Shown: positions 1 through 64,000 of the stretch, one piece after another
Numbering within the stretch: position 1 is the stretch's first letter
How the letters are laid out: each line of letters starts with the position of its first letter
Virus record (IMG/VR): IMGVR_UViG_3300042371_000495
Location: 1 to 64,000 of that record
Strand: one strand, 5' to 3'
Length of the DNA stretch: 64,000 nt
Source: a virus
Made by a program: the position numbers and the translations under genes
The notes under the pieces: model-generated
Database searches by the model: none
What the model saw: the letters and a program-made list of their open reading frames with translations, nothing else
What the model was told of the DNA's origin: nothing

Positions 1-114
1 GTTTATTTCTGATAGGCGTTTGATATTATAGGCATCGCCATTAACTACTGCCTGAAGGTTGCTACAGCGAGATTCAAGTCGGTTAATTTCTTTTAGGTAT
101 TCTTCGTTTGTCAT
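1..114 (-). CDS. Hypothetical protein, 3' part outside window
   Basis: The first 38 codons of a minus-strand gene that runs off the left edge. It begins with ATG at 114, whose ATGA overlaps the TGA stop of the upstream coiled-coil gene, so the two are probably translationally coupled. The visible residues (MTNEEYLKEINRLESR...) are charged and helical and look like the start of a coiled coil. No family can be named from this fragment. Confidence 0.6.
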   Translation of the reverse strand, partial: MTNEEYLKEINRLESRCSNLQAVVNGDAYNIKRLSEIN

Positions 115-1097
115 ACGTTATTGTATCTTCCGTGTTCGTTTAATTCGTCCAAGCATGACCATTCTCCAAGCGTAGCATCATTAAGCATCTTGATTAAGAT
201 TGTAACCGCTTCAGTGATTGAACCATCAATTGCATCAGCAAAGAATTGTGGCATACACTCTTCAATCGTATCCATCGCTTTATCCCAATCATTATTCATA
301 TTTGCGTTTTCTTTAACCAACTCTTCTACCATATTAGGAATACTTTCATAGGTATGTGCAGGTATATAGCCTACAGGCAGTTCATAGAGTGTTTTGTCTA
401 AGACGCTCCACAAGTCTCCAATGATGTCGCTTTTAGTCTCGCTATTTTTAGCGTAGGTTTCGCAATTAGGGCATTTTTTCATGGGTACATTTTTACTGTG
501 TTTGTCCACAATGTCAAGGAAATTTTTGGTCTTTTCGTTTTGAAGCGCAACCATTTCTTTGAATTTTCGCAACTGTTCTGCTGCTGGTTGCAATTCTTCC
601 CATGATGCTGGAATTGCTTCGCCTAGTGCATATGCTGCTTCTCTCCAGCCATCACGTTCACGTTCAAGTTCTTCAAGTTTTTGGCAACAGATATTAAGTG
701 CATTCATATTCCTCTTTGCCCCCTTATTGGCATCTACTAAATTTTTCTTGACGGCGCTGACTTTGGCGGCTTGCTCGGTAATTTCTTCCTTAATTTTCTT
801 AGCATAAAGTGCTGGGTCAAATTCAACTAAGCCGCAATCATTATAGCCACCACAGCTCAAGAACAATGCAATATCTCGGAGTGCATCTTCATGTGCAGCG
901 ACTTTTTCTTGAAGCTCATGATTTTCCATTGCGAAACGAGCATTTGCTTCACGAAGGTTGGCTAGGTCGGCTGGCAGACAAACCATATCCCTATGCTCTA
1001 CAAGCTTATCGGCATAATCTTTTGCTTCTTGTAATTCAGTTTTTAGTTTTTTATTCTCAGCGGCGATCTCTTCAAGACGATTAAGTATTGTTTCCAT
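111..1097 (-). CDS. Hypothetical coiled-coil protein with a CPNC pair
   Basis: 328 residues, rich in Glu/Lys/Ala with long heptad-like stretches (about residues 1-70 and 105-200), so an extended coiled coil is likely. A single CPNC pair near residue 210 could bind metal with other ligands, but no second CxxC is visible. It lies first in a run of small early-type genes and overlaps the next gene by ATGA. I do not recognise the family. The role is unknown. Confidence 0.6.
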   Translation of the reverse strand: METILNRLEEIAAENKKLKTELQEAKDYADKLVEHRDMVCLPADLANLREANARFAMENHELQEKVAAHEDALRDIALFLSCGGYNDCGLVEFDPALYAKKIKEEITEQAAKVSAVKKNLVDANKGAKRNMNALNICCQKLEELERERDGWREAAYALGEAIPASWEELQPAAEQLRKFKEMVALQNEKTKNFLDIVDKHSKNVPMKKCPNCETYAKNSETKSDIIGDLWSVLDKTLYELPVGYIPAHTYESIPNMVEELVKENANMNNDWDKAMDTIEECMPQFFADAIDGSITEAVTILIKMLNDATLGEWSCLDELNEHGRYNNV

Positions 1098-1100
1098 ATT

Positions 1101-1301
1101 TTAATTACCGTCTTCTGGTCCTGTTTGAAAGAGTGTATCAATTTTCTTTAGATTAGCAAGGATTACTTCTTGGTTCATACTAATATTTCTGGCAATAAAG
1201 ATCTGATGACAAATATGAGTAAGCAATACAAGTTGTTCTTCCTGTGTATAGTTATGAATCTGGGTTAGTTTTCCAGTTGGAAGTTTTGTGTGCTTTTTCA
1301 T
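1101..1301 (-). CDS. Small hypothetical protein
   Basis: 66 residues, starting MKKHTKLPTGK and helical in its C-terminal half. The stop lies 3 nt before the next gene. Upstream of the ATG a TATAAT hexamer lies 5 nt away (1307-1312), which may be another leaderless-type promoter, though no convincing -35 is seen. No homologous family recognised. Confidence 0.5.
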   Translation of the reverse strand: MKKHTKLPTGKLTQIHNYTQEEQLVLLTHICHQIFIARNISMNQEVILANLKKIDTLFQTGPEDGN

Positions 1302-1321
1302 GTCTTATTATATTAGAGTTC

Positions 1322-1594
1322 CTAATTAATTTTACCTTCCCAGTCAAATGCCCAAAGATTAAAGAATGGTAGATCATGTTCTTCGTTATAAGATTTAATT
1401 TCCTCTAGCCAAACATAAGCAGAAGAAGAATTAAGTTGCGTCTTTCGCACAGTATATTCTTCTCCTTTAATCAAATATTTTTGATCATCCACCACATTGG
1501 TAAACCATGCGTGTGTGCAGGGTCGAGTAAATGTAATCTTTTGACCGTCTTTCGGGAGTCCCATTTCTTCTTTGTATTTTTCAAATACGCTCAT
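1322..1594 (-). CDS. Hypothetical protein
   Basis: 90 residues, mixed alpha/beta composition with many aromatic residues, no signal peptide or membrane segment. Its start overlaps the stop of the YopX-domain gene by 4 nt (ATGA), so it is probably co-translated with it. Family not recognised. Confidence 0.55.
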   Translation of the reverse strand: MSVFEKYKEEMGLPKDGQKITFTRPCTHAWFTNVVDDQKYLIKGEEYTVRKTQLNSSSAYVWLEEIKSYNEEHDLPFFNLWAFDWEGKIN

Positions 1595-2046
1595 GCTTTT
1601 AATAGTTCGCTGTTCTCAAAGATGTTGCCGATTACCTCAATATCATCCTCGCCCCAAATTCCCCGAATATCATTTTTATTAATCCAAGTTAAAAAACACC
1701 CTTCATCAAAAATCACTTTACCAACAAAGTTTTCATTTACGTATTGGTCAGATGTCGCTTTTACAATATCTCCTTCGTAAATGTCAACTGCGTTCTTATC
1801 TTTTAGACCAGTGTATTGTTGAATGACAAGCGGAGATTCTTTAATGTGTGTAAGTCCATCAAAGTAATGATCTGGTTCTGAGGATAAAGTATACTCACCA
1901 TCACAGTTTACATAGTCTACGATTTTTCCAGTAAAAATATCAAGTACCCAGTTACTACTAGCGTGTGTACCTCCGTCATCGGCACTTAACCATCGTTTAT
2001 TTTTTTTATTCCAGACTCGGAATTTAATTGTTTCTCGGTTTGTCAT
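1591..2046 (-). CDS. YopX-domain protein
   Basis: 151 residues. The pattern is characteristic of the YopX family common in phages: an N-terminal IKFRVWNKKNKRW segment, a central QYTGLKDKNAVDIYEGDIV segment and a C-terminal VIGNIFENSELL tail. YopX proteins form a beta-rich, often multimeric fold whose biochemical role is not established. Full length for the family. It sits in the early-type small-gene operon between an unknown gene and a short protein. Confidence 0.85.
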   Translation of the reverse strand: MTNRETIKFRVWNKKNKRWLSADDGGTHASSNWVLDIFTGKIVDYVNCDGEYTLSSEPDHYFDGLTHIKESPLVIQQYTGLKDKNAVDIYEGDIVKATSDQYVNENFVGKVIFDEGCFLTWINKNDIRGIWGEDDIEVIGNIFENSELLKA

Positions 2047-2049
2047 AAT

Positions 2050-2262
2050 TTAATGAATATAAATTGCTTCACAATCAAACGGATCGTCATCACGGTCAGT
2101 CACTTCATGATTACCATAATACCATTCAGTATACGCATTAAGTTTAATCTTAACTTCACCAGCTTGATGAGCTTCATCAACTCCTCCTTCATAACCACCA
2201 ACAATAACCATCGTTTCTGGATCGTAAGTGCTTAGTTTTTCAATTAATTGTTTTACGTTCAT
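2050..2262 (-). CDS. Small phage protein, NVKQLIEKL type
   Basis: 70 residues from ATG at 2262, chosen because that ATG overlaps the upstream gene's TGA (ATGA). A GTG six nt earlier is in frame but less likely. The N-terminus (NVKQLIEKLSTYDPETMVIV) is typical of small phage proteins of unknown role with a helix followed by strands, and the C-terminus is acidic. No enzymatic motif. Confidence 0.6.
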   Translation of the reverse strand: MNVKQLIEKLSTYDPETMVIVGGYEGGVDEAHQAGEVKIKLNAYTEWYYGNHEVTDRDDDPFDCEAIYIH

Positions 2263-2858
2263 GCCCACAAATGTTGATGATATTTAACGATAGCGTTCAT
2301 AGCCCACAGATCTTTTTCTTCGATTAGTTTTTCAAGACGATTTGTTTCGGCATACGCTTCTGCAAAACTCATACCATATAGCTCTTCGCATGAACGCATG
2401 CATAATGATTTGTTCCCTGCGGCATCAACCTTTGGTTCTCTAAACATTCCATGAACCCCAGGAAGCTCTTCTGGATAAGAATTGTCATGTTCTTTTTCAA
2501 GCATTGGCCGCTCAGTTTTAATATAATTATAAACCGAACGAAGAAGAGTGTCTCTTGTTTTTAAGGTATCAATATATTCTTGAGATACGTGTCCCGCTTT
2601 AAGATCCTCGCTCCAGTCCATTTGATCCTGAAGCCCCTCTTCCTTTTCTACATAATGAAGGAGGCAAGTAAACAGCAGATCGGGAATGAGTGATGTCTTA
2701 TCACACCATGTATTTGGAATGCTTTTAGTAAGCCACCTTTGTCGTGGATTAAACCATGCTGAAATTTGACATTTCAAATCCCACCAAAAGTAACTATTAA
2801 ATAGCAGAGATGGGTGCTTAAGCACTCTCAACGGATTGGTTTTATATGTGTTAATCAT
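2259..2858 (-). CDS. Conserved phage hypothetical protein
   Basis: 199 residues from ATG at 2858. This ATG overlaps the previous stop as TAATG, and the in-frame TTG at 2876 is a poorer start. The Trp-rich N-terminal block (FWWDLKCQISAWFNP, then QRWLTKSIPNTW) resembles proteins found in many large phages. The function is unknown. The C-terminal half is charged and helical. Coupled to its neighbours on both sides by overlapping stop and start codons. Confidence 0.65.
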   Translation of the reverse strand: MINTYKTNPLRVLKHPSLLFNSYFWWDLKCQISAWFNPRQRWLTKSIPNTWCDKTSLIPDLLFTCLLHYVEKEEGLQDQMDWSEDLKAGHVSQEYIDTLKTRDTLLRSVYNYIKTERPMLEKEHDNSYPEELPGVHGMFREPKVDAAGNKSLCMRSCEELYGMSFAEAYAETNRLEKLIEEKDLWAMNAIVKYHQHLWA

Positions 2859-3163
2859 TAGTATTCTTCTTTCCAAGTATCGTGTAGATTATACCTTAAC
2901 ATACGGTGAGATCCAATCAAAAAGTTTATAGGATCTTGGACACCAATATTTCCATTGCAACATTCTTCTACGATATATTGAGTAACCATTTCTTCTAGTG
3001 AAGATAGTCTATTCGCTTCATTTACATATCGAGTGATTTTATCTGGCAATGCGGCATAGGACAAGTCTTCACCAGTGATTGGTACTCGCTCGTAGATATC
3101 AAACAGCAGTTGACGCAGTTCTGCTTCAGTGAGTTCAGACACAAATTGAATTGTATGTTTCAT
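2858..3163 (-). CDS. Hypothetical protein
   Basis: 101 residues, mostly helical by composition, no recognised domain. It overlaps the upstream small gene by 29 nt and hands over to the downstream gene through a TAATG junction, so it belongs to the same translational unit. Confidence 0.55.
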   Translation of the reverse strand: MKHTIQFVSELTEAELRQLLFDIYERVPITGEDLSYAALPDKITRYVNEANRLSSLEEMVTQYIVEECCNGNIGVQDPINFLIGSHRMLRYNLHDTWKEEY

Positions 3164-3335
3164 TTTTAATTTGTTTTAATTCTTGTAGTAAGCCTTTTGC
3201 TTTCTTTTCCAACGCTTCACGGCAATAATTATAAGTGCCGTCTGGTCGTTTGCCATTTGAAGCAAGTTCGACGAAATCGCGGAGTTTTGTTGCTTCGGTA
3301 ATATTATAAATTTCGAGCGGACTTAGGCTGTTCAT
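3135..3335 (-). CDS. Small hypothetical protein with its own leaderless-type promoter
   Basis: 66 residues from ATG at 3335 (MNSLSPLEIYNITEAT...). A longer frame back to a TTG at 3383 exists. I prefer 3335 because a TTTACA-N17-TATTAT promoter ends exactly 6 nt before this ATG, the same geometry seen at gp43, gp45 and gp55. The protein is basic and helical in the C-terminal part and is not recognised. Confidence 0.5.
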   Translation of the reverse strand: MNSLSPLEIYNITEATKLRDFVELASNGKRPDGTYNYCREALEKKAKGLLQELKQIKNETYNSICV

Positions 3336-3341
3336 ATGATT

Positions 3342-3370
3342 ATAATACCAAAGTTCCTTTTGTTTGTAAA
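3342..3370 (-). promoter_or_regulatory. Early/middle-type promoter, leaderless geometry
   Basis: Minus strand: -35 TTTACA (3365-3370), 17-nt spacer ending TGG, -10 TATTAT (3342-3347), then 6 nt to the ATG at 3335. It fits the TGTACA/TTTACA-N14-GG-TAnnAT family repeated elsewhere in the window. Confidence 0.55.
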
Positions 3371-3379
3371 CAATAAAAA

Positions 3380-3598
3380 TCAATCATACCAATATTCTTT
3401 GATTATGTCCATTGAGGCACTTCTATATTCCAATTCTTCTCTAAGGCACTGAGATACAAAATCTGTGTCAATTTTAATTGATTTTATTTCTTCATCTAAC
3501 CACACAATATAACCAGCATCTAACTCAGCAATTTCGTTTAATGTTTTGCCTTTGTATTTGCCAAAGGTTATTGTGTCATTTGGTTGCAGAGTTTTCAT
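3380..3598 (-). CDS. ExoX-like C-terminal domain protein
   Basis: 72 residues. The FGKYKGKTLNEIAELDAGYIVWL pattern (about residues 12-34; quoted only in part as FGKYKGKTL and GYIVWL) matches the small domain found at the C-terminus of exodeoxyribonuclease X-like proteins and as stand-alone phage proteins. No nuclease active-site residues are present, so it is more likely a binding module than an enzyme. It overlaps the upstream phosphatase gene by ATGA. Confidence 0.65.
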   Translation of the reverse strand: MKTLQPNDTITFGKYKGKTLNEIAELDAGYIVWLDEEIKSIKIDTDFVSQCLREELEYRSASMDIIKEYWYD

Positions 3599-4113
3599 GC
3601 TCTTTCTTTCAGGAATTTCTTGATATTTTCAAAGAAATCTTCATCGTTTAGATTGTTACCATAATACTCTGGGGTCTGATGGTAATTTTTCGTGACGATA
3701 CTCATCATATCCATTTTGTCGCAATTATAACGAGGCGGTAGGTTATCAATAAGCACATTATCTTTATCTGCGATAGGCATCTTCATCACTCCTTCACCTC
3801 CATAGCCAAAGGAAATTTTATATTGCTGAATGTCTTCGCGTGTAAAAATATGAGCATAGTCTAAACCAAACTCACCCAGTCGATTTAATGCTTCGGCATA
3901 TTCGCGTGTAGCGGTCGTGAGAATATAAACATTTTCTTTGCCAATGAGGTCGTTATAATATGCAAAGAGTTCTTTCGCGCATGGTCGAATGATCGTACGA
4001 TAAGTATGCACATCTTCGGGAAGCATAAATTCGACATGTGTTTGACCTGGATCATTATTCACTGTTGTGTGCAAGATGCATTCATCGAGATCTTGAAATA
4101 TTCTTTTTATCAT
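3595..4113 (-). CDS. HAD-superfamily phosphatase
   Basis: 172 residues. The N-terminal QDLDECIL segment gives the DxD nucleophile pair (Asp8, Asp10). A TTATRE segment near residue 88 fits motif II, and ADKDNVLIDN near residue 117 fits the acidic motif IV. This is the architecture of small phage HAD phosphatases such as NLI-interacting-factor-like or 5'-nucleotidase-like enzymes. The substrate cannot be read from sequence. The neighbours are a 29-residue membrane microprotein upstream (ATGA overlap) and a cREC-like gene. Confidence 0.75.
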   Translation of the reverse strand: MIKRIFQDLDECILHTTVNNDPGQTHVEFMLPEDVHTYRTIIRPCAKELFAYYNDLIGKENVYILTTATREYAEALNRLGEFGLDYAHIFTREDIQQYKISFGYGGEGVMKMPIADKDNVLIDNLPPRYNCDKMDMMSIVTKNYHQTPEYYGNNLNDEDFFENIKKFLKERA

Positions 4114-4199
4114 ACTTTAAATTTTAAATTTATTATTAAAGCCACTAGGCAACTCACTACGACGATGATTACGGTCCCTAACGATTCAAAGTCATGCAT
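4110..4199 (-). CDS. 29-residue single-pass membrane microprotein
   Basis: A short reading frame in an otherwise unexplained gap: ATG at 4199, TGA at 4110-4112 overlapping the HAD gene start as ATGA. The product is MHDFESLGT followed by a strongly hydrophobic stretch (VIIVVVSCLVALII) and a short basic tail (NLKFKV), an N-out/C-in type transmembrane segment. The coupling and composition suggest a real gene, but size limits confidence. Confidence 0.5.
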   Translation of the reverse strand: MHDFESLGTVIIVVVSCLVALIINLKFKV

Positions 4200-4208
4200 T
4201 TGTGTCTT

Positions 4209-4634
4209 TTAATCGGTGATCGGCTTTAATACTTCTTTGATATTCTTTGCTCCGTATTGGTTCGCCGAATGGATATAAACGCGAAGAGGGGGTTTTCCGC
4301 ATTCTTCCCATTTACGAACCAAGAATTCGGCGCATGATTTTCCGGTCTTGTGTTCAAGATTACCGTATTCGATGACACCACCAGTGGGTTGAGTCACGTC
4401 ATGATAATGACGAATATGTTCGAAGTGAAGATCATGATCGAAAGACACTGTATCAGGAAGTCCGTTCTTATTGATGTATCGAACGAACGATTCATAAGAA
4501 CGTACGATTTGCCATTGATTGGTAGGAATACCAGTGGCGTCGATAAGATTGACATCTTTGTCATAAAGATACGCCCCGTTAGGATAGCGAATGTCATCTA
4601 AGAATAGGTTGTAGAGTTCGAGTGTGTCTTCCAT
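4209..4634 (-). CDS. cREC-type receiver-like protein (cyclic-phosphate processing)
   Basis: 141 residues from ATG at 4634 (an upstream in-frame TTG at 4655 is less likely). The segments LFLDDIRYP near residue 10, SFDHDL near the middle, TGKSCAEFLV, and YIHSAN near residue 125 match the family described as cyclic-phosphate-processing receiver domains (cREC), which keep the acidic receiver pocket. The actual substrate is unproven. It lies next to a thioredoxin and a HAD phosphatase. Confidence 0.7.
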   Translation of the reverse strand: MEDTLELYNLFLDDIRYPNGAYLYDKDVNLIDATGIPTNQWQIVRSYESFVRYINKNGLPDTVSFDHDLHFEHIRHYHDVTQPTGGVIEYGNLEHKTGKSCAEFLVRKWEECGKPPLRVYIHSANQYGAKNIKEVLKPITD

Positions 4635-4635
4635 A

Positions 4636-4878
4636 TTATTTTTTAATTGCGGCAAAAATTTCTTCGATGCCTGAGATAGTGTTTATGTGTTTTCCATCGG
4701 GGCTGAATACGAGCAAGCGAGGTACCGATTTAATATCATGATTCGCGAAGAACGTCGGCGATTCATCGAAGTCTTTGACCATATATCGAGACATAAGACC
4801 TTCAGCGGTCAATCGTTGCTTTAGTATGTTACACGGTCCGCACCAACTAGCGGACGCGAGGATTAGTATATTTTTCAT
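4636..4878 (-). CDS. Thioredoxin/glutaredoxin-like protein
   Basis: 80 residues, a compact thioredoxin fold. The redox centre is WCGPC (Cys13, Cys16) and the conserved cis-proline appears in KSVPRL. It probably reduces disulfides, for example as a partner of a ribonucleotide reductase, which is not in this window. Cytosolic: no signal peptide. It ends 1 nt before the cREC gene's ATG. Confidence 0.85.
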   Translation of the reverse strand: MKNILILASASWCGPCNILKQRLTAEGLMSRYMVKDFDESPTFFANHDIKSVPRLLVFSPDGKHINTISGIEEIFAAIKK

Positions 4879-4882
4879 ATGT

Positions 4883-5182
4883 TTATTTTACTTCTTGTGC
4901 CCAGTTAACGACACAAAAATCTGCGATACATTCTTTACGATTAATCATGTGAGCCTTATCTCGTTTGGTCATTTGTTCCGACCACCAATCATAATAGTGA
5001 TCTAAGATCTGAGTCTCGGTCCAGATCATTTCTACCGGTTCATCTTGCTCGGTTTCGCCTTGTTCGACCCACTTGTATTTCTTTTCTTTCTTACCGAAGA
5101 TACGATCCCAGTTGTCTCGACCTTCCATTGAAAGAATACGTGAATGAATAGCATCACCGGTGATATCATTTTTCGCTGCCAT
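4883..5182 (-). CDS. Hypothetical phage protein
   Basis: 99 residues with an aromatic motif (MIWTETQILDHYYDWW) and two cysteines near the C-terminus (ECIADFCVVNW). Similar small proteins occur in other myophages but no function is known to me. It overlaps the upstream gene by 17 nt. Confidence 0.55.
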   Translation of the reverse strand: MAAKNDITGDAIHSRILSMEGRDNWDRIFGKKEKKYKWVEQGETEQDEPVEMIWTETQILDHYYDWWSEQMTKRDKAHMINRKECIADFCVVNWAQEVK

Positions 5183-5402
5183 AGATGTGTGACTTTAAGT
5201 AATCAAGGTATTGCTCTGAATGCGACGAGGAGTTATAGATGTAGTCGAAGAGGAAATCCACAAAGGTTTGATCGCTATCATCGATAATACTCAGTTTCGA
5301 GAGCAACTGTTGAAAGCGTTCTTCATCTTCGGCGGCATATTGCGTCTGGATCGAGCGATATTCCTCGATCATTTTTTCTTCATTTTTAGTTAAGTTTCTC
5401 AT
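5166..5402 (-). CDS. Small acidic hypothetical protein
   Basis: 78 residues from ATG at 5402 (MRNLTKNEEKM...). The frame is open further upstream to 5483, but that extension lies wholly inside the preceding gene, and the 17-nt overlap at 5402 is typical of this operon. Helical, acidic, no domain recognised. Confidence 0.5.
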   Translation of the reverse strand: MRNLTKNEEKMIEEYRSIQTQYAAEDEERFQQLLSKLSIIDDSDQTFVDFLFDYIYNSSSHSEQYLDYLKSHIYGSEK

Positions 5403-6090
5403 AGTATTTGTCGTGAGTTTCTCTATAACAGTCGATCTTACCCATAATTTCCTCGACGAGATAATTCTTTCCCCCTTGGACATTAGACGCGAAGACGCTT
5501 ACATAATTATATATGTCATCAATGAGTTTCTGTTCGGAGGTAGGATGTTCCTTACGATTCTTCTTAAAGCGATCATCCCATTCCTTTCGTGATTTTGCCC
5601 ATTCCTCGAGCTGTTGCCCAAACTCTTCATCGGTCAACTTCTTCGAAGGTTCATTACGAGATACCTCAACATCGCCGCTCAATTGCCCGCGTAAGAAGAC
5701 GGCAGTATATTCGATCCATCCATCCACAAATTGTTTCCACTTATCGCTCCCCAAACGTTCACCTTGCGGATATTCATCATGATGGTAGCTTTCATAGAAG
5801 TTAATGCCACCTGTGAATTCTTCTTTTTCCCACCAAGTCGAAAGTGTTTCCATATGCCCGAGGCGATCGAAGAGTGATTCGCTATTTGCATCCTTCGGTT
5901 CTACCCAACGAGTCTCTTTATTCTGAACCCAGAGCTGACCCTCGGCATCAATCTTATAGAGACTCATGTATTGATTAGGAGTATCCTTGGTCTGAAAGGC
6001 AATCTGATCGGCACCTTTCCAGTTATCGATTACTTTTTGCGGAAGATCCGGAAGAAGGTACTCGCATTTGATGTAGTCGAACATTCCCAT
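5386..6090 (-). CDS. Hypothetical phage protein, MGMFDYIKCEY family
   Basis: 234 residues. The N-terminus MGMFDYIKCEYLLPDLP is characteristic of a widespread phage family of unknown function whose N-terminal part is beta-rich. The C-terminal third (after about residue 150) is a charged helical region. No enzymatic residues identified. Confidence 0.65.
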   Translation of the reverse strand: MGMFDYIKCEYLLPDLPQKVIDNWKGADQIAFQTKDTPNQYMSLYKIDAEGQLWVQNKETRWVEPKDANSESLFDRLGHMETLSTWWEKEEFTGGINFYESYHHDEYPQGERLGSDKWKQFVDGWIEYTAVFLRGQLSGDVEVSRNEPSKKLTDEEFGQQLEEWAKSRKEWDDRFKKNRKEHPTSEQKLIDDIYNYVSVFASNVQGGKNYLVEEIMGKIDCYRETHDKYYEKLN

Positions 6091-6094
6091 AATT

Positions 6095-6262
6095 TTATTT
6101 TGTATGTGAGGCTAAGATGAGACCGAGGTTTGCCATGGCATAGGATGCCCAGACAATGAACCATGGCCAATTGGATTTATATGCATGAGATATCGCAACA
6201 AAAAGATATAATAAGAAAACGATGGCTACGATTATATCCTCAAGATTCATGCTGTTTTTCAT
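6095..6262 (-). CDS. 55-residue two-helix membrane protein
   Basis: ATG at 6262, TAA at 6095-6097. The product has two hydrophobic segments, about residues 10-25 (IIVAIVFLLYLFVAIS) and 32-50 (WPWFIVWASYAMANLGLIL), separated by a short polar turn with Lys. It overlaps the upstream 59-residue gene by 23 nt and ends 4 nt before the next ATG. A small inner-membrane phage protein of unknown role. Confidence 0.6.
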   Translation of the reverse strand: MKNSMNLEDIIVAIVFLLYLFVAISHAYKSNWPWFIVWASYAMANLGLILASHTK

Positions 6263-6419
6263 AATCTTTTTTTAGTATATATCGTTCATTAGATCTATTC
6301 AAGGCAAGGGCGTAATTCAATTGGGCGATCGTTCTAGGATCGCCGAAAAACTCTTTTCCTCGAAAGACATACAGTTCTTCGTTACATGTTTCCTCGCGTT
6401 GTGTATTTTTATTTTTCAT
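6240..6419 (-). CDS. 59-residue hypothetical protein
   Basis: ATG at 6419, TGA at 6240-6242. The product (MKNKNTQREETCNEELYVF...) is charged, with a core FFGDPRTIAQLNYALALN that looks helical. It overlaps the following membrane protein gene by 23 nt, consistent with coupled translation. Family not recognised. Confidence 0.5.
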   Translation of the reverse strand: MKNKNTQREETCNEELYVFRGKEFFGDPRTIAQLNYALALNRSNERYILKKDYEKQHES

Positions 6420-6427
6420 ATTATAAT

Positions 6428-6721
6428 TTATACATCCAATTCTCGACGTGTATTAAAATCCCAAGGGTCAACATCAATCTCCTTGAGACGCTCATCATAA
6501 GCAGCGGTATCTGCATCATATGGATCTGTATGGTTCCAATAACCAAACCATTCATCCACTTGACCTTCAACGCGCAGCCGTGCTTTCTTATCAAAGAGCG
6601 TTCGATTGCTTTCGCAATAGCCGCAGCTGCCATGATTGCGGCAAGAGCAATCAAATGCTTTGCTACCGCGATAAGGCTTACGTTTTTCTTTCTTATGAAT
6701 GATTGCTTTTTCTAGGCTCAT
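6428..6721 (-). CDS. Small Cys-rich phage protein
   Basis: 97 residues with a compact cysteine cluster (DCSCRNHGSCGYCESNR, about residues 24-40) likely to bind zinc. The same CRNHGSC-x-YC-x-x-NR signature is found in small proteins of many phages with unknown role. The C-terminal half is acidic. No Shine-Dalgarno sequence is visible. Confidence 0.65.
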   Translation of the reverse strand: MSLEKAIIHKKEKRKPYRGSKAFDCSCRNHGSCGYCESNRTLFDKKARLRVEGQVDEWFGYWNHTDPYDADTAAYDERLKEIDVDPWDFNTRRELDV

Positions 6722-6776
6722 AATAAATTGGAGTTAGAACATGATGTAAGGAAATCTTTTTTATCTTTCTTGACAA

Positions 6777-6980
6777 TTAGTAACTACCGAAACGCAGTGA
6801 TGCATTCATCACCTCGGAACTGTAAAGCTCAACCCATCTTTTAAAGTCAGGATGGTTAAAGAGGACTTTTTCGACGTTTTTATTGTCAGGGTGAATGTAG
6901 TTTTTGTTCAAACCACTTTCAACCCCCAAGATCTGGAATTTTTGGTTCAAGGATTCAAGCTCTATTTTTTCTGGGCTCAT
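6777..6980 (-). CDS. Small hypothetical protein
   Basis: 67 residues, helical N-terminal third (MSPEKIELESLNQKF), no recognised motif. Flanked by short gaps of 55 and 41 nt. The upstream leader is AC-rich and lacks a Shine-Dalgarno sequence, like other genes here. Confidence 0.45.
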   Translation of the reverse strand: MSPEKIELESLNQKFQILGVESGLNKNYIHPDNKNVEKVLFNHPDFKRWVELYSSEVMNASLRFGSY

Positions 6981-7021
6981 GTTATTGGTGTGAAGTTAAT
7001 TGTTTTGAAAGAGTCGTTAAA

Positions 7022-7384
7022 TTAATAATCACGAACAGTGCCGCGTGTAGCTGGATTAGAATCCCAGGCGAATTGTCGTTCCATATCTTCTTCGGTCCAA
7101 TGATCTGATCCATAAACTGAATAAGTCTCGAACCAATGTTCTTGATTGATGGCTCCGGCGGCAAGAATACGATCTACAAGCCGCTTCGCTCGATCTGATT
7201 CGTCACTATCTACTTTAAACCCGGAGAGGATGAATCGTTGACCACGTGCAGTAGTAGCGCTGATGAATAGGGCGCGGGAATAACGTGCACCAGTGGGGTT
7301 GCTCATATCGGCATATTCTGAATTATGCTCGAGGATATACTCATCTTCGAAGAAGATCACTGAATCAATTGGTGTCGTTGTCAT
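7022..7384 (-). CDS. Hypothetical protein
   Basis: 120 residues, mixed alpha/beta, no recognised domain. It is the first gene downstream of a well-formed promoter (7415-7442) with a 30-nt AC-rich leader, so it probably heads a transcription unit running leftwards through the small early genes. Confidence 0.6.
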   Translation of the reverse strand: MTTTPIDSVIFFEDEYILEHNSEYADMSNPTGARYSRALFISATTARGQRFILSGFKVDSDESDRAKRLVDRILAAGAINQEHWFETYSVYGSDHWTEEDMERQFAWDSNPATRGTVRDY

Positions 7385-7414
7385 AATGTAGTGGGTGGTC
7401 TCAGTTACAAGGGT

Positions 7415-7442
7415 ATCCTACCATACCAGGGGTCCAAGTACA
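7415..7442 (-). promoter_or_regulatory. Early/middle-type promoter with AC-rich leader
   Basis: Minus strand: TGTACT (7437-7442), 16-nt spacer ending TGG, TAGGAT (7415-7420). A 30-nt stretch between the -10 and the ATG at 7384 contains CTTGTAACTGAGACCACCC and ends TACATT. This is almost the same leader as at the promoter 19107-19134. Confidence 0.7.
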
Positions 7443-7491
7443 CATCTTTTTACATAAAAATGAAACTTTTTTCAATATCTCCAGACACCAA

Positions 7492-7517
7492 AATGGGGAC
7501 CCCGAAGGATCCCCATT
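7492..7517 (-). terminator. Rho-independent terminator with UUCG loop
   Basis: Minus-strand hairpin AATGGGGATCC / GGGTCCCCATT with a TTCG tetraloop (11 bp including one G-U pair), then a short T run. It follows the stop of the gene at 7531-7752 and precedes the promoter at 7415-7442, separating two transcription units. Confidence 0.75.
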
Positions 7518-7530
7518 GGGTTTCAATCAC

Positions 7531-7752
7531 TTATGCATTTACGAAGGAATAGAGTTCCTCGGCCCTCTCTAGGATCACCTTCGTCTTCGGGAACATCCCA
7601 TCGACCTCAGTCTCAGTGATCATCTTTTTTCTAGGGTCTTTATCTGCTTCGCATCGAAGCAAATCTAGCTTTTGATGGAATTTTGCCAGTTCATCGTCAT
7701 GCGCCATTTGTAGGACGTCAAGACGGATTTCATACGCGTTTTTATTACTCAT
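7531..7752 (-). CDS. Small helical phage protein
   Basis: 73 residues starting MSNKNAYEIRLDVLQMAHDD, an N-terminus seen in small proteins of several T4-like phages. Helical throughout, no catalytic motif. A terminator follows. The leader before the ATG is CACACACTACA, one of the AC-rich leaders of this genome. Confidence 0.6.
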   Translation of the reverse strand: MSNKNAYEIRLDVLQMAHDDELAKFHQKLDLLRCEADKDPRKKMITETEVDGMFPKTKVILERAEELYSFVNA

Positions 7753-7802
7753 TGTAGTGTGTGTGGTTAATGTAAAGGATCATCCTTCACATATCCTATA
7801 TA

Positions 7803-8744
7803 TCACGCGTTTCGACAAGCAAACTCGATGGCTCGATCGGCTTCTACTTCAAGCGGACGATTCTTATACCATCCACCGGTTTCATTATCGATCTCTCGAC
7901 ACAACAGAGCCACTTCATTCGATGTGATAGGGTAACCCTTACGCATGGCAGTCGAGGCGATACTCATCATCATGACATACATTTTTGCATACCAGCCAGT
8001 TTCTTGAATTGCTTGATATTCGGCAACGATCTTACGATTTACGAACGGACAATCACGATACGACACCCATCGGAAATTAGTATTCGTCAACTTGGTCTTC
8101 CGATATTCATCGATCTTTTTTTGAATTTCTTCGGGAAACTTATTTGACATGCCCATTTTATTGACCGCCGAGACAAAAACATGACGAGACATGAGTTCGT
8201 CTGGATCGATCATCGGCGCTTCCTTATGCGAGAAGATGAATTGATATGAGTTTGGATACTGAGCAGGCACATAATACATACGCGACAAATCCTTAGTCTG
8301 TGGATCACCGAGGGAATTAAATTCTTTATTGAGCGCATACCAGAAATGACGAACTTTATCGGCTACGATGGGTTTCGTCAATGGAAGAATGATTCGAAAC
8401 TTTGGATGTTCCTTCGTAGAGGAAGAACTCGAGTAGCAGACGAATCGATTTTTCTTAAAGACCTCAACTGCATCCTCGAATGAGCCTTCATAGTCATCAA
8501 CATCGAGCGCGGCCCATCCTCCCCAGCCGATCACATTGATATTCCTACGAAGGTCATCCTTCTTAAACATCGCCGGAGAAATTAACGGGGAACCCTGAGT
8601 CATCTCACCTTTTTTCGGCTTATATCCTGGTTGATTACTCAGCGAATATAGCAATTGCTCGAATTTTTCCCAGTCGTCGAAACGCATCGAGCGATGGGTC
8701 TTGTTATCGAAGATCGACTTAAATATGGTGAGACCGTATTCCAT
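7803..8744 (-). CDS. Putative primase-polymerase-like replication protein
   Basis: 313 residues from ATG at 8744 (a TTG at 8750 is also in frame). The segment WAALDVDDYEG near residue 75, followed by YSSSSSTKEHPKFRIILPL near 105, resembles archaeo-eukaryotic primase (AEP) or VirE-N-type replication proteins, in which the acidic DxD and a later basic/His residue line the active site. Placement directly beside MazG and the gp43 polymerase supports a replication role. Family assignment is by motif only. Confidence 0.5.
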   Translation of the reverse strand: MEYGLTIFKSIFDNKTHRSMRFDDWEKFEQLLYSLSNQPGYKPKKGEMTQGSPLISPAMFKKDDLRRNINVIGWGGWAALDVDDYEGSFEDAVEVFKKNRFVCYSSSSSTKEHPKFRIILPLTKPIVADKVRHFWYALNKEFNSLGDPQTKDLSRMYYVPAQYPNSYQFIFSHKEAPMIDPDELMSRHVFVSAVNKMGMSNKFPEEIQKKIDEYRKTKLTNTNFRWVSYRDCPFVNRKIVAEYQAIQETGWYAKMYVMMMSIASTAMRKGYPITSNEVALLCREIDNETGGWYKNRPLEVEADRAIEFACRNA

Positions 8745-8746
8745 GA

Positions 8747-9229
8747 TCAAGCGCCGAATGCCTTTGTAGCAAGGCCATGATTGCCTTCATGAGAAGGTGA
8801 GGTCCATCCTTCGGGTTTGATGAGATCCGGAAGTCCGAGAGGGTTAGGGCGAGACGCCTTAATACCGACTTGCTTATTCATGTTGGCTTCCATCACGGAA
8901 TACCATGCCTTACTAAAATCCACATTGAGTAGGTCTAAGGTACCTACCGCCACCACGACTAGGTCGATCAGACTATCGATCACTTCCTCGGCATTCTTCT
9001 CGAAGATGGCTTTTTGACCTTCGTCGACTTCTTCTTGAAGGAAGTTGAAGCGAAATTTGATGAACTCGATGAGTTGATCAGGAGTCAATTTATCGATGGC
9101 CTCATGGACACCGTACTTACTATGCATCATATTCATATCATCTGCCACGACTGTCACCGCGGCAAATTTATTTGCCAACAGATATTGAATACATTCCCAT
9201 TGCGATTGCGCTGTTTCTTGTTTTGTCAT
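8747..9229 (-). CDS. MazG-like nucleotide pyrophosphohydrolase
   Basis: 160 residues. FLQEEVDEG near residue 90 and EEVIDSLIDLVVVAVG near residue 105 give the ExxE...ExxD metal-binding helices of the all-alpha NTP pyrophosphohydrolase superfamily. The C-terminal MEANMNK is common in phage members. It may hydrolyse (d)NTPs or alter nucleotide signalling in the host. It overlaps the primase-like gene and follows gp43. The leader ACACACACAT replaces a Shine-Dalgarno sequence. Confidence 0.8.
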   Translation of the reverse strand: MTKQETAQSQWECIQYLLANKFAAVTVVADDMNMMHSKYGVHEAIDKLTPDQLIEFIKFRFNFLQEEVDEGQKAIFEKNAEEVIDSLIDLVVVAVGTLDLLNVDFSKAWYSVMEANMNKQVGIKASRPNPLGLPDLIKPEGWTSPSHEGNHGLATKAFGA

Positions 9230-9250
9230 ATGTGTGTGTAAAGTTATATA

Positions 9251-11782
9251 TCAACCGAAGAAATCCTCGAGACTAGCGCGAGGTTCAGGACTCCATCCGA
9301 TCGCGTCGAGGATGAGGACCAATGGATCAATGAACGCCTTCTCGAACTGCTTATCATAGTCGATATACTTATGAAGCCCGAGTTCCTTTGGAAGTTTATC
9401 CGGAAAAGAAATAACGTTCTCACCCAAAGAATTTGGCATCTTTAGGTAAGAGTAGCGAATGCGCTCGCCGTTTTGAATCTGAGGATACTTCTTATCGATA
9501 CCGGCATCCTTGAGTGCCCGATTGTAGAGCAATGCGCCGCGACAGTGGAGAGGAGTACCTTTCGTATAGATCGTACTCTTGTTTGCCCACTTACGAATAC
9601 TCGACAAACCACGAGGGAAAGAGATTTCCTCGGGTTCGACAGAACTAAATTGAATCCTAAATTCATTCAATGCTCGCTGAGTAGCAGACTCGTCACCTGT
9701 CATGATCACCTTGAACATCTGCTTGAAAGCATCGCGACAAATCGCGGGGGTCGAACTCTTGATTGCCTCGATGCCAACCATCTTGATCTTCGGCTCGGCG
9801 TATCGGACACCTTCATTGTCATGCACGTTCATGATGTATCGCTTCTTGGCAGTCCAGATGGCACGATCGGCGATGGCTTCTCGTTTCATCACCATGGTAT
9901 TCTTGAAGGCATTCGTCAACTTAGCGAGATTATCGAATGCCTCGACTAGGATAGGTTCGATACCTTTCGAACCGAATTCATCCAAGAAATCAATAGGATT
10001 CACTGGTTTGAAATGATCGACGATGTCTTTAACGGAGACATAAAGCGAATCAGTATCCATTGCGATGATTCGATCTTTGTGTTTTTTATCCTTGAGCATG
10101 GTACCGAGCCAAGCATTAAGAGTTTCTTCTCCCCAACGATTGACCAATTGACCCGAGAGCGTGATACCCTCGGCGATGGCAAGGTTGAAGTAACGAAAGT
10201 ATCGATTACCCATGGCGCCGTAAAGACTATTCAGAAGGATCTTGACTGTCATCTGCTCGGTCTCGAGTCTGGCAATATCTGACTCGGCCGTGAAGTAAGT
10301 CTTACGATCGTTTTTATCGATCGACTCGAGCTTTTGCTTGGCATCCAACATTGCGCGCTTGATCTTGACACGCTTATTATAAAGCTCCTCGACGATTTCA
10401 GGAATGATACCCATCTTGTCTCGACGAAAGCATGCGCCGTTAGCGGCCATTGCCAAGTTAGGTTCAGGAGATAGACACGCGCCTTTGTTGGCAAGCACAT
10501 AGTCCGGAGAAATACCAGGAACGTGCATATGTGACACCAATGTTTCAGGACTCATGTTATATTGAATGATGAGGTTCGGATAGAGTGAGTTAAGGTCGAA
10601 TGACAATACCCAATCATACATACCAGGGACTGGGTCCTTGACGTAGCCACCGGGATAATCTGCTTTGAAAGCGTTCTCAGGTTGAGGCACCGCGATATGC
10701 TTCTGAGCCAATCGCCGAAAGATGATCGAATCCCAGATAGCTGTAGTGCCAAGCGTTTCTTGATAGTTGACTCCACCGAGGTAAGCCATGTTGAAGACGA
10801 GGTTGATCAGGCCGAGTTTTGCCTCGAAGCGATCGACCAATTCTACGTCCTTGATGTTGTAATCGACATACGTCTGGAAATCGTTCTCGTAGAGTTTGAT
10901 CAACGAACCATGTTCGCCGTAATCGAGCTTACGTTCACCCAGGACGATCTGTGCGATGTGATCAAGTTTGTAAGATTCTTGTGCGCCATAAGTGTATCCG
11001 AACTTCTTAAAGAGCTCTAGGTAATCGAGCTGCTGAACGCCCGAGATATCGAAGAACATTGTCTCGCGACCTTTGATCACCACACTCTTTTGTTCCACCG
11101 AACCCCAGGGTGATAAGCGTTTTGCCATATCGGTACCTAACACTCGTGAGATACGATTCACGATGTAAGGGACATCGAAGCCACGAATATTCCAGCCGGT
11201 GATGACATCCGGAGTATTCGGAAGATCGCTCCACCAAGTGATGAAGTCGGTGAGCATCTCGACCTCGGAACTGAAGCGTCGATATTCCTTGCGAACTCCA
11301 CCGCGAGTGGTGTCGTATGCCTTCATTCCCCAGATTCGATAGATGTCGTCCTTACTCGACTTGAGAGCGATCGTCAAGATCGATTGTTCGGCTTTGTCAG
11401 GTTCAGGAAATCCAGAGGAATCATAGTGAGTCTCGATATCGATCGAGCAGATATCGATCAGACGCTTATCGAACTTGATATCACCAGGAAATTCTGCCTG
11501 AATGAAAGCCGGGATATGGCGATCATTACCATAGATCTTGAACGAGTCGACATCCTCGTAAGTCTTCATGAATTGGCGGCAATCAGACATGGAGTCAAAG
11601 CGCATCGACTCGACTGCAGTCCCATCCAGAGCTTTCCATTTCGTATTCTTTTCCTTAGATTCAAGATACATCACAGGACGGAACTTGAACTTGTCATAGA
11701 CCTTTCGGCCGTCGTCATCGTATCCTCGATAGAGGAGGTAATTCATTTTGCGATCGATACACGTATAGAAGCCTTTTAGCAT
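9251..11782 (-). CDS. 43: DNA polymerase, family B (gp43)
   Basis: 843 residues, uninterrupted. Exonuclease motifs are present: DIET near residue 114, a GWNIRGFDVPY segment (Exo II), and YNIKDVELV (Exo III). Polymerase motif A DLNSLYPN lies near 396, motif B NSLYGAMGN near 517, and motif C DTDS near 575. It is the replicative polymerase, working with the gp45 clamp and gp44/62 loader. The start at 11782 (MLKGFYTCID) is chosen by homology and by the promoter whose -10 lies 6 nt upstream. An ATG at 11818 would sit inside the terminator hairpin. Confidence 0.97.
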   Translation of the reverse strand: MLKGFYTCIDRKMNYLLYRGYDDDGRKVYDKFKFRPVMYLESKEKNTKWKALDGTAVESMRFDSMSDCRQFMKTYEDVDSFKIYGNDRHIPAFIQAEFPGDIKFDKRLIDICSIDIETHYDSSGFPEPDKAEQSILTIALKSSKDDIYRIWGMKAYDTTRGGVRKEYRRFSSEVEMLTDFITWWSDLPNTPDVITGWNIRGFDVPYIVNRISRVLGTDMAKRLSPWGSVEQKSVVIKGRETMFFDISGVQQLDYLELFKKFGYTYGAQESYKLDHIAQIVLGERKLDYGEHGSLIKLYENDFQTYVDYNIKDVELVDRFEAKLGLINLVFNMAYLGGVNYQETLGTTAIWDSIIFRRLAQKHIAVPQPENAFKADYPGGYVKDPVPGMYDWVLSFDLNSLYPNLIIQYNMSPETLVSHMHVPGISPDYVLANKGACLSPEPNLAMAANGACFRRDKMGIIPEIVEELYNKRVKIKRAMLDAKQKLESIDKNDRKTYFTAESDIARLETEQMTVKILLNSLYGAMGNRYFRYFNLAIAEGITLSGQLVNRWGEETLNAWLGTMLKDKKHKDRIIAMDTDSLYVSVKDIVDHFKPVNPIDFLDEFGSKGIEPILVEAFDNLAKLTNAFKNTMVMKREAIADRAIWTAKKRYIMNVHDNEGVRYAEPKIKMVGIEAIKSSTPAICRDAFKQMFKVIMTGDESATQRALNEFRIQFSSVEPEEISFPRGLSSIRKWANKSTIYTKGTPLHCRGALLYNRALKDAGIDKKYPQIQNGERIRYSYLKMPNSLGENVISFPDKLPKELGLHKYIDYDKQFEKAFIDPLVLILDAIGWSPEPRASLEDFFG

Positions 11783-11788
11783 GAGGAG

Positions 11789-11817
11789 ATTGTACCAAAA
11801 AGGGCGGCATTTGTACA
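11789..11817 (-). promoter_or_regulatory. gp43 promoter, leaderless geometry
   Basis: Minus strand: TGTACA (11812-11817), 17-nt spacer ending TGG, TACAAT (11789-11794), then CTCCTC and the gp43 ATG. The -35 and spacer lie inside the terminator hairpin of the Hsp20 unit. Confidence 0.7.
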
Positions 11818-11835
11818 TGACAAACTACCGCCCTT
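11800..11835 (-). terminator. Terminator of the Hsp20 unit
   Basis: Minus-strand inverted repeat AAGGGCGG / CCGCCCTT with a second inner pairing TTTGT / ACAAA, followed by a T run (11797-11801). It lies between the Hsp20 stop and gp43, and overlaps the gp43 promoter. Confidence 0.75.
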
Positions 11836-11852
11836 AAGATTATTTTTATCCT

Positions 11853-12284
11853 TTATTGTGCTTTGATCGTGATCTTTTTAGGCAATTTCTCCTCAGGGAT
11901 CACTTGCTCTAGGACGATCGTCAGGATGCCGTTTGCCAAGGTGGATTCAACTACCTCTACGTATTCTGCGAGTACGAACTGGCGCTTGAACTTACGAGAG
12001 CTGATTCCTTTATGGGAATAGTCCCTTTCGTCCTTACCTTCTTTTTGACCCGAAATGGTTAGGGTGTTTTCTACGACTTCGATATCAAGATCTTCCTCGC
12101 TAAATCCCGCAACCGCGATTTCCACCGCATGTTGGTTGTCTCCTGCCTTAAAAATGTTATAAGGCGGATAAGTGGTATTTTTGTTGTCTTGAAATATGGA
12201 TTCTAGTTCGCCGAAGGCTTTTTCGAATCCGATACCGATGTTTGGACGCCATGCTGTATGGCCTATTGTGTATGCTGTTGTCAT
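11853..12284 (-). CDS. hsp20: Hsp20 / alpha-crystallin small heat-shock protein
   Basis: 143 residues with an alpha-crystallin domain (about residues 40-135), including AVEIAVAGFSEEDLDIEV and the ANGILTIVL strand. Such genes are a hallmark of cyanophage-type T4-like viruses, next to gp43, and the products may hold unfolded virion proteins during assembly. Unlike most late genes here it has a clear Shine-Dalgarno sequence (AAAGGAG) and a leader of about 90 nt after a TATAAATA promoter. A hairpin terminator follows. Confidence 0.95.
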   Translation of the reverse strand: MTTAYTIGHTAWRPNIGIGFEKAFGELESIFQDNKNTTYPPYNIFKAGDNQHAVEIAVAGFSEEDLDIEVVENTLTISGQKEGKDERDYSHKGISSRKFKRQFVLAEYVEVVESTLANGILTIVLEQVIPEEKLPKKITIKAQ

Positions 12285-12287
12285 TTT

Positions 12288-12300
12288 TTTACTCCTTTTT
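12288..12300 (-). promoter_or_regulatory. Shine-Dalgarno site of Hsp20
   Basis: AAAAAGGAGT on the minus strand, 7-8 nt before the Hsp20 ATG. It is one of the few strong Shine-Dalgarno sequences seen at unit-leading genes in this window. Confidence 0.7.
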
Positions 12301-12377
12301 AAGCGAGTTTATGTTTCGATTTCAACGAGACCCAATGAAGGCATCTCATTGTCTGTGACCCGAATTGATCACGAGAT

Positions 12378-12385
12378 TATTTATA
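12378..12385 (-). promoter_or_regulatory. T4-type late promoter upstream of Hsp20
   Basis: Exact TATAAATA on the minus strand, 93 nt before the Hsp20 ATG. The leader contains a small hairpin (CAATGA/TCATTG, about 12331-12349). Confidence 0.7.
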
Positions 12386-12389
12386 TGAC

Positions 12390-13301
12390 TTACGTTGATT
12401 TCGTAGCAGTATATTCAGAGAAAGTCAATAGGTTTCTGGATGATATGATCTCGAAATAGGTCTTTGCATCCGGGTGATTGATCTTGTTATATTCGAATTC
12501 GATCTTGCTCTCGATCGGACGATAATGAAGTGTCCGAGTCTTAGGAACGATGAGCAGCTGCCCAGTAGTGGCCATCTCTGCTTTCTCTGTATCACCCTTA
12601 CGAACTGGATTCATGAAAGTATCTTTATTTGGTTGATCGGCCAAAGCTTTTAACAAATCACCAGGTTCCTTGACACCGTCTAGGTTACTAAGAACAATCT
12701 TCAATCTTTCTACCGAACTTTCACGTGCTTTCTTTTGTTCGGCGTTCATTCCTCCTTTTTGATAACCAAGCTCAGGAAGATCAATTCCATGGTTTGTACG
12801 AGCGCACTGCTTGTCCTTTTTATCGATCTCCTTTAAGTTAAAGAAATATTCACGGGGATTTTCCTTCGTAGAGTTTGACTTCTTAACAGTAAATCCGCCT
12901 TCGATTAGGAAGCATACGTTCTCGTCGAATACAAATGTCGCTCCGGCTAACTCGCTATCAGTAAGGTGTTTGATCACCTTCTTGATATCTTTGAACTTTA
13001 ATGCCTCGCGAATCGAGCGACCGTCTGGAGAGAAGTAACCTTCTCGGTCTCGAGCAGTGCCCTTGACCATCTTCGCTCCTTCTTTCTCATCGGATTTGAC
13101 GCTAAAGGCAGCCGAAAGGATACCGATGCCATGCTCATTTATTCCTTCGGTCCAGCGACTGAGTTTATCATCGATGTATAAACGTTGAGTATCGTAGCGA
13201 TTTGATTGTGTAATCCCAATTGTAGTGGGATAATTACGATCTCGGTTTTTCGCTCCGACCCATCCATACTCTTTTAGATACACTACAGCTACTGTACACA
13301 T
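12390..13301 (-). CDS. Ntn-hydrolase family protein
   Basis: 303 residues. It begins MCTVAVVY, placing a Cys at position 2 as the expected N-terminal nucleophile after Met removal. It continues with KNRDRNY, similar to the NRD motif of TANGO2-like and penicillin-acylase/C45-type Ntn hydrolases. The ISS-type C-terminal region is conserved in length. It could cleave an amide, for example a host signal or cell-wall compound, but the substrate is unknown. It lies between regA and Hsp20, with a TATAAATA box only 7 nt before the ATG, so it is probably a late gene with leaderless mRNA. Confidence 0.7.
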   Translation of the reverse strand: MCTVAVVYLKEYGWVGAKNRDRNYPTTIGITQSNRYDTQRLYIDDKLSRWTEGINEHGIGILSAAFSVKSDEKEGAKMVKGTARDREGYFSPDGRSIREALKFKDIKKVIKHLTDSELAGATFVFDENVCFLIEGGFTVKKSNSTKENPREYFFNLKEIDKKDKQCARTNHGIDLPELGYQKGGMNAEQKKARESSVERLKIVLSNLDGVKEPGDLLKALADQPNKDTFMNPVRKGDTEKAEMATTGQLLIVPKTRTLHYRPIESKIEFEYNKINHPDAKTYFEIISSRNLLTFSEYTATKST

Positions 13302-13308
13302 ATATGGC

Positions 13309-13316
13309 TATTTATA
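13309..13316 (-). promoter_or_regulatory. Late promoter abutting the Ntn-hydrolase start
   Basis: Exact TATAAATA on the minus strand, 7 nt before the ATG at 13301. The usual start point downstream of this box would fall at or just before the A of the ATG. Confidence 0.7.
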
Positions 13317-13328
13317 TCAGAGAGCTTC

Positions 13329-13757
13329 TTATCGATTGCCCTTAACCTTTCCGATCTGATACTTAGGGAGTAACGTCCAATCTTTCTTGTCTTTATGAGA
13401 GATGATCTTGATAGCCTTCAGCGAGCAGGTGGGTTCGGCCTTGGAAAAGTCAACGATACTCAGCAATCCCCAATCCGAAAGCAAGATAGTGATCGTATTT
13501 CTACGGGCTAAGTCATCTTTAGTGAAAGTAGATGGTTTACTGTCCAGTAAAAACAGCTCTTTGAAGTGAACGATGAAGTACCGACCTGCCTTATGCAAGA
13601 TATGACAACTTTGATATAGCGTGTTGATTTCCTTTTTTGAGGAGACACCGATGCGTGACAAAGTTTCCTTAACTTTCAGGAAGTCGTCGGGTTCGTTAAG
13701 GGTGATCTCGAGCATCGAAGCCGGAGTCCAATCAATAATATCATTTTCTGTGTTCAT
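13329..13757 (-). CDS. regA: RegA translational repressor
   Basis: 142 residues from ATG at 13757. The segments LYQSCHIL, YFIVHFKELF, LSDWGLLSIV and LLPKYQIGK align closely with T4 RegA (122 residues), with about 18 extra residues at the N-terminus. RegA binds ribosome-binding regions of early mRNAs and shuts down their translation. Here it lies downstream of gp62, as in T4-like genomes. In a genome with few Shine-Dalgarno sites its target recognition may differ. Confidence 0.93.
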   Translation of the reverse strand: MNTENDIIDWTPASMLEITLNEPDDFLKVKETLSRIGVSSKKEINTLYQSCHILHKAGRYFIVHFKELFLLDSKPSTFTKDDLARRNTITILLSDWGLLSIVDFSKAEPTCSLKAIKIISHKDKKDWTLLPKYQIGKVKGNR

Positions 13758-13770
13758 ACTATATGCTTTC

Positions 13771-14214
13771 TTATTTATTAACTCCACCCTTATTACGAAT
13801 TGCCTTGATCGCCTCAATGCTTTCCTTACCGAGTAATGGCAATACTTCTCTGGCTCGAGTCGAGGAATAATCGTAATGTTCCATGATCAGTTTGACATCG
13901 GCGCTATCGTCTTCTTTCTTTGCCCATTTGCTAAAGCGTTTACGCGGACGAACCAATCCCCTATAGAAGTCATACTGCATCTTTGTAGGCAATGAATGAT
14001 GGCGATTCATCTCGTTCGCCAAGAGGATCGTGTCATTGAAATAAGACAATCCGCGATTGATCATGAACGCGACATATTGCTTATCGATCGAGGTAGAGTT
14101 CAATGCTCCGCTTGAGTCATCGGCGCTACACGCTTCCATGAGGTTGACTGCCTTCGAGCCTTCATTGATATTCGTCAAGAAATCAAAGAAAGATAATGGT
14201 TTGATATCGCTCAT
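13771..14214 (-). CDS. 62: Clamp loader small subunit (gp62)
   Basis: 147 residues, helical, starting with SDIKPLSFFDFLTNINEG. Position directly after gp44 and before regA is the standard T4-like arrangement, and the length is close to other gp62 proteins. It forms the 4:1 clamp loader with gp44 that opens the gp45 ring. Assignment rests on context plus general similarity. Confidence 0.88.
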   Translation of the reverse strand: MSDIKPLSFFDFLTNINEGSKAVNLMEACSADDSSGALNSTSIDKQYVAFMINRGLSYFNDTILLANEMNRHHSLPTKMQYDFYRGLVRPRKRFSKWAKKEDDSADVKLIMEHYDYSSTRAREVLPLLGKESIEAIKAIRNKGGVNK

Positions 14215-14218
14215 AATA

Positions 14219-15166
14219 TTATTTCCATTCGACGTTACCCATGAGCTCGGTCAGACAAGCCACAAGATTGAGTTCTTTGTCGGCGACGAAGGCAGACTTA
14301 TAAGAATAATCTGCCAAGATCAACACCGCGCCCGGAATAGAACCAGGATTCGCGATGTCATAGAGCGAGTCATATATCTTACGAAACATCACCGTTCCAT
14401 CCAGCGCGGTGTTATTTGCGACCCAGGAACGCATGCTCTTGAAGTCTTTCGCCTTGAGGTAAGATACGACCTGAGCGATATTCTGATCGCTCATACCGAG
14501 CAATGCTACGGGATTGATTTGACCGCCAGAGCTGTGACGCTGACACTCATTCACAACGCGTCTCCAGTCAGGAGCATACTGAATAATGAGGTCAGCGATC
14601 ACGCTTTCTTTATACTCTACACCTTCGTTCTTTAGGATAAACTGAAGACGCTTCATAAAATCACCGGCAAGTGAAGCGAGTTGCTTCTTAGTAGTGTTGA
14701 ACTCGATTACGGCACATCGAGAATGAAGCGGCTCGATGATGCGATTCTTGAAGTTGCAAGTCAAGATGAACCGACAATTGTTACTGAATTCCTCGATAAA
14801 GCCACGAAGCGCAGGTTGAGTCGACTGGGCATTTAGATAGTCGGCCTCGTCGAGGATGACTACGCGATACCCGCCGGTCAATGATACACTCGAGGCGAAC
14901 TGCTTGATCTTATTACGAAGCACGTCGATACCCGATTCCTCGGATCCGTTGATCAACATGTAATCAAGATCGAGCATATTGCACAATGCCCGAGCGACGG
15001 TGGTCTTGCCGAGACCGGCCGAACCAGTCAAGAGCATATTATGCATTTGACCGGTCTTAACGATCTCATTGAAGACTTTCTTCAATTCGGACGGAAGGAC
15101 GCAATCATCGATGGTTTGTGGGCGATACTTTTCGCACCATAAGAATTCAGTGTTATTGTTCATCAT
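14219..15166 (-). CDS. 44: Clamp loader AAA+ ATPase (gp44)
   Basis: 315 residues. Walker A GSAGLGKTT lies near residue 48, Walker B VVILDEADY near residue 105, and the arginine-finger SRC motif (LHSRCAVIEF) near residue 155, followed by the lid and collar helices. It loads the gp45 sliding clamp onto DNA. A TTTACA-N17-TAAGAT promoter lies 24 nt upstream, inside the end of the DsbA-like gene, with an AC-rich leader (AACACACTC). Confidence 0.97.
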   Translation of the reverse strand: MMNNNTEFLWCEKYRPQTIDDCVLPSELKKVFNEIVKTGQMHNMLLTGSAGLGKTTVARALCNMLDLDYMLINGSEESGIDVLRNKIKQFASSVSLTGGYRVVILDEADYLNAQSTQPALRGFIEEFSNNCRFILTCNFKNRIIEPLHSRCAVIEFNTTKKQLASLAGDFMKRLQFILKNEGVEYKESVIADLIIQYAPDWRRVVNECQRHSSGGQINPVALLGMSDQNIAQVVSYLKAKDFKSMRSWVANNTALDGTVMFRKIYDSLYDIANPGSIPGAVLILADYSYKSAFVADKELNLVACLTELMGNVEWK

Positions 15167-15190
15167 ATAGAGTGTGTTGGCTAGAGAGGT

Positions 15191-15219
15191 ATCTTACTTC
15201 GTTGTGAGCTGATTGTAAA
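15191..15219 (-). promoter_or_regulatory. Promoter upstream of gp44
   Basis: Minus strand: TTTACA (15214-15219), 17-nt spacer, TAAGAT (15191-15196). The leader up to the ATG at 15166 contains CCAACACACTCTATAT and no Shine-Dalgarno sequence. Confidence 0.6.
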
Positions 15220-15475
15220 TGTTTTTTACATCGGCGACTTCAGTTTCATATTCGGACATTGCTTGCTTATGATACAGCTTCGAGACCTTTCGAAGCATCG
15301 GCTTAGGAATCTCAAAAGCCTTTGCGGCTGCATCGAGGATTTCATTCACCTGATCTCGGGCAACGTCGATCTTCGACATTTGCTCAGAGATTTCCTTCAT
15401 TACGCCGAGCATCGCAGCGCGGGCTTTATCATCTTTCAATTCCGTTGTCGTCGTTGTATTCTGCTCCGTATTCAT
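15194..15475 (-). CDS. DsbA-like double-stranded-DNA-binding protein
   Basis: 93 residues. The C-terminal half (PMLRKVSKLYHKQ, then YETEVADVKNIYNQL) resembles T4 DsbA, a small helical dsDNA-binding protein linked to late transcription. The N-terminal 25 residues are low complexity (Thr-rich). Next to clamp genes this fits a DNA-binding role in replication or late transcription. The match is from memory of the T4 sequence and needs an alignment. Confidence 0.6.
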   Translation of the reverse strand: MNTEQNTTTTTELKDDKARAAMLGVMKEISEQMSKIDVARDQVNEILDAAAKAFEIPKPMLRKVSKLYHKQAMSEYETEVADVKNIYNQLTTK

Positions 15476-15752
15476 TTATATAGTGTGTAGGTGTTGTATT
15501 GAGAGTTGGTGTGATTTTTGTAGTGCATCCGCTAAGAACGATGCATCCAAAAAATATGGCTAAGGACCAAAATAGAAGCGAATATAAGAATGTCATAATA
15601 GGACTTTTGGCGCGCCAAGCAATTGCTTTGACATCACCATATTCCTTCGGAGGATTCATATATTTCACCCAAAGGATAATTCTTCCAGGGAGAGTGAATG
15701 CCTCATATAAAAATGAGCGTCTCTCGGTTCCGTCTAGTCGATCCTTAGCCAC
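15429..15752 (-). CDS. Membrane protein with lipobox-like segment
   Basis: 107 residues from GTG at 15752. A hydrophobic helix (about residues 55-75) ends in LSGC, a lipoprotein-type cleavage site. An internal ATG at 15596 would give a product starting MTFLYSLLFWS with a textbook lipoprotein signal. A basic amphipathic N-terminal part containing LPGRIILWVKYMNPP precedes it. It overlaps the DsbA-like gene by 47 nt. Either a membrane protein or an inner-coded lipoprotein. Role unknown. Confidence 0.55.
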   Translation of the reverse strand: MAKDRLDGTERRSFLYEAFTLPGRIILWVKYMNPPKEYGDVKAIAWRAKSPIMTFLYSLLFWSLAIFFGCIVLSGCTTKITPTLNTTPTHYINEYGAEYNDDNGIER

Positions 15753-15764
15753 ATTCGTATAGGA

Positions 15765-16034
15765 TTATGGATTTACTGGAGTCTCAAGTGGAAGTTCCAA
15801 TTGACCACCATCTTCATCTACCTCGGTCGATTCGGCCGGTGGAGTATGTGCCTTAATGAAGGCATTGAGTCGATCAGTCAAAGCGCCAATCACGGTGAAT
15901 TCATTCGATTCGAATGCTCCGCGTTTGGCAGCGACACCGATGATATTCTGAATAAGAATAAAGTCACCGATGGTAATATCGTTTTGTTCTGGTTGTGTTT
16001 GTTCGTTCATAGGGAATGGTGTGATGTTACTCAT
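15765..16034 (-). CDS. Hypothetical protein beside the clamp gene
   Basis: 89 residues. The centre (RGAFESNEFTVIGALTDRLNAFI) is a motif common in small proteins next to replication genes of T4-like phages. The tail is acidic and ends in Pro-rich QLELPLETPVNP. The LxLP-type C-terminus might be a clamp-interacting tail, as in T4 clamp partners, but this is inference. It follows gp45 by 3 nt. Confidence 0.6.
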   Translation of the reverse strand: MSNITPFPMNEQTQPEQNDITIGDFILIQNIIGVAAKRGAFESNEFTVIGALTDRLNAFIKAHTPPAESTEVDEDGGQLELPLETPVNP

Positions 16035-16037
16035 AGA

Positions 16038-16712
16038 TTACGCATCAAAAGTTGAGGTTTTCTCGAGAGCGATGAAATATTCAACTGGGGTAGATTGATT
16101 CTTCCAATGGCTAATAAGCTTCGAGGACATTTCGACTACATAGTTACCAGCGATAACCTTGAGATTCGAGATAAGGAACTGAAGGTCGAAAGCAGCCTTC
16201 GAGGCATTGTTGTCATCGATCACGATGCTAAAGGTGTTAGCAGTAGGATTCTTCGGATCAAGGACAGCCAACGAGACGATACCATCTTTGCCTGCGATAG
16301 AGACTACGCTATGGCCAAGAGCACCACCTGCTTTGCGAATTTTGTTGAGGCTATCGGCAGTAACCTCGACAGTCACATCGGTCGAGGGCATATTGATCTT
16401 CTTCGAAGGAGAAGTTAGAATGCTTTCATCGGCGAAGCGATACTTAACCTTCGATTTGCCAGACGAAAGAACCATGCTATCCTCAGAGAAGTCGAGGTCA
16501 GGTTCGCCTACAAGGTCGATCGCCGAGAGGAAACCGGTCAAGTCATAGATACCGAATTGTTGAGGGAACGATTCGGGAATGGTAGCGATAGCAAGGATGT
16601 TCTTAGCCTCGCTGATCGTCGATAGCGGTTCACCGGGTTTTACGATGAGATTTGAATTGATCGTGGAGAAGTTCTTCAGGATCGCCAGAGTGTCGGTGGA
16701 TAACTTAGTCAT
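16038..16712 (-). CDS. 45: Sliding clamp (gp45)
   Basis: 224 residues, close to T4 gp45. The N-terminus KLSTDTLAILKNFSTINSN and the later YDLTGFLSAIDLV match the T4 clamp. The trimeric ring tethers gp43 and also activates gp55-dependent late transcription. Its promoter places the -10 box 6 nt before the ATG, so the mRNA is probably leaderless. Confidence 0.95.
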   Translation of the reverse strand: MTKLSTDTLAILKNFSTINSNLIVKPGEPLSTISEAKNILAIATIPESFPQQFGIYDLTGFLSAIDLVGEPDLDFSEDSMVLSSGKSKVKYRFADESILTSPSKKINMPSTDVTVEVTADSLNKIRKAGGALGHSVVSIAGKDGIVSLAVLDPKNPTANTFSIVIDDNNASKAAFDLQFLISNLKVIAGNYVVEMSSKLISHWKNQSTPVEYFIALEKTSTFDA

Positions 16713-16718
16713 GTTGGT

Positions 16719-16747
16719 ATTCTATATTGTTTTTCAGAGATTGTAAA
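16719..16747 (-). promoter_or_regulatory. gp45 promoter, leaderless geometry
   Basis: Minus strand: TTTACA (16742-16747), 17-nt spacer, TAGAAT (16719-16724), then ACCAAC and ATG at 16712. Confidence 0.65.
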
Positions 16748-16756
16748 CCTAATTGT

Positions 16757-17062
16757 TTAGGAAGGAATATTTTTATTTGTATCGAATTCGAAGTAGAACA
16801 TCATGCAACAAATCGCGTGCGCCGCATGGTGAAAACCGGTTTCAGGATCATGTGATTCTCCTCGCATGAGAGCCCACATATGTCGCATGGTAGCCGAGAA
16901 GTATCGAGTCTTACCGTCGGAGACGACACGCCAGTTATCTCGCGCATACTTAGCAGTTCCGAACGTCAGCACCTTTACGACTTCATCTAATGCGAACGGA
17001 GGAAGCAGACTATAGTCTGGCTTATCACCGTCATATTTGATTCCGATTTGTTTCTTCTTCAT
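16757..17062 (-). CDS. dATP/dGTP diphosphohydrolase-like protein
   Basis: 101 residues. The pattern KYDGDKPDYSLLPP, LTFGTAKYARDNW, RYFSATMRHMWA and TGFHHAAHAICCMMF matches the small phage family annotated as dATP/dGTP diphosphohydrolase (DUF5664-type). Members adjust dNTP pools, and relatives occur in phages with modified purines. That modification is not shown here. A strong hairpin precedes the gene and no own promoter is evident. Confidence 0.8.
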   Translation of the reverse strand: MKKKQIGIKYDGDKPDYSLLPPFALDEVVKVLTFGTAKYARDNWRVVSDGKTRYFSATMRHMWALMRGESHDPETGFHHAAHAICCMMFYFEFDTNKNIPS

Positions 17063-17074
17063 AAGAAAGAGAAA

Positions 17075-17108
17075 GGAATAGGGTGAGAGCGAATCTTCAC
17101 CCTATTCC
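17075..17108 (-). terminator. Strong hairpin between HTH gene and dATP/dGTP hydrolase gene
   Basis: 12-bp perfect inverted repeat GGAATAGGGTGA / TCACCCTATTCC with a 10-nt loop. On the minus strand it is followed by a pyrimidine tract (TTTCTCTTTC), and on the plus strand by TATATTTTT, so it could work both ways. Confidence 0.7.
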
Positions 17109-17115
17109 TATATTT

Positions 17116-17406
17116 TTATCGAGCGGCCTTCTTGCTTCCGGAACGCTTAGCCGACTTCGCTGGCTTTTCCTCGGCGAGGGTGTAATAAGTGGTAGAGTTA
17201 CCCTTACGATCGACCGAACGAATCGCCTCGATGTCGATATCGAGCGAACGGAGGTAATTCACGACGCGGCGTGGATCCTTGACACCTGCTTCGCGAGCTT
17301 CTTGTGCGGAGAACAAGTTACCCGAGAGGAGGAACGTCAGGAGAGCCTCACGTTGGCTAGTACGGTTGATCATGGAGGTCAGTTTTTGTGTCAGTTTCTT
17401 TGTCAT
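17116..17406 (-). CDS. Small helix-turn-helix DNA-binding protein
   Basis: 96 residues from ATG at 17406 (an upstream TTG is less likely). The segment SQREALLTFLLSG, then SAQEAREAGVKDPRRVVNYLRS fits a winged helix-turn-helix (HTH_39-like) domain, followed by the wing KGNSTTYYTL. The tail is basic (KPAKSAKRSGSKKAAR) and likely to bind nucleic acid. It may be a phage transcription regulator. Confidence 0.7.
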   Translation of the reverse strand: MTKKLTQKLTSMINRTSQREALLTFLLSGNLFSAQEAREAGVKDPRRVVNYLRSLDIDIEAIRSVDRKGNSTTYYTLAEEKPAKSAKRSGSKKAAR

Positions 17407-17471
17407 TTTTGTATGTGTGTTGTTGTTTTTTGGACCCAAGAAAGGGCGTGGATCCTTGCGCCGTGAGATTG

Positions 17472-18614
17472 TTAGAAAGGATGTTCATCGAGAGCTTCTT
17501 CGACCTTGGCCACAGTAGAGTTGCTATCGGAATCGATCTTGGTATAGAGGTCAATGAATGCGCTCTTCGTATCAGGATCGAAGCGGGCGATGCACATCAT
17601 GATCGCTTGCATACGATCACGAAAGATCGAGTATGCCTTGACGATATGGCAGAGACGGCGAGTAGAGATGAGTTCGTCGACACCTTCAGCCTCAAAGGTC
17701 TTACGAATAACACCGGACCAGGCAATCAGCTTATCGCAGAACGGTTTATCATCGACCTCAAGAGCTTCCATGTGCTTCCAGACGATGGAGTGTTCGATGG
17801 TCGCAGATGGATAGGATTGGTCGATCGTAGCCACAAAACGTTCAATGAATGCTTCGTCGATGATGTTCGCAGCGCTATAGCGACCGTCCTCGGATCCACG
17901 ACCTTTGGTATTGGCAGTCGCGATCACATTGAATCCAGGCGCCGGAGAAACGACCTGACCGATCTTCTTGATCAAGACTGGTTTACCTTCGAGCACACCT
18001 TGAAGGCACATGATTTTATTGGATCCACGATCGAGCTCGTCGATCAAGAGGATGCAACCTTTTTCCATGGCTTTGATGACTGGTCCCTTATGGAACACCG
18101 TCTCGCCATTGACCAGACGAAAGCCGCCGATCAAGTCATCTTCGTCGGTCTCAGGCGAGATTTGGACTCGAATATACTCGCGCTTAGTTTTGGCGCAGGC
18201 TTGCTCGACCATCATCGTCTTGCCATTGCCAGACATTCCAGAGATGTAGAGAGGAAAGAACATCTTCGAGTCAATGACTTTTTTAATGGTCTTATATTCA
18301 CCCCATTGAACGAAAGTTGGGTCAATCGATGGGATAAAGACATCATCATTCATCGCGGACTGGATCGGTTGTTGTTTTTCGATGGTTTGAATAAGGTTGA
18401 CTTTTGCGGTGTTAGCACCGTCGCTCCAAGAACTCGAGCGAATGACGTAAGAACCATGGCCGATCTTATTGGAATCATCTAGAAATTCCTTTTTGATCTG
18501 ATTGTAAGTCATGCCATTTTGGCGACCGACGTCATAGATGACGGACGACTTGAACGATGAGGTGTCACCTGGGAGGGACATGAGTGCTGCGATGGTTGCT
18601 TCAATGTTTGTCAT
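17472..18614 (-). CDS. cobS: CobS-like AAA+ ATPase
   Basis: 380 residues. Walker A GMSGNGKTMM lies near residue 125, Walker B CILLIDELDRG near residue 187, and sensor/arginine residues follow in a MoxR/CobS-type AAA+ core. In cobalt chelatase CobS works with CobT, and here a CobT-like VWA protein is encoded 0.6 kb upstream. T4-like phages often carry this pair. A role in cobalamin synthesis is unlikely and a chaperone-like remodelling function is possible. Confidence 0.88.
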   Translation of the reverse strand: MTNIEATIAALMSLPGDTSSFKSSVIYDVGRQNGMTYNQIKKEFLDDSNKIGHGSYVIRSSSWSDGANTAKVNLIQTIEKQQPIQSAMNDDVFIPSIDPTFVQWGEYKTIKKVIDSKMFFPLYISGMSGNGKTMMVEQACAKTKREYIRVQISPETDEDDLIGGFRLVNGETVFHKGPVIKAMEKGCILLIDELDRGSNKIMCLQGVLEGKPVLIKKIGQVVSPAPGFNVIATANTKGRGSEDGRYSAANIIDEAFIERFVATIDQSYPSATIEHSIVWKHMEALEVDDKPFCDKLIAWSGVIRKTFEAEGVDELISTRRLCHIVKAYSIFRDRMQAIMMCIARFDPDTKSAFIDLYTKIDSDSNSTVAKVEEALDEHPF

Positions 18615-18641
18615 AATGTAGTGAGGTAAAAGTTTAATGTA

Positions 18642-18803
18642 TTAGCGAGGCTGCATTGCGATGGTAATCGTTCCAAGGGAGTTGTGAACTAATTGGAACA
18701 CAGCTTGATTGCGTTTTGCCGCGGCAAGTTCAGCCGAAGTAGGGGCAAAGATGTATCCATTATTGGTGGAGCGAATTGCTGCGATAAGTTCAGATGTTGT
18801 CAT
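18642..18803 (-). CDS. 53-residue hypothetical protein
   Basis: ATG at 18801-18803, TAA at 18642-18644. The product (MTTSELIAAIRSTNNGYIFAP...) has a helical AELAAAKRNQAVFQLV core. A clear promoter with AC-rich leader lies directly upstream, which supports it as a real gene heading the CobS unit. Family not recognised. Confidence 0.65.
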   Translation of the reverse strand: MTTSELIAAIRSTNNGYIFAPTSAELAAAKRNQAVFQLVHNSLGTITIAMQPR

Positions 18804-18832
18804 AATGTAGAGGAGAGGTTGCTTACGAGGTT

Positions 18833-18860
18833 ATTCTACCAAAAATGGGGCCTTTGTACA
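18833..18860 (-). promoter_or_regulatory. Promoter upstream of the 53-residue gene and cobS
   Basis: Minus strand: TGTACA (18855-18860), 16-nt spacer ending TGG, TAGAAT (18833-18838). The leader to the ATG at 18803 ends CTCTACATT. Confidence 0.7.
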
Positions 18861-18871
18861 CATCTTTTTTA

Positions 18872-19078
18872 TCAAATGTCACAAAATGAGTGAATTTGTT
18901 TTCCATCCTTCCACATCGTGTAACCTTCAACCCCGATGCTTTCGCATTGTCCAGTGGCCTCGGAAGCAGCATAGGCGTTGCAAACGGCTTGGCAATAAGC
19001 CTCTTTAGGTGAAGAGGAAACAGCAACACCGTAGCGAACTGTGGTAGGGACGACTAAGTAATATTTGACTTTAAACAT
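18872..19078 (-). CDS. Small hypothetical protein
   Basis: 68 residues, beta-rich N-terminus (MFKVKYYLVVPTT), several cysteines (CQAVC, GQCESIG). It starts downstream of a promoter with an AC-rich leader shared with the gene at 7022-7384. Family not recognised. Confidence 0.55.
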   Translation of the reverse strand: MFKVKYYLVVPTTVRYGVAVSSSPKEAYCQAVCNAYAASEATGQCESIGVEGYTMWKDGKQIHSFCDI

Positions 19079-19106
19079 AATGTAGGGTGGTTTCAGTTAC
19101 AAGAGG

Positions 19107-19134
19107 ATCCTACCACAGAAAAGGCCGATGTAAA
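19107..19134 (-). promoter_or_regulatory. Promoter with shared AC-rich leader
   Basis: Minus strand: TTTACA (19129-19134), 16-nt spacer ending TGG, TAGGAT (19107-19112). The leader includes CTTGTAACTGAAACCACCC and TACATT, nearly the same as the 7415 leader. Confidence 0.7.
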
Positions 19135-19190
19135 TGCTTTTTTTCATTAAAAGCGAAAATAATTTAGGGCCCCTCGCCATTACCAATAGG

Positions 19191-21488
19191 TTATGCAACT
19201 AGAGTAGCGAACTTATTCAGGATGAGGCGGCTTGAGCGTTTGTCAGAGGTGTATTTTGTGAATGCTTTCGCCAACTTATTCTGACCGCCGTTGGTCGTCA
19301 TATCACCTTCGACTTTATCTACGAAACCTTCTTCATCGTCTAGGACCAATTCTCCTCCGGAGATGATGAAATATTCGTTGAAGGAGAACCCATTCGGAAT
19401 GAATAGGCATTTGTTCTTTCGAAGTTGAGGAAGCATATTAGTAACTTTTTCACTCGCTGTAACCCAATCTTTGACTTCGCCGCCTTTCGGATGGCGAAGA
19501 GCGTTGATCGCCGAGGTTTTGATTTGGCTACGAGAAGTAGTGATGAAGAAACCGATAGCGGTGACATCACATGTGATTCGAAGGTTTTCGATCAAGGTTG
19601 CATAGTTTTGTGAAGGATGACCACGATGAAGATCGACTTGACGACCGGCAATACGCGTACGATAAGGAAGACGATTGATATTCGTGACGTCTTCTTTTTG
19701 GTATTGTTTCGTAGTATTATCTGTCCCTAAGGTGAGTCCACCTCCATCGCCATCGGTCAAGAAAATTACGTTCATCTTCTGAACATGATGCTTTTGCTTG
19801 AAGCGTTTGACCAATTCATGGGCGATGATGATCGTCTCGAAGAGTGGGGTTCCTCCAAGTTGTTCGAATGATGAGGTAATAGGATCAAAATTACCGGAGT
19901 GTACATTTTCCGGAGAATTCATCAAGAACGCCTGGGCGCGCATCTGGCGACAAGCGAGATCAAACTCGTTCTTCTTCATCGAAGAATTCATGAGCTCAGT
20001 GACTTGGCAATATGCAAGCGAGATTTGCTTGCAATTAGTATTTCCACGGTCGTTTAATGCGTAATAACAAGAAGGAGTGGTGAACCCATAGACTTCAAAT
20101 GGAATCGATACGGCCTTACAAAAGAAAATCAAGTTGAGTGTATGATTGATAACGTTTGGAATGTCATGACGCATCGATCCAGAATAGTCGATAAAGAAAA
20201 TCATACCGTGATTCTTGGCATCTGCAAGTTTGGTAACACTCTTGAAGATTTGATCCTCAAACTTATACGAATGAAGACGATTGACGTCGATCGAACCTGT
20301 CATGGATCGTTGTGCCCGAGAATATTGGAAAGCAGCCTTCTTACGTTCGAACTCTTTCACCAGAAGGTTGACATGTTGCTTAGTTGATGACTTAAATTGC
20401 TTCCAATCCTCGGTGACCGATGACAAGGTGAAATAGTAATCATAATCTTTACCATTTTTACGTGATTCCATCACCTTTGAAACCGGAATGATCGAGTCGA
20501 GCATCTGTTGCTTAGATGGCGCCATCACTGCGTTATGATCGGTGAACGTCTGCTGCATGCCAGCGAGTTCATCATTAAGGTTGCTAAGAGTTTTGGATTG
20601 AAGAGCTTCGTTTAATTCTTGATTTGAAGGATCTTCGTTTTTGTCTTCAGATTGGACTTCCTTAGACTTTACCTTTTGAGTGTCATCTGGCTTCTCTTCG
20701 CCACTGTTAGTTTTTTGCTTAAGAGAATCTTCGCCGTCTTCTTTTTCCTCAGGATCTTTCTTAGAATTATCAAGGTCAGGGCTATCGACTTCGGTTTCTT
20801 TACCTTCGACGTCTTCTTCGCTATCATTCGGCTGAGAAGGAGATTGTTCAGGCTGAGAAGGAGATTGTTCGGCATTCTCATCTTTCTCTTGCTGCTCTTG
20901 CTTTTGCTTCTTCATCTCGTCTTTAGTCATCTCATAGATGTCGCGGCAGACGTCAATCACGTCATCGATGGATTCGGTAGCTAGGCAACGACGATAGATG
21001 ACTTCCTCGGCGAGGTCGAGCGGGATATCCATTTGATTGCCGATCTTGCCTCGAAGATTAAGACGTTCAATAAATGACATCGAAGAGATGTCAGTGCCTT
21101 TGATCTTAAAGAAATCGTTCTCAATGAAGTGAGCATAACCGGCAGTGAATGAAGAGATGAGACCAGGATATTGATCTTGTACCATCTTCTCGATTCGAAT
21201 ATCCTCGACGATGTTGAGGACGTCGAACGGGCAATTAGGAAGAACTTCCTTGAACTTAGCGATGCCTTCGTCAGGAGTATAAAGGGCATGACCAACTTCG
21301 TGGCCGACCAGAAGGTCAGACACCGCCTTATTGGTGACATTCCACGTTGGAAGGCCGAGGATTCGATTCTTCACATCGAAGAAGGCGGTAGAATAGTTAC
21401 CGACCTCGACGGTGATGTTCTCCTTTGCCAGGAGTTTTGCCAACATTCCTTGAGAGGTAGAGTTGACTAATGGAGTGGCTTCAAGCAT
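19191..21488 (-). CDS. cobT: CobT-like VWA protein with zinc-peptidase motif
   Basis: 765 residues. HEVGH at residues 63-67 is a zincin metal site. An acidic, low-complexity linker follows (about 205-310, rich in Glu/Asp/Lys/Ser/Pro). The C-terminal VWA domain carries the MIDAS start DYSGSM near residue 435 and TDGDGGG later. This fits the CobT/peptidase companion of CobS in T4-like phages. The pair resembles MoxR-VWA systems that remodel protein or insert metal. The start overlaps a promoter with leaderless geometry. Confidence 0.82.
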   Translation of the reverse strand: MLEATPLVNSTSQGMLAKLLAKENITVEVGNYSTAFFDVKNRILGLPTWNVTNKAVSDLLVGHEVGHALYTPDEGIAKFKEVLPNCPFDVLNIVEDIRIEKMVQDQYPGLISSFTAGYAHFIENDFFKIKGTDISSMSFIERLNLRGKIGNQMDIPLDLAEEVIYRRCLATESIDDVIDVCRDIYEMTKDEMKKQKQEQQEKDENAEQSPSQPEQSPSQPNDSEEDVEGKETEVDSPDLDNSKKDPEEKEDGEDSLKQKTNSGEEKPDDTQKVKSKEVQSEDKNEDPSNQELNEALQSKTLSNLNDELAGMQQTFTDHNAVMAPSKQQMLDSIIPVSKVMESRKNGKDYDYYFTLSSVTEDWKQFKSSTKQHVNLLVKEFERKKAAFQYSRAQRSMTGSIDVNRLHSYKFEDQIFKSVTKLADAKNHGMIFFIDYSGSMRHDIPNVINHTLNLIFFCKAVSIPFEVYGFTTPSCYYALNDRGNTNCKQISLAYCQVTELMNSSMKKNEFDLACRQMRAQAFLMNSPENVHSGNFDPITSSFEQLGGTPLFETIIIAHELVKRFKQKHHVQKMNVIFLTDGDGGGLTLGTDNTTKQYQKEDVTNINRLPYRTRIAGRQVDLHRGHPSQNYATLIENLRITCDVTAIGFFITTSRSQIKTSAINALRHPKGGEVKDWVTASEKVTNMLPQLRKNKCLFIPNGFSFNEYFIISGGELVLDDEEGFVDKVEGDMTTNGGQNKLAKAFTKYTSDKRSSRLILNKFATLVA

Positions 21489-21494
21489 GGTAGG

Positions 21495-21522
21495 ATCTTA
21501 CCCTACCCGGGGAAAATGTACA
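21495..21522 (-). promoter_or_regulatory. CobT-like gene promoter, leaderless geometry
   Basis: Minus strand: TGTACA (21517-21522), 16-nt spacer ending GGG, TAAGAT (21495-21500), then CCTACC and ATG at 21488. Confidence 0.7.
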
Positions 21523-21562
21523 TGCCTTTTTTCATTGTTTTTCATCGTTGATTACCAATCAC

Positions 21563-23284
21563 TTATACGTGTTCGATCATTCTGGAGAAGTTTTTGACCT
21601 TCTCGAACTCCATTTTGCGCTGGAATTTTCCTTCCAGGGCATCTTGCTTATGGCTAATTACGAAGACATTCGTCTCGGCATCCAATGTCTCGAGGATTTT
21701 TAGTAGGTTATCTACCCCGTCCGAATCGAGGGAAGCATCGAACGTTTCGTCTAGGATCATGAGGTTTGTGTTCGCCGAGTTCTTCATCTTCGCTACCGCT
21801 CTCCAGGCAAATAGCAGACTCAGGTCGATTCGTTGCTTTTCACCCTCGGAAAACGAGCTGTAGCTAAAATCATCCCTATGACGAGACTTAATCTGCTCGT
21901 TGAAGCTTTCATCGAGGTTGAAAGATACGAAGAAATCCAGGATTTGAAGATAGTGATTGATCAACTTGTTCATCACCGGCAAATATTGTCGAATGATCTT
22001 CGTCTTGATACCTGTATCCTTGAGAAGTTCGGCGATGACTTCGTTATACGTCCTTTCCTCGATCTGATTCGATTTGAGGTCGCTCAGCACATCTTTCTCT
22101 TCACGAAGTGTTTCTAAGAAATTATTGGCAAAAGTGGTGTCGCTCTCGGTAAATGATTGCTGAAGGTACTTATTGAGGTTAGTGATACGGGCTTCCAGTT
22201 GAGTGATCATCATATTGTTCGTAGAAATTTCTTTCTGTAGGTCGCTGATATCATCATAGGCATCACTTGCCTCGTTATATGATTGTTGAACCTCAATCAT
22301 TTTTATCTTAAGCATCTCGTAACCATCTTGAAGTTCGAGGGCTTTTTCTTTGCATCCATGAAGCTTATGCTCTTTCATGTCTCCCTCGAGCTTTTGTTGA
22401 CAAGTCGGGCAATCATTATTGTCTTCATAGAATTTCGCCTCACTCACGACTTTAGAGATGTTGTCCTTGATCTGCTTTTCGTAAGATTGTAATGAAGTGC
22501 GAGTCTGTTGCGCCTTGAGTAAGGCATCATTGACCTCGGCGAAATGTAAAGAGTACGCTTCGCTATTCTTAGCATTTGTCTCTTGAAGCTGCTCGATGTT
22601 TTGTGAAAGTGTAGCGATCTCGTCGTTATACTTCGCGGCATTGTTCTCATCGATCTGTTTCAAGGAATCGATGTGAGTGCATTGAAGGATAATCTTTTCC
22701 TTAACGATGGTAATTTGATTCTCAGTGTCCTTGATCGTACCTTTCAATTTCGAGTTACGTTCTTTAAGAGCCACGTTCATCTTCGTAAAGATATTGATAT
22801 CGAGTAAGTCCTCAATGACCTCACGACGATTGCCGGTGCTGAGCTGCATGAAAGGAATGAAGTTACTCGAACCGAGGACGACAACCTGATGAAAGCTCTT
22901 ATGATTGAGTTTAAGGATATTGGTCTCAAGAAGCTTTTGATAGTCACGCGAATGAGATTCCTGATTGAGTAAGATACCATTCTGCCAGATCTCGAAGATA
23001 TTTGGTTTGATACCACGAACGATCTTATACGCAGTGGCGTTGATCGAGAACTCTACGGACACGGAGCAATTCTTTCCGTTAATACTATTGACCAACTGTG
23101 GTTTATTGATCGCACGATGAGGTTTACCGAATAAGGCAAATGATAATGCATCGAGCATCGTCGATTTACCAGCACCATTGGATCCTACGACTAACGTAGA
23201 GGCACCGGGATTTAGGTTGACCACGATCTCTATGTCTCCAGAGCTCAGGAAATTTCTGTATGTAAGTGTATTAAATTTGACCAT
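21563..23284 (-). CDS. 46: Recombination exonuclease large subunit (gp46, Rad50-like)
   Basis: 573 residues. Walker A GSNGAGKSTM lies near residue 35. Coiled coils flank the zinc hook CPTC (near residue 290), and the C-terminal signature SFSEGEKQRIDLSLL and Walker B LMILDETFD complete an SMC/Rad50-type ATPase. With gp47 it resects DNA ends for recombination-dependent replication. It begins 2 nt after the gp47 stop. Confidence 0.96.
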   Translation of the reverse strand: MVKFNTLTYRNFLSSGDIEIVVNLNPGASTLVVGSNGAGKSTMLDALSFALFGKPHRAINKPQLVNSINGKNCSVSVEFSINATAYKIVRGIKPNIFEIWQNGILLNQESHSRDYQKLLETNILKLNHKSFHQVVVLGSSNFIPFMQLSTGNRREVIEDLLDINIFTKMNVALKERNSKLKGTIKDTENQITIVKEKIILQCTHIDSLKQIDENNAAKYNDEIATLSQNIEQLQETNAKNSEAYSLHFAEVNDALLKAQQTRTSLQSYEKQIKDNISKVVSEAKFYEDNNDCPTCQQKLEGDMKEHKLHGCKEKALELQDGYEMLKIKMIEVQQSYNEASDAYDDISDLQKEISTNNMMITQLEARITNLNKYLQQSFTESDTTFANNFLETLREEKDVLSDLKSNQIEERTYNEVIAELLKDTGIKTKIIRQYLPVMNKLINHYLQILDFFVSFNLDESFNEQIKSRHRDDFSYSSFSEGEKQRIDLSLLFAWRAVAKMKNSANTNLMILDETFDASLDSDGVDNLLKILETLDAETNVFVISHKQDALEGKFQRKMEFEKVKNFSRMIEHV

Positions 23285-23286
23285 GA

Positions 23287-24366
23287 TTATAATGCGTCCA
23301 TCGTCTGTGCCTCGACGAATAGTTCATGAAGGCGACTCTTGATCTTATCTTTATCGAGCTCAGTCTCGATCGCCTCGACGTAGCTATTCAGCAATGTTCC
23401 GGTATCGGCCATACATATCGCTTCGTCCTCGATCGACTCGGCTGCATATTCAGAGAACGATTCGATGATCTTGATATCAAAAGGTTCGGCTGCTTGTAGT
23501 TTATCTATGAACTTATCGAAAGCGTATGGATCCTTCTTTGAATTTACGATTACCTTAATGAAGGTGCCTTTGGTATGAGACAAATCCTGGGCATTCACAT
23601 ACTCGATCGAAGAATCGCATGATGAGTCGTCATAGACCAAACGTTGAAAGATACAGAGCGGATTTCGAATCGCTGCTAATTCACGAGTAGCGGTATCAAG
23701 AACATGAAAATATTTTGGGTCATTGGCATCCGACCAGGTCAATTCATATTGAGTACCGAGATAATGGATATTACGATCCGAGCTTTTGGTGTGATAATGA
23801 CCTGATAGGACCATTTCATATCTCGAGAATAATTCAGGAGCCATACCATGACTTACGAGAGGAGCACCCTTCATCATCTCAAATCCGTGCAATTCCAGAT
23901 GAGATGCGATTACCGAGGCATTAGCAGTCTCGATAAACTTCATACTCTCGGCATAATTGTCAGTCGTAATCCACGGCAATAAACCGATGTTTAGTCCGTC
24001 ATATTCTTTCACAGTGGGTTTCATGAATACGTTCACTTCCGGTGAATAATGTGACAGATATTCATTCAACGAGCAAAGCGAATTTGTATTCTTCCAATAG
24101 ACGTCATGATTTCCAGGAATGATGTCCATGGTCATGCCATATTCCTTTAGCTTATCCAAGAACATCTCTCGATTACGCTGAAGCACTTTGTAGTTTACGT
24201 ACTTACGATGCTCAAAATAATCACCGAGATGGATGATTTGCTTCACGCCTTCAGCGCAGCAATGCGGAAAGAAAATCTCGGAATAAAAGCGTTCCGAATA
24301 ATCCAGGAATACATCGCTACCGCTTTTTACTCCGGCGTGTGTGTCATTGATAAGGGCAATCTTCAT
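23287..24366 (-). CDS. 47: Recombination nuclease (gp47, Mre11-like)
   Basis: 359 residues. Metallophosphoesterase motifs appear in order: NDTHAG, HLGDYFEHRK, PGNHDVYW and GHYHTKS. Partner of gp46 in the nuclease complex. Its start overlaps the gp55 stop by 4 nt (ATGA), so gp55-gp47-gp46 form one translational unit. Confidence 0.96.
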   Translation of the reverse strand: MKIALINDTHAGVKSGSDVFLDYSERFYSEIFFPHCCAEGVKQIIHLGDYFEHRKYVNYKVLQRNREMFLDKLKEYGMTMDIIPGNHDVYWKNTNSLCSLNEYLSHYSPEVNVFMKPTVKEYDGLNIGLLPWITTDNYAESMKFIETANASVIASHLELHGFEMMKGAPLVSHGMAPELFSRYEMVLSGHYHTKSSDRNIHYLGTQYELTWSDANDPKYFHVLDTATRELAAIRNPLCIFQRLVYDDSSCDSSIEYVNAQDLSHTKGTFIKVIVNSKKDPYAFDKFIDKLQAAEPFDIKIIESFSEYAAESIEDEAICMADTGTLLNSYVEAIETELDKDKIKSRLHELFVEAQTMDAL

Positions 24367-25028
24367 GCGTCTTCGTCTATGTCTTCGTCTTCTAAGGAAA
24401 AGAAAGTTTCAAGGAGTTTTAGATCAAGAATTGAGTCCTCGATATCAGATTTCTTCTGAACGGCAGCTTTACGAGGTTTACCAAACTGGTTCCGATGCGC
24501 ATCGGCATTTTCTGGAGTCGATCCATCACCCTTAAAGAAAGCATCATTTTTAATTCGAATGCGTTCGACCATACCTTCGCCAGTATGAGAAGCATCATCA
24601 CCGAAGTCGGCAAAAGCTCCAATACCAGAATGCTCCATGTAAAGGACCTTGATATCGGCCTGTTTCTTTTCCTTGGCGATGCGTCGTAGGAAAGCGAAGT
24701 AAGAAATCTGAGTGAAGTAGGCAAAAGCATTTGGAAGACCAGTTCGAGTAGCTTTATTGACATCGTAGTTAGTGATCGCCTTGACACAGTTTTCAACCGC
24801 ATCCATCACCATCTCGTCTCGATAGGTGTAATTGACGAAGTTGTATTTGTGCGATAGCCCCTCACATATTCGAAGAAAGCATTCCCCGATATAGTTAGGT
24901 ATGATCGGCACTTCTTTCTCAGCGGCTTTTGCCACATTCACAGAGCTGACATAGTCAACCACTGCCTGAGAGAAGTCCTTATTGTTTACGTAATGGACTG
25001 ATGCCCGTTTTTCCTTTAGCGTTGCCAT
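24363..25028 (-). CDS. 55: Late-transcription sigma factor (gp55)
   Basis: 221 residues. HYVNNKDFSQAVVDYV near residue 12, SHKYNFVNYTYRDEMVMDAVENCVKAI, and NAFAYFTQISYFAFLRRI match T4 gp55, a region-2-like sigma that reads TATAAATA. The C-terminus (SILDLKLLETFFSLEDEDID) carries a hydrophobic/acidic tail like the gp45-binding epitope. Its promoter gives a leaderless geometry. Confidence 0.94.
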   Translation of the reverse strand: MATLKEKRASVHYVNNKDFSQAVVDYVSSVNVAKAAEKEVPIIPNYIGECFLRICEGLSHKYNFVNYTYRDEMVMDAVENCVKAITNYDVNKATRTGLPNAFAYFTQISYFAFLRRIAKEKKQADIKVLYMEHSGIGAFADFGDDASHTGEGMVERIRIKNDAFFKGDGSTPENADAHRNQFGKPRKAAVQKKSDIEDSILDLKLLETFFSLEDEDIDEDA

Positions 25029-25034
25029 GCTGTT

Positions 25035-25062
25035 ATTCTACCACATCCAGGGAGTTTGTACA
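25035..25062 (-). promoter_or_regulatory. gp55 promoter, leaderless geometry
   Basis: Minus strand: TGTACA (25057-25062), 16-nt spacer ending TGG, TAGAAT (25035-25040), then AACAGC and ATG at 25028. Confidence 0.72.
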
Positions 25063-25113
25063 CCTAAAAATGATATGACCCTAAAAATAGTTTCGCCGCC
25101 GTGAATTATTTGG

Positions 25114-25141
25114 TGTACAATCCCAGGATTTATGGTATAAT
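25114..25141 (+). promoter_or_regulatory. Plus-strand consensus promoter pointing antisense
   Basis: Plus strand: TGTACA (25114-25119), 16-nt spacer ending TGG, TATAAT (25136-25141), with the same spacing and GG as the minus-strand promoters. No plus-strand gene follows. A transcript would run antisense to the Sm-like gene and uvsW. Hairpins occur downstream at 25257-25274 and 25291-25306. Confidence 0.6.
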
Positions 25142-25164
25142 AGATTCAGTTCCAATTCAGACAA

Positions 25165-25587
25165 TCAATTGTTCCAATTTCGATTAGGATATTGATGCTT
25201 GATTTTACTCCAATCAAAACCTTGATCTTCTTCATCGGCTACTAGATCATCTGGACCTTGATCTTGGTCAAGGCCAATCAAGGCTTCAAGCTTATTGATT
25301 AATAAGGCATCATAGTATCTCTTCTTAAGAATTATTGAAGCAGATGATTCGGTAGTTATGGATGATCTGTATGCTATCAATGATTCTGCTGTACCAAACG
25401 GGATATACGGTATCATCGCCGTGACAATGTCTCCATCTACATTTATACGCCGAAGTTCTAGGACATTCTTCAACTCGACGGCAGATTCATGAGCCTCGAT
25501 CAATTGACCGATGATCTGTTCGCCGGTCGATAGGTTATAGACACGGATGTTCATTCGATGAAGCGTCTCTATGAATTCTTTGCTCAT
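25165..25587 (-). CDS. Hypothetical protein, possible Sm-like fold
   Basis: 140 residues from ATG at 25587, which overlaps the uvsW stop as TAATG; ATG at 25593 is also possible. The core IRVYNLSTGEQIIGQLIEA...VELKNVLELR looks like a small beta-barrel of Sm/LSM type seen in T4-like phage proteins next to uvsW. The C-terminus is acidic. Function unknown. Confidence 0.6.
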   Translation of the reverse strand: MSKEFIETLHRMNIRVYNLSTGEQIIGQLIEAHESAVELKNVLELRRINVDGDIVTAMIPYIPFGTAESLIAYRSSITTESSASIILKKRYYDALLINKLEALIGLDQDQGPDDLVADEEDQGFDWSKIKHQYPNRNWNN

Positions 25588-27092
25588 TAGCATGACATTT
25601 TTATCTCATAAAGTTTATAGTCAAAGCCTTCCTTGGCATAGATCTTAACTCTATCTATCGCATGCTGCATCGTATAGTTTTTTGTCTTTTTCCAGGAGAA
25701 GTTGTCAGAAATGTCATAGACGATCGTTCCTCTTCCATCGTCAGACTTTCGTAGTCCTCGACCAATGCTCTGTAGTACCCTGATCTGACTTTTGGTGGGT
25801 GCGGCGAAGATGATCTGATGAAGGTTCTTGATATTGATTCCAGTACTGAACGTACCCACACTGGCCACGATGATAGCATCTTTTTCTTTCTCGGTGATTT
25901 CACGAATCCTTTCCCTTTCATTGACGTCAGTTGATCCAGAGACGAAGAAAACCTTTCGATCGCCTTGCACCTTTGCTTTGATCATATCATATAACGGCTT
26001 TCCATGTTTTTGAACGAGGTTATAGAGGACCAGAGTATTACCCTTTTGATCGACGGTGAGGTTGGTGATGAACTTATTTCGTGGTTCACACGATACAATA
26101 TAGTCGATCTCATCTTTATAGTCGAGCTTCGAAATGATCTTCTTGAGTTCATCAGAATAATCTAGGACGAGGCATTGAATCTTTAACGCTGCCAAGGTAT
26201 TAGACTCAATCAAAGCCTGAGTAGTCGTGACGCGATGAACTGGCCCAAAGTTTCCGGTCAAGACTAATTCGTGAACCTGAGTATTGTCAATGGTGCCGGT
26301 CGTGCCTATACGAAAGCGAGCATTGACTAGTGCAGCCATAATCGTATTCAACGACTTGGCCTTGAAGAGATGCGCCTCGTCGCCTATGACCATACCAAAC
26401 TGGAGGAACCACGATTTTGGAAGGGTGATCGCGGATTGCCAAGTGGTAACGACGACTCGGGATTCAAAGTTGATCTTCTCTTTACCGGAATAGATACGAT
26501 GCACGTCGATCTCGTTATCAAAATATGTATCCTTCTGAGAATAATCGCCGAAATCCTTGAACATTTGCTCGACCAATGATGTAGTAGGAACCACGATCAG
26601 TACTTTTTCTTTCTCGTTCGAGGAATGATCCAGGAACCATCTCAGCATCGAGTAGATGATCAACGATTTTCCTGAACCGGTAGGAGATATGAGCAATGAG
26701 CGAGATTCCCTCAATGCATGAGTGATCGCGTCGATCTGATAATCCCGAGGCTTGATGATGTCCTTACCTCCGGTGATCGTCAACGAATTTAGATACGTCA
26801 ACAAAGATTCCATCGATGGTACATCCTGCGGAGCCACACCGGCATCGAGCTTTAGTTCGTACCCGCGCGACCTAGCAAATTCTGCCAAGTGAAAGAGCAA
26901 CCCGTACGGAAGTGTATTAGAACGTTGATCAAACAATCGAACCTTACCATCCCAGAGTTTGTTCTTAAACGCCGGCATAAATTTATAACCTTCGGCAAAG
27001 AACGTGAAAAATTCACCGACCTCCATTAGGATACCCGAATCCCGAGATTCGACGATGAGTGTCGCCTCGTTCTTTTTTCGAATCGTTATCAT
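25587..27092 (-). CDS. uvsW: Helicase UvsW
   Basis: 501 residues from ATG at 27092, overlapping the UvsY stop as TAATG. An N-terminal region is followed by a SF2 core: Walker A SPTGSGKS near residue 135, DEAH near residue 233, and the motif VI segment QSIGRGLRK. It unwinds branched DNA and R-loops and so switches origin to recombination replication. An older upstream TTG start is not needed. Confidence 0.94.
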   Translation of the reverse strand: MITIRKKNEATLIVESRDSGILMEVGEFFTFFAEGYKFMPAFKNKLWDGKVRLFDQRSNTLPYGLLFHLAEFARSRGYELKLDAGVAPQDVPSMESLLTYLNSLTITGGKDIIKPRDYQIDAITHALRESRSLLISPTGSGKSLIIYSMLRWFLDHSSNEKEKVLIVVPTTSLVEQMFKDFGDYSQKDTYFDNEIDVHRIYSGKEKINFESRVVVTTWQSAITLPKSWFLQFGMVIGDEAHLFKAKSLNTIMAALVNARFRIGTTGTIDNTQVHELVLTGNFGPVHRVTTTQALIESNTLAALKIQCLVLDYSDELKKIISKLDYKDEIDYIVSCEPRNKFITNLTVDQKGNTLVLYNLVQKHGKPLYDMIKAKVQGDRKVFFVSGSTDVNERERIREITEKEKDAIIVASVGTFSTGINIKNLHQIIFAAPTKSQIRVLQSIGRGLRKSDDGRGTIVYDISDNFSWKKTKNYTMQHAIDRVKIYAKEGFDYKLYEIKMSC

Positions 27093-27538
27093 TACATGCC
27101 TGCAGTAAATTTCTTCCAATCGATGATGTTACGAATATTTGAATGCCTCCACTTAATATTGTCCATGATATCCTGAAGAGTCTCGACCATCACCTTTTGA
27201 TAGTCGATCTGTGCGCTTAACTTACTTATATCGACATCGGTAGAATAGAATAGTTCCATATCACCCTTCATCGGTTTGGCCATGCCATTGAACGGATCAT
27301 ATTTCCATCCGCGTTCATCCATGTCTTCCTTCGTCATCTTGCCGTTATAATACATCCATTTGTCCTTTTTGAGGACAATGAATTGCGATTCGCGCCGTTT
27401 AAGCTGGAGCTTGGCAAGACTAAAAAGTTCTAGGTATTTTGAATGAAGCTTAGCGCTCTTCATAGAGGTCTCATCGATCATTACCTCGTCGATAACGGAA
27501 TCCTCGGCCCACATCTTCAATACATCATCTAACGTCAT
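27092..27538 (-). CDS. uvsY: Recombination mediator UvsY
   Basis: 148 residues, helical, with QFIVLKKDKWMYYNGKM and AQIDYQKVMVETLQDIM segments typical of UvsY. It helps load the UvsX recombinase onto gp32-coated ssDNA. UvsX and gp32 are not in this window. A TATAAATC box lies 5 nt before the ATG. Confidence 0.85.
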   Translation of the reverse strand: MTLDDVLKMWAEDSVIDEVMIDETSMKSAKLHSKYLELFSLAKLQLKRRESQFIVLKKDKWMYYNGKMTKEDMDERGWKYDPFNGMAKPMKGDMELFYSTDVDISKLSAQIDYQKVMVETLQDIMDNIKWRHSNIRNIIDWKKFTAGM

Positions 27539-27543
27539 ACCTT

Positions 27544-27551
27544 GATTTATA
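27544..27551 (-). promoter_or_regulatory. Late-promoter-like box upstream of uvsY
   Basis: TATAAATC on the minus strand, one mismatch to the late consensus, 5 nt before the ATG at 27538. It overlaps the 3' end of the tail-tube-like gene. Confidence 0.4.
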
Positions 27552-28025
27552 TCAAGAAATGAAGCTCATCTCATCAAACCTAAACGTAACGTCTGCCTGT
27601 AAGTATTCGATATCGGAGTTCTGAGTATTAAATTCGACTCCGTTGATCGCGGTCGGGAATGCCGAGGTGAATCTCACTTGTTTATTCACCTTACTTTTGC
27701 TTGATAAAATATTAAGAGTCATATCGCAAAATTCTAATTTACCCGCAGATAGCGCATTATTATTGAGCCAATCGAAGATTTCCCTATAGTTATTCATATC
27801 CTCATCGATCAACATTCGAACAGTCAACGTATCGAAACCTACCTTATCATCTGGCATATATCCTTGCCGGTTACGAAACGGTGTAGAAATTTCTCCGAGC
27901 GTTATAGTAGGTAACATTACTGTGGTGATGAAATACTCGACGTTGCCGTATCGAGTCGAATCCATCGTCAACTTGAATCCTACAGGCGTAAGGAAATTGC
28001 GATTGCTTGTCAATGAACTACTCAT
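27552..28025 (-). CDS. Tail tube-like protein (second gp19-type paralogue)
   Basis: 157 residues. The segments NVEYFITTVMLPTITL, DDKVGFDTLTVRMLIDEDM and VNGVEFNT-like C-terminal strands resemble gp19-type tube proteins. It lies directly after gp23, as in cyanophage-type genomes, and is shorter and distinct from the gp19 at 33270-33794. It may be a tube-initiation or connector protein. Confidence 0.75.
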   Translation of the reverse strand: MSSSLTSNRNFLTPVGFKLTMDSTRYGNVEYFITTVMLPTITLGEISTPFRNRQGYMPDDKVGFDTLTVRMLIDEDMNNYREIFDWLNNNALSAGKLEFCDMTLNILSSKSKVNKQVRFTSAFPTAINGVEFNTQNSDIEYLQADVTFRFDEMSFIS

Positions 28026-28030
28026 AAATC

Positions 28031-28038
28031 TATTTATG
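28031..28038 (-). promoter_or_regulatory. Late-promoter-like box, leaderless geometry
   Basis: CATAAATA on the minus strand (one mismatch), 5 nt (GATTT) before the ATG at 28025. It lies just downstream of the gp23 terminator. Confidence 0.55.
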
Positions 28039-28046
28039 AAAAGAGA

Positions 28047-28076
28047 AAGGGTGTCATCCTTTCGAATGACACCCTT
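28047..28076 (-). terminator. Terminator after gp23
   Basis: 11-bp inverted repeat AAGGGTGTCAT / ATGACACCCTT, 8-nt loop, then TCTCTTTTC on the minus strand. It lies between the gp23 stop and the tail tube-like gene. Confidence 0.85.
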
Positions 28077-28112
28077 AATGATAGAACCCTCTTAAAGAGG
28101 ATTCAATTTAAC

Positions 28113-29486
28113 TTACGCCGAGTAAGGTTCTGGGGAAACACCGCCGAGGCCAGTGATTTCCAGCTTACGGAAGTATTGGTTGCTATTACGATGACCAAGC
28201 ACTGAGGTAGAAGTACCTTCGACGTTGGAAGAAGTAACTGCACCACCAGCAAACGGGTTAGCAACGAGACCATAACGAGTCTTGAAGCCGATCTTCGGCT
28301 GGAAGCTGTTAGGATCGACGGCGCGAACCATCGTCAACGGAACGTACGGGCAATAGAACATACCAGCATCGTAGTTGTTCGAGCCGCGGAAACCAACGGT
28401 CGCGTAATCGGTAGTTGCATAAGGGTCAACGAAGACCTTCATACGACCATTAAGGACACCTGCGAAGGTGTTACCGGTGTCGTCGACATTGAGGTTGGTG
28501 CTAAGAGCAGGAGCATAAGCAAGGACACCAGCGGCGGCCAGAGCTGAAGCAACATTGCTCGAGCAAACGACGAAGTTACCCTTGCCGCGACGAGTGTCTT
28601 TGGCGATACGATTAGCTTCGACTTCCAATTGGAAGAGCAAGCCTTTGACCTTCTCAAGGAACCAACGACCGTCGGCTTCTGTGTCGAGGTTAAAGGTACC
28701 GGAGCCTTGGATCACTGAGTCAGTAGAAGCAGATGGGAAGTTGACTTCGTTATAAGCTGCGTCGAGAACTCCACCGAACTTAGCCTTCGAATTCACCGTG
28801 TTGATGATTTCGCGGTTGATTTCAGCAAGGATTTCGGTCGAGAGGATGTTAGCCAATTCGCCTTCGGCATCAAGACCGTGAACGGCCTTAAGGTCTTGTG
28901 CGAGTTCCATTGTGTACTCGGCTTTGAGGGCGCGAGTAACAGCAGTAACGGTTTGCTTCTCGATGGTGAAGCCCATGTTGCCGAAGCCGCCACCGTCGCC
29001 GGTAGCGCCTGTGCCAGTAGCATCACTAGTGAGTGCTTCACCGGCCGAGGTAGCAATACCACCGCGACGAAGACCACCTTCACCAGTTTCGCCAGCAACT
29101 GAGCCGGAGAATGCGGTGTCGATCGTGTTCATGAAGGCTTCCTTCGTGACGTCGGAACCACCATAGTTCTGATAGTTGCTCTTCATTGCGAAGATAAGGC
29201 CGGTAGGCATGTTCATCGGTTGAACCGAGGCGATGTCATAGGCGATCAGGTTAGGCATTGCACGACGAACGAGGGCAATAAGGACAGGATCCCAGTTGCT
29301 GACGGCCGAAGTAGTGGTGGATTCACCGAGGAAACCGGCTTGTGAACGCTCTTCTTGAAGGGCACGCTCTTGGTTTTCGAGCATCACAGAAGTGATGGCA
29401 CGACGATAGTTGTCTTTGAAAGCAGGAGCGTCCTTGGCTTCAAGGATCGGGGCCCACTTCTTTTCGAGTTGTTCTGAATTAAACAT
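28113..29486 (-). CDS. 23: Major capsid protein (gp23)
   Basis: 457 residues, HK97-type fold. Features typical of T4-like gp23 include WDPVLIALVRRAMPNLIAYDI, MPTGLIFAMKS, ETMEL-type Glu-rich helices and the C-terminal NPFAGG region. The N-terminal about 60 residues is the propeptide expected to be removed by gp21 after a hydrophobic-x-Glu site. A strong terminator follows. The leader resembles that of gp18. Confidence 0.96.
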   Translation of the reverse strand: MFNSEQLEKKWAPILEAKDAPAFKDNYRRAITSVMLENQERALQEERSQAGFLGESTTTSAVSNWDPVLIALVRRAMPNLIAYDIASVQPMNMPTGLIFAMKSNYQNYGGSDVTKEAFMNTIDTAFSGSVAGETGEGGLRRGGIATSAGEALTSDATGTGATGDGGGFGNMGFTIEKQTVTAVTRALKAEYTMELAQDLKAVHGLDAEGELANILSTEILAEINREIINTVNSKAKFGGVLDAAYNEVNFPSASTDSVIQGSGTFNLDTEADGRWFLEKVKGLLFQLEVEANRIAKDTRRGKGNFVVCSSNVASALAAAGVLAYAPALSTNLNVDDTGNTFAGVLNGRMKVFVDPYATTDYATVGFRGSNNYDAGMFYCPYVPLTMVRAVDPNSFQPKIGFKTRYGLVANPFAGGAVTSSNVEGTSTSVLGHRNSNQYFRKLEITGLGGVSPEPYSA

Positions 29487-29538
29487 AATAGTTATTCTTT
29501 AGTTGTTGGTTTGTGGTTTGGGATGTGTCTCTTTCAAA

Positions 29539-30681
29539 TTAACCTTTAGCATTTGCTAAACGAGACACGGCGGTTAAATATTTTGCCATTGACGGGGAGA
29601 TTTCATTTGAAAAATCTTCTCCTTCGACGATGGTTTCGATGGTTTCATATGTGGAATCACTTGATTCCTCCAGGGCTTTCACGTTGTCTTTGTTGGAGAA
29701 ATACGCTTCCTTGATTGTTTCCACCTTATTGCGGAAAGTATCTTCAGAGACGAATTCGACATCTTGAACAAGGTTAGCGAGTTTCGCGGCCTGTGTGTCG
29801 GCTAATGTTAGACCAGCTTCAGAGATGATCTTTTCGCGAACGAGCGTTTCGACTCTTTCGTTAAGGACCGCCGCCTCGGCTTGTGCCTGAGTAGCTGCTT
29901 CTTTGATAGCGGCAAGTTCGACTTCCATATCGGAGACGAGATCTTTTTTGCTTTCAGGAACTTCAATGTAGTTTTCAATAAACACCGTCTTCAGAGCACC
30001 GATAAAGTTCTCTGCGATTTCGGAACGGAGACCACTTTCGATGGCGACCTTATTGTCTTCTACCCATGATTCAACGACATATGTCAAGTAATTGTCGACC
30101 TTCTCGGCGAGGTCCTCACGCATTTGCGCGGTTTGCTCGGAGAGTTGGGTTTCGAATTGCTCGGCAAGTTTTTCTTTTTCTTCACGAATTTTGGAAGTAA
30201 CAGCAGCCTCAAAAATGATGGCAGCTTTTTCCTTGAAGGACTCACTAAGGTTAGCCTCGGATTCGGTCAGAGCCGTAAGATCAGCTTCGTAAGATTCATT
30301 CTTTTCAATTTCTTCATTCATACGACTAAGACGATCTAATACCAGATCTTTGCTTCCCATCTTACGTTGATTGAAAGCGATCTTTGTTACTGGCAAATCT
30401 TTCGACTTAAACTCGATTGAATTAGCAGAAATAGACTTAATGACGCCAAAGTTGGTCTTATCACCGACTTTATACTTAGCGACTCGTGCTTTGATTTCTT
30501 CTACGCCTTCTTCGATTTCTTCTTCTTCTTCTTCAGCAGCTTCTTCCAGAGTGACTTCTTCAGATTCTACAACTTGTTCCTCGGAAACGATAGTCGATTC
30601 CTGTTCAAGCTCTAGACCTTCGGCAAGTTCCTCTACGGTGACATCTTCGATGATGTCTTCTAATTGGTTATTTTCTTCCAT
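29539..30681 (-). CDS. 22: Prohead core scaffold protein (gp22)
   Basis: 380 residues, very acidic in the first 70 (runs of Glu) and long coiled coil after about residue 120. It lies between gp21 and gp23 as in T4-like genomes. It shapes the prohead core and is then degraded by the protease. Confidence 0.88.
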   Translation of the reverse strand: MEENNQLEDIIEDVTVEELAEGLELEQESTIVSEEQVVESEEVTLEEAAEEEEEEIEEGVEEIKARVAKYKVGDKTNFGVIKSISANSIEFKSKDLPVTKIAFNQRKMGSKDLVLDRLSRMNEEIEKNESYEADLTALTESEANLSESFKEKAAIIFEAAVTSKIREEKEKLAEQFETQLSEQTAQMREDLAEKVDNYLTYVVESWVEDNKVAIESGLRSEIAENFIGALKTVFIENYIEVPESKKDLVSDMEVELAAIKEAATQAQAEAAVLNERVETLVREKIISEAGLTLADTQAAKLANLVQDVEFVSEDTFRNKVETIKEAYFSNKDNVKALEESSDSTYETIETIVEGEDFSNEISPSMAKYLTAVSRLANAKG

Positions 30682-30705
30682 AGTAGTAGTTTAACTTTCT
30701 TTGTT

Positions 30706-31356
30706 TTAGAGGTTGGAGAGGAAATCGTTAAAGATTCTCAATTGAGCCTCAGCGAGGTTCGAAGAAGTTGCTTTTCTGATTTCAGTCTCATAATTTTCAA
30801 TTTGTTGGGGTTTGAAAATGCCATTCTCATGAATCCAAGAAACACCTTCCATGATTCCATTGACAAATGCCGATGGAGCAGAAGGATCCTGGACGATATC
30901 AACTGTTGCCAGTATGAAATCGTTTTTTACACTCGAAGAGCCGTTTCTATTCTCAACGGTTCCCATACCACGACTTGAGACGCCCAAGCGAACACCGCCT
31001 TCAATAAGACCTTTCACGATTTTTCCCATCGGGGTGTTCAGTATAAGCGCCTTTCCAACAACGTCATCGCCGACCCATTTGAGTTCGGTGATGCGGTGCG
31101 AAACTTTATCTAAATTGATCGTAGGACCATCCGGATGATTTAATTCACCGACGGCACGTCCCGACATGACTTGTTCAGTCACGTATTTGTTAACGGCGTT
31201 ACGTAAGACATCACGCGGATAAACGCGACGATTCTTATTCAGCTTCTCGGCTTGCATGAAGACGCCTTCAATAAAGACATTCTTCTCTCCACCTGCTTGA
31301 TTATTTTCGACGACGTAATTAAGATTAGCGTCGTTATGTTCTGTGATTAACTTCAT
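30706..31356 (-). CDS. 21: Prohead core protease (gp21)
   Basis: 216 residues. The active-site pattern of the herpes/U9-type protease is present: His in ELNHPD near residue 70 and Ser in GVSSRGMG near residue 130. It cleaves gp22, gp23 and the core proteins at late prohead stage. It overlaps the gp67-like gene (TAATG). Confidence 0.92.
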   Translation of the reverse strand: MKLITEHNDANLNYVVENNQAGGEKNVFIEGVFMQAEKLNKNRRVYPRDVLRNAVNKYVTEQVMSGRAVGELNHPDGPTINLDKVSHRITELKWVGDDVVGKALILNTPMGKIVKGLIEGGVRLGVSSRGMGTVENRNGSSSVKNDFILATVDIVQDPSAPSAFVNGIMEGVSWIHENGIFKPQQIENYETEIRKATSSNLAEAQLRIFNDFLSNL

Positions 31357-31634
31357 TATGGTTGTTTGACGGCTTCGTCGAGTTCTTCCTCTTCGGGAAG
31401 AGTTCTTAAAATGTCTTCTGCATCTTGCTCGGGCAAATCCTTGACATAATTTGGGTTTAGCATCTCCTTCTTTGTGCCTTCTTGAACTTGATTGAAAACG
31501 TCCGAGGCCATAGCTACGCGACGAATATCCAATACTGTATTCACCTTATCGTTGATTGCAACATTAAACTCAGAGCGAGCTTCCTCGGCATTGCCATTCA
31601 TAATGGCATCAATCAGTTTCACATTATTACTCAT
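31356..31634 (-). CDS. 67: Prohead core protein, gp67-like
   Basis: 92 residues. The N-terminus LIDAIMNGNAEEARSEFNVAI followed by an alanine-rich helix and acidic C-terminus resembles T4 gp67, and the position between gp20 and gp21 is conserved. It is expected to be cleaved to small core peptides. A TATAAATA promoter lies 6 nt before the ATG. Confidence 0.72.
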   Translation of the reverse strand: MSNNVKLIDAIMNGNAEEARSEFNVAINDKVNTVLDIRRVAMASDVFNQVQEGTKKEMLNPNYVKDLPEQDAEDILRTLPEEEELDEAVKQP

Positions 31635-31640
31635 AGATTC

Positions 31641-31648
31641 TATTTATA
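31641..31648 (-). promoter_or_regulatory. Late promoter, leaderless geometry
   Basis: Exact TATAAATA on the minus strand, 6 nt (GAATCT) before the ATG at 31634. Confidence 0.7.
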
Positions 31649-31661
31649 CTTTTTAAGATTT

Positions 31662-33209
31662 TTACTCTGTTGGTGGTTCTTCTTCACCAGGAGCACCTTC
31701 ACCGTCTTCAGGAGCTAATGCTTCCTCAGCGGCTTTTTCTTCGGCTATCTCGGTATCGATACGTTCGATATCCTGATCGGACTGACGAAGGATGTTATGT
31801 CGAATCCAGGTTTGTGAATAATATTTACCGACATATGATTCGAGGCTATTGAGCATGTTGAGCCGCTCGTTTAAGATCTCAAATTCCTTAAGTTCGGTGA
31901 AATAGTTATCTTCACAAAAATCGACAGCGATATTTTCCTTGATTGTATTCCAATCGTCTTCAGTGATGATGCCTTTCAGCAATAACTGAACACGAAGCAT
32001 ATCAATGAACAGATAAGAAAACTTCTTACGAAGTCGCATCACAAACTTATGAAATTTAACTTCGTCTCGCGAGATCTCAGAGGCGCGACCCATATTGAAT
32101 CCAGTCTCAGATATCAAACGACTAATAGGAACATTCAGCGCCCGATAGAGTTTCTCCTGGAAATATTTAACGTCGTCCATCTGACCAAGGTTCTCACCGC
32201 CTGGAAGGGTAGTGATCTCGGTACCTCTACCGCCTTCACGGCGAGGTAACCAGAAATCCTCAAGCATTGACATCGCCCTACGATCGTCTCGAATATCGCC
32301 GGTATTGGCATCATAGACGAGTTTGTTACGATACTTTGACATGATCGACTGGACATATTCCTCGGCTTTACCTTTTGGAAGGTTACCGGTATCGATATAG
32401 AAAATTCTACGCTCAGGGGCGCGAGAGATACGATAAATGACCAGAGCGTCTTCCATCATACGAAGCTGATTGACGAGCTTCAATGCTTTATGCATATTTG
32501 ATACGACGCACCGCCCAGTTTCATCTACGATTCCCGAAGGAACATAAACGACTGCGTTTGTATCGATCTTAAGTTGTTGTCCGCCCCCTGCATTATTGAG
32601 GCCAACGTTATCGCCAAAGATGAAATATTCACCCTTAGTCTCGATCATTTTAACACCAGTTACCTTATCAAATCTAGAGGAAACTTCGCGAACTTTCTTG
32701 ATTTTAGTAGGATCAATATATCGAACTTCTTTGATACCTTCTTTTGCTTTCTTAGTATCGATAATGATATGATAATAGAGTCTACCATCGATATACCATC
32801 TACGAAAGATCTCAGTACCATCACGATTAAATTGTAAAAGATCGACAATCTTTTCGAACTCGTCGCTGATCTTCTTCTTGATAGATTCGGGAAATTCAAG
32901 ATCCTCCATTATCAAAGATACTGGAGCGCTATTCTCGGCTGAGACGATAGCTGCATCAGTGATATCTGAGATAGCCGCATCACACTCTGGAAGAGTAGAG
33001 GCATTGCGATACTTGATGATAATATCTTTTTCGTTAACAATGGCCGTGCCATCGATGTCGACGAATTGACCAAAATAGCCTGAAGACGCATTAACTAAAG
33101 AAGTACCTTCCTTGTCAGTAGGCGGCACGAAGGATACGATTTCCTCGTCCTTACCAGCGGTTATCTTCGCGCCGATCTTCTTGCTAATTTCGAATCCAAA
33201 TAATTGCAT
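31662..33209 (-). CDS. 20: Portal vertex protein (gp20)
   Basis: 515 residues, close to T4 gp20. Conserved blocks include the YIDPTKIKKVREV segment, RAPERRIFYIDTGNLPKGKAEEYV, GGRGTEITTLPGGENLGQMDDV and LRVQLLLKGI. Forms the dodecameric portal through which DNA is packaged. A TATATATA box lies 5 nt before the ATG, next to a hairpin. Confidence 0.96.
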   Translation of the reverse strand: MQLFGFEISKKIGAKITAGKDEEIVSFVPPTDKEGTSLVNASSGYFGQFVDIDGTAIVNEKDIIIKYRNASTLPECDAAISDITDAAIVSAENSAPVSLIMEDLEFPESIKKKISDEFEKIVDLLQFNRDGTEIFRRWYIDGRLYYHIIIDTKKAKEGIKEVRYIDPTKIKKVREVSSRFDKVTGVKMIETKGEYFIFGDNVGLNNAGGGQQLKIDTNAVVYVPSGIVDETGRCVVSNMHKALKLVNQLRMMEDALVIYRISRAPERRIFYIDTGNLPKGKAEEYVQSIMSKYRNKLVYDANTGDIRDDRRAMSMLEDFWLPRREGGRGTEITTLPGGENLGQMDDVKYFQEKLYRALNVPISRLISETGFNMGRASEISRDEVKFHKFVMRLRKKFSYLFIDMLRVQLLLKGIITEDDWNTIKENIAVDFCEDNYFTELKEFEILNERLNMLNSLESYVGKYYSQTWIRHNILRQSDQDIERIDTEIAEEKAAEEALAPEDGEGAPGEEEPPTE

Positions 33210-33214
33210 AAAAG

Positions 33215-33222
33215 TATATATA
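33215..33222 (-). promoter_or_regulatory. Late-promoter-like box before gp20
   Basis: TATATATA on the minus strand, one mismatch to TATAAATA, 5 nt (CTTTT) before the gp20 ATG at 33209. It directly follows a 12-bp hairpin. Confidence 0.4.
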
Positions 33223-33256
33223 CGCCGTCACCACGAATAGAACATGGTGACGGCGT
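33222..33256 (-). terminator. Hairpin after gp19
   Basis: 12-bp inverted repeat ACGCCGTCACCA / TGGTGACGGCGT with an 11-nt loop, just after the gp19 stop. The minus-strand continuation is the TATATATA box, not a T run, so its use as terminator is an inference. Confidence 0.65.
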
Positions 33257-33269
33257 AGATGTTTAATTA

Positions 33270-33794
33270 TCAGTTAGTCGTTGCCGACTCCCAATATTGA
33301 TAATTCAATTCAACCGTGAAATCTTCGATAGCATCGTTGGTTTCATAGTTGAGTTCGATAGCAGAAACATTCGTGGGGAATGCACCGCGAATGTTGTAAC
33401 TCTTTGTGACTTCACCGGCACGATTAAGTTGCTCGACTAACATATCTGTTTGATACAGAGTTGGAGTTGAGAGACCTGTATTGGTGACATGTGAATTGAT
33501 ACCGTTCATCCAACGCTCGAAGGCGTTACGAATTTCCATTCCGGAATCGTTGATAATAGTGATCGTCCAAGGTTCAAACGTACGATCGCCAGCGATCTTC
33601 AATTTTCTTCCACGGAATGACACTTCGATTGGCGCGACTATACTTGCAGGGAGAGTAGCACCTTTAATCATAAAGGATGCTAACTCACTGTTACCCTGTG
33701 CATATGCCGGAAAGTTACACGTTACCTTGAAAAGGTTAGCACGTGCTCCACCGCCGACTAATTTTGATTTGAAATCATCTACTCCTAAAGCCAT
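33270..33794 (-). CDS. 19: Tail tube protein (gp19)
   Basis: 174 residues. The N-terminus MALGVDDFKSKLVGGGARANLF is nearly that of cyanophage gp19, which fixes the start. Conserved GRKLKIAGDRTFEPWTITI block. Hexameric rings form the inner tail tube. A TATAAATA box lies 5 nt before the ATG. Confidence 0.96.
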   Translation of the reverse strand: MALGVDDFKSKLVGGGARANLFKVTCNFPAYAQGNSELASFMIKGATLPASIVAPIEVSFRGRKLKIAGDRTFEPWTITIINDSGMEIRNAFERWMNGINSHVTNTGLSTPTLYQTDMLVEQLNRAGEVTKSYNIRGAFPTNVSAIELNYETNDAIEDFTVELNYQYWESATTN

Positions 33795-33799
33795 GATAG

Positions 33800-33807
33800 T
33801 ATTTATA
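33800..33807 (-). promoter_or_regulatory. Late promoter of gp19, leaderless geometry
   Basis: Exact TATAAATA on the minus strand, 5 nt (CTATC) before the gp19 ATG at 33794. Confidence 0.75.
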
Positions 33808-33820
33808 TTAAGTGTTTAAA

Positions 33821-36058
33821 TTATTTTCCAACGATTTCATTGAATTCAACTCCAGTACGCGTAGCGATGAAGTTGAGGGTAATGAAATTGATCGAACGAG
33901 CGGGTTTGATATAGATGTCGGCAACGAAACGATTTCCGTCGATAACTTCACCCGTATTGTTGGTAGAATCACAGACGACTAAGAAGTCAGTGATACCACG
34001 ACGACCCTTGACGTCCCGAAGGAACGGCTCGACCATATTCCTGAACATCGCGCGAGTGAATTCATCGTTGAGTTCAAACAGTTGATACTTAGCAGCAGTA
34101 GCGATCGATTTTTCTAAGGTGATGAACAAACGACGAACATTGATACGATCGAATGCACTTGCCTTGGCTTGACCGGTCTTGTCTCCATAAAGGAGTGTAC
34201 CTTGACCAGGGAAAGTCACAATTGGATTGATACGAGCCTTATAAAGGTCGTCCCGATCGGCTTGTTTTGGGTTGTAGGCAATCTTAGTTGTACCAAGGAG
34301 TTGTCCACGATTAAAACCGGCAGGTGAGAACCAAGTATCTGCAACTTTGTCAGTATATGCGCAAAGACCAGCCATATGACCAGCAGCAGCGATATAGAGA
34401 TATGTGTCGGTATACTTATTATACGTATAGATTGGAGTCGAATCAAAGACGAGGTAGCTTGAAGAAGTAACAACATTGAACTTATTCAAGACGTATGTCT
34501 TCTTATCTGCATCTGTACGAAGCGTACCAAGGTCGAGAGGAGCCGAGATGAATCCGACACAATCTTTACGACCATTAGCGATCGCGATCACGGCATTATC
34601 AATGTTCTGCGCTTGGGTTCCAGTATATGTCGAAGAACCTTGCTTGAAGGTTTCAGCAAAGACTAAGTTGATATCAATTAAATCTGGATCAGCAAAGTAA
34701 TCAAGGGCAGCAACAATTTCTGCATCGTCTGCAGTTCCAGTAACTCCATTTGACAATTCAAAGTTTTTATAAGTGGGAGCAGTAGCAGCACCGATAAATT
34801 CATATGTACGAGTATTGGATAAACCTTGGTTAATTTTAACCTCAGCAACTCTTATTTGATCCACCGTTAATTCTGTTGCTGGAGCAACTGGTGTAAGAAT
34901 CACTTTGATTCCATCAACTTCAATACTGATCAGATCTTCGTCAAAGTCTTCAGCGTCAAGATGAGTGTCGATAGCAAGTTTAATATCAGCAAGAGTCGCA
35001 AGAGTACCATACGTAATTGTAAAGGCAACAAACCCGTTAATCAAATCGGTGATAACCGATGAGACGATAACCCCATCATTAACATCTCCGCTTCTAACGA
35101 ATGTTAAAGTTGTATTTTCACCTAATAGCGGATCAGACCAATTCGCAAAGAACGAAATATCGGGATTCGTAGTGATCGGATCACCTTCAACAATAACTCC
35201 GCCAAAATTCTCGGAAGTCGTTGTAATAAGAACACCAGGAACAGTAGCTGTACCCGGTGTTGTAAATCCAGAGGCGGTGGTCAATTCAAATAAATCAACA
35301 GAATCGGTTGTGATTAATTCATCGGCGCCGCTAAAGATAGAATCGAGCGATCCGGTATAGATATATGCAGATGTGGTGTTGATCACATCTTTATAATAGA
35401 TGCTGGCGCCGTCTGCGGCCTTTGCGTTAGAGGCCAATGAAAGACTCGCAAATGATTCTAGCACCGAACCTGGAATACCAGTGAATTTTCCGGCTTTATC
35501 GATAACTAAAACATGAATTTCATCTGCACCTGCATTAGCTTCATCGGTCAATGGATTGATACCAGTAAGATTGGTGTTAAACTCAGATGATCCAGATGGA
35601 GCATCGAAATTCTCAGCGAAAAGTGATGAGCTATAGTCGTTAAAGTCGCCATATCCAACTTGTACTTCGATGCTATTACCGAGAGCGCCAGGGTAACGTC
35701 CTAAGAAAGCCTCGCCGAAATCCGCCGACTCGAATTCATCGAGGTTAGAAATAGGTACTGTCAAAGTACCTACTCCGGATTTAGCATTGCGGGCAGTTGC
35801 TGGAATTGCACGAGAGACTCGAAGAGTATTCGCGTATTTTAAGAAACTTGCAGCAGTAAAGAACGATTGTGCAACATCAGTTGTTGGTTTACCGTAGATT
35901 GTTGCAAGATCTTTTTCTGATCCGACGGTAACAACTTGGTTACCTGGACCCCAATTGAAATGTCCGGCAAATGCGCCGATCGAGGTCGACAGGGCCGGAA
36001 TTACGTTTGTTAAGTCGATTTCTTTTACCTCGACTCCGGGTGAAACTAAAAATCCCAT
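33821..36058 (-). CDS. 18: Tail sheath protein (gp18)
   Basis: 745 residues. Starts MGFLVSPGVEVKEIDLT, typical of contractile sheath proteins. The C-terminal domain (RINPIVTFPGQGTLLYGD, RRLFITLEKSI, FEPN-type lobe) is the conserved sheath core, with a long variable insertion (about residues 150-430) that is beta-rich. Forms the contractile sheath on the gp19 tube. It has a leader of about 70 nt from a TATAAATA promoter, unlike its neighbours. Confidence 0.95.
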   Translation of the reverse strand: MGFLVSPGVEVKEIDLTNVIPALSTSIGAFAGHFNWGPGNQVVTVGSEKDLATIYGKPTTDVAQSFFTAASFLKYANTLRVSRAIPATARNAKSGVGTLTVPISNLDEFESADFGEAFLGRYPGALGNSIEVQVGYGDFNDYSSSLFAENFDAPSGSSEFNTNLTGINPLTDEANAGADEIHVLVIDKAGKFTGIPGSVLESFASLSLASNAKAADGASIYYKDVINTTSAYIYTGSLDSIFSGADELITTDSVDLFELTTASGFTTPGTATVPGVLITTTSENFGGVIVEGDPITTNPDISFFANWSDPLLGENTTLTFVRSGDVNDGVIVSSVITDLINGFVAFTITYGTLATLADIKLAIDTHLDAEDFDEDLISIEVDGIKVILTPVAPATELTVDQIRVAEVKINQGLSNTRTYEFIGAATAPTYKNFELSNGVTGTADDAEIVAALDYFADPDLIDINLVFAETFKQGSSTYTGTQAQNIDNAVIAIANGRKDCVGFISAPLDLGTLRTDADKKTYVLNKFNVVTSSSYLVFDSTPIYTYNKYTDTYLYIAAAGHMAGLCAYTDKVADTWFSPAGFNRGQLLGTTKIAYNPKQADRDDLYKARINPIVTFPGQGTLLYGDKTGQAKASAFDRINVRRLFITLEKSIATAAKYQLFELNDEFTRAMFRNMVEPFLRDVKGRRGITDFLVVCDSTNNTGEVIDGNRFVADIYIKPARSINFITLNFIATRTGVEFNEIVGK

Positions 36059-36132
36059 ATGGTTATTCTTTCAGTGGTTATTGGTTAATGATAAGTATTC
36101 TCTAGCATAATAAGGTGCTTTCAATCGAAATG

Positions 36133-36140
36133 TATTTATA
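36133..36140 (-). promoter_or_regulatory. Late promoter of gp18
   Basis: Exact TATAAATA on the minus strand, 74 nt before the gp18 ATG. The leader ends in AAAGAATAACCAT, a motif shared with the gp23 leader. Confidence 0.7.
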
Positions 36141-36152
36141 AATTCGAGAGTT

Positions 36153-37742
36153 CTAGAACGTACCCCATTCTCTCTGTGCCCTTAGCATCTCTTCATATTC
36201 TGGATTTATATCATTATGGGAGTTGCCAAATACGCCAAACAGCGGTACATCCTCCTCCATCTCCTTCATTCTCTCAGAATAGAGCAGCTGTTTCAGATCG
36301 ATGGTAGATATATCACCGAATGCCTCTGAGGATACGAACCAGGAAAAAAGCACCAAATTCATCACCATATCATCGTGAGTCGAGTTGGATGCCTGATAGG
36401 ATTCGCCTTTATGTTCAAATGAACTTAACTCATGAATTGTATTAATGTCATGAATCGTCAACTTACCAGATTCGATAAGGTCTTTAAGATTAGAACAACC
36501 GATACGTTTGACTCTCTTCGTCATGGTGACTCCGACACCACCTGCCTTAACAGTACTTTCGACGAAGGTATTTTCGTATTCGTATTCATGATAGACCGAA
36601 TTGCACACCACCTGCCCGGCGTCATTGCTCTCGATCACGATCATGGCTTTGTTATAGAGCTTGGCTGTGCGAACAATCACATCCGGAAACAACAAAGGAG
36701 AAATCATATTGTCTCGAAAAGTAGCCACTTGTTCGAATGGCATGCTCGAGATGTCAATGATGGTAAATGTTGAATAGTCTTGTCCTCTACCTCGAGACAC
36801 ATCCACCATCATGGCATAATTATGACCCTCTTGCGGTTCGACATAGTAGTTTACGTCTCGATGTGTTTTGACTGGATCACGAGCCTGAAGGCCTAACAGT
36901 TTATCCGAGGAGATGAGTGTGTTTCCTGTTCCAGTAAATTGATTGCCAAATTCTTGTTCAAATTGCAATTCAGAAGTGTTGGCTATAGTTTGTTTTTTCC
37001 AGACTTCATCTCGTCCAGGAACATCATACCAATCAACTCGAAACGGCTTATATTCATTTGCGCCTTGAACTGCACCTTCCCAGAGCCGATGATACAGATT
37101 GCCAACTCCATTGGCGGTGGATGTGATAATCACCTTGGTGTTTTTGCCGGATGAGATGACTGGATACGTAGAAGTGTAGAACGTCTCAGGATTCTCAATG
37201 AATGCAAACTCGTCCAAGAAAATTATGTTGCAACTCTGTCCGCGAACCGAAGAAGAACTTGTCGCAGCAGCGAAAATCTTTGAGTTGTTAGAGAAAACGA
37301 TTGATCCTTTGTTAAAGACCTTACAACCGGGCTGCAAAAAGAAAGGCAAGTTTTCAATCGCCAGAGCAATGCGGGATAGCATCTCTCGAGCGGTGGCGCC
37401 TTTGTTTGCCAAGATTGCGATGGTCTTTTCCGAATTGAAGATGGCATACCAAAGCAGATATACGATAGAACTTACCGATTTTCCAGATTGACGACAAGCC
37501 AGAACAATAGAAAATCGATTGATGTTAAAGTGCTCGAACATTTTATCCTGATAGGGATAGAGGTTGAATGGCACTAGTCCGTCATTGAGATTGATTACTT
37601 TGATATAGGTTCTGGCAAAATATGCCGGATCCTTCATGCATCTCTGATATTCTTGAATCTCGTGCGAAGTAAAGCTTTGCTGAACACCGTCAGATTTGAT
37701 CTGCGAGTTGCCATTGTAGCTTTTTGGTGGTTCGTTACTCAT
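36153..37742 (-). CDS. 17: Terminase large subunit (gp17)
   Basis: 529 residues from ATG at 37742. Walker A-like ACRQSGKS lies near residue 82, Walker B IIFLDEFAF near residue 165. The RNase H-like nuclease acids fall in MVDVSRGRGQDYS (near residue 310), VIESNDAG, and THDDMVMNL near the C-terminus. Packages DNA into proheads with gp16. Overlaps gp16 by 8 nt. Confidence 0.96.
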   Translation of the reverse strand: MSNEPPKSYNGNSQIKSDGVQQSFTSHEIQEYQRCMKDPAYFARTYIKVINLNDGLVPFNLYPYQDKMFEHFNINRFSIVLACRQSGKSVSSIVYLLWYAIFNSEKTIAILANKGATAREMLSRIALAIENLPFFLQPGCKVFNKGSIVFSNNSKIFAAATSSSSVRGQSCNIIFLDEFAFIENPETFYTSTYPVISSGKNTKVIITSTANGVGNLYHRLWEGAVQGANEYKPFRVDWYDVPGRDEVWKKQTIANTSELQFEQEFGNQFTGTGNTLISSDKLLGLQARDPVKTHRDVNYYVEPQEGHNYAMMVDVSRGRGQDYSTFTIIDISSMPFEQVATFRDNMISPLLFPDVIVRTAKLYNKAMIVIESNDAGQVVCNSVYHEYEYENTFVESTVKAGGVGVTMTKRVKRIGCSNLKDLIESGKLTIHDINTIHELSSFEHKGESYQASNSTHDDMVMNLVLFSWFVSSEAFGDISTIDLKQLLYSERMKEMEEDVPLFGVFGNSHNDINPEYEEMLRAQREWGTF

Positions 37743-38196
37743 CGTCAATATCAATCGTTTTCTGAGCATTCAAAAATTTCTGAAGCTCAGTCGTAGTACC
37801 AACGAAGATCGCATTGTTCGTCGTAGATGCACCACTAGCAGATTGATTTATATTCTTTTTAGAGATAGTCTCATGCATCTTCTTACGATCCCGTTGAAGA
37901 GTCATAAGCTGCTGATTCATATCGGCAGCCGTTTTGAACATATTCGATAGCACCTCAAATGCCCGGGGGTGTTCAGAATCAGTAGCTAGAGCCAGCATGG
38001 AAGATATTGCCTCATCGGATGTATCGATTAGTTTCTTGATACGCACCCTAGAAAAATCATAGTCTTCCTCGGTATCGGCATCGATCTTTGCTTGGTAGTC
38101 GATGATTGGTTGAACCGGTGACAATTGTGATGATTGTGCCTCGATCGGAAGATTTTGAGACAACGAAGCCAACATACTTTCTTTATCCTTCTTCAT
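37735..38196 (-). CDS. 16: Terminase small subunit (gp16)
   Basis: 153 residues from ATG at 38196, chosen because it overlaps the gp15 stop by 14 nt only. Helical centre (RIKKLIDTSDEAISSML), coil region after about residue 85, acidic end. Context (between gp15 and gp17) and size match gp16. Recognises the DNA to be packaged and stimulates gp17. Confidence 0.82.
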   Translation of the reverse strand: MKKDKESMLASLSQNLPIEAQSSQLSPVQPIIDYQAKIDADTEEDYDFSRVRIKKLIDTSDEAISSMLALATDSEHPRAFEVLSNMFKTAADMNQQLMTLQRDRKKMHETISKKNINQSASGASTTNNAIFVGTTTELQKFLNAQKTIDIDDE

Positions 38197-38965
38197 CGAA
38201 TCCAAATGTAGTGATGACAGTATAGTCTTCAGGTGTATCATTTACAAGATCACCGAGTCTAACATTTACCCCATCAACTGGGTCGCTGATACCGACATTC
38301 ATATCGGCGTGCATATTCGCATCAACAATCTTGATGACCGGTCGAGGAGCAGAATTTGTGTTTCCGATGAATCGTACTTTGATCGTAAAGTCTAAGGTAT
38401 AGATCAACAACCTACGAGTAGAAGCAAAATCACCGTCATAACTATCCTGGAAATTTGTAGAGTTTAATATGATCGGTATATCGGTCAAGGTATCTGGACC
38501 CTCGAGATCTTTTACAGTGACAGTATATTCCGGAGTAAATGTAGGGACGATCTGCTCGAATATCTGTAGTGCATCATCCTGAGATCTCGACATGATACTC
38601 AACTGCATACCGATAACATAAGGCACACTCTGATATGTAGATATCCTATGATCAGTATCATCTGAGATTGGGAACGTACGTTGATTGATCTTATTAAGCT
38701 TCGAGGCAGAATCGTAAGCGATCGATGTCATCTCAAACGACATCCTTGGCAATTTAATCGCGATATCAGTAGGATATTCAGAAGATTCGTTCGTACGAAT
38801 ACGCATTAAGAAATGTTCCTTAGGACCATATGCCAAAGGAACTCGATTGACATTCATCATCTGTCCACTCACTACCTTTCCAGTATAGATGTTGTTGAAC
38901 ATTGTACCAAAGACAGAGACGATCTTCTTGATCGTACCGTTATAATAATATGATCCGTTTAACAT
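38183..38965 (-). CDS. 15: Tail sheath stabiliser (gp15)
   Basis: 260 residues. The blocks FGTMFNNIY, IKLPRMSFEMTSI and VPYVIGMQLSIMSRSQDDALQI are those of gp15, the tail terminator that caps sheath and tube and joins the neck. It sits between gp14 and gp16. Confidence 0.93.
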   Translation of the reverse strand: MLNGSYYYNGTIKKIVSVFGTMFNNIYTGKVVSGQMMNVNRVPLAYGPKEHFLMRIRTNESSEYPTDIAIKLPRMSFEMTSIAYDSASKLNKINQRTFPISDDTDHRISTYQSVPYVIGMQLSIMSRSQDDALQIFEQIVPTFTPEYTVTVKDLEGPDTLTDIPIILNSTNFQDSYDGDFASTRRLLIYTLDFTIKVRFIGNTNSAPRPVIKIVDANMHADMNVGISDPVDGVNVRLGDLVNDTPEDYTVITTFGFDEEG

Positions 38966-38967
38966 AA

Positions 38968-39885
38968 TTATGCGTCGTTAGGTTCCCCGAATGGGTTAGA
39001 TTCGCTGAAATCGATGACTGAATTCCCTTGATCTTCGAACGGAGTATTCTGGGCATTCGGATCATTGTTATATGCAAATTCATCTGTATCGCTTAATTCG
39101 AAGAGGGAAGTGATCGTCGAGACAAACCCAGAATCTTCTCCAGTGAGTGTAGTCCCGACGGTTAATTGATGGAATTGACCATCATCGAAGTTAAGTGTAG
39201 ACAGACGTTCAATGATCGTTTCGTCTTCTTTCCTTTTATATTCCAATAGTTCAGTATAACCAGTGACACCGGACGGTAATTCAATGAGAAGCTTCTCATT
39301 GATATTGTGCAGTTCGCCCTCTTCGAATTCGACCTCGGCATTGATCATCGTCGAGGAAGTACGCTGAAGCTTATCGACCTCGGCGATACCAGTATTGATC
39401 TCTTGATTTCCGTATTCGAAGTTCTCGCACGTAAGTTTGAATGTCGGCACGTTCTTTACCTGAAAGAACGGCTTCTTATCCTCGACGTAACGAATCTCAA
39501 ATAGCCCCTTCGAGAGTGGGATATAGATCAAGTCACCTTCACGTGGACGAACGGATTCCTTTGTAAATCCCTTATGCGCGACCAATTGATTCCATCTACG
39601 ACGACTAACAGCAAATGTGATTTGATCTCGAATCTCGAAACCAAATTTAGAATATAATTTTCCGTCTCCTTCGAGACCATCGATCGATTCGATATACATC
39701 TCGATCTTGAATGCCGAATCAAATTTACTTAAAGTATCTTCGTTGAGGATCGTATCGATAGAATAATATGAACGAGGCAAGTACCAGATATCAGTACCAT
39801 AGATTTGCATTGCCTCTATGATTAATTCTTCATAAAGATCTTGCTCGGATTTTACTCCATTGCTTATATAAATGTTTCGAGGCAT
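38968..39885 (-). CDS. 14: Neck protein (gp14)
   Basis: 305 residues. N-terminus ISNGVKSEQDLYEELIIEAMQIYGTDIWYLPR and central ISFAVSRRRW-like block (QITFAVSRRRWNQL) match gp14. It joins the head and tail with gp13. A late-promoter-like AATAAATA lies 12 nt before the ATG. Confidence 0.93.
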   Translation of the reverse strand: MPRNIYISNGVKSEQDLYEELIIEAMQIYGTDIWYLPRSYYSIDTILNEDTLSKFDSAFKIEMYIESIDGLEGDGKLYSKFGFEIRDQITFAVSRRRWNQLVAHKGFTKESVRPREGDLIYIPLSKGLFEIRYVEDKKPFFQVKNVPTFKLTCENFEYGNQEINTGIAEVDKLQRTSSTMINAEVEFEEGELHNINEKLLIELPSGVTGYTELLEYKRKEDETIIERLSTLNFDDGQFHQLTVGTTLTGEDSGFVSTITSLFELSDTDEFAYNNDPNAQNTPFEDQGNSVIDFSESNPFGEPNDA

Positions 39886-39897
39886 CTTTGGTATGCG

Positions 39898-39905
39898 TAT
39901 TTATT
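39898..39905 (-). promoter_or_regulatory. Late-promoter-like box upstream of gp14
   Basis: AATAAATA on the minus strand, 12 nt before the gp14 ATG. One mismatch and longer spacing than most, so weaker. Confidence 0.4.
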
Positions 39906-40656
39906 AGCCAATGAAGAAATCCGCAGGCATAGAGAAGCGAAGCTCGAATTCGGTCTCAATCTTCTCGATATCAGCCTTCGCTTCTTCATAAATCTTAGTG
40001 CCATTAATCGTGACTCCGCCTGGAAGTTGCATACCCTCGAACTTACTAAGGTTTTGACCCCACTGACGTTTTAATAACGCCGTTGTATATTTTTTCAGGA
40101 TCATGTCATTATAGATCTTTGGATATTCGACAGGATTCAAGGCGACGTATCCTTCCATAATGACGATCTTTCCGGCCTGAAGAGTGTGTTTCCAATCAAC
40201 AGCAATCGAGAGACGATTTTGGTGACGAGAGAAGATGATCTGCTGAGTCATACCATTCAACTCGAGCTCAATCATATTCATGTACTGTTTTGTAATCTCA
40301 TAGTTAACGATCGAACCTGGATCACGCAATGAATAAATGTCTGACATCATCATTTGATACTGGACCGAGAACAAATCTGTTCCCATCATTGATGAACCTT
40401 TCAATGGAAAGACGCGATTGACGTAGATCAACTCATCAGGAAGAGTGATGTACGTATTTTCAATATCCGCGGAGGTCAATGTATGCTTGACGAACGTACG
40501 AACCAACGCGTCCGAATGATAGGTCTGATAAAATTGAATGGCTTCATCGACGCGATCATTGATTTGCTCTTCGTCGAGGTTAATCTCTAGGACCGGAGCG
40601 CCTAATGAACGCAAACAATAATCAATGAGTCCTTGTCTTGTTGAAGGTGATGCCAT
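39904..40656 (-). CDS. 13: Neck protein (gp13)
   Basis: 250 residues. The N-terminus RQGLIDYCLRSLGAPVLEIN, then EQINDRVDEAIQFY, fixes both family and start: gp13 of cyanophage-type T4-like phages. Forms the head completion/neck ring with gp14. A TATAAATA box lies 6 nt before the ATG. Confidence 0.95.
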   Translation of the reverse strand: MASPSTRQGLIDYCLRSLGAPVLEINLDEEQINDRVDEAIQFYQTYHSDALVRTFVKHTLTSADIENTYITLPDELIYVNRVFPLKGSSMMGTDLFSVQYQMMMSDIYSLRDPGSIVNYEITKQYMNMIELELNGMTQQIIFSRHQNRLSIAVDWKHTLQAGKIVIMEGYVALNPVEYPKIYNDMILKKYTTALLKRQWGQNLSKFEGMQLPGGVTINGTKIYEEAKADIEKIETEFELRFSMPADFFIG

Positions 40657-40662
40657 ACAGGC

Positions 40663-40670
40663 TATTTATA
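40663..40670 (-). promoter_or_regulatory. Late promoter of gp13, leaderless geometry
   Basis: Exact TATAAATA on the minus strand, 6 nt (GCCTGT) before the gp13 ATG at 40656. Confidence 0.75.
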
Positions 40671-40701
40671 AAAGTAAAACCATCAGCGCTGCCAAAGTGT
40701 T

Positions 40702-40723
40702 TTACTATATTAAAATATAGTAA
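40702..40723 (-). terminator. A+T hairpin between fibre-type and neck genes
   Basis: 10-bp perfect inverted repeat TTACTATATT / AATATAGTAA with a 2-nt centre. No strong T run follows on the minus strand, so it could be a weak terminator or a palindromic binding site. Confidence 0.35.
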
Positions 40724-40729
40724 ATAATA

Positions 40730-41230
40730 TTATTGTGGAGTACTGAGAACAGTAATAGCCTCTTGAATAGTCTCCTCAAAACGGAATGGAGCAATTGGCC
40801 AGTTGCCATTTGATGCTGGATTTAAAGCAAAGGATACCGTAATGCCATTAAGCCAATTGCGTACAGCAATCAGTTTTTCTGAACTCTTGTTCTCTGCGGC
40901 TAATTTAGCTTCAATGTCCATAAGTGACAGCACTTTAAGGGCGCTAAAACCTTGTCGCTCAATCCACTGGTCTACACCCGAGAATGGTAGTTGTTGTGGA
41001 CCAAACATTCGACGCAGTTGCATCTTTTCGGTAAAGGTTATTAGGCCTCCATTTTCATAAAAGTACAAAATTGGCGGAGTGGCGGCGCGACCGGCATCAA
41101 AGGTGGAGGCAATCTCGTCCGATATCTCAACAACCGAGAGGTGATTCATCACGTCCTGCGGTTGTGCGGCGGGGCGATGATCCTCGACACGAATGATTAA
41201 ATTGCGGGGGTTTAGTGTAGCGTATTTCAT
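40730..41230 (-). CDS. Hypothetical protein, possible fibre-associated
   Basis: 166 residues, starting MKYATLNPRNLIIRVEDH. Mixed fold with a Trp-containing helical C-terminus (IAVRNWLNGI). It overlaps the sulfotransferase gene by ATGA. It might be a virion or fibre-assembly protein by position, but no domain is recognised. Confidence 0.6.
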   Translation of the reverse strand: MKYATLNPRNLIIRVEDHRPAAQPQDVMNHLSVVEISDEIASTFDAGRAATPPILYFYENGGLITFTEKMQLRRMFGPQQLPFSGVDQWIERQGFSALKVLSLMDIEAKLAAENKSSEKLIAVRNWLNGITVSFALNPASNGNWPIAPFRFEETIQEAITVLSTPQ

Positions 41231-42027
41231 AGTTCGTTAATCCAGTTAAATTTTTGATTAAGTGCTTCGGAAAGTTGTCGGCCGAGAGTGTCGTGCCAAT
41301 CTGGTTGAAGAGCAGTCACCTTTGGTTTTACGGTATGATCACCAAATGGCCAGCCAAGTTCATGTTCAATAGTGTATTGCTCAACATTTGTGGTGTTGTG
41401 GATAAAGGGTTCTTCGCCAAGGTAGTCCCACACTTTTTCCATTGTACGCTGCGGGTCAGAGGTCAAATCTTCGGCATGAACAAAATGCACTTTATTAGCG
41501 TGAACCCGAGCAAGTTCGTGAATTCGTTGTATGGCTATACCTATTGGAGCGCTGTCAAGCCAAAATTGGCATCGACCTTCGACTGTTTGAATGCGAGCCG
41601 TATCGGCTTGGTTGCCCTCCATTTGAAAACCCGGATGAGCTTGAAACTTTTTCTCCATGCTTGAAAGAACACCACGAATGTCACGAATAGGTACAAGAAG
41701 TTTAGCATCGGGGAAAAGTTGGAACAGCAGATTAGCTGATCCGATCCAACTGCGGCATTTGTCAACTACTATTGGACGATCCGTTATGGAGTCAAAGGAG
41801 TTAACAATACCGCCACGCATAAAGTCAGAAAACAATTGTTCACCATCTTTTGGTTGTGGAATGCTACGGAATTCTTCGGTCTTAAAGAACGCCTTTGATA
41901 AGTACATAATCTCATGCACTCCACTTGTTGCAGTAGCATGAACCCGAGGATTTTGTGCAAGCAGATTTTGTAACAAGGTACTGCATGCTCTTGGAAGTCC
42001 AGATGTATAATGTATTGTTTTGCTCAT
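41227..42027 (-). CDS. Sulfotransferase family protein
   Basis: 266 residues. The 5'-phosphosulfate loop TSGLPRACST (residues 8-17) and the 3'-phosphate site PIRDIRGVLSSM near residue 112 identify a PAPS-dependent sulfotransferase. It could sulfate a surface sugar or protein on virion or host. It lies between an unknown gene and the large LRR protein, in the fibre region, which suggests a link to adhesion. Confidence 0.82.
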   Translation of the reverse strand: MSKTIHYTSGLPRACSTLLQNLLAQNPRVHATATSGVHEIMYLSKAFFKTEEFRSIPQPKDGEQLFSDFMRGGIVNSFDSITDRPIVVDKCRSWIGSANLLFQLFPDAKLLVPIRDIRGVLSSMEKKFQAHPGFQMEGNQADTARIQTVEGRCQFWLDSAPIGIAIQRIHELARVHANKVHFVHAEDLTSDPQRTMEKVWDYLGEEPFIHNTTNVEQYTIEHELGWPFGDHTVKPKVTALQPDWHDTLGRQLSEALNQKFNWINEL

Positions 42028-42037
42028 ATATTATATA

Positions 42038-44416
42038 TCAAAGATCATCAACGACGGTTAATCCACCAAATGTTGTGCCATATCCAGTCGCTCCATTTGG
42101 AACGTGGATTTCGGTTGTTAAAACATTTACAAAAACATCAACTCCAAGTGTTGGGGCAGCCATTGCTAAACATGCGATGTAATCTAAGCTATTGCAATGT
42201 ATGAACGCAGTGTCACCGATACTAGTGACGCTACTAGGTATCGTTATACTAGGCAATGCATTGGATAAAGCCAAAAACCCACTAGGAATACTTACTATAC
42301 CATTACTGAGTGTCATGCTCGTCAGGCCAGTGCAGCCAGAGAAGGACTGTATACCCATGCTAGTAACGGTAGATGGTATTGTTATGCTTGTTAACCCAGT
42401 ATACATAAACGCATAATCACCTATACTTGTAACGCTAGATGGTATCGTTACGTTTGCTAAAGCGGAACAGTCGACAAATGCAAAGCCGCCAATGGTTGTA
42501 ACGCTATCTGGAATAGTGATGCTTGTCAGGCTAGTGCAACCTTGGAATGTACCGTTGTCAATGCTTGTAACGCTATCTGGAATAGTGACGCTTGTTAGGC
42601 CAGAGCAGTTGTAGAATGCACTGTTGCCAATGTTTGTCACGCTATCTGGAATAGTGATGCTTGATAAGCTAGCGCAACCCTGGAATGCACTGTAGCCAAT
42701 GCTTGTAACGCTATCTCCAATAGTGACGCTCGTCAGGCTAGAGCAACCCTGGAATGCACTGTAGCCAATGGTTGTAACGCTATCTGGAATAGTGATACTT
42801 GTCAGACCACTGCAGCCGTAGAATGCATAGCTGCCAATGGTTGTAACGCTATCTCCAATAGTAATGCTTGTTAAGTCAGAGCAACTACGGAATGCATAGC
42901 TGCCAATGCTCGTAACACTATCTCCAATCGTGACGCTTGTCAGGCTAGTGCAGCCGCTGAACACATAGCCGCCAATGCTCGTAACACTATCTCCAATCGT
43001 GACGCTTGTCAGACCACTGCAGCCGTAGAATGCATAGCTGCCAATGGTTGTAACGCTGTTGGGAATAGTGACGCTTGATAAGCTAGTGCAGCCGTAAAAT
43101 CCTCCGGCGCCAATGCTTGTAACGCTATCTGGAATAGTGACGCTTGTTAGGCCAGAGCAGTAGTTGAATGAATACTCGCCAATGGTTGTAACGCTATCTG
43201 GAATAGTGATGCTTGTCAGGCTAGTGCAACCTTGGAATGTACCGTTGTCAATGCTTGTAACGCTATCTGGAATAGTGATGCTTGTCAGACCACTGCAGTC
43301 GTTGAACGCATAGCCGCCAATGCTTGTAACGCTATCTGGAATAGTGATGCTTGTCAGACCACTGCAGAAGCCGAATGCCCAGCTGCCAATGGTTGTAACG
43401 CTATTTGGAATGGTGACGCTAGTTAGGCCAGTGCAACTTTGGAATGCATAGTTGCCAATGCTTGTAACGCTATCCCCAAAAATAACAGAATCAAGATTGG
43501 AATTACTATTTTGCAACAAGTCAGGTATAATTGTATTTGGATAATATTCGATTGTCGAGTCAGAATAAGTAAAAATTGTTTCTATGCTTCCTTGACCATG
43601 CCCAGTTGTTCCTGTAGCATAAAATAATTTTCCAGTTAAATCGGTGGTATATTCACTGGCTCCAGGAGGAAGATACTCAAATGTTAATACTCCTTCTCCT
43701 TCAGGCCCATTACCAAACATTATGGCTAATGCATAATATGCATTAGCGGCCATTGTAAATGTACCAGTCACTGGTTGTGGACCATGAATTCCTCCGTTTG
43801 ACACTACGGCATTGCTTATTTCCCTAGCAGCGTCTAGAGCATTTGAGCCAAGCCACAAATAGCTTGCATCATCTGAAGTTATTCGAAAACCATATTCTCC
43901 GGATATAGTTGGTTTAAAATAACCTCTAACAATAAGACTTTTATTATTATCTCCAGCCGCGGCGGAATAACCATCATCAATAACTGAAGAAATACTTTGT
44001 GACAACAGTGGACGACTTACCGCTGCTCTTTCAGTTGGTCCAGCCACTGGTGGAGGACCAAAGTAGAACAATCCGGCACCTACATGTGGAAACAGAACAG
44101 GCGGTTCATATGGATTATTAAAACTAGGATTTTCTGAAAATCCGTTTTCATACCAATTAGGCGATAGCAGAAAATTGCCTAAAGTTGTTATTTGAAAATC
44201 ACCACCTCCAAGTGTAGCAAAATAGGAGTCGTTCAATAGTCTAGAATTAAAAAACGTAGAGTCATCTTCAAAATACCCTTGATATTTTCTTTTAACAACT
44301 CCATCATCTAAAGTTAGCCCGGTAATATCACTGCCCTCAAATGAAGTGCCAGAGATTGCGCTGACATACTTGTATGCCAAACTCATTCCAAGACAAAATT
44401 TAATTCCTTCAAACAT
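42038..44416 (-). CDS. PA14-like plus BspA-type leucine-rich-repeat protein
   Basis: 792 residues. An N-terminal region of about 140 residues is followed by a PA14/GLEYA-like domain (about 145-270: YFKPTISGEYGFRITSDDASYLWLG, quoted only in part as SGEYGFRITSDDA). Then come more than 15 tandem 23-residue LRR_5 repeats (about 300-740; consensus TSITIPDSVTTIG.YAF.GC). Such repeats are used by bacterial and protist surface proteins for binding. In a phage it is probably a tail-associated adhesin. No signal peptide. An upstream mini-ORF is described separately. Confidence 0.8.
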   Translation of the reverse strand: MFEGIKFCLGMSLAYKYVSAISGTSFEGSDITGLTLDDGVVKRKYQGYFEDDSTFFNSRLLNDSYFATLGGGDFQITTLGNFLLSPNWYENGFSENPSFNNPYEPPVLFPHVGAGLFYFGPPPVAGPTERAAVSRPLLSQSISSVIDDGYSAAAGDNNKSLIVRGYFKPTISGEYGFRITSDDASYLWLGSNALDAAREISNAVVSNGGIHGPQPVTGTFTMAANAYYALAIMFGNGPEGEGVLTFEYLPPGASEYTTDLTGKLFYATGTTGHGQGSIETIFTYSDSTIEYYPNTIIPDLLQNSNSNLDSVIFGDSVTSIGNYAFQSCTGLTSVTIPNSVTTIGSWAFGFCSGLTSITIPDSVTSIGGYAFNDCSGLTSITIPDSVTSIDNGTFQGCTSLTSITIPDSVTTIGEYSFNYCSGLTSVTIPDSVTSIGAGGFYGCTSLSSVTIPNSVTTIGSYAFYGCSGLTSVTIGDSVTSIGGYVFSGCTSLTSVTIGDSVTSIGSYAFRSCSDLTSITIGDSVTTIGSYAFYGCSGLTSITIPDSVTTIGYSAFQGCSSLTSVTIGDSVTSIGYSAFQGCASLSSITIPDSVTNIGNSAFYNCSGLTSVTIPDSVTSIDNGTFQGCTSLTSITIPDSVTTIGGFAFVDCSALANVTIPSSVTSIGDYAFMYTGLTSITIPSTVTSMGIQSFSGCTGLTSMTLSNGIVSIPSGFLALSNALPSITIPSSVTSIGDTAFIHCNSLDYIACLAMAAPTLGVDVFVNVLTTEIHVPNGATGYGTTFGGLTVVDDL
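42230..43490 (-). repeat. Tandem 69-nt repeats encoding LRR_5 units
   Basis: The DNA shows a recurring 69-nt unit (for example the phrase TGTAACGCTATCTGGAATAG on the plus strand) repeated over about 1.2 kb, encoding the 23-residue LRR. Near-identical units suggest recent duplication or gene conversion. Confidence 0.85.
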
Positions 44417-44420
44417 AAAA

Positions 44421-44477
44421 TTAGAATACAGCGGGGTTTAGATGTATTAAACACCCTTGATAAACGCTTTTGATCAT
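44421..44477 (-). CDS. Possible 18-residue leader peptide
   Basis: ATG at 44475-44477, TAA at 44421-44423, product MIKSVYQGCLIHLNPAVF. A TATAAATA box lies 5 nt before its ATG, the same geometry as at gp19 and gp13. The stop is 4 nt before the LRR gene ATG, so it may help start translation of that gene by reinitiation. Small size makes it uncertain. Confidence 0.35.
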   Translation of the reverse strand: MIKSVYQGCLIHLNPAVF

Positions 44478-44482
44478 GTGAT

Positions 44483-44490
44483 TATTTATA
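44483..44490 (-). promoter_or_regulatory. Late promoter upstream of the LRR gene
   Basis: Exact TATAAATA on the minus strand, 5 nt (ATCAC) before the mini-ORF ATG. It overlaps the stop of the membrane-protein gene 44486-44656. Confidence 0.65.
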
Positions 44491-44656
44491 CCCTTAATCG
44501 CCACATGGATCCTATGAGTATAGACAAACATAACACCACAAAATATTGAATTGTTATCACTGAATCATCAATCGTATTTTCGAACGATAAAAATATTTTG
44601 CCGACAAATGTTAAAAGTATCAGTGCAAGTAGACACAACATTTGTCGAGTGTTCAT
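44486..44656 (-). CDS. Small two-helix membrane protein, lysis candidate
   Basis: 56 residues from ATG at 44656 (MNTRQMLCLL...). An upstream in-frame start would lie inside the preceding gene. Two hydrophobic segments (MLCLLALILLTFVGKIFL and ITIQYFVVLCLSILIG) flank a short acidic loop. It follows the LydA-like holin gene, so it may be an antiholin or second holin. Confidence 0.55.
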   Translation of the reverse strand: MNTRQMLCLLALILLTFVGKIFLSFENTIDDSVITIQYFVVLCLSILIGSMWRLRV

Positions 44657-44660
44657 AGCA

Positions 44661-44978
44661 TTATTTGAAGAATTGTTTGTGAGCGTTTTTCTCAAACTTC
44701 TTTCCAATGGCGATCAATCCATTGATGATTTCCGGTGAAATGACACCGATGATGCCATATGTCATGGCTTTATATAATGAAGAAATATCAGTATGCTCTA
44801 ATAAGAACCAAGCGATCGTAGATGCCAGAGCCGCAATGGTGATCTTCTTAAGCTGCTCGACAAATTGAAATTCTTTCTCGCTTGATATCAATCGGGCTAA
44901 CATTCCGCCGGCGCCGATCAAAGGGATAATCCATCCGCCATTTATGAATTCTTTAAGAATAGATTTTTCCGGTTCCAT
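44661..44978 (-). CDS. LydA-type holin-like protein
   Basis: 105 residues. The pattern GGWIIPLIGAGGMLARLI, then KITIAALASTIAWFLLE and MTYGIIGVISPEIINGLI gives three membrane segments as in holins of the LydA (phage_holin_3) family. Expected to open the inner membrane at lysis. No endolysin is visible in this window. A CATAAATA box lies 9 nt before the ATG. Confidence 0.72.
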   Translation of the reverse strand: MEPEKSILKEFINGGWIIPLIGAGGMLARLISSEKEFQFVEQLKKITIAALASTIAWFLLEHTDISSLYKAMTYGIIGVISPEIINGLIAIGKKFEKNAHKQFFK

Positions 44979-44987
44979 AATTTAGGG

Positions 44988-44995
44988 TATTTATG
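44988..44995 (-). promoter_or_regulatory. Late-promoter-like box upstream of the holin-like gene
   Basis: CATAAATA on the minus strand (one mismatch), 9 nt before the ATG at 44978. Confidence 0.45.
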
Positions 44996-44998
44996 ATA

Positions 44999-46495
44999 TT
45001 ATGGTTTCCAAGCGAATGGGGCGTAAGAAGCACCAAGTAATTTGTATGTCACCGCAAATGATGTAGTATTCGTACATATATTTGCTAAAGACCAATAATC
45101 TCCCATCAGTGTACCTAATGCCGCGGGATGAGTGAAAGATCCAATGAGTGCGAAATTACCGCCGGCCTTCGATTGATACAGATATAACGTAGATCCGTCC
45201 CAGACTATCAACCATCTATTGTTATAAGAAGGAGACGCTTGTAATGGGAATGAGGTCGACGTTTGTACGGTTGAACCCGTTGCTAGTCCATTATTGATAG
45301 ATATCGACGCTGTGTTATTGCTATTATTCCACGTCACGGCAAATCCGCCTGAATCTACGGCATTCGTCGATAGGGTAGTTTGATTGATGCTATTAGAACC
45401 GATGATGAATCGTGTTAGAGTGGGAGTTCCTGCTTTATTGCTATTATCGTCAATCAGTACAGAAAATTTCTGTTGTGTCATCAACGAAGTCCGCGGTGAC
45501 TCATCTCCGGGTCTTGCCAGCGGACTAAAATAATTTGGATCGATGCTACACACACGATACGTCGCGTTAGGGGCAGCGTTGGCTAAATTCTGATAAAACC
45601 ACATGCCGCTTGCCGATGAACCCGAAGAATATGTAGCAGTTCCGACCGTTTCTCCCCAAGGGAACCCGATCGGAGCATTTTGCCAGATATGATTGATCGT
45701 TGCCTTACGAGTCATTACTTGATTATCGGTCTGATATGCCGAGGCGATCGAAGTGTTAGTCTCGTCCATCGTCTCACCGATATAGATCGCGTCCTGGACA
45801 ATTAGACTCCTATGACTGTATACGCGAGGGATCGTAGCTATATTCCAAGTATTAATCGGCGCTACCGTCGAGGCGTCATTGAAAGTCATTCCGCGACTTA
45901 ACTCGGTGATCGTGACGATCAAATTCTTAGGAGCTTTTCCTGAAGGGATCGATATTGCTATACCTGTTCGATATACTGCGGTGCCGGTGCCACCCACCGT
46001 GATGTTTCCACCGTTCCACAAATATACGTTCCAGGGTTGAGCACTCGTAATTCCCAATCCAGTATCAGGTCCATTTCCGTGACCTCGTCCAGTTGATGCC
46101 GGCATCAATCGAATGAATGTCGGCGTCACGCTGGTAGTCGTAGGAAGCGTAGTACCAATATTTTGACCAAACGGCCCGACTGTATTTGATAGTTGTTCGT
46201 ATCCACCTTGATAACGATAAGTCGTCGTACCGGACTGTGAGCCGGTTCTTGATGAAATTTGTATCTCGAAAGCCACCGACCCTTCCGCACAATAATATTC
46301 TCCGATCGTTTGGGCGGTTCCAGCTGCGATCTGCTCTTGAAACGATCGTTGAATAGCCGGAGCCGCAGCGACCGCAAATCCCGCAGTAGCGCTGGCGACA
46401 CCACGAGCACTCAAGGCGGTTAATACTGTAGCTGACTTCGCCGAGACTTCAGCTGTAGATAATGTACCGCTAGGGGATAGTTGAACTAATGCCAT
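44999..46495 (-). CDS. Tail fibre or virion surface protein
   Basis: 498 residues, Ala/Ser/Thr/Gly-rich, with an Ala-rich N-terminal helix (about residues 15-65) and a beta-rich remainder. The C-terminal 150 residues resemble a lectin-like sandwich (NNRWLIVWDGSTLYLYQSKAGGNF; cited in part as DGSTLYLYQ). No known enzyme motif. A TATAAATA box 7 nt before the ATG makes it a late gene. Confidence 0.65.
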   Translation of the reverse strand: MALVQLSPSGTLSTAEVSAKSATVLTALSARGVASATAGFAVAAAPAIQRSFQEQIAAGTAQTIGEYYCAEGSVAFEIQISSRTGSQSGTTTYRYQGGYEQLSNTVGPFGQNIGTTLPTTTSVTPTFIRLMPASTGRGHGNGPDTGLGITSAQPWNVYLWNGGNITVGGTGTAVYRTGIAISIPSGKAPKNLIVTITELSRGMTFNDASTVAPINTWNIATIPRVYSHRSLIVQDAIYIGETMDETNTSIASAYQTDNQVMTRKATINHIWQNAPIGFPWGETVGTATYSSGSSASGMWFYQNLANAAPNATYRVCSIDPNYFSPLARPGDESPRTSLMTQQKFSVLIDDNSNKAGTPTLTRFIIGSNSINQTTLSTNAVDSGGFAVTWNNSNNTASISINNGLATGSTVQTSTSFPLQASPSYNNRWLIVWDGSTLYLYQSKAGGNFALIGSFTHPAALGTLMGDYWSLANICTNTTSFAVTYKLLGASYAPFAWKP

Positions 46496-46502
46496 ATGCG
46501 TC

Positions 46503-46510
46503 TATTTATA
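46503..46510 (-). promoter_or_regulatory. Late promoter, leaderless geometry
   Basis: Exact TATAAATA on the minus strand, 7 nt (GACGCAT) before the ATG at 46495. Confidence 0.7.
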
Positions 46511-46562
46511 GTATCGCTGAAATAATAAACCGATAACAGTTATTTACAATTTTAAACTCAAT

Positions 46563-46585
46563 GATAGTGTTAGAACAACACTATC
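46563..46585 (-). terminator. Hairpin at the end of the 84-residue gene
   Basis: 9-bp inverted repeat GATAGTGTT / AACACTATC with 5-nt loop spanning the stop codon of the gene at 46570-46824. The following sequence is A+T-rich but without a T run. Confidence 0.45.
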
Positions 46586-46824
46586 GAGATCGAAGCAGTC
46601 GTCCCGGCCTCGATAATCGAATTACCAGCGAAAGGATAGAGACCAGCCTTTACAGGAAAGGTGACCTCAATATCGTTTGTACCAGTGATGTTCAAGTTAC
46701 CATCAGTGCCGATTAGCAATCCTTTGAAACTTTTTCCATTTGCCTGGGAATATACACCATCCGTAAATACACACTGTTCATAAACGACAGCCGAATCATA
46801 AACTCTTGAAGCATTTGCACTCAT
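46570..46824 (-). CDS. Small virion-type hypothetical protein
   Basis: 84 residues, beta-rich (LLIGTDGNLNITGTNDIEVTFPV), possibly a small structural or decoration protein. It has its own TATAAATA promoter 7 nt before the ATG and a hairpin at its end, so it may form a single-gene late unit. Family not recognised. Confidence 0.6.
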   Translation of the reverse strand: MSANASRVYDSAVVYEQCVFTDGVYSQANGKSFKGLLIGTDGNLNITGTNDIEVTFPVKAGLYPFAGNSIIEAGTTASISIVLF

Positions 46825-46831
46825 ATGTTTC

Positions 46832-46839
46832 TATTTATA
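46832..46839 (-). promoter_or_regulatory. Late promoter, leaderless geometry
   Basis: Exact TATAAATA on the minus strand, 7 nt (GAAACAT) before the ATG at 46824. Confidence 0.7.
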
Positions 46840-46844
46840 CTTTG

Positions 46845-48854
46845 TTATGGTTGATTGGTTACTACGTTCCATGCGCCGCCAGGTCGTGTACTCGATGTAA
46901 GTAATTGATAGTAATAATAACCATCATTGATGTTTGTGGTCGTTCTTATCGCCGAGACGCCGGCACCCGTAAGAGCTCCACTAGTTGCAGTCGTATACGT
47001 AAATACATTGGGATTACCAGTAGTTGTAATCGGAAATGTTCCTTTAAATGCTTCCTGAAAATTAGAGTCCGAAATCGTAGCAAGACCTGTTCCGATAAGA
47101 GCTCCGGTTCCAGTAGTCTGATATGTAAAATTATCGTTATCAATCTTTGTGATTGTAAATGTACCTTTAAATGCTTCCTGAAAAGATGTCTGACTTGTAT
47201 CACTAATAGTAACAGTATGAGTAGCATTAAAACCATGAGCAACTAAGTTGACAGTCACAACATTACCTACACGTACGAATTTAATGCCAGATGCTGTTTT
47301 TATATTCGAAGACGTTATGGTAACAAGTTGACCATTAGTATAACCATGCGCGCTGGGTAATGTGACTGACACTGTATTACCCGCGCGAATAAAACTACCA
47401 CCGGCCGGGTTTATTCGAGTGTAACCTGCTCCAATATTGATACCTGGCGCAAGAAGGGTTTGATTGCTTAGTCGATTTCCTCCCAGATTTAAGTATTTTC
47501 CTAATTGGGTATTTGTGGCGAGATGAAACGCCCTTAATATCTTATTAATAGAACCGACATCTAAATTCGTATTAAACGCATGAAATTTATTTAACGTGTT
47601 TGGCATCTGAGTGACGCTAAGTAGTGCTACAGCCGATTGATAGAGGCTGACTGCCGTATCATGGCATCTAAATGTTGCCAACACCGCTAAGCTATTTAAA
47701 TTAGGAATTTCTCCATTAACACCAGTAACACTTATACCTGCATTTGGAGTGTTATCATTGCAATTGAATTCTATTAAATTATTCAATCCAGTTAAAATCG
47801 GAATAGTACTACTAAGCCTATTATTACTACAATCAAATATCTGTAGGGTAGTAAGGGTGGATAAACTAGGAATAGAATCGGTAAGCTGATTACTCGCGCA
47901 CTTGAATATCTGTAAAGAAGTGAGTGTACTTAAATTCGGGATATCACCAAATATATCATTACCTCCACAATTAAAGTCTTTTAACGTAGTTAATCCAGCC
48001 AAACTTGGAATAGAATTACTAAGATTATTATCATGACAATGGAATGTTTCCAAAGAAGTTAAACCGACTCCGCTTAAAACTGGAATCCAACCGGTTAATA
48101 AATTATCATAACAGACAAACGTTTTTAATGCACTTAATCCAGTCAAATGTGTTCTTTCGGGTTGAATACTTCCAGTAAATGCATTTCTATAGCAAGAGAA
48201 TGTCTCCAAAGAAGTTAATCCAGCCAAACTTGGAATGCTTCCGCTAAGTCCACGACCCGGAGCGCTAAATTGTCCGGCGACATATAAGTTTTCATAACAT
48301 TGAAAATCAACAAGAGCAGTGAGTCCAGCCAATTCAGGAAGAGTTCCGGTTAACTCATTTCGATAACAATAAAATCTATCCAACAGTGTTAATCCAGTTA
48401 AACTTGGAACTCCGCCGGTATGTTTATTCTCATAGCAAAGATAGCGAGTCAATGAAGTCCGAGTGTTTATGTTCGTCGGAATTGTCCCAGTAATCTGATT
48501 ATTACCATAGTTAAAAACTGATATAGACCCAATTGGTGGAAAATTGGCATTTGATATAGTTCCTGAAAGATTATTTGTATATAATCTAAAATATTGTAGT
48601 GCGGTCATCGCACTTAAATTAGGAATTGAACCCGTAATCAAATTATTAAACGCCTCTAATGTATGTAAACTTTGAAGGTTTTTATAACCAGTAAGCGCTG
48701 AAATATTGTTATTATTACATTTAAACGAAGTCAAGTTTACAAACGGAGATGTATCTATTGAACCACCTAGTTTTGCAGTAACTGTTGATGCCCCGCATTC
48801 AATTGATTGAACTGCCGCTGGACCTTTTTTAGGAAGTAATCTAATTGTTGGCAT
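46845..48854 (-). CDS. Leucine-rich-repeat tail protein with C-terminal beta repeats
   Basis: 669 residues. About 30-440 holds leucine-rich repeats of a different type from the 42038 gene (units such as LTSLETFSCYRNAFTGSIP with Asn ladders). The C-terminal about 200 residues contain repeated beta modules with HGY/HGF...DNFTYQ signatures and two copies of FQEAFKGTF. The combination suggests an adhesive fibre. No signal peptide. It ends the run from 48858-50589. Confidence 0.75.
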   Translation of the reverse strand: MPTIRLLPKKGPAAVQSIECGASTVTAKLGGSIDTSPFVNLTSFKCNNNNISALTGYKNLQSLHTLEAFNNLITGSIPNLSAMTALQYFRLYTNNLSGTISNANFPPIGSISVFNYGNNQITGTIPTNINTRTSLTRYLCYENKHTGGVPSLTGLTLLDRFYCYRNELTGTLPELAGLTALVDFQCYENLYVAGQFSAPGRGLSGSIPSLAGLTSLETFSCYRNAFTGSIQPERTHLTGLSALKTFVCYDNLLTGWIPVLSGVGLTSLETFHCHDNNLSNSIPSLAGLTTLKDFNCGGNDIFGDIPNLSTLTSLQIFKCASNQLTDSIPSLSTLTTLQIFDCSNNRLSSTIPILTGLNNLIEFNCNDNTPNAGISVTGVNGEIPNLNSLAVLATFRCHDTAVSLYQSAVALLSVTQMPNTLNKFHAFNTNLDVGSINKILRAFHLATNTQLGKYLNLGGNRLSNQTLLAPGINIGAGYTRINPAGGSFIRAGNTVSVTLPSAHGYTNGQLVTITSSNIKTASGIKFVRVGNVVTVNLVAHGFNATHTVTISDTSQTSFQEAFKGTFTITKIDNDNFTYQTTGTGALIGTGLATISDSNFQEAFKGTFPITTTGNPNVFTYTTATSGALTGAGVSAIRTTTNINDGYYYYQLLTSSTRPGGAWNVVTNQP
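47035..47185 (-). repeat. Direct repeat encoding FQEAFKGTF modules
   Basis: The plus-strand phrase CCTTTAAATGCTTCCTGAAA occurs twice about 120 nt apart inside the LRR gene, marking a duplicated beta module near the C-terminus. Confidence 0.7.
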
Positions 48855-48857
48855 AGT

Positions 48858-49061
48858 TTATGCGCTGTATGTATGCTCGAGAATCTCATTTGAGTTCGCG
48901 GTCTGTGGAAGAGTACTGTCTCCCCACGATATCACGATCTGGCTAGCATCAAATGTAATTATTTTAAAACCATTCAATGTAGTAGTCTTTGGTCCAAATG
49001 TCCAAAACGCTCTAGCTCCCACCTGGGCTGTAGCGGCACGTTTAAAATCTACTATGTTCAT
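48858..49061 (-). CDS. Small hypothetical protein
   Basis: 67 residues, WTFGPKTTTLNGFKIITFD region beta-like, between a fibre gene and the LRR gene. It ends 3 nt before the LRR start. No family recognised. Possibly a fibre subunit or chaperone by position only. Confidence 0.5.
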   Translation of the reverse strand: MNIVDFKRAATAQVGARAFWTFGPKTTTLNGFKIITFDASQIVISWGDSTLPQTANSNEILEHTYSA

Positions 49062-49062
49062 A

Positions 49063-50589
49063 TTAATATAATATACCTATTGCGACGAATGTCGACGAAC
49101 TTGACTTATAGATATATATCGCCGAATATGCTATCGTATTATTAAAGGGAGTCGTCGTTCCGTTGATCGTATCAGTATTTCCACCAGCTTGAGATTTTCT
49201 AAGGGTTAATGTTAATCCTCCGATATTAACGATACCGATACTCCATCCGTCGGATACTGCAGATGCCGCAGGAAGTGTAAGAGTAGTTGTACCGGATACA
49301 TGATATATATTCCCATTATTTGCTCCAGTAAATGTAATCGGGCCGCTAATCGGTAGGATAGGAGCATTATTACTCACGGCATCTTCGATACCATAACCGG
49401 CTAATGTAGTCGGATTGGTTCCGGTAGTGACTCGTCCATATGTATCGACAGTGACGCTTCTATACGTTGAAGGAAACACAATTCCAGAGGCTAAGTCGAC
49501 TGCATCGGCGTCGACCGTGAGGGTAGTAGAGTTGACGTTAAAATCAGTCCCGCCTACTAACGTTAAGCCATTACCGGCAGTAAACGTTCCGGCTCCGGAG
49601 AATTGAGTGAAAAGGAAACGACTCCCTGGGGTATCAATCCCGTCGATAGTTGTTACTGCCTCGGTTAATACCCAACCAGTATCTGCAAAAGTGCTACCGT
49701 GACTGACGAATATGAAATCACCGCCGGCAGTTTCTACCGGTTCGTCGAAATCTGTGGCACGAATCAATTCAGTACTCGTCGAATATGTGTATACGCCGTT
49801 ATGTGCCGTGTTAGTTTGACCGGCGACAATGATTCGCGCACCTACCGTAAGCACATCCGCGTCATCATTGAGCATTGCCACAGTCAAAGCATTTGACGTT
49901 GTCAACTTGGCTCCAACACCTGCAGTCCCGGCGGTGTATGTGACTGTTCCTGCGCCACGGGATTCTAGCGAAGTTCTTAAGATGACGTGTGCAGAAGCAT
50001 GAACATGCAACCCTTGGGCAAGGGCATCGACATATGCCGTCGTAGCTAAGGTACCACTTGTAGAAGGGAGAGTCCAGATACGATTACCGGTCGTTACGGT
50101 TGCAGGAGAAAGTGTATCTGTTCTTTGTACCGAACCCGAATCATCGCGTAACCATTGCACCGTAGCATCGTTCGCAAGGTTAAGACGATTCGTTGATCCA
50201 TTATATTGAAGTCCGATAGATGTAGTAAAGGTAGGACTAGCGATCGGCGCCTTGAGCGCCATATTACCATTCAGTTTGCCGATCGCGCTAAGGATGGTAT
50301 CACCGGTAGAGATAGTGCCAGTCGTAGAACTATAATTTGTCAACGTCTTACCAGTAACGACAGTATTGAGAATCGTATTACTCGTAGCTGGTCCTGTAAC
50401 ATCTCCTGCAAGAGTAGTGCCACTCGCGGCTATACCATATGCCTTTATCGCTCCGGTCGAATCTTTATAATATATCTTATCATCCGCATAATTGAGTGCC
50501 AATTCTCCGAATTCCAGGAAAGTTGAAGAGGGTATAGATCCTATTACGCCGCTATGTTTAACTTGTATCTTTGCGTTGCGATTGCTCAT
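49063..50589 (-). CDS. Tail fibre protein with Mtd-type N-terminus
   Basis: 508 residues. The N-terminus (KIQVKHSG, FLEFGELALNYADDKIYYKD) is the widespread fibre-attachment domain related to major tropism determinant N-termini. A repeated Gly/Thr-rich beta region follows, with a C-terminal receptor-binding part. A TATAAATA box lies 6 nt before the ATG. Confidence 0.82.
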   Translation of the reverse strand: MSNRNAKIQVKHSGVIGSIPSSTFLEFGELALNYADDKIYYKDSTGAIKAYGIAASGTTLAGDVTGPATSNTILNTVVTGKTLTNYSSTTGTISTGDTILSAIGKLNGNMALKAPIASPTFTTSIGLQYNGSTNRLNLANDATVQWLRDDSGSVQRTDTLSPATVTTGNRIWTLPSTSGTLATTAYVDALAQGLHVHASAHVILRTSLESRGAGTVTYTAGTAGVGAKLTTSNALTVAMLNDDADVLTVGARIIVAGQTNTAHNGVYTYSTSTELIRATDFDEPVETAGGDFIFVSHGSTFADTGWVLTEAVTTIDGIDTPGSRFLFTQFSGAGTFTAGNGLTLVGGTDFNVNSTTLTVDADAVDLASGIVFPSTYRSVTVDTYGRVTTGTNPTTLAGYGIEDAVSNNAPILPISGPITFTGANNGNIYHVSGTTTLTLPAASAVSDGWSIGIVNIGGLTLTLRKSQAGGNTDTINGTTTPFNNTIAYSAIYIYKSSSSTFVAIGILY

Positions 50590-50595
50590 CGAAAT

Positions 50596-50603
50596 TATTT
50601 ATA
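50596..50603 (-). promoter_or_regulatory. Late promoter, leaderless geometry
   Basis: Exact TATAAATA on the minus strand, 6 nt (ATTTCG) before the ATG at 50589. Confidence 0.72.
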
Positions 50604-50657
50604 TGAATGATTGAGGCGAACGAAACCGCCACTGGTATTTATTAAGTATATAGAGTT

Positions 50658-51578
50658 TTAGGTCAAAGCGATTGATTTCATGATTCCCCCATCGTTAGCC
50701 CAAAGTTTCAATACATTAGTATTGGAATTCTTCCACATCTCAAACGTACCATCAGTGATGTTCGATGTTGTTGGGTCAGAAGAAGAAGTATAAAAAGTCT
50801 GTTCATCAAGAGCAGATTGTAATCCAGAGACGTCGCCGATCGTAATGTTGCCATCATCTTGATCGTTCAATACTGCCAATGTCCCGGTAGCATTAGGGAA
50901 TGTCCAGTTAATCATCGAATCTGATAGGTTTGATACCTTGATCGTACCATATTGTTGAGCATTCGGCGTAGGGACATATACCGAACCATCCGTAGAAAAA
51001 TACCATCCACGGGTAATAGGATTATCCGGATCACTTAGATCGACGGGTTCCAAGGAGATACCCTCTCCGCTTCGAATATGAAATCCCATACCAACATTAA
51101 TTGATGTATCATTGCGATCAAAAATAATTCCTGGCCCAGATGGTATTGATAGACCCCCGTCTGTGCCAAGGATAACACTATTTGCGCCATTAACTAATCT
51201 ATCTCTAGAAGACTGACCGACTTCATTACCTGGATCATATGCACCGCTGGTGACGCCAGGCATAACTTCGATTTGTCCTTCTGCAATTCTTGTTACTCGT
51301 CCATTTGATGTTTGAATTATCTCTACATCAAATAAGTGACGTCCGGCTTTTATGGCAGCCGTTACCTCTGATTCCAATGATAATGTTATTTTACCATTTG
51401 TCGGAGTTGGTATAGAGATGTCAAACGGATAGTAAGTCGTAGAAGTGTATGATTTACGAATCGTTCCTCTTGCAGTATAGCCGGTAAGATCAAAGTCAAA
51501 CACACTATTTTGCGCCGCGTTAACGATGGTAGAAAAGTATGATCCTTGGTCGATTACGAGATCAGAATAGATTGCCAT
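50658..51578 (-). CDS. Structural / fibre-base protein
   Basis: 306 residues from ATG at 51578 (MAIYSDLVIDQGSYF...). A longer frame to 51599 exists, but the TATAAATA box 5 nt upstream supports the shorter start. The N-terminal LTGYTARGTIRKSY, TLSLESEVTAAIKAGRHLFDVEI and EGQIEVMPGVT blocks match structural proteins of cyanophage-type myoviruses. The middle holds a fibre-like Gly-rich part. Next to the A+T-rich island. Confidence 0.78.
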   Translation of the reverse strand: MAIYSDLVIDQGSYFSTIVNAAQNSVFDFDLTGYTARGTIRKSYTSTTYYPFDISIPTPTNGKITLSLESEVTAAIKAGRHLFDVEIIQTSNGRVTRIAEGQIEVMPGVTSGAYDPGNEVGQSSRDRLVNGANSVILGTDGGLSIPSGPGIIFDRNDTSINVGMGFHIRSGEGISLEPVDLSDPDNPITRGWYFSTDGSVYVPTPNAQQYGTIKVSNLSDSMINWTFPNATGTLAVLNDQDDGNITIGDVSGLQSALDEQTFYTSSSDPTTSNITDGTFEMWKNSNTNVLKLWANDGGIMKSIALT

Positions 51579-51583
51579 ACAGC

Positions 51584-51591
51584 TATTTATA
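51584..51591 (-). promoter_or_regulatory. Late promoter, leaderless geometry
   Basis: Exact TATAAATA on the minus strand, 5 nt (GCTGT) before the ATG at 51578. It sits in the 30-nt gap to a divergent plus-strand gene. Confidence 0.72.
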
Positions 51592-51608
51592 ATACCCATA
51601 TATATTAT

Positions 51609-52493
51609 ATGTCAGCGCTACAAAATGCTCCAACGAACGATTTCATTGAATTTAGGAAAAACATATTATCATCATTTAAAGTAAACGACGATATTATGAC
51701 AGCTCTTCAGATCGTCGATATCAACGTGACCGAATTATGTACGCGTAAATGTGTATTTTGCCCTCGACATGATTCTAAGATCTATCCGAATAGAAAATTA
51801 AATATGTCTAAGGAAACGTATTTAAAATTGGCAAAAGATCTTGCTGAATTCAATTATGCCAATCAAATAGTGCTGGCCGGATTTAGTGAACCGTTACTGC
51901 ATAAAGAAATCTTTGAAATCGTAAATACCTTTAAATCGCATCTGCCGAATAATAAAAACCTAACGATCACCACTAACGGGGACGTGTTGACCGAAAAGAC
52001 GGTACACGGTCTTTTCGAAAATGGATTAGATTTACTCAAGATGAGTCTATACGATGGACCAGAACAAGAAGATCATTTCTTAAAATTATTTGATAAGTGC
52101 GGTATTGACTCTAGCAAATATATCATAAAACGATTTTGGTACGGTCCCGAACAAGAATACGGCATGGCTGGCATCAGCAATCGAGTAGGAATGATGAAAT
52201 TAAACGATAAAGATATTCCTAAAAGGGCATGTTTCATGCCCTTCAATTCGGCGTTTATTGATTGGAACGGAGATGTATTATTATGTACTCACAATTGGAG
52301 TAAAGACATAAAGCATGGAAACATTAACGATTCATCGTTAAAGGATGTATGGTTAGGGGAAAGTGTGAGTAAGATTAGGAAACACCATCTTGAATTTGGG
52401 AGATGCGGAATAAATCCTTGCCAAAATTGCGAGGTGCACGGGCAAGTATATGGAGAAAATAGTTTTAATGCGTTTAAGAAATTTTATTCTTAA
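51609..52493 (+). CDS. Radical SAM/SPASM enzyme A
   Basis: 294 residues on the plus strand from ATG at 51609 (earlier in-frame codons lie in the promoter region). The [4Fe-4S] motif CTRKCVFC (Cys44, 48, 51) starts the radical SAM barrel. The C-terminal cysteines (ACFMPF, LLCTHNW, CGINPCQNC) form a SPASM-type auxiliary cluster. Target unknown, perhaps a peptide or sugar. It is related to the enzyme at 54102-54965 and starts the A+T-rich island. The island lies inside a fibre gene region. Confidence 0.88.
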   Translation: MSALQNAPTNDFIEFRKNILSSFKVNDDIMTALQIVDINVTELCTRKCVFCPRHDSKIYPNRKLNMSKETYLKLAKDLAEFNYANQIVLAGFSEPLLHKEIFEIVNTFKSHLPNNKNLTITTNGDVLTEKTVHGLFENGLDLLKMSLYDGPEQEDHFLKLFDKCGIDSSKYIIKRFWYGPEQEYGMAGISNRVGMMKLNDKDIPKRACFMPFNSAFIDWNGDVLLCTHNWSKDIKHGNINDSSLKDVWLGESVSKIRKHHLEFGRCGINPCQNCEVHGQVYGENSFNAFKKFYS

Positions 52494-53145
52494 AATCGAA
52501 CCAAACATTTGAATATTCGCAATCTTTATATTCATCCAACCATGGACCTCCTTCTGTAAAATGAAGAGCTTTAGGAGATCCATCTTGGGGTTCTTTGTAA
52601 TAATCTACTAACCAATTCCATTCTAGAGGTAAAGAACCAATTTCGTCATCTTCTAAATATTTGAATCGATGTAAAAACGCTCCCGATTGATTATTGATTG
52701 TCAATGGATTTAACGTTTTTATTTTTGGGTGTTCGTTATTAAACATCATAAGACTACTCCAATTTTTCTTAGGAAATATTGATTGTATCTTATTATTCAT
52801 TTTTATATTACTAGTGGGCACATAATCATGCTTACAACACATCACTGCGTATCTCGAATCATATGATTCGATTAGTTTATCGATTGAATCTAAAAATAAA
52901 AAATCACCATCACAAAAAATACTTATTCCTTTAAAGTCGCATAAGTACGGCGCAAAAAAACGAGCAAACGCGAATGGAGTGCTTTCATACATATCCTTTA
53001 TTCGATCATACTCTTTAACTGTGTTATAGTTAATTGGGTGTATATTAATATCGTATTGACTATTAGAAGTGATGCTGTATTTACACACATCATATGATAT
53101 TTTTTGAGATTCATCTAATCCAATAAATATATTAATTTTTTGCAT
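52474..53145 (-). CDS. Glycosyltransferase, GT8-like
   Basis: 223 residues. FARFFAPYLCDFKG, then FCDGDFLFLDSI with the metal-binding DGD (near residue 80), SSLMMFNNEH, and a C-terminal HFTEGGPWLDEY block follow the plan of GT-A, GT8-type enzymes found in phages and cyanophages. It transfers a sugar from a nucleotide sugar; donor and acceptor unknown. A+T-rich codon use. Its 3' end overlaps the plus-strand radical SAM gene by 20 nt (convergent). Confidence 0.72.
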   Translation of the reverse strand: MQKINIFIGLDESQKISYDVCKYSITSNSQYDINIHPINYNTVKEYDRIKDMYESTPFAFARFFAPYLCDFKGISIFCDGDFLFLDSIDKLIESYDSRYAVMCCKHDYVPTSNIKMNNKIQSIFPKKNWSSLMMFNNEHPKIKTLNPLTINNQSGAFLHRFKYLEDDEIGSLPLEWNWLVDYYKEPQDGSPKALHFTEGGPWLDEYKDCEYSNVWFDFKNKIS

Positions 53146-54124
53146 ACTCGATAAGTTTTTTGGTTTTCAATAATATTGCTATGACATCGATACCCTGAAT
53201 ATGCCCTTTAAAAAGCCAATTAACAAAATTACTTTTAGGTAATATTTTTTCCAACTTGGGTTTTAATATTCTTATTAATGCAAAAAAATCTATATAACCC
53301 GATGATGATTCTTGAATATACAGATAATCCGTAATTAAACTATCGAAATCTCCTTTACTTTTATATTGGTATAACGTATCGTTGCCTTTAATTTTTGTAC
53401 TGATATTAATATCATTTTGATTATAATATTCGGTTGTTATGATACCATATTTTTCATAAAAATATTTTTTATAGGTATTATCTCCGCTTATTAAGATTAA
53501 ATTTTTATATGGAGTATGATTAATGATATAATCAATGATTTTATCGTAAACTTCGATATCATGATTATCCTTAAGTCTGTATGAAGGCAGGTTGATAAAA
53601 TAATAATTTATATTAAATTTTTTTATTTTTGCGTGATCTAATACTATTTCATTTTTTAAAATTAATTTATGATCAGATGCGATATTATTGTAATTATTAT
53701 AAAATATCTTTTGCAAATCATATGCTGTATTTTTAAATATTTCTTTAATGGTAGTATCGAATATTACGTTATGATTCAAATTATCATATTGATTATAACA
53801 TAAATCGTTATAATGGTATACACCGAATAATTTATTTAAATAATAATTGTATTCATTATTATTTTTTTTATCTGGAAAATTATCATTTTCTCCTCGTATA
53901 TTGCGTATAAGCGATATTGATTTAAATGATGCGTTATTTTGAATATTTTTTAGCGTATAATAGTCTGTATCACAAAACATATTACATATACTATCATTTA
54001 CATAAAATTTATTATCAGTATCGGTATAACATAATAAAAACAATATACCCATCATGGCATCAGTATAGGTTAACTGATCCCTGATTGTTTCTGTAAAAAT
54101 ATTATATTTTGAAGAAGTTAACAT
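53132..54124 (-). CDS. Unknown island protein, possibly transferase-like
   Basis: 330 residues, extremely Asn/Lys/Ile/Tyr-rich (A+T-driven). The C-terminal half has a Rossmann-like segment NLILISGDNTYKKYFYEKYGI followed by an acidic DFDSLITDY. A similar SGD...K-F..KY block is in the protein at 55553-56455. This might be a GT-B, fucosyltransferase-like domain, but that is a weak inference. Confidence 0.5.
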   Translation of the reverse strand: MLTSSKYNIFTETIRDQLTYTDAMMGILFLLCYTDTDNKFYVNDSICNMFCDTDYYTLKNIQNNASFKSISLIRNIRGENDNFPDKKNNNEYNYYLNKLFGVYHYNDLCYNQYDNLNHNVIFDTTIKEIFKNTAYDLQKIFYNNYNNIASDHKLILKNEIVLDHAKIKKFNINYYFINLPSYRLKDNHDIEVYDKIIDYIINHTPYKNLILISGDNTYKKYFYEKYGIITTEYYNQNDINISTKIKGNDTLYQYKSKGDFDSLITDYLYIQESSSGYIDFFALIRILKPKLEKILPKSNFVNWLFKGHIQGIDVIAILLKTKKLIEYAKN

Positions 54125-54965
54125 ACTTTATCCCTACCTTTTCTCCGTTTATATTACATTTGTTACATACTTTAAGGTTTCTATTTCCCTCCTTAAGATG
54201 TTTTCTATATGTGTTTAGAAAATCCGAGGTCCATATCTCTTCAAGAGTATGCGTATTAATGTTCAATGTAGTCTTTGATAGTTTAAACCAATCTTCGCAA
54301 CAGACGATTATATCTCCGTTCCAATCCATAAAGAGTTTATAGAACGGCAAGTAGCATTTATTGTTTCTATGTTCACTGACTTTATCGTCGTTAAGCTTAA
54401 CTGCGCCAGCTCTATTTGTAAAATCTTTAAAGTTATCGGAATGATAATAACTTTTCCTTAATGTGTATGTGCTGCTATCATAATCTTTAAATAAATCTAA
54501 AAATTTATTTAGACTACTATCTCCATCATATACACTAACGACGATTTGATTTATTCCGCTATCGTAAATATCTTTAATTATTTTTTCATCAAGTTTATCG
54601 CCATTTGTATTAAGTTCAATAGTTTTTATCTGGGGATTTTCGCTACTAATGATATTGACTAAATTTAAAAAGTTTTTGGTCAATAAGGGTTCTCCATTTC
54701 CGGACCAACCGATTCTATTTCTATAATCATTAAGTTTGAGCTGGGCTGATAAATTTCTAATTGTTTGCTCTGATATATGCAAATTTTGATTCGGGTATAC
54801 CGAAGAATCGCTTCGAGGACAGAAATGGCATGACCTATTGCACAGTTCGGTCGGGTTGATTGTGATGGACTGTAGAGCGTTTAGCGGGAGTAACTCTTGA
54901 TTGACAGAATATTCCGTTTGTTTTTTGCGCAATTCAATAATATCATTTTTATTTTCTGCTATCAT
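54102..54965 (-). CDS. Radical SAM/SPASM enzyme B
   Basis: 287 residues. CNRSCHFC (Cys42, 46, 49) carries the radical SAM cluster. C-terminal cysteines (KCYLPF, IVCCEDW, KVCNKCNINGEKVG) form a SPASM-type domain. It shares segments with enzyme A (INPTELC/NVTELC, GEPLL/SEPLL, TNGD, DWNGD) and is a diverged paralogue. Opposite orientation to A. It lies 13 nt from the divergent 2OG oxygenase gene. Confidence 0.88.
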   Translation of the reverse strand: MIAENKNDIIELRKKQTEYSVNQELLPLNALQSITINPTELCNRSCHFCPRSDSSVYPNQNLHISEQTIRNLSAQLKLNDYRNRIGWSGNGEPLLTKNFLNLVNIISSENPQIKTIELNTNGDKLDEKIIKDIYDSGINQIVVSVYDGDSSLNKFLDLFKDYDSSTYTLRKSYYHSDNFKDFTNRAGAVKLNDDKVSEHRNNKCYLPFYKLFMDWNGDIIVCCEDWFKLSKTTLNINTHTLEEIWTSDFLNTYRKHLKEGNRNLKVCNKCNINGEKVGIKYVNFFKI

Positions 54966-54978
54966 TATAGATATCTAT

Positions 54979-55563
54979 ATGAAAATATCAAATATTACGT
55001 GTGATAGTTCTCCATTTAATTATTATTCATTTTCTGATGTTTTTTGCGAAAATGAATTAAATCAGATAGTAAACATAGATTTATTTAAACACTCTGCTAA
55101 ATTAGAAGGGGAACGTGCCTCGAATACAAATAGGTTTTTTGCCAATGATGAAAATAGAAAAAACCACGAGATCATAGATCATATCATAAACTATTTTTCT
55201 GATAGTGAAGTGATATCTCATTTTGAAAATGAATCAGGCAGAAAAATTTCTGGTAATTATTTACGAATTGAATTTATCGCAGATACCGAATCATCTTGGT
55301 TAAAACCACATGTCGATATCAATGAAAAGATAATGTCAATGATGATATATCTAAACACCACTGATGAAAATCTAAATATCGGTACATCAGTGTATGATGA
55401 AGATATGAAATTAGTAAAAACTGTTCCTTACATACATAACACCGGTTTTTATTTCTATCCTAGTCACAATACCTGGCATGGGTTAGAACCAATAAAAATA
55501 AAAACCAGTAGAAAGGCGATAATGGTTAATTATTGTACTTTTAAAACCGAATTTACTGTATAG
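54979..55563 (+). CDS. 2-oxoglutarate/Fe(II) oxygenase
   Basis: 194 residues on the plus strand from ATG at 54979. The facial triad is His111-x-Asp113 (KPHVDINEK) and His167 (NTWHGLEP), with Arg178 (KTSRKAIMVNY) to hold 2-oxoglutarate. A small, single-domain hydroxylase-type protein; substrate unknown (peptide, sugar or lipid). It is transcribed away from the adjacent radical SAM gene B, in a 13-nt divergent gap. Confidence 0.82.
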   Translation: MKISNITCDSSPFNYYSFSDVFCENELNQIVNIDLFKHSAKLEGERASNTNRFFANDENRKNHEIIDHIINYFSDSEVISHFENESGRKISGNYLRIEFIADTESSWLKPHVDINEKIMSMMIYLNTTDENLNIGTSVYDEDMKLVKTVPYIHNTGFYFYPSHNTWHGLEPIKIKTSRKAIMVNYCTFKTEFTV

Positions 55564-56455
55564 TAATATTATTTTTAAAATAATTTACGGCAATATCAAA
55601 AGGACTGATTAAATTAGAGGATATAAAATTTACATTTGAAAATAATAAATTTAATTCTGGGAATTCAATTCTTAAATCGTGTAAAGATTGAAAATCGGTA
55701 AAACTGCAATTAATAATATCATAAAAAATATTTAATGAAGCGCCGCGAGTTATAAATTGCCCTAGGCTCGCAGCATATTTAGTTTCATATTCGTGAATAA
55801 TTTCTATATTATTAATACCATTATATTTGGAATTAAAATGTTTTAACATTTTTGCATCCCCGGAAACAAAAAATAAAGAGTGTTTGGGGTATTTTTTGAT
55901 TTTATTTTTAATAATATAATCCCAAAGTTCATATACTGGTTGCTGATGATTGCAATCATTTACATTACGTAAATTAAATGAAAGAATATTTTTTTCATAC
56001 TTATTAAAAATAATATTAGGGTGTTTCTCAATGGAGATTGTTTTGTTAGGAATATTGAAAAATTCATTTGTATTGATTTTTCTCAATAAATTCCATTGTT
56101 TTATAGGAATGCAGTTTTTCTTCAAGGAAAGGAGATCCGTATAGAAATTGCAATTCGATATATTTAAATCATTTATATATTTGGTTTTTATTAAAATTTT
56201 AAGTTTAGTAGAATATTCCATTTGAGAATATTTTATATAATTCGGTCCAGCTAAAAAATTACAATAATCGGAATCAACAGGTATTAATCGCGCACCCGTA
56301 TTTAATTTTTCAGCAAATTCCAACTGACTATCTTTTATAAAATAAATTAAATTATAATTATTTTTTTTACAATAATCATCGCATACCAATAACTTTAACA
56401 AATTACTACTCAACCCTACGGGTTTACAATATACGATTGATTTATGACAACTCAT
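55553..56455 (-). CDS. Unknown island protein, fucosyltransferase-like fold possible
   Basis: 300 residues, A+T-driven composition. A Rossmann-type FFVSGDAKMLKHFNSKY segment near residue 195 and an N-terminal GLSSNLLKLLVCDDYCKKNNYNLIYF resemble GT-B transferases such as O-fucosyltransferase-like proteins. The match is suggestive only. It overlaps the GT29-like gene by 14 nt upstream and the 2OG gene by 11 nt at its 3' end. Confidence 0.5.
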   Translation of the reverse strand: MSCHKSIVYCKPVGLSSNLLKLLVCDDYCKKNNYNLIYFIKDSQLEFAEKLNTGARLIPVDSDYCNFLAGPNYIKYSQMEYSTKLKILIKTKYINDLNISNCNFYTDLLSLKKNCIPIKQWNLLRKINTNEFFNIPNKTISIEKHPNIIFNKYEKNILSFNLRNVNDCNHQQPVYELWDYIIKNKIKKYPKHSLFFVSGDAKMLKHFNSKYNGINNIEIIHEYETKYAASLGQFITRGASLNIFYDIINCSFTDFQSLHDLRIEFPELNLLFSNVNFISSNLISPFDIAVNYFKNNITIQ

Positions 56456-57026
56456 ATATTTTATTTTTACTAACTAACTTTTTTACACATATCCTTTCGT
56501 ATATATATGGATGTCTATTTCCCAGATTTCTATTATGATTTGGATTAAAATAATAACCGCTTTTAAAGAAATCAAACCCGTAAATATAGATTTTATAATG
56601 CGGAAATAATTTTAAAATTAAAAATATAGTTCTAAAACCTAGTGAAAAATTATTATCATACAAGTCTATGTTATGCGATAGATTAGTTTTAAAGAAATCG
56701 GTTATCTCAATGTCATCATTTCGAGTATGTGTATGAATAACATTCTCTAAGTTTAAATTAACAGTTGGAACTACCCTAGTTTTATCATCTAAATTATAAT
56801 GATTTACTAATATTAATTTTTTGTCTTTATCACCCTCTCTGATATTATAATATATTGTCGATACAATATCTGTTTTACTTCCCGCACATTCTTTAAACCC
56901 AGTAATATTATATTTTCCGACTCTAACTACAGTATTAAACTTATCAATTTTTTCTCCTAATTTTTTATTTAATATTTCGTAAGAATTACCAATTATTAAA
57001 ATGCTTTCATCATAATTAATATTCAT
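56442..57026 (-). CDS. GT29-like (sialyltransferase-type) protein
   Basis: 194 residues from ATG at 57026 (a TTG at 57035 is also in frame). Sialylmotif-like segments are visible: ILIIGNSYEILNKKLGEKI followed by FNTVVRVGKYNITGF and GSKTDI (large motif), and later ILKLFPHYKIYIYGFDFFKSG (short-motif-like) with His residues near the end. It could transfer a sialic-acid-like sugar. A+T-rich. Confidence 0.7.
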   Translation of the reverse strand: MNINYDESILIIGNSYEILNKKLGEKIDKFNTVVRVGKYNITGFKECAGSKTDIVSTIYYNIREGDKDKKLILVNHYNLDDKTRVVPTVNLNLENVIHTHTRNDDIEITDFFKTNLSHNIDLYDNNFSLGFRTIFLILKLFPHYKIYIYGFDFFKSGYYFNPNHNRNLGNRHPYIYERICVKKLVSKNKIYELS

Positions 57027-57073
57027 TGTTTTCAATGATATATTATTGAATTTTATAATGAGCTATTGATATT

Positions 57074-57664
57074 TTAATTATTTAAAAGCTGTTGAAATGG
57101 AGAAGGATTCAACAATGTAGGCCACTTTTGCATAAAATTTTGTAGATCTATTTTAGATAATTCATTTGCGATGAAATCTTTAACGTTGTTTTCTAAATCA
57201 CTCTTAGTTGAATTAATTTCTAAAATAACCGTTTCATCATTTTCAGCCGAGATCAATTCATCTAGTATGGAAGTCGCTTTTTTCAATTCAATATTAATCA
57301 GATCAACCAATGATTTTTGGAATATTTTAAGAGGGACATCATCTAATACATTGTATTTTGTTATGTTTAAAGCTTTTAAACATTTTAAATTGATATATCG
57401 ACTATACACCCTTTGCAATTTAAATAATTGCTTCTTTTCAGCCTTTGTTAATTGATCATCATTTTTTATAAGCGTCAAATATTTTAAAGTATTTTCATAC
57501 CCGGCATAAGTTAAATTACTAACGCAGTATGCATCTTTCTTTGGAACAATTATCTCAGAATCAGTTAAAATATCTACAAAAATATAATTTTTATCATCAT
57601 TTCTCACATTTGTACCACGGTACAAAATATCTCCATTTTCATTACTAATTTCTATAAATTGCAT
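57074..57664 (-). CDS. Hypothetical protein, possible fibre chaperone
   Basis: 196 residues. N-terminal beta-like part (about 1-60), then a helical C-terminal coil. A+T-rich but less extreme than the island. It lies directly after the tail fibre gene at 57677 and has a late-like AATAAATA box 6 nt before its ATG. It might assist fibre assembly, as many phages place a chaperone after the fibre. Unproven. Confidence 0.55.
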   Translation of the reverse strand: MQFIEISNENGDILYRGTNVRNDDKNYIFVDILTDSEIIVPKKDAYCVSNLTYAGYENTLKYLTLIKNDDQLTKAEKKQLFKLQRVYSRYINLKCLKALNITKYNVLDDVPLKIFQKSLVDLINIELKKATSILDELISAENDETVILEINSTKSDLENNVKDFIANELSKIDLQNFMQKWPTLLNPSPFQQLLNN

Positions 57665-57670
57665 AATAGA

Positions 57671-57678
57671 TATTTATT
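57671..57678 (-). promoter_or_regulatory. Late-promoter-like box, leaderless geometry
   Basis: AATAAATA on the minus strand (one mismatch), 6 nt (TCTATT) before the ATG at 57664. It overlaps the stop of the fibre gene. Confidence 0.5.
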
Positions 57679-58966
57679 AAAAGGTTGTGCTAGATTCTCG
57701 TGGATCAGTAGAATAAGTAATAAAATCACAACCAACTATCCGGCTTATTTTACCGCTACGATGGTCCCTTATCTGAACATGTACGCCACCATAATATACA
57801 TAACTATTAGCGAATGCTATATCCAAATTAGATGCGAGTGTAAATCTTGGTAAAGAATTCAGTGAAACTGGAAGATAGAATTCGGATTGGGTAATTAAGA
57901 TTCCATTATAACCTCTTAATTCAACAAAAATCTGATAGGATCCATCCACAGCGTAAAACCCGGCGCCAGCTAAATCAGTTAATTCCAAATCCACATAAGC
58001 ATTATTTCCGGTGAGGTATACTTTTTGCCCCTCGTACCCAGATTCTCCAACAGTCCATACTGTTCCGTGCGGCTGAAACGATCTTCCGGCATAGTCATTT
58101 GCAAATGCAGCGACTGTTGCCGTTGCTGAATTTCCTGTACAAGAAGCGGCTGTCGTAGCACTCGTAGCATTTCCAGTGAGGTTACCCGTAATAGGACCGG
58201 TTGACGTTAATGAAGTACAATTGATAGTTCCACCAGCAATTGTACCAGTAGTGCTTATCGTTCCTGTACCAGCATTCAATGATCCTCCAATAATTGCACC
58301 AGTTGTGCTAATCGTTCCGCTACTAGCTCCTAATGATCCGCAATAGATTGCACCAGCGGTGCTTATCGTTCCTGTACCAGCATTCAATGATCCACCCGTA
58401 ATTTCGCCAGTCGCGGAAATTGCGCCTTGAACCTCAAATGCATTGGTAGTAGCAACTCTATTGATACCTACTCTACCTTGGCCGATAACGACGCCGTGCT
58501 GGCTATTAGACCATTTTCCGATGATTATATTTTGTGTATCAGAATTCGATGAACCAGCTATGATCGAATAATCACCGGCGGCGACTAAAGGATTGAATGA
58601 TCCAATAGTAGAATTCGGATTAAATCTTAAAATACGGCTTGAACTCGTGATGCTCAATGCCGGAGCAGCGGATGCTGTACTAGCAACATTAATCGACGAT
58701 GACAATCCTGAGGTGAATCCACCTTTTACAATGAATCCGCCAACGGTGCCGTTAGTCGTCACCGTTCCGGTGGTTTGATCCCAGCTTGGGGCAGGAGGCG
58801 CCAACTTGATGGATTGAATAGTGAGATCGGCAATGTCAGCGTTCGTTATGATCGATTTGTAACCCGCGATATGACCATTTGTCTTTTTACGCCAGACATC
58901 AAATGTGTCGGTAATATTTACACCATCTTGCCACGTCGGGTCGATATCGTTCTGAAGGATAGGCAT
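57677..58966 (-). CDS. Tail fibre protein with short glycine-rich repeats
   Basis: 429 residues. N-terminus MPILQNDIDPTWQDGVNITDTFDVWRKKTNG is typical of T4-like fibre proteins. A repetitive middle (about residues 180-255; units such as GGSLNAGTGTISTTG) forms beta-structure. The C-terminal about 150 residues are probably the receptor-binding part. A CATAAATA box lies 6 nt before the ATG. Confidence 0.8.
   Translation of the reverse strand: MPILQNDIDPTWQDGVNITDTFDVWRKKTNGHIAGYKSIITNADIADLTIQSIKLAPPAPSWDQTTGTVTTNGTVGGFIVKGGFTSGLSSSINVASTASAAPALSITSSSRILRFNPNSTIGSFNPLVAAGDYSIIAGSSNSDTQNIIIGKWSNSQHGVVIGQGRVGINRVATTNAFEVQGAISATGEITGGSLNAGTGTISTAGAIYCGSLGASSGTISTTGAIIGGSLNAGTGTISTTGTIAGGTINCTSLTSTGPITGNLTGNATSATTAASCTGNSATATVAAFANDYAGRSFQPHGTVWTVGESGYEGQKVYLTGNNAYVDLELTDLAGAGFYAVDGSYQIFVELRGYNGILITQSEFYLPVSLNSLPRFTLASNLDIAFANSYVYYGGVHVQIRDHRSGKISRIVGCDFITYSTDPRESSTTF
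58225..58420 (-). repeat. Short tandem repeats in fibre gene
   Basis: The plus-strand phrase TTCCTGTACCAGCATTCAAT is repeated about 108 nt apart, and related 54-nt units lie between. They encode GTGTIST-type blocks and could expand or shrink by slippage or recombination. Confidence 0.7.
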
Positions 58967-58972
58967 ATACTA

Positions 58973-58980
58973 TATTTATG
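58973..58980 (-). promoter_or_regulatory. Late-promoter-like box, leaderless geometry
   Basis: CATAAATA on the minus strand (one mismatch), 6 nt (TAGTAT) before the ATG at 58966. Confidence 0.55.
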
Positions 58981-59206
58981 GTTGATTCGTTGAAGCAGAC
59001 ACGATCTGGGCAACTAATTCCTTTAGCGCCGCGATTTCTTCTTCAAGTGAAACGATACGTTCTTGTTCTTTCATCTGAGACTGTGTACGTGCCACGGCCA
59101 TTGCATATCCGTGCGAATCCCGATTTAGGATCGCACTGGATTGTGTATCACGTTCCAACGAAGGTTCATCTTCCACTTGTATCTTTAATTTTGATTTACG
59201 CGCCAT
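58976..59206 (-). CDS. Small coiled-coil protein
   Basis: 76 residues. A basic N-terminus (MARKSKLKIQVEDEPS) leads to a C-terminal coiled coil (SLEEEIAALKELVAQIV). It overlaps the end of the DUF4815-type gene by 11 nt. Possibly a trimerising or assembly cofactor. Unknown function. Confidence 0.55.
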   Translation of the reverse strand: MARKSKLKIQVEDEPSLERDTQSSAILNRDSHGYAMAVARTQSQMKEQERIVSLEEEIAALKELVAQIVSASTNQP

Positions 59207-62200
59207 ATGTTGCTATTGCTCTAAAGTCTTTTACTGATGGGACATTCGCCCCGTTTGTGATTGCCGAGGTAAGTACGATCTTCACGCTGAATCGTGAGAA
59301 TAACCTTCCCGGAGAATATGTATATGATATCTCACTGTAGTTATCAGTATTCGAAGATACCGGCAAGATCGTCGATGGTGATATAAGCGTCCATGGTTCG
59401 TTGGCATATATCGCTTCGTCTCGAATCTGAGCCTTAACGTATACCGATATATTCTCAGATGCCGTAGGACGATTCGCCGCGATGTATACATTCAGCTGAT
59501 TCGCCGAATTATTTAGGTCGACCGTACGGGTGATGTATCTGGCAGAAGCCGCTCCCTTATCCTGAATCTCCTCGTTCGTAACATCTACATTGATTTCATT
59601 ATCGATCAGTAACATCGAGGTTCTATCCGTATCGATGTATGGTGACAAATACTTGGTATCGGTAGCGAGGTATCCAGTAAGAGTGATTCCATCTTTAAGC
59701 GTAGTAAATCTACGATCAAACTCGATCGTCTCATTGACATTGATATCGTATTCAAATAATTGCGGGCTTGATGGGACCGTGATATCATTGATAGATAATT
59801 TCCAGAGGATTTCGGTATTATTCTGTACAATGTTCTCGACTGTGGTTCTAAGAGAAGAGAAAGATACTGTCTCTGATGGATTCACCGCATTCAACGCTTG
59901 TAACTTTACTTCCTTGATGGATGCTGATGTATCAAAATCCGCGCGATATATTGTGAATGTGATATCTTTACTTTGATCGGCCGTCCAGGTCGAACCGTTC
60001 TGACTCTTAAACATCACACCGGCATAAGGGTTCTTGGCAATGATCTGTGTGTTTCCAAGAACGACATTTTCTTTTCCGACCTCTGACACGTATGTCATAT
60101 AATCCGAATCATTTGATAATACGACGAATGCATATTCTACACCCGGTTGTAAGTATACTGGAGCGTCGAAGGTAAATGTTGTAGGTAACCATTCATTTAC
60201 ATCTAGTGGATTAGCAATCACTACATCAGCAGCATCCTTAGTTATGGAAGAAAACGGAAGGATGTTTTGTGTAGGCATACCATTTTCCATAGTTACGACA
60301 TACACCGATACTGGTACACCCTTCGTCGACTTTTTCTTGAAATATAAGTCGAGTTTGGTGATATATGCACCATCAACTTGATTTTTATCAAGGATAAACG
60401 ATTGGGCCAATGGATCGTAATAGCATATTTTTGCCCTTTTGGCGGCGCCGAAGTAGCCGATGCCCGGTTTGATGGCGTCCCGCTTGGAGGAGTAACGAAA
60501 CCAGTCCGAGGTGTCTATGCGAAAAACGTCTGATTCTGAAACACGGGCGGTATCAAACTTAGCGACGCGCGTCGAGAGGATTGTATTTTCTTTTGTCTCT
60601 AACACACCTGAAGCATAATACTTTGTCTCGGCAGATGTGGTAAAATCGATTTCATCGTTCGAGGGAGAATCGATAAGTTTGAAAGACCTCTCGCCAGTAT
60701 TAAACTTAAGTGAACTATGATTCGGAATGATGAAATATCCAGCTGCCTTTCCGGTATCATCTGAGATAATCGGAGTAGATGCGATCAACCCGAGTGGGTT
60801 ATCATTACCATCATAGATCGTACTATCTGTCTGATCTTTAAACGGAACGAATGGGACCGCATTGACACCGATTTTAGTAACGGTATAAGCGCTAACATCG
60901 ACGCCGTCAAAGAAGGGATAGACGCGGGTCATAGGCTTCAATCGTTCGGCCTTGAAGTAAACCTTACGTGAACGAATGAAAGGAACGTAACTGATGTCGA
61001 CTACCTTTTCACCAAAGCTTTGGGTATTGTCAGTATATGACAGCGTCGTACGAGTACCATCACGAATACCTGTAATTTTTTTCTTTTTCAGCCACGACCA
61101 TGACCACCATTTTTTATTAATTCCAGACCAATTATATTCCCATTCATTCCAGTGATATCCTAAGATACCTGACTCCTCTGCCTTAAGGGCTATCGCGTCA
61201 TATGCCGAGGTATCATTGATAATGACTTCCGGTCTAACGACTGTAGATTTCCATTCATCAGATGAAGGCGAAAGTTCGACTGTGCCATTCCAGACTTGCA
61301 TATCAAACGGATTGACGCTTTCGGCATTTGCCGTGGCGAAAGATTGTTTGATTAGTTCGACATTCGTATATGCAATAGACGTCGTATTATCATTACTATT
61401 TAATAAAGGATTCGTATTGACGCCTGAATCGATTTTGAGGTCGAGGTTTCTCGTGGTATAATACGGACGTAAGATACCGTTGACCTGATCGATACTGCAC
61501 TTATGCCCTACGTTCTCGACGTCGGCGATGTTATGACCAAAGAAACTATCGACTAAAATCCCGTTCTTATATCTTTCGAGTCCACCTGATGTCAGGATTT
61601 GTTTATCTTGAGCAGATTTTTCTAAGAGGGACAGAGAAGTATAGTATTCAATATTGGCCACTCGCTTCTCGATAGCACCGATGTCACGCATGGTGTATCG
61701 CTTATTGTCGACGAAGCTCGGTATGATATCGGCAGTGGAATACGTATAAGCCGGGATATAGAGGCTATATAGACTCATTGAATCTCCGGGAATCGCCGGA
61801 GCGATAGGATTGATCGATGAAATACCTTCAGCGATATAAATCTGACCCGAACTATTGACTAGGACGTTGTCGATCCGCGGAAGGTAATATTGAACCGTCG
61901 CGACGATCGTCGAGTTTGAGTCGAGACGCACCGCCGAAGCAGGAGAATTATCAAATCTAAAATCGATAGAGTCCGATAAGCGATTACCATTGAAAAAGGG
62001 GATATCCTCTAAATACGAACCGCTATATGAATTGACAATATACGGAAGACCTGTTGCAGCCGTATGAGGGTAATAATTGTATGTGATCGCTAACGTTCCA
62101 GTAGTCGGCGTAGAAGAAGTATAGACGAGTAGCGGAGCATTAAAATGATTGAGCGACGCGCCATCTTCGATCGAAAATCCGGTCACGATTGAATCCATGG

Positions 62201-64000
62201 TTCCACCGGTCGTATCTGCTCCGGTTATGTCTATCACCGAACCACCTAAGGTAAGCGACAACTGAAAATCATTTGTATTCTTATTGACGACATAGTATGT
62301 CACTCCGGTTGATATACCAGTAGCCGTACCGAGCGCTGTGAATAAAACTTTATCTCCGTTTACTAATCCGTGTGTAGCAAGTGTAACTTTGTTATCGGCA
62401 ACGACCCAACCGACTGATCTTCCAGTATTTTTCACCAAGACCGAGGAAGCGACGATATCGAGATTGTTTAAAGCGATCATGTTATATGATTTCATCACGC
62501 CTGAATGAGCACCTCCTCCACCCGCATCAACAAGGAGGATAATGGGTCCATCACTGGTCAGAGACAATTGGAAATCACCGGCTGTACGATTTCTAACATA
62601 ATATGGTGTATCAATGTAAATTCCTGTCGTATTCGTAGTAATAGAAGTAAATATTACCCTATCACCATTAGAGAGACCATGTGCAGTCAATTCGACAGTT
62701 TCATCGCTCATAGTAAACGTAACTGCTCTACCAGTGAGTGCAGAATATGTGGCCGTAGTCGCCGTCTGTGTCGCAGTTGTCAGCGGTGCTTTACTATTAA
62801 AGACATTTGTGACTGTATACGGGGCGATTACCGATACATTTTGCGACGTATTTGCAGATGAGCCGTTTATTAATAGCCATACTCCGGTACCAGCATCTAT
62901 ATAGACGGCAGTAACCGGAATAGGAGAACCGCCGTCATGATCGATGACGATGTAGTCAGTCAACGATTGACTTTCAAATTTTCCTGCAGGACCTGAAGTT
63001 GGATGCGCGATATTTAACCATTTACCATTAATTGTATTAACTGTCGTAGTCGTGGGGATCCTACTAAAGAATTTACGAACTCCGTATCTCAGTGATGTGA
63101 TCGATTTAACAGCATCAAAAGGAAATTTAAAAATATTTGTATTGTTCCCCGAATCGTATAGTGCAAATCCTCCGCTATTCGTGAATCGTGCATTTGTCCC
63201 AGTAGCGCCATCAAGTGCTAAACATTTGGCTGCTAAGAGATTAAAAGAGTCTTGCAAGACAAGATCGTAGATAAAGATCTGAAATACGGTGGAACTTATA
63301 TATTCGATGTTACGAATTTTACAAGTACCGATGAATGTTCCGCTTCCTGCTTCTGTACTATAAAGATTAAAGGTAAGTCCTGCATTACATATATCCGGAA
63401 GTTGCGTATTATTCGCAAACGTCATACCTGTAGTGAGGATATAGTTGCCTTGTGCAGCAGTGAAAGAAACATTTTCGACCGATTGGTAACTTCTGGCTTT
63501 ACTGCCTGTCAAGTCTTTGCGATCCGTCAAGGCGACGCGATAACCTTTAACATATGCCACGGATGGTTCAATGCCAGCGATATACTTTGATTTTGATAAT
63601 CCGACTCGTTCACCTTCAAGGACATTCGGAAATAATGCAGCTAATTCACTCTCGGCGTATTTTCCAAAATTAGAACCAGTGTTATAATGTTCACGCATCG
63701 CCAATTTGAATGGGCGAACGCTATAGTTACCAGATTCTTCGTATGTACGAGTAGCGAGTATATCATTTAGAGAATTCGCTTCAGAGGTATTTGCCGCAGG
63801 ACGAGCCGGCGTAAGTACTTCTGAATCGACGATGATCAACAACTTTGTGAAATCATAATTCGGTTCCTCGGTGACGAGTTTAAGTTCAAGTGAGATGGCT
63901 TGTCGATCCGCACCTGGAGCACTAAAGTTTGGGGAACCAGTAGCATTATCATATAGCGTATTATCAATGAGCGGTGTGACGATCGATTCGGCAATCTTAA
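59196..64000 (-). CDS. Large tail/baseplate-associated protein, DUF4815 type, 5' end outside window
   Basis: At least 1,601 codons, open to the right edge without a start. The most upstream visible residues include LYDNATGSPNFSAPGADRQAISLEL, cited in part as SPNFSAPGADR, typical of DUF4815 proteins of cyanophage-type myoviruses. Two modules near residue 400-560 share the pattern HGLxNGDxVxF...DFQLSLT. The C-terminal part carries DTDRTSMLLID and further beta domains. It is probably the largest fibre or baseplate protein of the virion. Confidence 0.82.
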   Translation of the reverse strand, partial: KIAESIVTPLIDNTLYDNATGSPNFSAPGADRQAISLELKLVTEEPNYDFTKLLIIVDSEVLTPARPAANTSEANSLNDILATRTYEESGNYSVRPFKLAMREHYNTGSNFGKYAESELAALFPNVLEGERVGLSKSKYIAGIEPSVAYVKGYRVALTDRKDLTGSKARSYQSVENVSFTAAQGNYILTTGMTFANNTQLPDICNAGLTFNLYSTEAGSGTFIGTCKIRNIEYISSTVFQIFIYDLVLQDSFNLLAAKCLALDGATGTNARFTNSGGFALYDSGNNTNIFKFPFDAVKSITSLRYGVRKFFSRIPTTTTVNTINGKWLNIAHPTSGPAGKFESQSLTDYIVIDHDGGSPIPVTAVYIDAGTGVWLLINGSSANTSQNVSVIAPYTVTNVFNSKAPLTTATQTATTATYSALTGRAVTFTMSDETVELTAHGLSNGDRVIFTSITTNTTGIYIDTPYYVRNRTAGDFQLSLTSDGPIILLVDAGGGGAHSGVMKSYNMIALNNLDIVASSVLVKNTGRSVGWVVADNKVTLATHGLVNGDKVLFTALGTATGISTGVTYYVVNKNTNDFQLSLTLGGSVIDITGADTTGGTMDSIVTGFSIEDGASLNHFNAPLLVYTSSTPTTGTLAITYNYYPHTAATGLPYIVNSYSGSYLEDIPFFNGNRLSDSIDFRFDNSPASAVRLDSNSTIVATVQYYLPRIDNVLVNSSGQIYIAEGISSINPIAPAIPGDSMSLYSLYIPAYTYSTADIIPSFVDNKRYTMRDIGAIEKRVANIEYYTSLSLLEKSAQDKQILTSGGLERYKNGILVDSFFGHNIADVENVGHKCSIDQVNGILRPYYTTRNLDLKIDSGVNTNPLLNSNDNTTSIAYTNVELIKQSFATANAESVNPFDMQVWNGTVELSPSSDEWKSTVVRPEVIINDTSAYDAIALKAEESGILGYHWNEWEYNWSGINKKWWSWSWLKKKKITGIRDGTRTTLSYTDNTQSFGEKVVDISYVPFIRSRKVYFKAERLKPMTRVYPFFDGVDVSAYTVTKIGVNAVPFVPFKDQTDSTIYDGNDNPLGLIASTPIISDDTGKAAGYFIIPNHSSLKFNTGERSFKLIDSPSNDEIDFTTSAETKYYASGVLETKENTILSTRVAKFDTARVSESDVFRIDTSDWFRYSSKRDAIKPGIGYFGAAKRAKICYYDPLAQSFILDKNQVDGAYITKLDLYFKKKSTKGVPVSVYVVTMENGMPTQNILPFSSITKDAADVVIANPLDVNEWLPTTFTFDAPVYLQPGVEYAFVVLSNDSDYMTYVSEVGKENVVLGNTQIIAKNPYAGVMFKSQNGSTWTADQSKDITFTIYRADFDTSASIKEVKLQALNAVNPSETVSFSSLRTTVENIVQNNTEILWKLSINDITVPSSPQLFEYDINVNETIEFDRRFTTLKDGITLTGYLATDTKYLSPYIDTDRTSMLLIDNEINVDVTNEEIQDKGAASARYITRTVDLNNSANQLNVYIAANRPTASENISVYVKAQIRDEAIYANEPWTLISPSTILPVSSNTDNYSEISYTYSPGRLFSRFSVKIVLTSAITNGANVPSVKDFRAIATYGA

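Follow-up and report, generated by a model that had tools for sequence, protein, structure and literature searches.

Start-codon-adjacent sigma-70 promoters and putative leaderless mRNAs in a clade of T4-superfamily phages

The phage and its start-codon-adjacent promoters

The window analysed here is a stretch of 64,000 nucleotides of viral DNA (IMG/VR record IMGVR_UViG_3300042371_000495, positions 1 to 64,000). It satisfies the test for a T4-superfamily (Kyanoviridae-like) phage through gp43, gp44, gp45, gp46, gp47, gp55 and a major head protein, identified by PHROG matches and, for gp43, by matches and a tree. The nearest annotated relatives by gp43 and CobT are the Kyanoviridae cyanophages syn9 and P-TIM68 and phage C48C1, and none of the annotated phages has DNA nearly identical to the window. 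The clade around the window, which is poor in Shine-Dalgarno (SD) signals, consists of uncultured T4-like phages. Scans of genome contigs with gp43 alignments yielded no match to a host. The genes psbA and WhiB were absent from the 17 records searched, with no psbA in the window's clade; these absences thus point to neither a photosynthetic cyanobacterium nor an actinobacterium as host, without excluding either.

Five genes of the window have a promoter directly upstream of the start codon:

3135..3335, minus strand: small gene (66 aa) without a family match
3336..3370, minus strand: small-gene promoter, TTTACA-N17-TATTAT-AATCAT-ATG (3335); spacer ends in TGG
9251..11782, minus strand: gp43 DNA polymerase CDS (843 aa); N-terminus aligns with relatives (MLKGFYTCIDRKMN)
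11783..11817, minus strand: gp43 promoter, TGTACA (11817-11812)-N17-TACAAT (11794-11789)-CTCCTC-ATG (11782); spacer ends in TGG
16038..16712, minus strand: gp45 sliding clamp CDS (phrog_223)
16713..16747, minus strand: gp45 promoter, TTTACA-N17-TAGAAT-ACCAAC-ATG (16712); the TAG of the -10 box is an in-frame stop
19191..21488, minus strand: CobT-like CDS (765 aa; phrog_459, 'peptidase')
21489..21522, minus strand: CobT-like gene promoter, TGTACA-N16-TAAGAT-CCTACC-ATG (21488); the TAA of the -10 box is an in-frame stop
24363..25028, minus strand: gp55 late sigma factor CDS (phrog_234)
25029..25062, minus strand: gp55 promoter, TGTACA-N16-TAGAAT-AACAGC-ATG (25028); spacer ends in TGG, and the TAG of the -10 box is an in-frame stop

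A first-pass annotation had described this arrangement (TGTACA or TTTACA, 16–17 nt, TAnnAT, 6 nt, ATG) at these five genes, and all five sites are present on the minus strand. Its further remark that the spacer usually ends in TGG holds for gp43, gp55 and the small gene and fails for gp45 and the CobT-like gene; with only 3/5 window sites, a TGG-ended spacer is ruled out as a general feature of the class. The sites meet the test for sigma-70 promoters (-35 and -10 hexamers 16–18 nt apart), and those of gp43, gp45 and gp55 match 9–10 of the 12 consensus bases. A T4-type MotA middle promoter is not supported, as the -35 hexamer (TTTACA/TGTACA) stands where the MotA box (near -30) would be expected.

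The full pattern occurs three times in the window with TGTACA and twice with TTTACA, against 0.02 and 0.00 expected matches, respectively, from 100 dinucleotide shuffles, and 5 of the 12 promoter-like sites with a perfect -35 box lie exactly 6 nt from an ORF-opening ATG. It could be argued that AT-rich spacers yield such a layout by chance, given that TAnnAT by itself occurs often close to start codons (8 cases at 6 nt, but up to 7 at other distances). With the -35 box included, however, about 0.02 sites are expected and five are found, and the layout is conserved at orthologous genes; the shuffle counts and this conservation refute a chance origin, the probability of which we consider negligible.

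In 12 of 29 clade sites, the reading frame is closed 12 nt upstream of the start codon by a stop within the -10 box itself, and 23 of the 29 have no other in-frame start upstream. Two of the window genes, gp43 and the small gene, each have a single further in-frame start codon upstream, that of gp43 being an ATG at 11818, 36 nt further up and inside the promoter. Initiation of gp43 at 11818 was discarded: the extra codons would be the promoter itself, and two relatives (G001 and L220) have in-frame stops 12–15 nt before the corresponding ATG. Annotation can benefit from this layout: with a spacing of 6 nt, a TAG or TAA heading the -10 box interrupts the reading frame and thereby points to the start codon. 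The first 36 nt of the putatively leaderless genes fold weakly (-1.3 kcal/mol, versus -5.1 kcal/mol inside genes); this was left out as evidence, because most gene starts show the same.

Conservation of the spacing in relatives

The first-pass annotation proposed the alignment of related phages as a check on whether the motif and its 6-nt spacing are kept. The promoter and a short spacing, with a mode of 6 nt, are indeed retained at gp43, gp45, CobT and gp55, even in distant relatives, with a spacing that lies mostly between 6 and 9 nt. These four genes were followed in about 10 further lineages of the SD-poor clade, giving 34 gene-by-lineage cases with spacings of 6 nt (21 cases), 7 nt (3), 8 nt (4), 9 nt (4), 11 nt (1) and 14 nt (1); 6 nt thus accounts for about 62% of cases and 6–9 nt for 94%. 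A strict 6-nt rule is ruled out, as relatives mostly have 6–9 nt and some up to 14. Spacings of 8, 9, 11 or 14 nt would leave leaders of 2–8 nt, and strict leaderlessness would, therefore, not be essential everywhere. In a 70-nt alignment of the CobT region, the invariant columns fall nearly all within the two promoter boxes. GTG replaces ATG at the same spot in some lineages, for CobT in L224, L226 and L228, and for gp43 in L008.

Shine-Dalgarno signals and the two layouts of gp43

SD motifs are no more frequent in the window than in the background (0.11 vs 0.10), and their frequency is 0.00–0.14 in the clade loci found through CobT (a window-like 4.8-kb fragment was excluded). Frequencies of 0.4–0.6 are observed in other relatives, and of 0.54 in T4. 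When promoters from SD-using relatives are pooled, there is a peak at 6 nt (n = 16, two of these from the window's own clade), none of these sites having an SD motif, whereas distances of 0–5 nt are nearly empty (n = 4) and, of the 86 sites in a hump at 17–35 nt, 54 have an SD motif.

The gp43 gene displays the same dichotomy. Across 51 distinct phages, and with few exceptions, its promoter lies either 6–10 nt from the start codon, without an SD motif, or 20–27 nt from it, with one. The gp43 tree requires six switches between these layouts, and closely related phages may differ, L044 and L035 having the leaderless-type layout and L051, L053 and L056 the SD-led one, the difference being a segment of about 23 nt containing the SD motif. 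Close relatives thus appear, from their sequences, to change between a leaderless and an ordinary gp43 layout through the gain or loss of a short piece of DNA. This provides natural sets of close relatives, SD-led in some and leaderless in others at one and the same gp43 promoter, with which it becomes possible to test what leaderless translation costs, what it gains and how far it depends on the host.

Leaderless transcripts as the favored interpretation

The sequence criteria for leaderless genes of the bacterial type are fulfilled: a TAnnnT -10 box lies 6–7 nt before the start codon, at exactly 6 nt for the five window genes, and none of the 6-nt cases has an SD motif. We consider it probable (about 0.85) that these sigma-70 promoters place the RNA start on the start codon, such that the mRNAs of gp43, gp45, gp55 and the CobT-like gene are leaderless; the exact 5' ends are inferred from promoter geometry, whereas the motifs, their spacing and conservation, the scarcity of SD motifs, the alternation with SD leaders and the covarying hairpin described below are read directly from the sequences. 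The -10 box of this host-type (sigma-70) promoter would be positioned such that RNA synthesis begins on the A of the start codon, these four genes would be expressed from leaderless mRNAs, and the host ribosome would have to start directly at a 5'-terminal AUG or GUG, although this mode of ribosome entry is itself inferred and the host is unidentified; for the clade, a host poor in SD signals and having leaderless genes is predicted. The first-pass annotation had already predicted leaderless RNAs for these promoters, and the comparison lends strong support to this prediction, through the short spacing kept in relatives, the restriction of SD motifs to the longer gp43 leaders and the background level of SD motifs, in the absence of mapped 5' ends.

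The choice of start by RNA polymerase can vary by 1–3 nt. The promoters could be real and the RNA start a few bases upstream, with leaders of 1–9 nt and a spacing under only loose selection. Clade orthologs with spacings of 7, 8, 9, 11 and 14 nt are compatible with such short leaders, as is a repeated 9-nt cassette, exemplified by TATACT-TATCTCAGA-ATGAAGAA in G002 and found in similar form in G003. This seems improbable, however, given that two sets of promoters have a clear mode at 6 nt, with distances of 0–5 nt nearly empty, and that sigma-70 RNA polymerase, with its typical choice of start, would begin at the A of the ATG after a 6-nt discriminator.

The 6-nt layout is not universal in the window, the same boxes being followed by a leader at gp44 and at three or more further promoters:

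15167..15219, minus strand: gp44 promoter, TTTACA-N17-TAAGAT, 24 nt from the ATG at 15166, no SD; a leadered counter-example
18833..18860, minus strand: promoter TGTACA-N16-TAGAAT (18838 site), 29 nt from an ORF-opening ATG, no SD
19079..19134, minus strand: promoter TTTACA-N16-TAGGAT, 28 nt from the ATG at 19078, A/C-rich leader without SD

A further site, at 7420, has the same boxes with one -35 mismatch, a spacing of 30 nt and no SD motif, and the counterpart of the 18833..18860 promoter in relatives serves CobS, with an A/C-rich leader of 29–44 nt. The spacing of these leadered promoters is 24–30 nt in the window, giving leaders of 18–24 nt without SD motifs, which implies that the host must also be able to start on leadered SD-less RNAs. 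These leadered promoters, and the location of the genes in same-strand clusters, leave some room for translation mainly from read-through or otherwise longer transcripts, the adjacent -10 box then being merely a weak secondary promoter. We regard this as very improbable: near-consensus boxes have been kept over about 10 lineages, each clade member examined has a terminator-like hairpin before gp43, and SD motifs are missing from longer RNAs of the clade.

A covarying hairpin around the gp43 promoter

One of the adjacent promoters is embedded in a hairpin:

11801..11834, minus strand: gp43 hairpin AGGGCGG/CCGCCCT, with the gp43 -35 box in its 20-nt loop and a T-tract after it

The hairpin follows an Hsp20 gene and starts 18 nt past the stop codon, the RNA fold has a z-score of -4.4, and 10 of 12 pairs show changes on both sides over eight phages. 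All gp43 promoters examined in the SD-poor clade are enclosed in a covarying hairpin of this kind, whose loop contains the -35 box, and in most members the hairpin starts 14–26 nt past the stop codon of the gene before it, which differs between members. No other start-codon-adjacent promoter of the clade has one. This hairpin at the gp43 promoter is newly described for the SD-poor clade. It is probably a terminator insulating gp43, a role inferred from its structure and position; it would probably end transcription of the preceding gene, leaving gp43 to be read mainly from its own leaderless start.

In T4, the gp43 protein binds its own mRNA at a hairpin that precedes the start codon, the translational operator comprising a hairpin some 40 nt before this codon (PMC3014915). 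The structure described here could be a regulatory counterpart of this operator, acting as a DNA cruciform or as an operator in read-through RNA. Its specificity for gp43, the compensatory changes that keep it and the weakness of the T-tract in some members (TTCATG in G002, TTTAGTT in G016) would fit such a function. The stem sequence nevertheless changes freely, the loop is conserved at the bases of the -35 box, the location shortly after the stop codons of differing genes is terminator-like in most members, and a leaderless RNA would not contain the hairpin at all. The test for a T4 operator (a leader hairpin with a conserved UAAC-like loop) was not met, the window hairpin lying upstream of the inferred RNA start, and an operator function seems unlikely.

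Late promoters

The first-pass annotation had also attributed the same design to the late set. This is borne out by the late TATAAATA boxes, 8 of 11 of which lie 5–7 nt before ATG, the early or middle timing of the other class being assumed. The T4 late box spans -13 to -6 (PMC1524935), such that an ATG after 5–7 nt would lie at +1 to +3. In the favored interpretation, the layout is used by both the host-sigma class and the gp55-dependent late class.

Comparison with known systems

Some bacteria and archaea are well known to have leaderless genes, and phages offer isolated examples. The classical one is the lambda cI mRNA transcribed from PRM, which begins at the AUG; lambda has a single leaderless gene, whereas four conserved genes across a phage clade, together with a late class, are concerned here. 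The lytic Thermus phages phiYS40 and P23-45, in which many genes are thought to be leaderless and the host also has leaderless genes, belong to a phage lineage unrelated to that of the window. A literature search for leaderless T4-like phages or cyanophages, which did not cover most subscription journals, retrieved no prior description, and none was found in the literature searched of a T4-superfamily clade in which a leaderless replication core and late genes replace SD leaders.

In cellular genomes, a -10 motif adjoining ORFs has been reported in Deinococcus-Thermus (PMC12340547), and TA-led leaderless genes in Actinobacteria and Deinococcus-Thermus (Zheng et al., 2011, PMC3160421). These groups share with the window a TAnnnT about 6–7 nt before the start, the lack of an SD motif and leaderless mRNAs that are inferred or shown; unlike them, the present case is a T4-superfamily phage, with good -35 boxes, and involves replication genes and late promoters. 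Among the annotated relatives, syn9, like the window, has little SD excess (0.30 vs a background of 0.25) and C48C1 has a few 6–7 nt cases, whereas no promoter-to-ATG peak was seen in syn9 and P-TIM68 (50 kb each).

T4 has the same two kinds of promoter, the same genes (gp43, gp45 and gp55) and the same TATAAATA late box. Unlike the window, however, it has SD leaders, with strong promoter matches 30–44 nt from the ORF start (in 50 kb of the early region) and late boxes 14–28 nt from the ORF start. The layout is, in the favored interpretation, a property of a T4-superfamily phage clade that has largely abandoned the SD signal. We lean, with limited confidence, towards a scenario in which this lineage left SD-led translation and fused its host-sigma and gp55-type promoters to the start codon, the control of gp43 having shifted from an RNA leader of the T4 type to a promoter housed in a terminator hairpin loop, with relatives switching by a short indel. 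In T4, the control of gp43 acts on the mRNA leader (PMC3014915). The layout described here would do away with the leader used by T4 gp43 and RegA, although a RegA homolog is still encoded.

Promoter layouts in the window

The first-pass annotation had proposed a promoter made up of TGTACA or TTTACA, a spacer of 16–17 nt and TAnnAT, followed after exactly 6 nt by ATG. All five of the sites claimed were found, at the starts of the following genes:

11782, minus strand, gp43
16712, minus strand, gp45
21488, minus strand, CobT-like gene
25028, minus strand, gp55
3335, minus strand, small gene

The full pattern, including the exact 6-nt interval and the ATG, has three matches in its TGTACA version (0.02 expected) and two in its TTTACA version (0.00 expected). 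The TGG said to end the spacer is present at three of these sites and missing from the remaining two. Twelve promoter-like sites in the window have a perfect -35 hexamer; five lie exactly 6 nt from an ATG opening an ORF, and the rest of those preceding an ORF are 24–29 nt away, with one exception at 12 nt. The same boxes are followed by an A/C-rich leader without a Shine-Dalgarno (SD) motif at four places:

gp44, 24-nt spacing
gene at 19078, promoter 19079–19134, 28-nt spacing
site at 18838, promoter 18833–18860, 29-nt spacing
gene at 7384, promoter 7384–7450, 30-nt spacing, one -35 mismatch

The phage therefore has one promoter class in two layouts, and the 6-nt spacing is not a general rule within the window. 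In the relatives L001 and L215, the same promoter precedes gp44 at 21–22 nt.

The last three promoters listed and the CobS upstream regions of relatives L215–L227 have 28–44 nt of A/C-rich, SD-free sequence before the ATG, and several such leaders would begin with GUAA (e.g. GTAAGCAACC, GTAACTGAAACCACC). A promoter-like site on the plus strand (25114–25141; TGTACA-N16-TATAAT, spacer ending in TGG) lies between gp55 and the next gene, in the opposite direction; it is antisense to the gene at 25165–25593, with no ORF start nearby.

Conservation in SD-poor relatives

The window, part of a 67,192-base IMG/VR record, encodes a T4-superfamily phage, in which gp43, gp44, gp45, gp46, gp47, gp55, UvsW, RegA and the major head protein were recognised. 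The relatives compared are metagenome contigs, except for C48C1, syn9, P-TIM68 and T4. A simple measure of the SD signal at gene starts gives 0.11 for the window, versus a background of 0.10. Scores are similarly low in the relatives G001 (L001; 0.10), G002 (L002; 0.10) and G003 (L008; 0.02), and in 14 more loci located via the CobT-like protein (L215–L228; 0.00–0.14); SD-using T4-like relatives score 0.40–0.61, and T4 0.54.

gp43, gp45, CobT and gp55 were traced in the SD-poor relatives, giving 34 gene-by-lineage cases with near-copies counted once. The 6-nt spacing was kept in 21 of these cases and not in the others, in which it was 7 nt (three), 8 nt (four), 9 nt (four), 11 nt (one) or 14 nt (one); for CobT it was 6 nt in seven of nine lineages. 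GTG occupies the place of ATG in CobT of L224, L226 and L228 and in gp43 of L008. Ten CobT upstream regions, aligned over 70 nt, share hardly any invariant positions beyond the two boxes. At 12 of 29 clade sites, the -10 hexamer opens with a TAA or TAG that is in frame with the start codon, and 23 of the 29 have no other in-frame start between the previous stop and the start codon. Since no translation of these genes can start ahead of the -10 box, the RNA from this promoter is inferred to carry its start codon at or next to the 5' end.

In G002 (L091–L095) and G003 (L096–L098), a repeated cassette with 9-nt spacing, such as TGTACA-N16-TATACT-TATCTCAGA-ATGAAGAA, precedes several small genes.

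Leaderless and SD-led forms of gp43

Most of the 51 distinct T4-like phages compared share one gp43 promoter (TTTACA/TGTACA/TTGACA-N17-TATAAT), followed by either 6–10 nt without an SD or 20–27 nt with one. SD-poor phages form a single set in the gp43 tree (support 99), and over all rows six changes between the two layouts are needed. Even close relatives differ, L044 and L035 being leaderless and L051, L053 and L056 SD-led; when these are aligned, a segment of about 23 nt bearing the SD and a second ATG is absent from the leaderless form. The SD-led upstream regions of L053 and L059 already have an ATG 6 nt past the -10 box that is not in the gp43 frame. Without the segment, the ATG of L053 would be joined to the reading frame, although the direction of change is not established. 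Promoter-to-start distances pooled over all SD-using relatives have two peaks, at 6 nt (16 sites, none with an SD) and at 17–35 nt (SD in 54 of 86), with only four sites at 0–5 nt. One of the 16 sites comes from a window-like phage fragment, and another from what looks like an SD-poor clade member.

A hairpin at the gp43 promoter

Every clade member with an examined gp43 region (12 records, 10 distinct hairpins) has a hairpin, perfect or nearly so, with the gp43 -35 box inside its loop or at the loop's edge:

window, 11801–11834, hairpin, T-rich stretch before the -10 box
relatives G001, G002, G003, G016, G018, G021, G025, G027, L220, L223 and L226, the same arrangement

The window hairpin (AGGGCGG...CCGCCCT, then T's) has an RNA fold z of -4.4. 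Among eight distinct phages, pairing holds in 97.9% of cells; of the 12 pairs, 10 show changes in both partners, and the cells changed on both sides number 32 versus 10.7 in shuffles, a signal lost when the partner is shifted by one column. The sequences had been trimmed by eye around the hairpin; this biases the test towards pairing, though not towards covariation. In most members, the hairpin starts 14–26 nt past the stop codon of the preceding gene, which varies. We read it, by inference, as a terminator that closes the preceding unit and overlaps the gp43 promoter; given the weak T-tracts of G002 and G016, it remains possible that the hairpin acts as an operator. No such hairpin was found at the gp45, CobT or gp55 promoters, and among SD-using relatives a similar gp43 arrangement is clear only in L079.

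Because TGTACA is palindromic, the -35 box of gp43 also faces a plus-strand TAAGAT box (11812–11840), antisense to the Hsp20 gene. Elsewhere (16757–17109), a perfect 13-bp hairpin (AGGAATAGGGTGA/TCACCCTATTCCT) ends 11 nt ahead of the ATG at 17062. In the L001 ortholog, the hairpin at this position is a different one.

Late boxes and initiation

The suggestion that the late class shares this design is borne out: 8 of the 11 TATAAATA boxes in the window lie 5–7 nt ahead of an ATG, whereas the distances in a 50-kb late region of T4 are 14–28 nt. The T4 box covers -13 to -6 relative to the RNA start (PMC1524935), so the window boxes would yield leaders of 0–2 nt. Spacings of 4–8 nt recur in the larger clade contigs G024 (10/14), G025 (8/12) and G016 (11/17), but are few or absent in G001, G003, G018 and G027.

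Host RNA polymerase carrying the main sigma factor would recognise the -35 and -10 boxes, with RNA synthesis beginning at the A of the start codon (6 nt past the -10 box), and the ribosome would then start on the 5'-terminal AUG or GUG; later, gp55 and the gp45 clamp would do likewise at TATAAATA. The anatomy and its conservation are observed, and the 5' ends and mode of initiation are inferred from sigma-70 promoter behaviour and from leaderless Deinococcus-Thermus genes, in which the box lies 6–7 bp before the ORF (PMC12340547; see also PMC3160421). This leaderless reading is proposed with the host unknown, and the timing of the host-type promoter class is assumed from the genes that it serves. 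A leaderless gp43 or gp45 RNA would lack the sites of leader-based control, yet RegA (13329–13817) is still encoded.

This T4-like phage also encodes a radical SAM/SPASM protein (54102–54965), a sulfotransferase (41227–42027) and a cyclic-phosphate receiver-domain protein (4209–4655).

Follow-up and report, generated by a model that had tools for sequence, protein, structure and literature searches.

Gene content and position of the island

The window, by which we mean the whole stretch of 64,000 nucleotides analysed here, comes from an aquatic-type T4-like myovirus of bacteria. Between two fibre genes it carries an A+T-rich island of ~6 kb encoding two radical SAM enzymes, a 2OG-Fe(II) oxygenase, a GT8-like and a GT29-like glycosyltransferase and three further proteins, the products of genes C, F and H. 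Core members are constant among the related loci described below, and variable members are not. The features are as follows:

51609–57664, no strand assigned: A+T-rich putative glycan cassette, ~6 kb, between two fibre genes
51609–52493, + strand: rSAM_A, twitch-type radical SAM enzyme, BtrN-like (PF04055 6e-15, PF13186 3e-14); variable member, missing from some cassettes
52474–53145, − strand: GT8-like glycosyltransferase (phrog_28018 9e-48); core member
53132–54124, − strand: gene C, homologue of gene F, probable fucosyltransferase-fold GT-B enzyme by homology to F only; variable member
54102–54965, − strand: rSAM_B, twitch-type radical SAM enzyme, BtrN-like (PF04055 2e-12, PF13186 1e-10); core member
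54979–55563, + strand: 2OG-Fe(II) oxygenase, prolyl-4-hydroxylase-like (PF13640 1e-6); core member
55553–56455, − strand: gene F, predicted from an AlphaFold2 model to adopt the GT-B fold found in the fucosyltransferase superfamily (NodZ/FUT8/POFUT/FUT1); core member
56442–57026, − strand: GT29-like (sialyltransferase-family) glycosyltransferase (PF00777 2e-8); core member
57074–57664, − strand: gene H, proposed carrier/acceptor, 196 aa; in every cassette locus not truncated by a contig end
57095–57124, − strand: WPTLLNPSPF, the motif close to the C-terminal end of H (identity 0.93, against 0.28 in the rest of H)
57677–58966, − strand: fibre-like protein adjoining H, replaced by unrelated fibre-like proteins in the other two genomic backgrounds
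59196–63842, − strand: VrlC/DUF4815 protein, marking one border of the host-recognition cluster (matches VrlC of marine T4-like phages by tblastn; phrog_358 6e-266)
38968–40656, − strand: neck genes (head closure Hc2 and head-tail adaptor Ad2), the other border (phrog_460 6e-76, phrog_211 2e-39)

The G+C content of the island is 28.1%, against 42.8% in the remainder of the window, and since 6-kb windows outside the island average 43.2% (sd 1.7%, minimum 38.1%), it is an extreme outlier; a sequence-only reading of this DNA had already noticed the low value. Every gene which that reading had listed is an intact ORF where it had been placed. The block that it had drawn at 51609–57026 holds on the left, while its right end was moved to 57664 because gene H belongs to the conserved unit. 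Reversed gene orientation, which it had ascribed to the block in general, applies to rSAM_A and the oxygenase gene, which run against the late-gene direction, but not to the other six genes. The island lies within a host-recognition cluster of the type described in pelagimyophages, a variable region of fibre and glycosyltransferase genes extending from VrlC to the neck genes. Among the phage records searched, we found no near relative of the source virus that would allow an empty-site comparison.

Radical SAM enzymes and the 2OG oxygenase

The two radical SAM enzymes are paralogues (37%), and both their radical SAM and SPASM domains, already recognized from the sequence, exceed the curated Pfam cut-offs (E 6e-15 to 1e-10). 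In an alignment of 20 sequences, the CX3CX2C cysteines of the radical cluster (C42, C46 and C49) are invariant, as are C204, C222, C267 and C270 in the C-terminal domain. No other invariant cysteine was seen in that domain, so that ligands for two auxiliary clusters are absent, and the family has the four ligands of a single one, the arrangement that holds the auxiliary cluster of BtrN (PMC9012708). BtrN was also the best PDB match of the family profile (A5), nearly over its full length (E 3e-34). On these sequence grounds, rSAM_A and rSAM_B look more like the carbohydrate dehydrogenase BtrN than like peptide maturases; the four auxiliary cysteines and the BtrN match ruled out a peptide-maturase reading of these enzymes as a lead.

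The assignment of the 2OG-Fe(II) oxygenase was borne out by a Pfam match above the curated cut-off. Its HxD...H triad and 2OG-binding arginine are complete, with H111, D113, H167 and R178 invariant in 15 sequences. A single weak match to the prolyl 4-hydroxylase domain of PDB 9ei6 (E 2e-5) suggests that proline may be its substrate, and the oxygenase gave no match to Tet_JBP.

Four putative glycosyltransferases

The GT29-like protein exceeds the curated cut-off of its family (PF00777), in line with the initial call, and has the L, S and HxxxxE (VS) motifs that define GT29, with G, N, S, H and E positions, including H175 and E180, invariant in the alignment (A4). Its profile matched sialyltransferases in the PDB at E 1e-4 to 1e-3, in some cases nearly over the full length. 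Such an enzyme would use a CMP-activated sugar, and the pointer to this donor is indirect, two sister loci encoding a KdsB-type synthetase; no CMP-sugar synthetase is present in the island of this window, so the donor would be supplied by the host. For the GT8-like protein, the initial call is backed by the match to phrog_28018 and by an invariant DGD and a C-terminal HxTxGGPW (alignment A8), but not by Pfam, where it stays below the GT8 cut-off (14.7 vs 24.3 bits, E 0.02), and the protein is therefore named GT8-like only.

The remaining two members, C and F, had been described as proteins of unknown function with a shared SGD-K-F-KY segment. They are indeed homologous (families A1 and A2, hhalign 95.8%, E 8e-9), but they are no longer without a candidate function. 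The profile of F found no PDB sequence at E 1, whereas its AlphaFold2 model (pLDDT 79, pTM 0.82) is predicted to have the GT-B fold of the fucosyltransferase superfamily: the best 25 matches obtained with VIA-align were all fucosyltransferases, and 219 residues were aligned with NodZ (Z 11.3, rmsd 3.7). Because C is homologous to F, it is probably a fucosyltransferase-fold GT-B enzyme as well. Gene F is duplicated in some phages.

Protein H and its C-terminal motif

Gene H encodes a protein of 196 aa in the window and of up to ~240 aa elsewhere, predicted to consist of a small beta N-domain, a helical middle and a flexible C-terminus (AlphaFold2, pLDDT 82, falling to ~60 at the C-terminus). 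Near its end lies a ten-residue, near-invariant motif with the consensus WPTLLNPSP(F/Y). Between genomic backgrounds, the motif is 0.90 identical against 0.06–0.22 in other parts of H, which overall, the motif excepted, is ~20% identical and diverges in a group-specific way; the codons of the motif vary freely at synonymous positions. Since the flanks and the fibre proteins are unrelated between backgrounds, any conserved partner that the motif has would most simply be encoded by the cassette itself. The motif may well be the acceptor of the cassette glycan, at a confidence just short of even, and it could instead be a docking site.

Assignment of H to a tail chaperone or another established family was rejected, there being no Pfam or convincing PHROG match. 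Searches with H returned no phage record by tblastn, no match of its profile among the annotated phage loci fetched and, for its model, nothing above background among known structures.

Distribution and variants of the cassette

The cassette is found again in 18 IMG/VR contigs, whose flanks fall into three unrelated types, always next to a fibre-like gene. Scans of 2.9 million IMG/VR contigs for the GT29-like protein and for the H motif returned the identical 18 contigs, so that every motif-bearing contig also has the cassette, a figure bounded by the sensitivity of the pattern scans and by the content of IMG/VR. Family-profile scans placed F in 16 and C in 8 contigs, all among the 18, while single-protein scans with C or F as query found no relatives. 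Several contigs are near-duplicates, leaving about 14 distinct loci. The gene order is kept in these 18 other viral contigs, and the neighbourhood proposed from the sequence is conserved as a unit, although relatives of the radical SAM and GT8-like proteins are also found alone, outside the cassette. A marine T4-like marker was found in group B of these contigs, and in group C a baseplate relative, from Microcystis phage Mel-JY01. Few matches to T4-type families of head, sheath and terminase proteins were obtained in the other cassette contigs, which are fragments.

The H motif, the GT29-like protein, F, the oxygenase, rSAM_B and the GT8-like protein form the constant set, and rSAM_A, C, an aminotransferase, a CMP-sugar synthetase and a phosphatase are swappable. 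Locus L008 encodes a KdsB-type CMP-sugar synthetase (above an NCBIfam subfamily cut-off), an aminotransferase and a HAD phosphatase, homologues are found in L013, and the aminotransferase is also present in L007 and L010. Different cassette variants occur in L004 and in L010/L011, yet their DNA is ~96.5–97% identical over 9–12 kb.

In bacterial genomes, 80 loci with radical SAM relatives were inspected with 10-kb flanks, in which no H, F or C was seen; only isolated pairs were found, one of a radical SAM and a GT29-like gene and one of a radical SAM and a GT8-like gene. The neighbours of these bacterial relatives include nucleotide-sugar dehydratases, cytidylyltransferases, GT2 enzymes and methyltransferases.

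Proposed function and alternatives

The sequence-only reading had left open whether the island builds or modifies a glycan or a peptide. The four putative glycosyltransferases, the BtrN-like enzymes and the sugar genes of sister loci make a glycan the highly probable product, whereas the peptide part is disfavoured by radical SAM enzymes that look like the carbohydrate type. As a fuller reading, to which we give slightly less than an even chance, this mobile cassette assembles an oxidized, variably tailored glycan on its own carrier H in the tail-fibre region. The oxygenase would first hydroxylate a residue of WPTLLNPSP(F/Y), most simply an invariant proline. The GT8-like protein, F, C and the GT29-like protein, whose classes rest on sequence or predicted fold, would then extend a chain from the hydroxylated residue or from the Ser/Thr of the motif, in an order and at a site that we can only infer. 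By analogy with BtrN chemistry, the radical SAM enzymes may oxidize sugar hydroxyls, after which, judging from gene content, an aminotransferase would yield amino sugars in some phages. The position of H suggests that, once decorated, it would sit at or with the adjacent fibre and change how the virion adsorbs, how stable it is or how it is recognized. The constant genes would form the linkage and core, and the swappable genes would vary the outer sugar. In its most specific form, a transferable system placing a hydroxyproline-linked, radical-SAM-modified glycan on the conserved decapeptide of a dedicated phage carrier, the proposal is doubtful.

Alternatively, the infecting phage may use the cassette to remodel a polysaccharide of the host surface (O-chain or core of the LPS) and so block other phages, with H as an accessory; we consider this possible, if on the whole somewhat unlikely. 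Pelagimyophage glycosyltransferases encoded in this region, most of them GT8, have been read in this way (PMC7029224), the KdsB-type synthetase of two sister loci suggests Kdo-like sugars, the nucleotide-sugar and surface-glycan types of gene beside bacterial radical SAM relatives fit equally well, and so do the two bacterial pairs with a glycosyltransferase. However, no flippase, polymerase or membrane-anchored transferase was seen in the cassette and no membrane segment was predicted across its proteins, and this explanation does not account for the strict linkage with H, for its near-invariant C-terminal motif or for the fixed place beside a fibre-like gene in three backgrounds.

The constant adjacency of a fibre-like gene to H is also what would be expected if the fibre protein were the glycosylated one and H a chaperone or adaptor recruiting the enzymes through its C-terminal motif. 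The group-specific divergence of H outside the motif would follow if each H suited a different fibre, but no sequence feature common to the three fibre-like proteins was found, so that no common acceptor is apparent, and we regard this arrangement as quite improbable. It is very unlikely that H is a ribosomal-peptide precursor whose WPTLLNPSPF core is cross-linked or epimerized by the radical SAM enzymes and released as a small bioactive peptide. A conserved core does end a divergent, leader-like protein linked to radical SAM and 2OG enzymes, but those radical SAM enzymes, with four auxiliary cysteines and BtrN as best PDB match, are unlike two-cluster SPASM maturases (PMC9012708), no recognition domain, protease or exporter was seen in the cassette, and H is long and predicted to be folded. 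Hypermodification of phage DNA bases by the oxygenase and glycosyltransferases, recalling the DNA glycosylation that T4-related phages perform with their own transferases (PMC6024577), can practically be dismissed, given a P4H-like oxygenase outside Tet_JBP, the absence of a DNA methylase or hydroxymethylase from the island and its location among late fibre genes.

Relation to known systems

We found no phage system with this exact combination in the literature searched, as had been supposed, but cassettes of glycosyltransferase (mainly GT8) and radical SAM genes are already known at the VrlC–neck position of pelagimyophages (PMC7029224). That host-recognition cluster shares with our locus the T4-like location and the tail fibres with glycosyltransferases and radical SAM genes; it is non-syntenic and variable and was read as acting on the host O-chain (PMC7029224), whereas here a fixed gene set is inherited together with H in three backgrounds. 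The new part is thus the fixed cassette with its linked candidate carrier, and not the presence of glycosyltransferase and radical SAM genes at this site. Glycosyltransferases are common in marine T4-like phages, their targets being assigned by default to host LPS, and the cassette supplies its own candidate acceptor in the form of a short, testable peptide motif. If the carrier reading is correct, phages would have an unusual way of making exotic glycans, by radical SAM oxidation of a glycan in combination with a prolyl-hydroxylase-like enzyme, and a constant core with swappable tailoring genes could drive antigenic or receptor variation.

Glycans on virion proteins have been tied to phage glycosyltransferases in mycobacteriophage Che8 and its relatives (as cited in PMC11256854), where only putative glycosyltransferases are involved, the target is the major capsid protein, and no radical SAM enzyme, oxygenase or dedicated carrier is reported. 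The closest likeness to the proposed hydroxyproline step is Dictyostelium Skp1, on which a P4H-type oxygenase makes hydroxyproline and glycosyltransferases then extend a chain, but Skp1 is a eukaryotic cytosolic regulator and its system is without a radical SAM enzyme (PMC3515798). BtrN, nearly a full-length match sharing the three and four invariant cysteines, differs in acting on a free aminocyclitol in the antibiotic pathway of butirosin biosynthesis (PMC9012708). Around the radical SAM copy of phage CP20, no cassette member besides that gene was seen. Related radical SAM enzymes (28–29% identical) also occur in an interchangeable module of Campylobacter phages CP220 and CPt10, made up of five radical SAM genes and a glycine amidinotransferase (PMC2853527).

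Genomic setting and composition of the island

The window covers 64 kb of a 67-kb virus record and carries a T4-like gene set (DNA polymerase, clamp, major head protein, portal, sheath and terminase), with no near DNA relative in the 'phages' collection. In pelagimyophages, the stretch from VrlC to the neck genes has been termed the "host recognition cluster"; besides fibres it holds glycosyltransferases, for the most part GT8, and some genomes also have radical SAM cassettes there (PMC7029224). The relevant features of the window are:

38968-40656, neck proteins
46845-48854, 669-aa protein of the fibre region
51609-57664, island (cassette)
57074-57664 (-), protein H, the last gene of the island
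59196-63842, VrlC/DUF4815 protein, with relatives in marine T4-like phages, Pelagibacter phage Mosig being the best

The A+T-rich island reported in the sequence-only reading is real, with a G+C content of 28.1% vs 43.2% in 6-kb windows outside it (sd 1.7%, minimum 38.1%), and is larger than first described. It comprises eight tightly packed genes, overlapping at several points: rSAM_A, GT8-like, C, rSAM_B, 2OG oxygenase, F, GT29-like and H. Cassettes of other contigs are also A+T-richer than their own flanks, with a weaker contrast where flanks are near 35-40%, and composition is therefore partly a property of the cassette genes. The 669-aa protein contains many leucine-rich-repeat-like units, has only weak PHROG matches and is a candidate receptor-binding protein.

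Recurrence of the cassette

An rSAM_B scan of IMG/VR gave 17 loci, 16 of which mapped with the same gene set in largely conserved order. The H motif yielded two more cassette contigs, for a total of 18, and a fragment, L020, was additionally found with rSAM_A. The search for this neighbourhood in other phages, proposed earlier as a check, thus gives 18 contigs, which include near-duplicates and represent ~14 distinct loci. Three backgrounds were distinguished:

Window-like: L003, L013/L021, L020
Group B: L004-L012, L018
Group C: L014-L017; L029 and L032 similar

Except for PhoH, shared by groups B and C, no common flanking proteins were detectable across them, and each background has its own type of fibre-like protein next to H. 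The core (H, GT29-like, F, 2OG oxygenase, rSAM_B and GT8-like) is present in all loci uncut by a contig end, the variable members being rSAM_A, C, an additional 180-aa gene and an aminotransferase/KdsB/HAD module. The GT29-like gene is relocated between rSAM_B and GT8-like in L007, L008, L010 and L011. L004 and L010/L011 share DNA of ~96.5-97% identity but carry different cassette variants, which points to recombination at the cassette site. Many cassettes, the window's not among them, encode a 172-180 aa protein without known family between the oxygenase and rSAM_B or C (L004 9425-9967 (-); homologues in L005, L006, L009, L012, L016 and L018).

Predicted functions of the enzymes

The paralogues rSAM_A and rSAM_B are 37% identical. 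Their family retains CX3CX2C plus four further invariant cysteines; its match to BtrN, an enzyme of butirosin biosynthesis, spans residues 27-277 (E 3e-34). BtrN, a twitch enzyme that oxidises an aminocyclitol, has a four-Cys auxiliary cluster, and peptide maturases such as PqqE typically bind two auxiliary clusters in their SPASM domain (PMC9012708). Homology and cysteine pattern thus suggest a sugar-type radical SAM enzyme. The oxygenase retains HxD...H...R and is prolyl 4-hydroxylase (P4H)-like: among PDB sequences it matches only a P4H domain (E 2e-5). The GT29-like protein carries sialyltransferase motifs, including HxxxxE. DGD and, at the C-terminus, HxTxGGPW are present in the GT8-like protein, which nevertheless scores under the Pfam cut-off. 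For F, to which C is homologous, a GT-B model was predicted; fucosyltransferases (NodZ, FUT1, POFUT1/2, FUT8; Z 8.2 to 11.3) fill the first 25 places among its structural matches, ahead of heptosyltransferases.

L008 encodes a KdsB-family synthetase scoring above an NCBIfam subfamily cut-off (247.7 vs 193 bits) and, beside it, a phosphatase and an aminotransferase; L013 has homologues. Some variants could therefore plausibly involve a CMP-sugar and an amino sugar. This expanded cassette (L008 3147-8127) contains two extra BtrN-like radical SAM genes besides rSAM_B, together with the aminotransferase, KdsB-type synthetase and HAD phosphatase.

Protein H and its motif

No convincing known family was found for H. 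Among 13 representatives, its near-C-terminal motif WPTLLNPSP(F/Y) is 93% identical vs 28% for the remainder, the best other 10-residue window reaching 46%; comparison across backgrounds gives 90% identity for the motif and 6-22% for all other parts. As 15 distinct DNA versions encode it, selection acts on the peptide. The predicted model places the motif in a flexible tail (pLDDT ~60). Scanning IMG/VR for motif-encoding DNA returned 18 contigs, all with the cassette, a scan built from known motifs that does not exclude degenerate versions; the independent GT29 profile scan returned the identical 18. F was detected in 16 contigs and C in eight, all within this set.

Proposed role of the cassette

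Since backbones and fibres differ, the partner of the fixed motif is most simply sought within the cassette, among its enzymes. Pro, Ser/Thr, Asn and Trp all occur in the motif; a P4H-like oxygenase, three transferases and a putative sugar-type radical SAM enzyme make up the core enzymes. H is therefore tentatively proposed as the acceptor, a reading we consider quite possible, if short of probable. Gene content, linkage, folds or motifs and protein-level constraint on the H motif are established by these comparisons. That the enzymes modify H, at which residue and in which order of steps, that H belongs to the phage particle and that the phage benefits are inferred. Precedents include phage glycosyltransferases associated with glycans carried by virion proteins (PMC11256854) and glycosylation linked through hydroxyproline in Skp1 (PMC3515798).

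The main rival is modification of the host surface, the published reading of such genes in pelagimyophages (PMC7029224). It is supported by KdsB and by the genes surrounding bacterial rSAM relatives. It leaves H unexplained, and we regard it as rather unlikely. The finding is real and lies mostly on known ground (glycan genes within the host-recognition cluster of T4-like phages); the novelty is that the cassette is conserved and transferable, that a carrier-like protein is linked to it, and that this supplies a defined candidate for the acceptor peptide.

Related gene pairs in bacteria and other phages

BtrN-like rSAM genes are paired with a GT29-like gene in Bradyrhizobium nitroreducens (L060 9860-11478) and with a GT8-like gene in Verrucomicrobium sp. 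(L073 9027-10828); these are miniature bacterial counterparts of pairs within the cassette. Close to tail genes of Synechococcus phage S-SCSM2R, a HisC-like aminotransferase lies directly 5' of a radical SAM/SPASM gene (L045 7127-8741); at a separate locus (L023), this phage has the GT8-like gene with KdsA, KdsB and 2OG oxygenases. In Campylobacter phage CP20 (L024 279-5834), several probable radical SAM ORFs lie beside a BtrN-like gene and a glycine amidinotransferase, a group matching the module described for phage CPt10.
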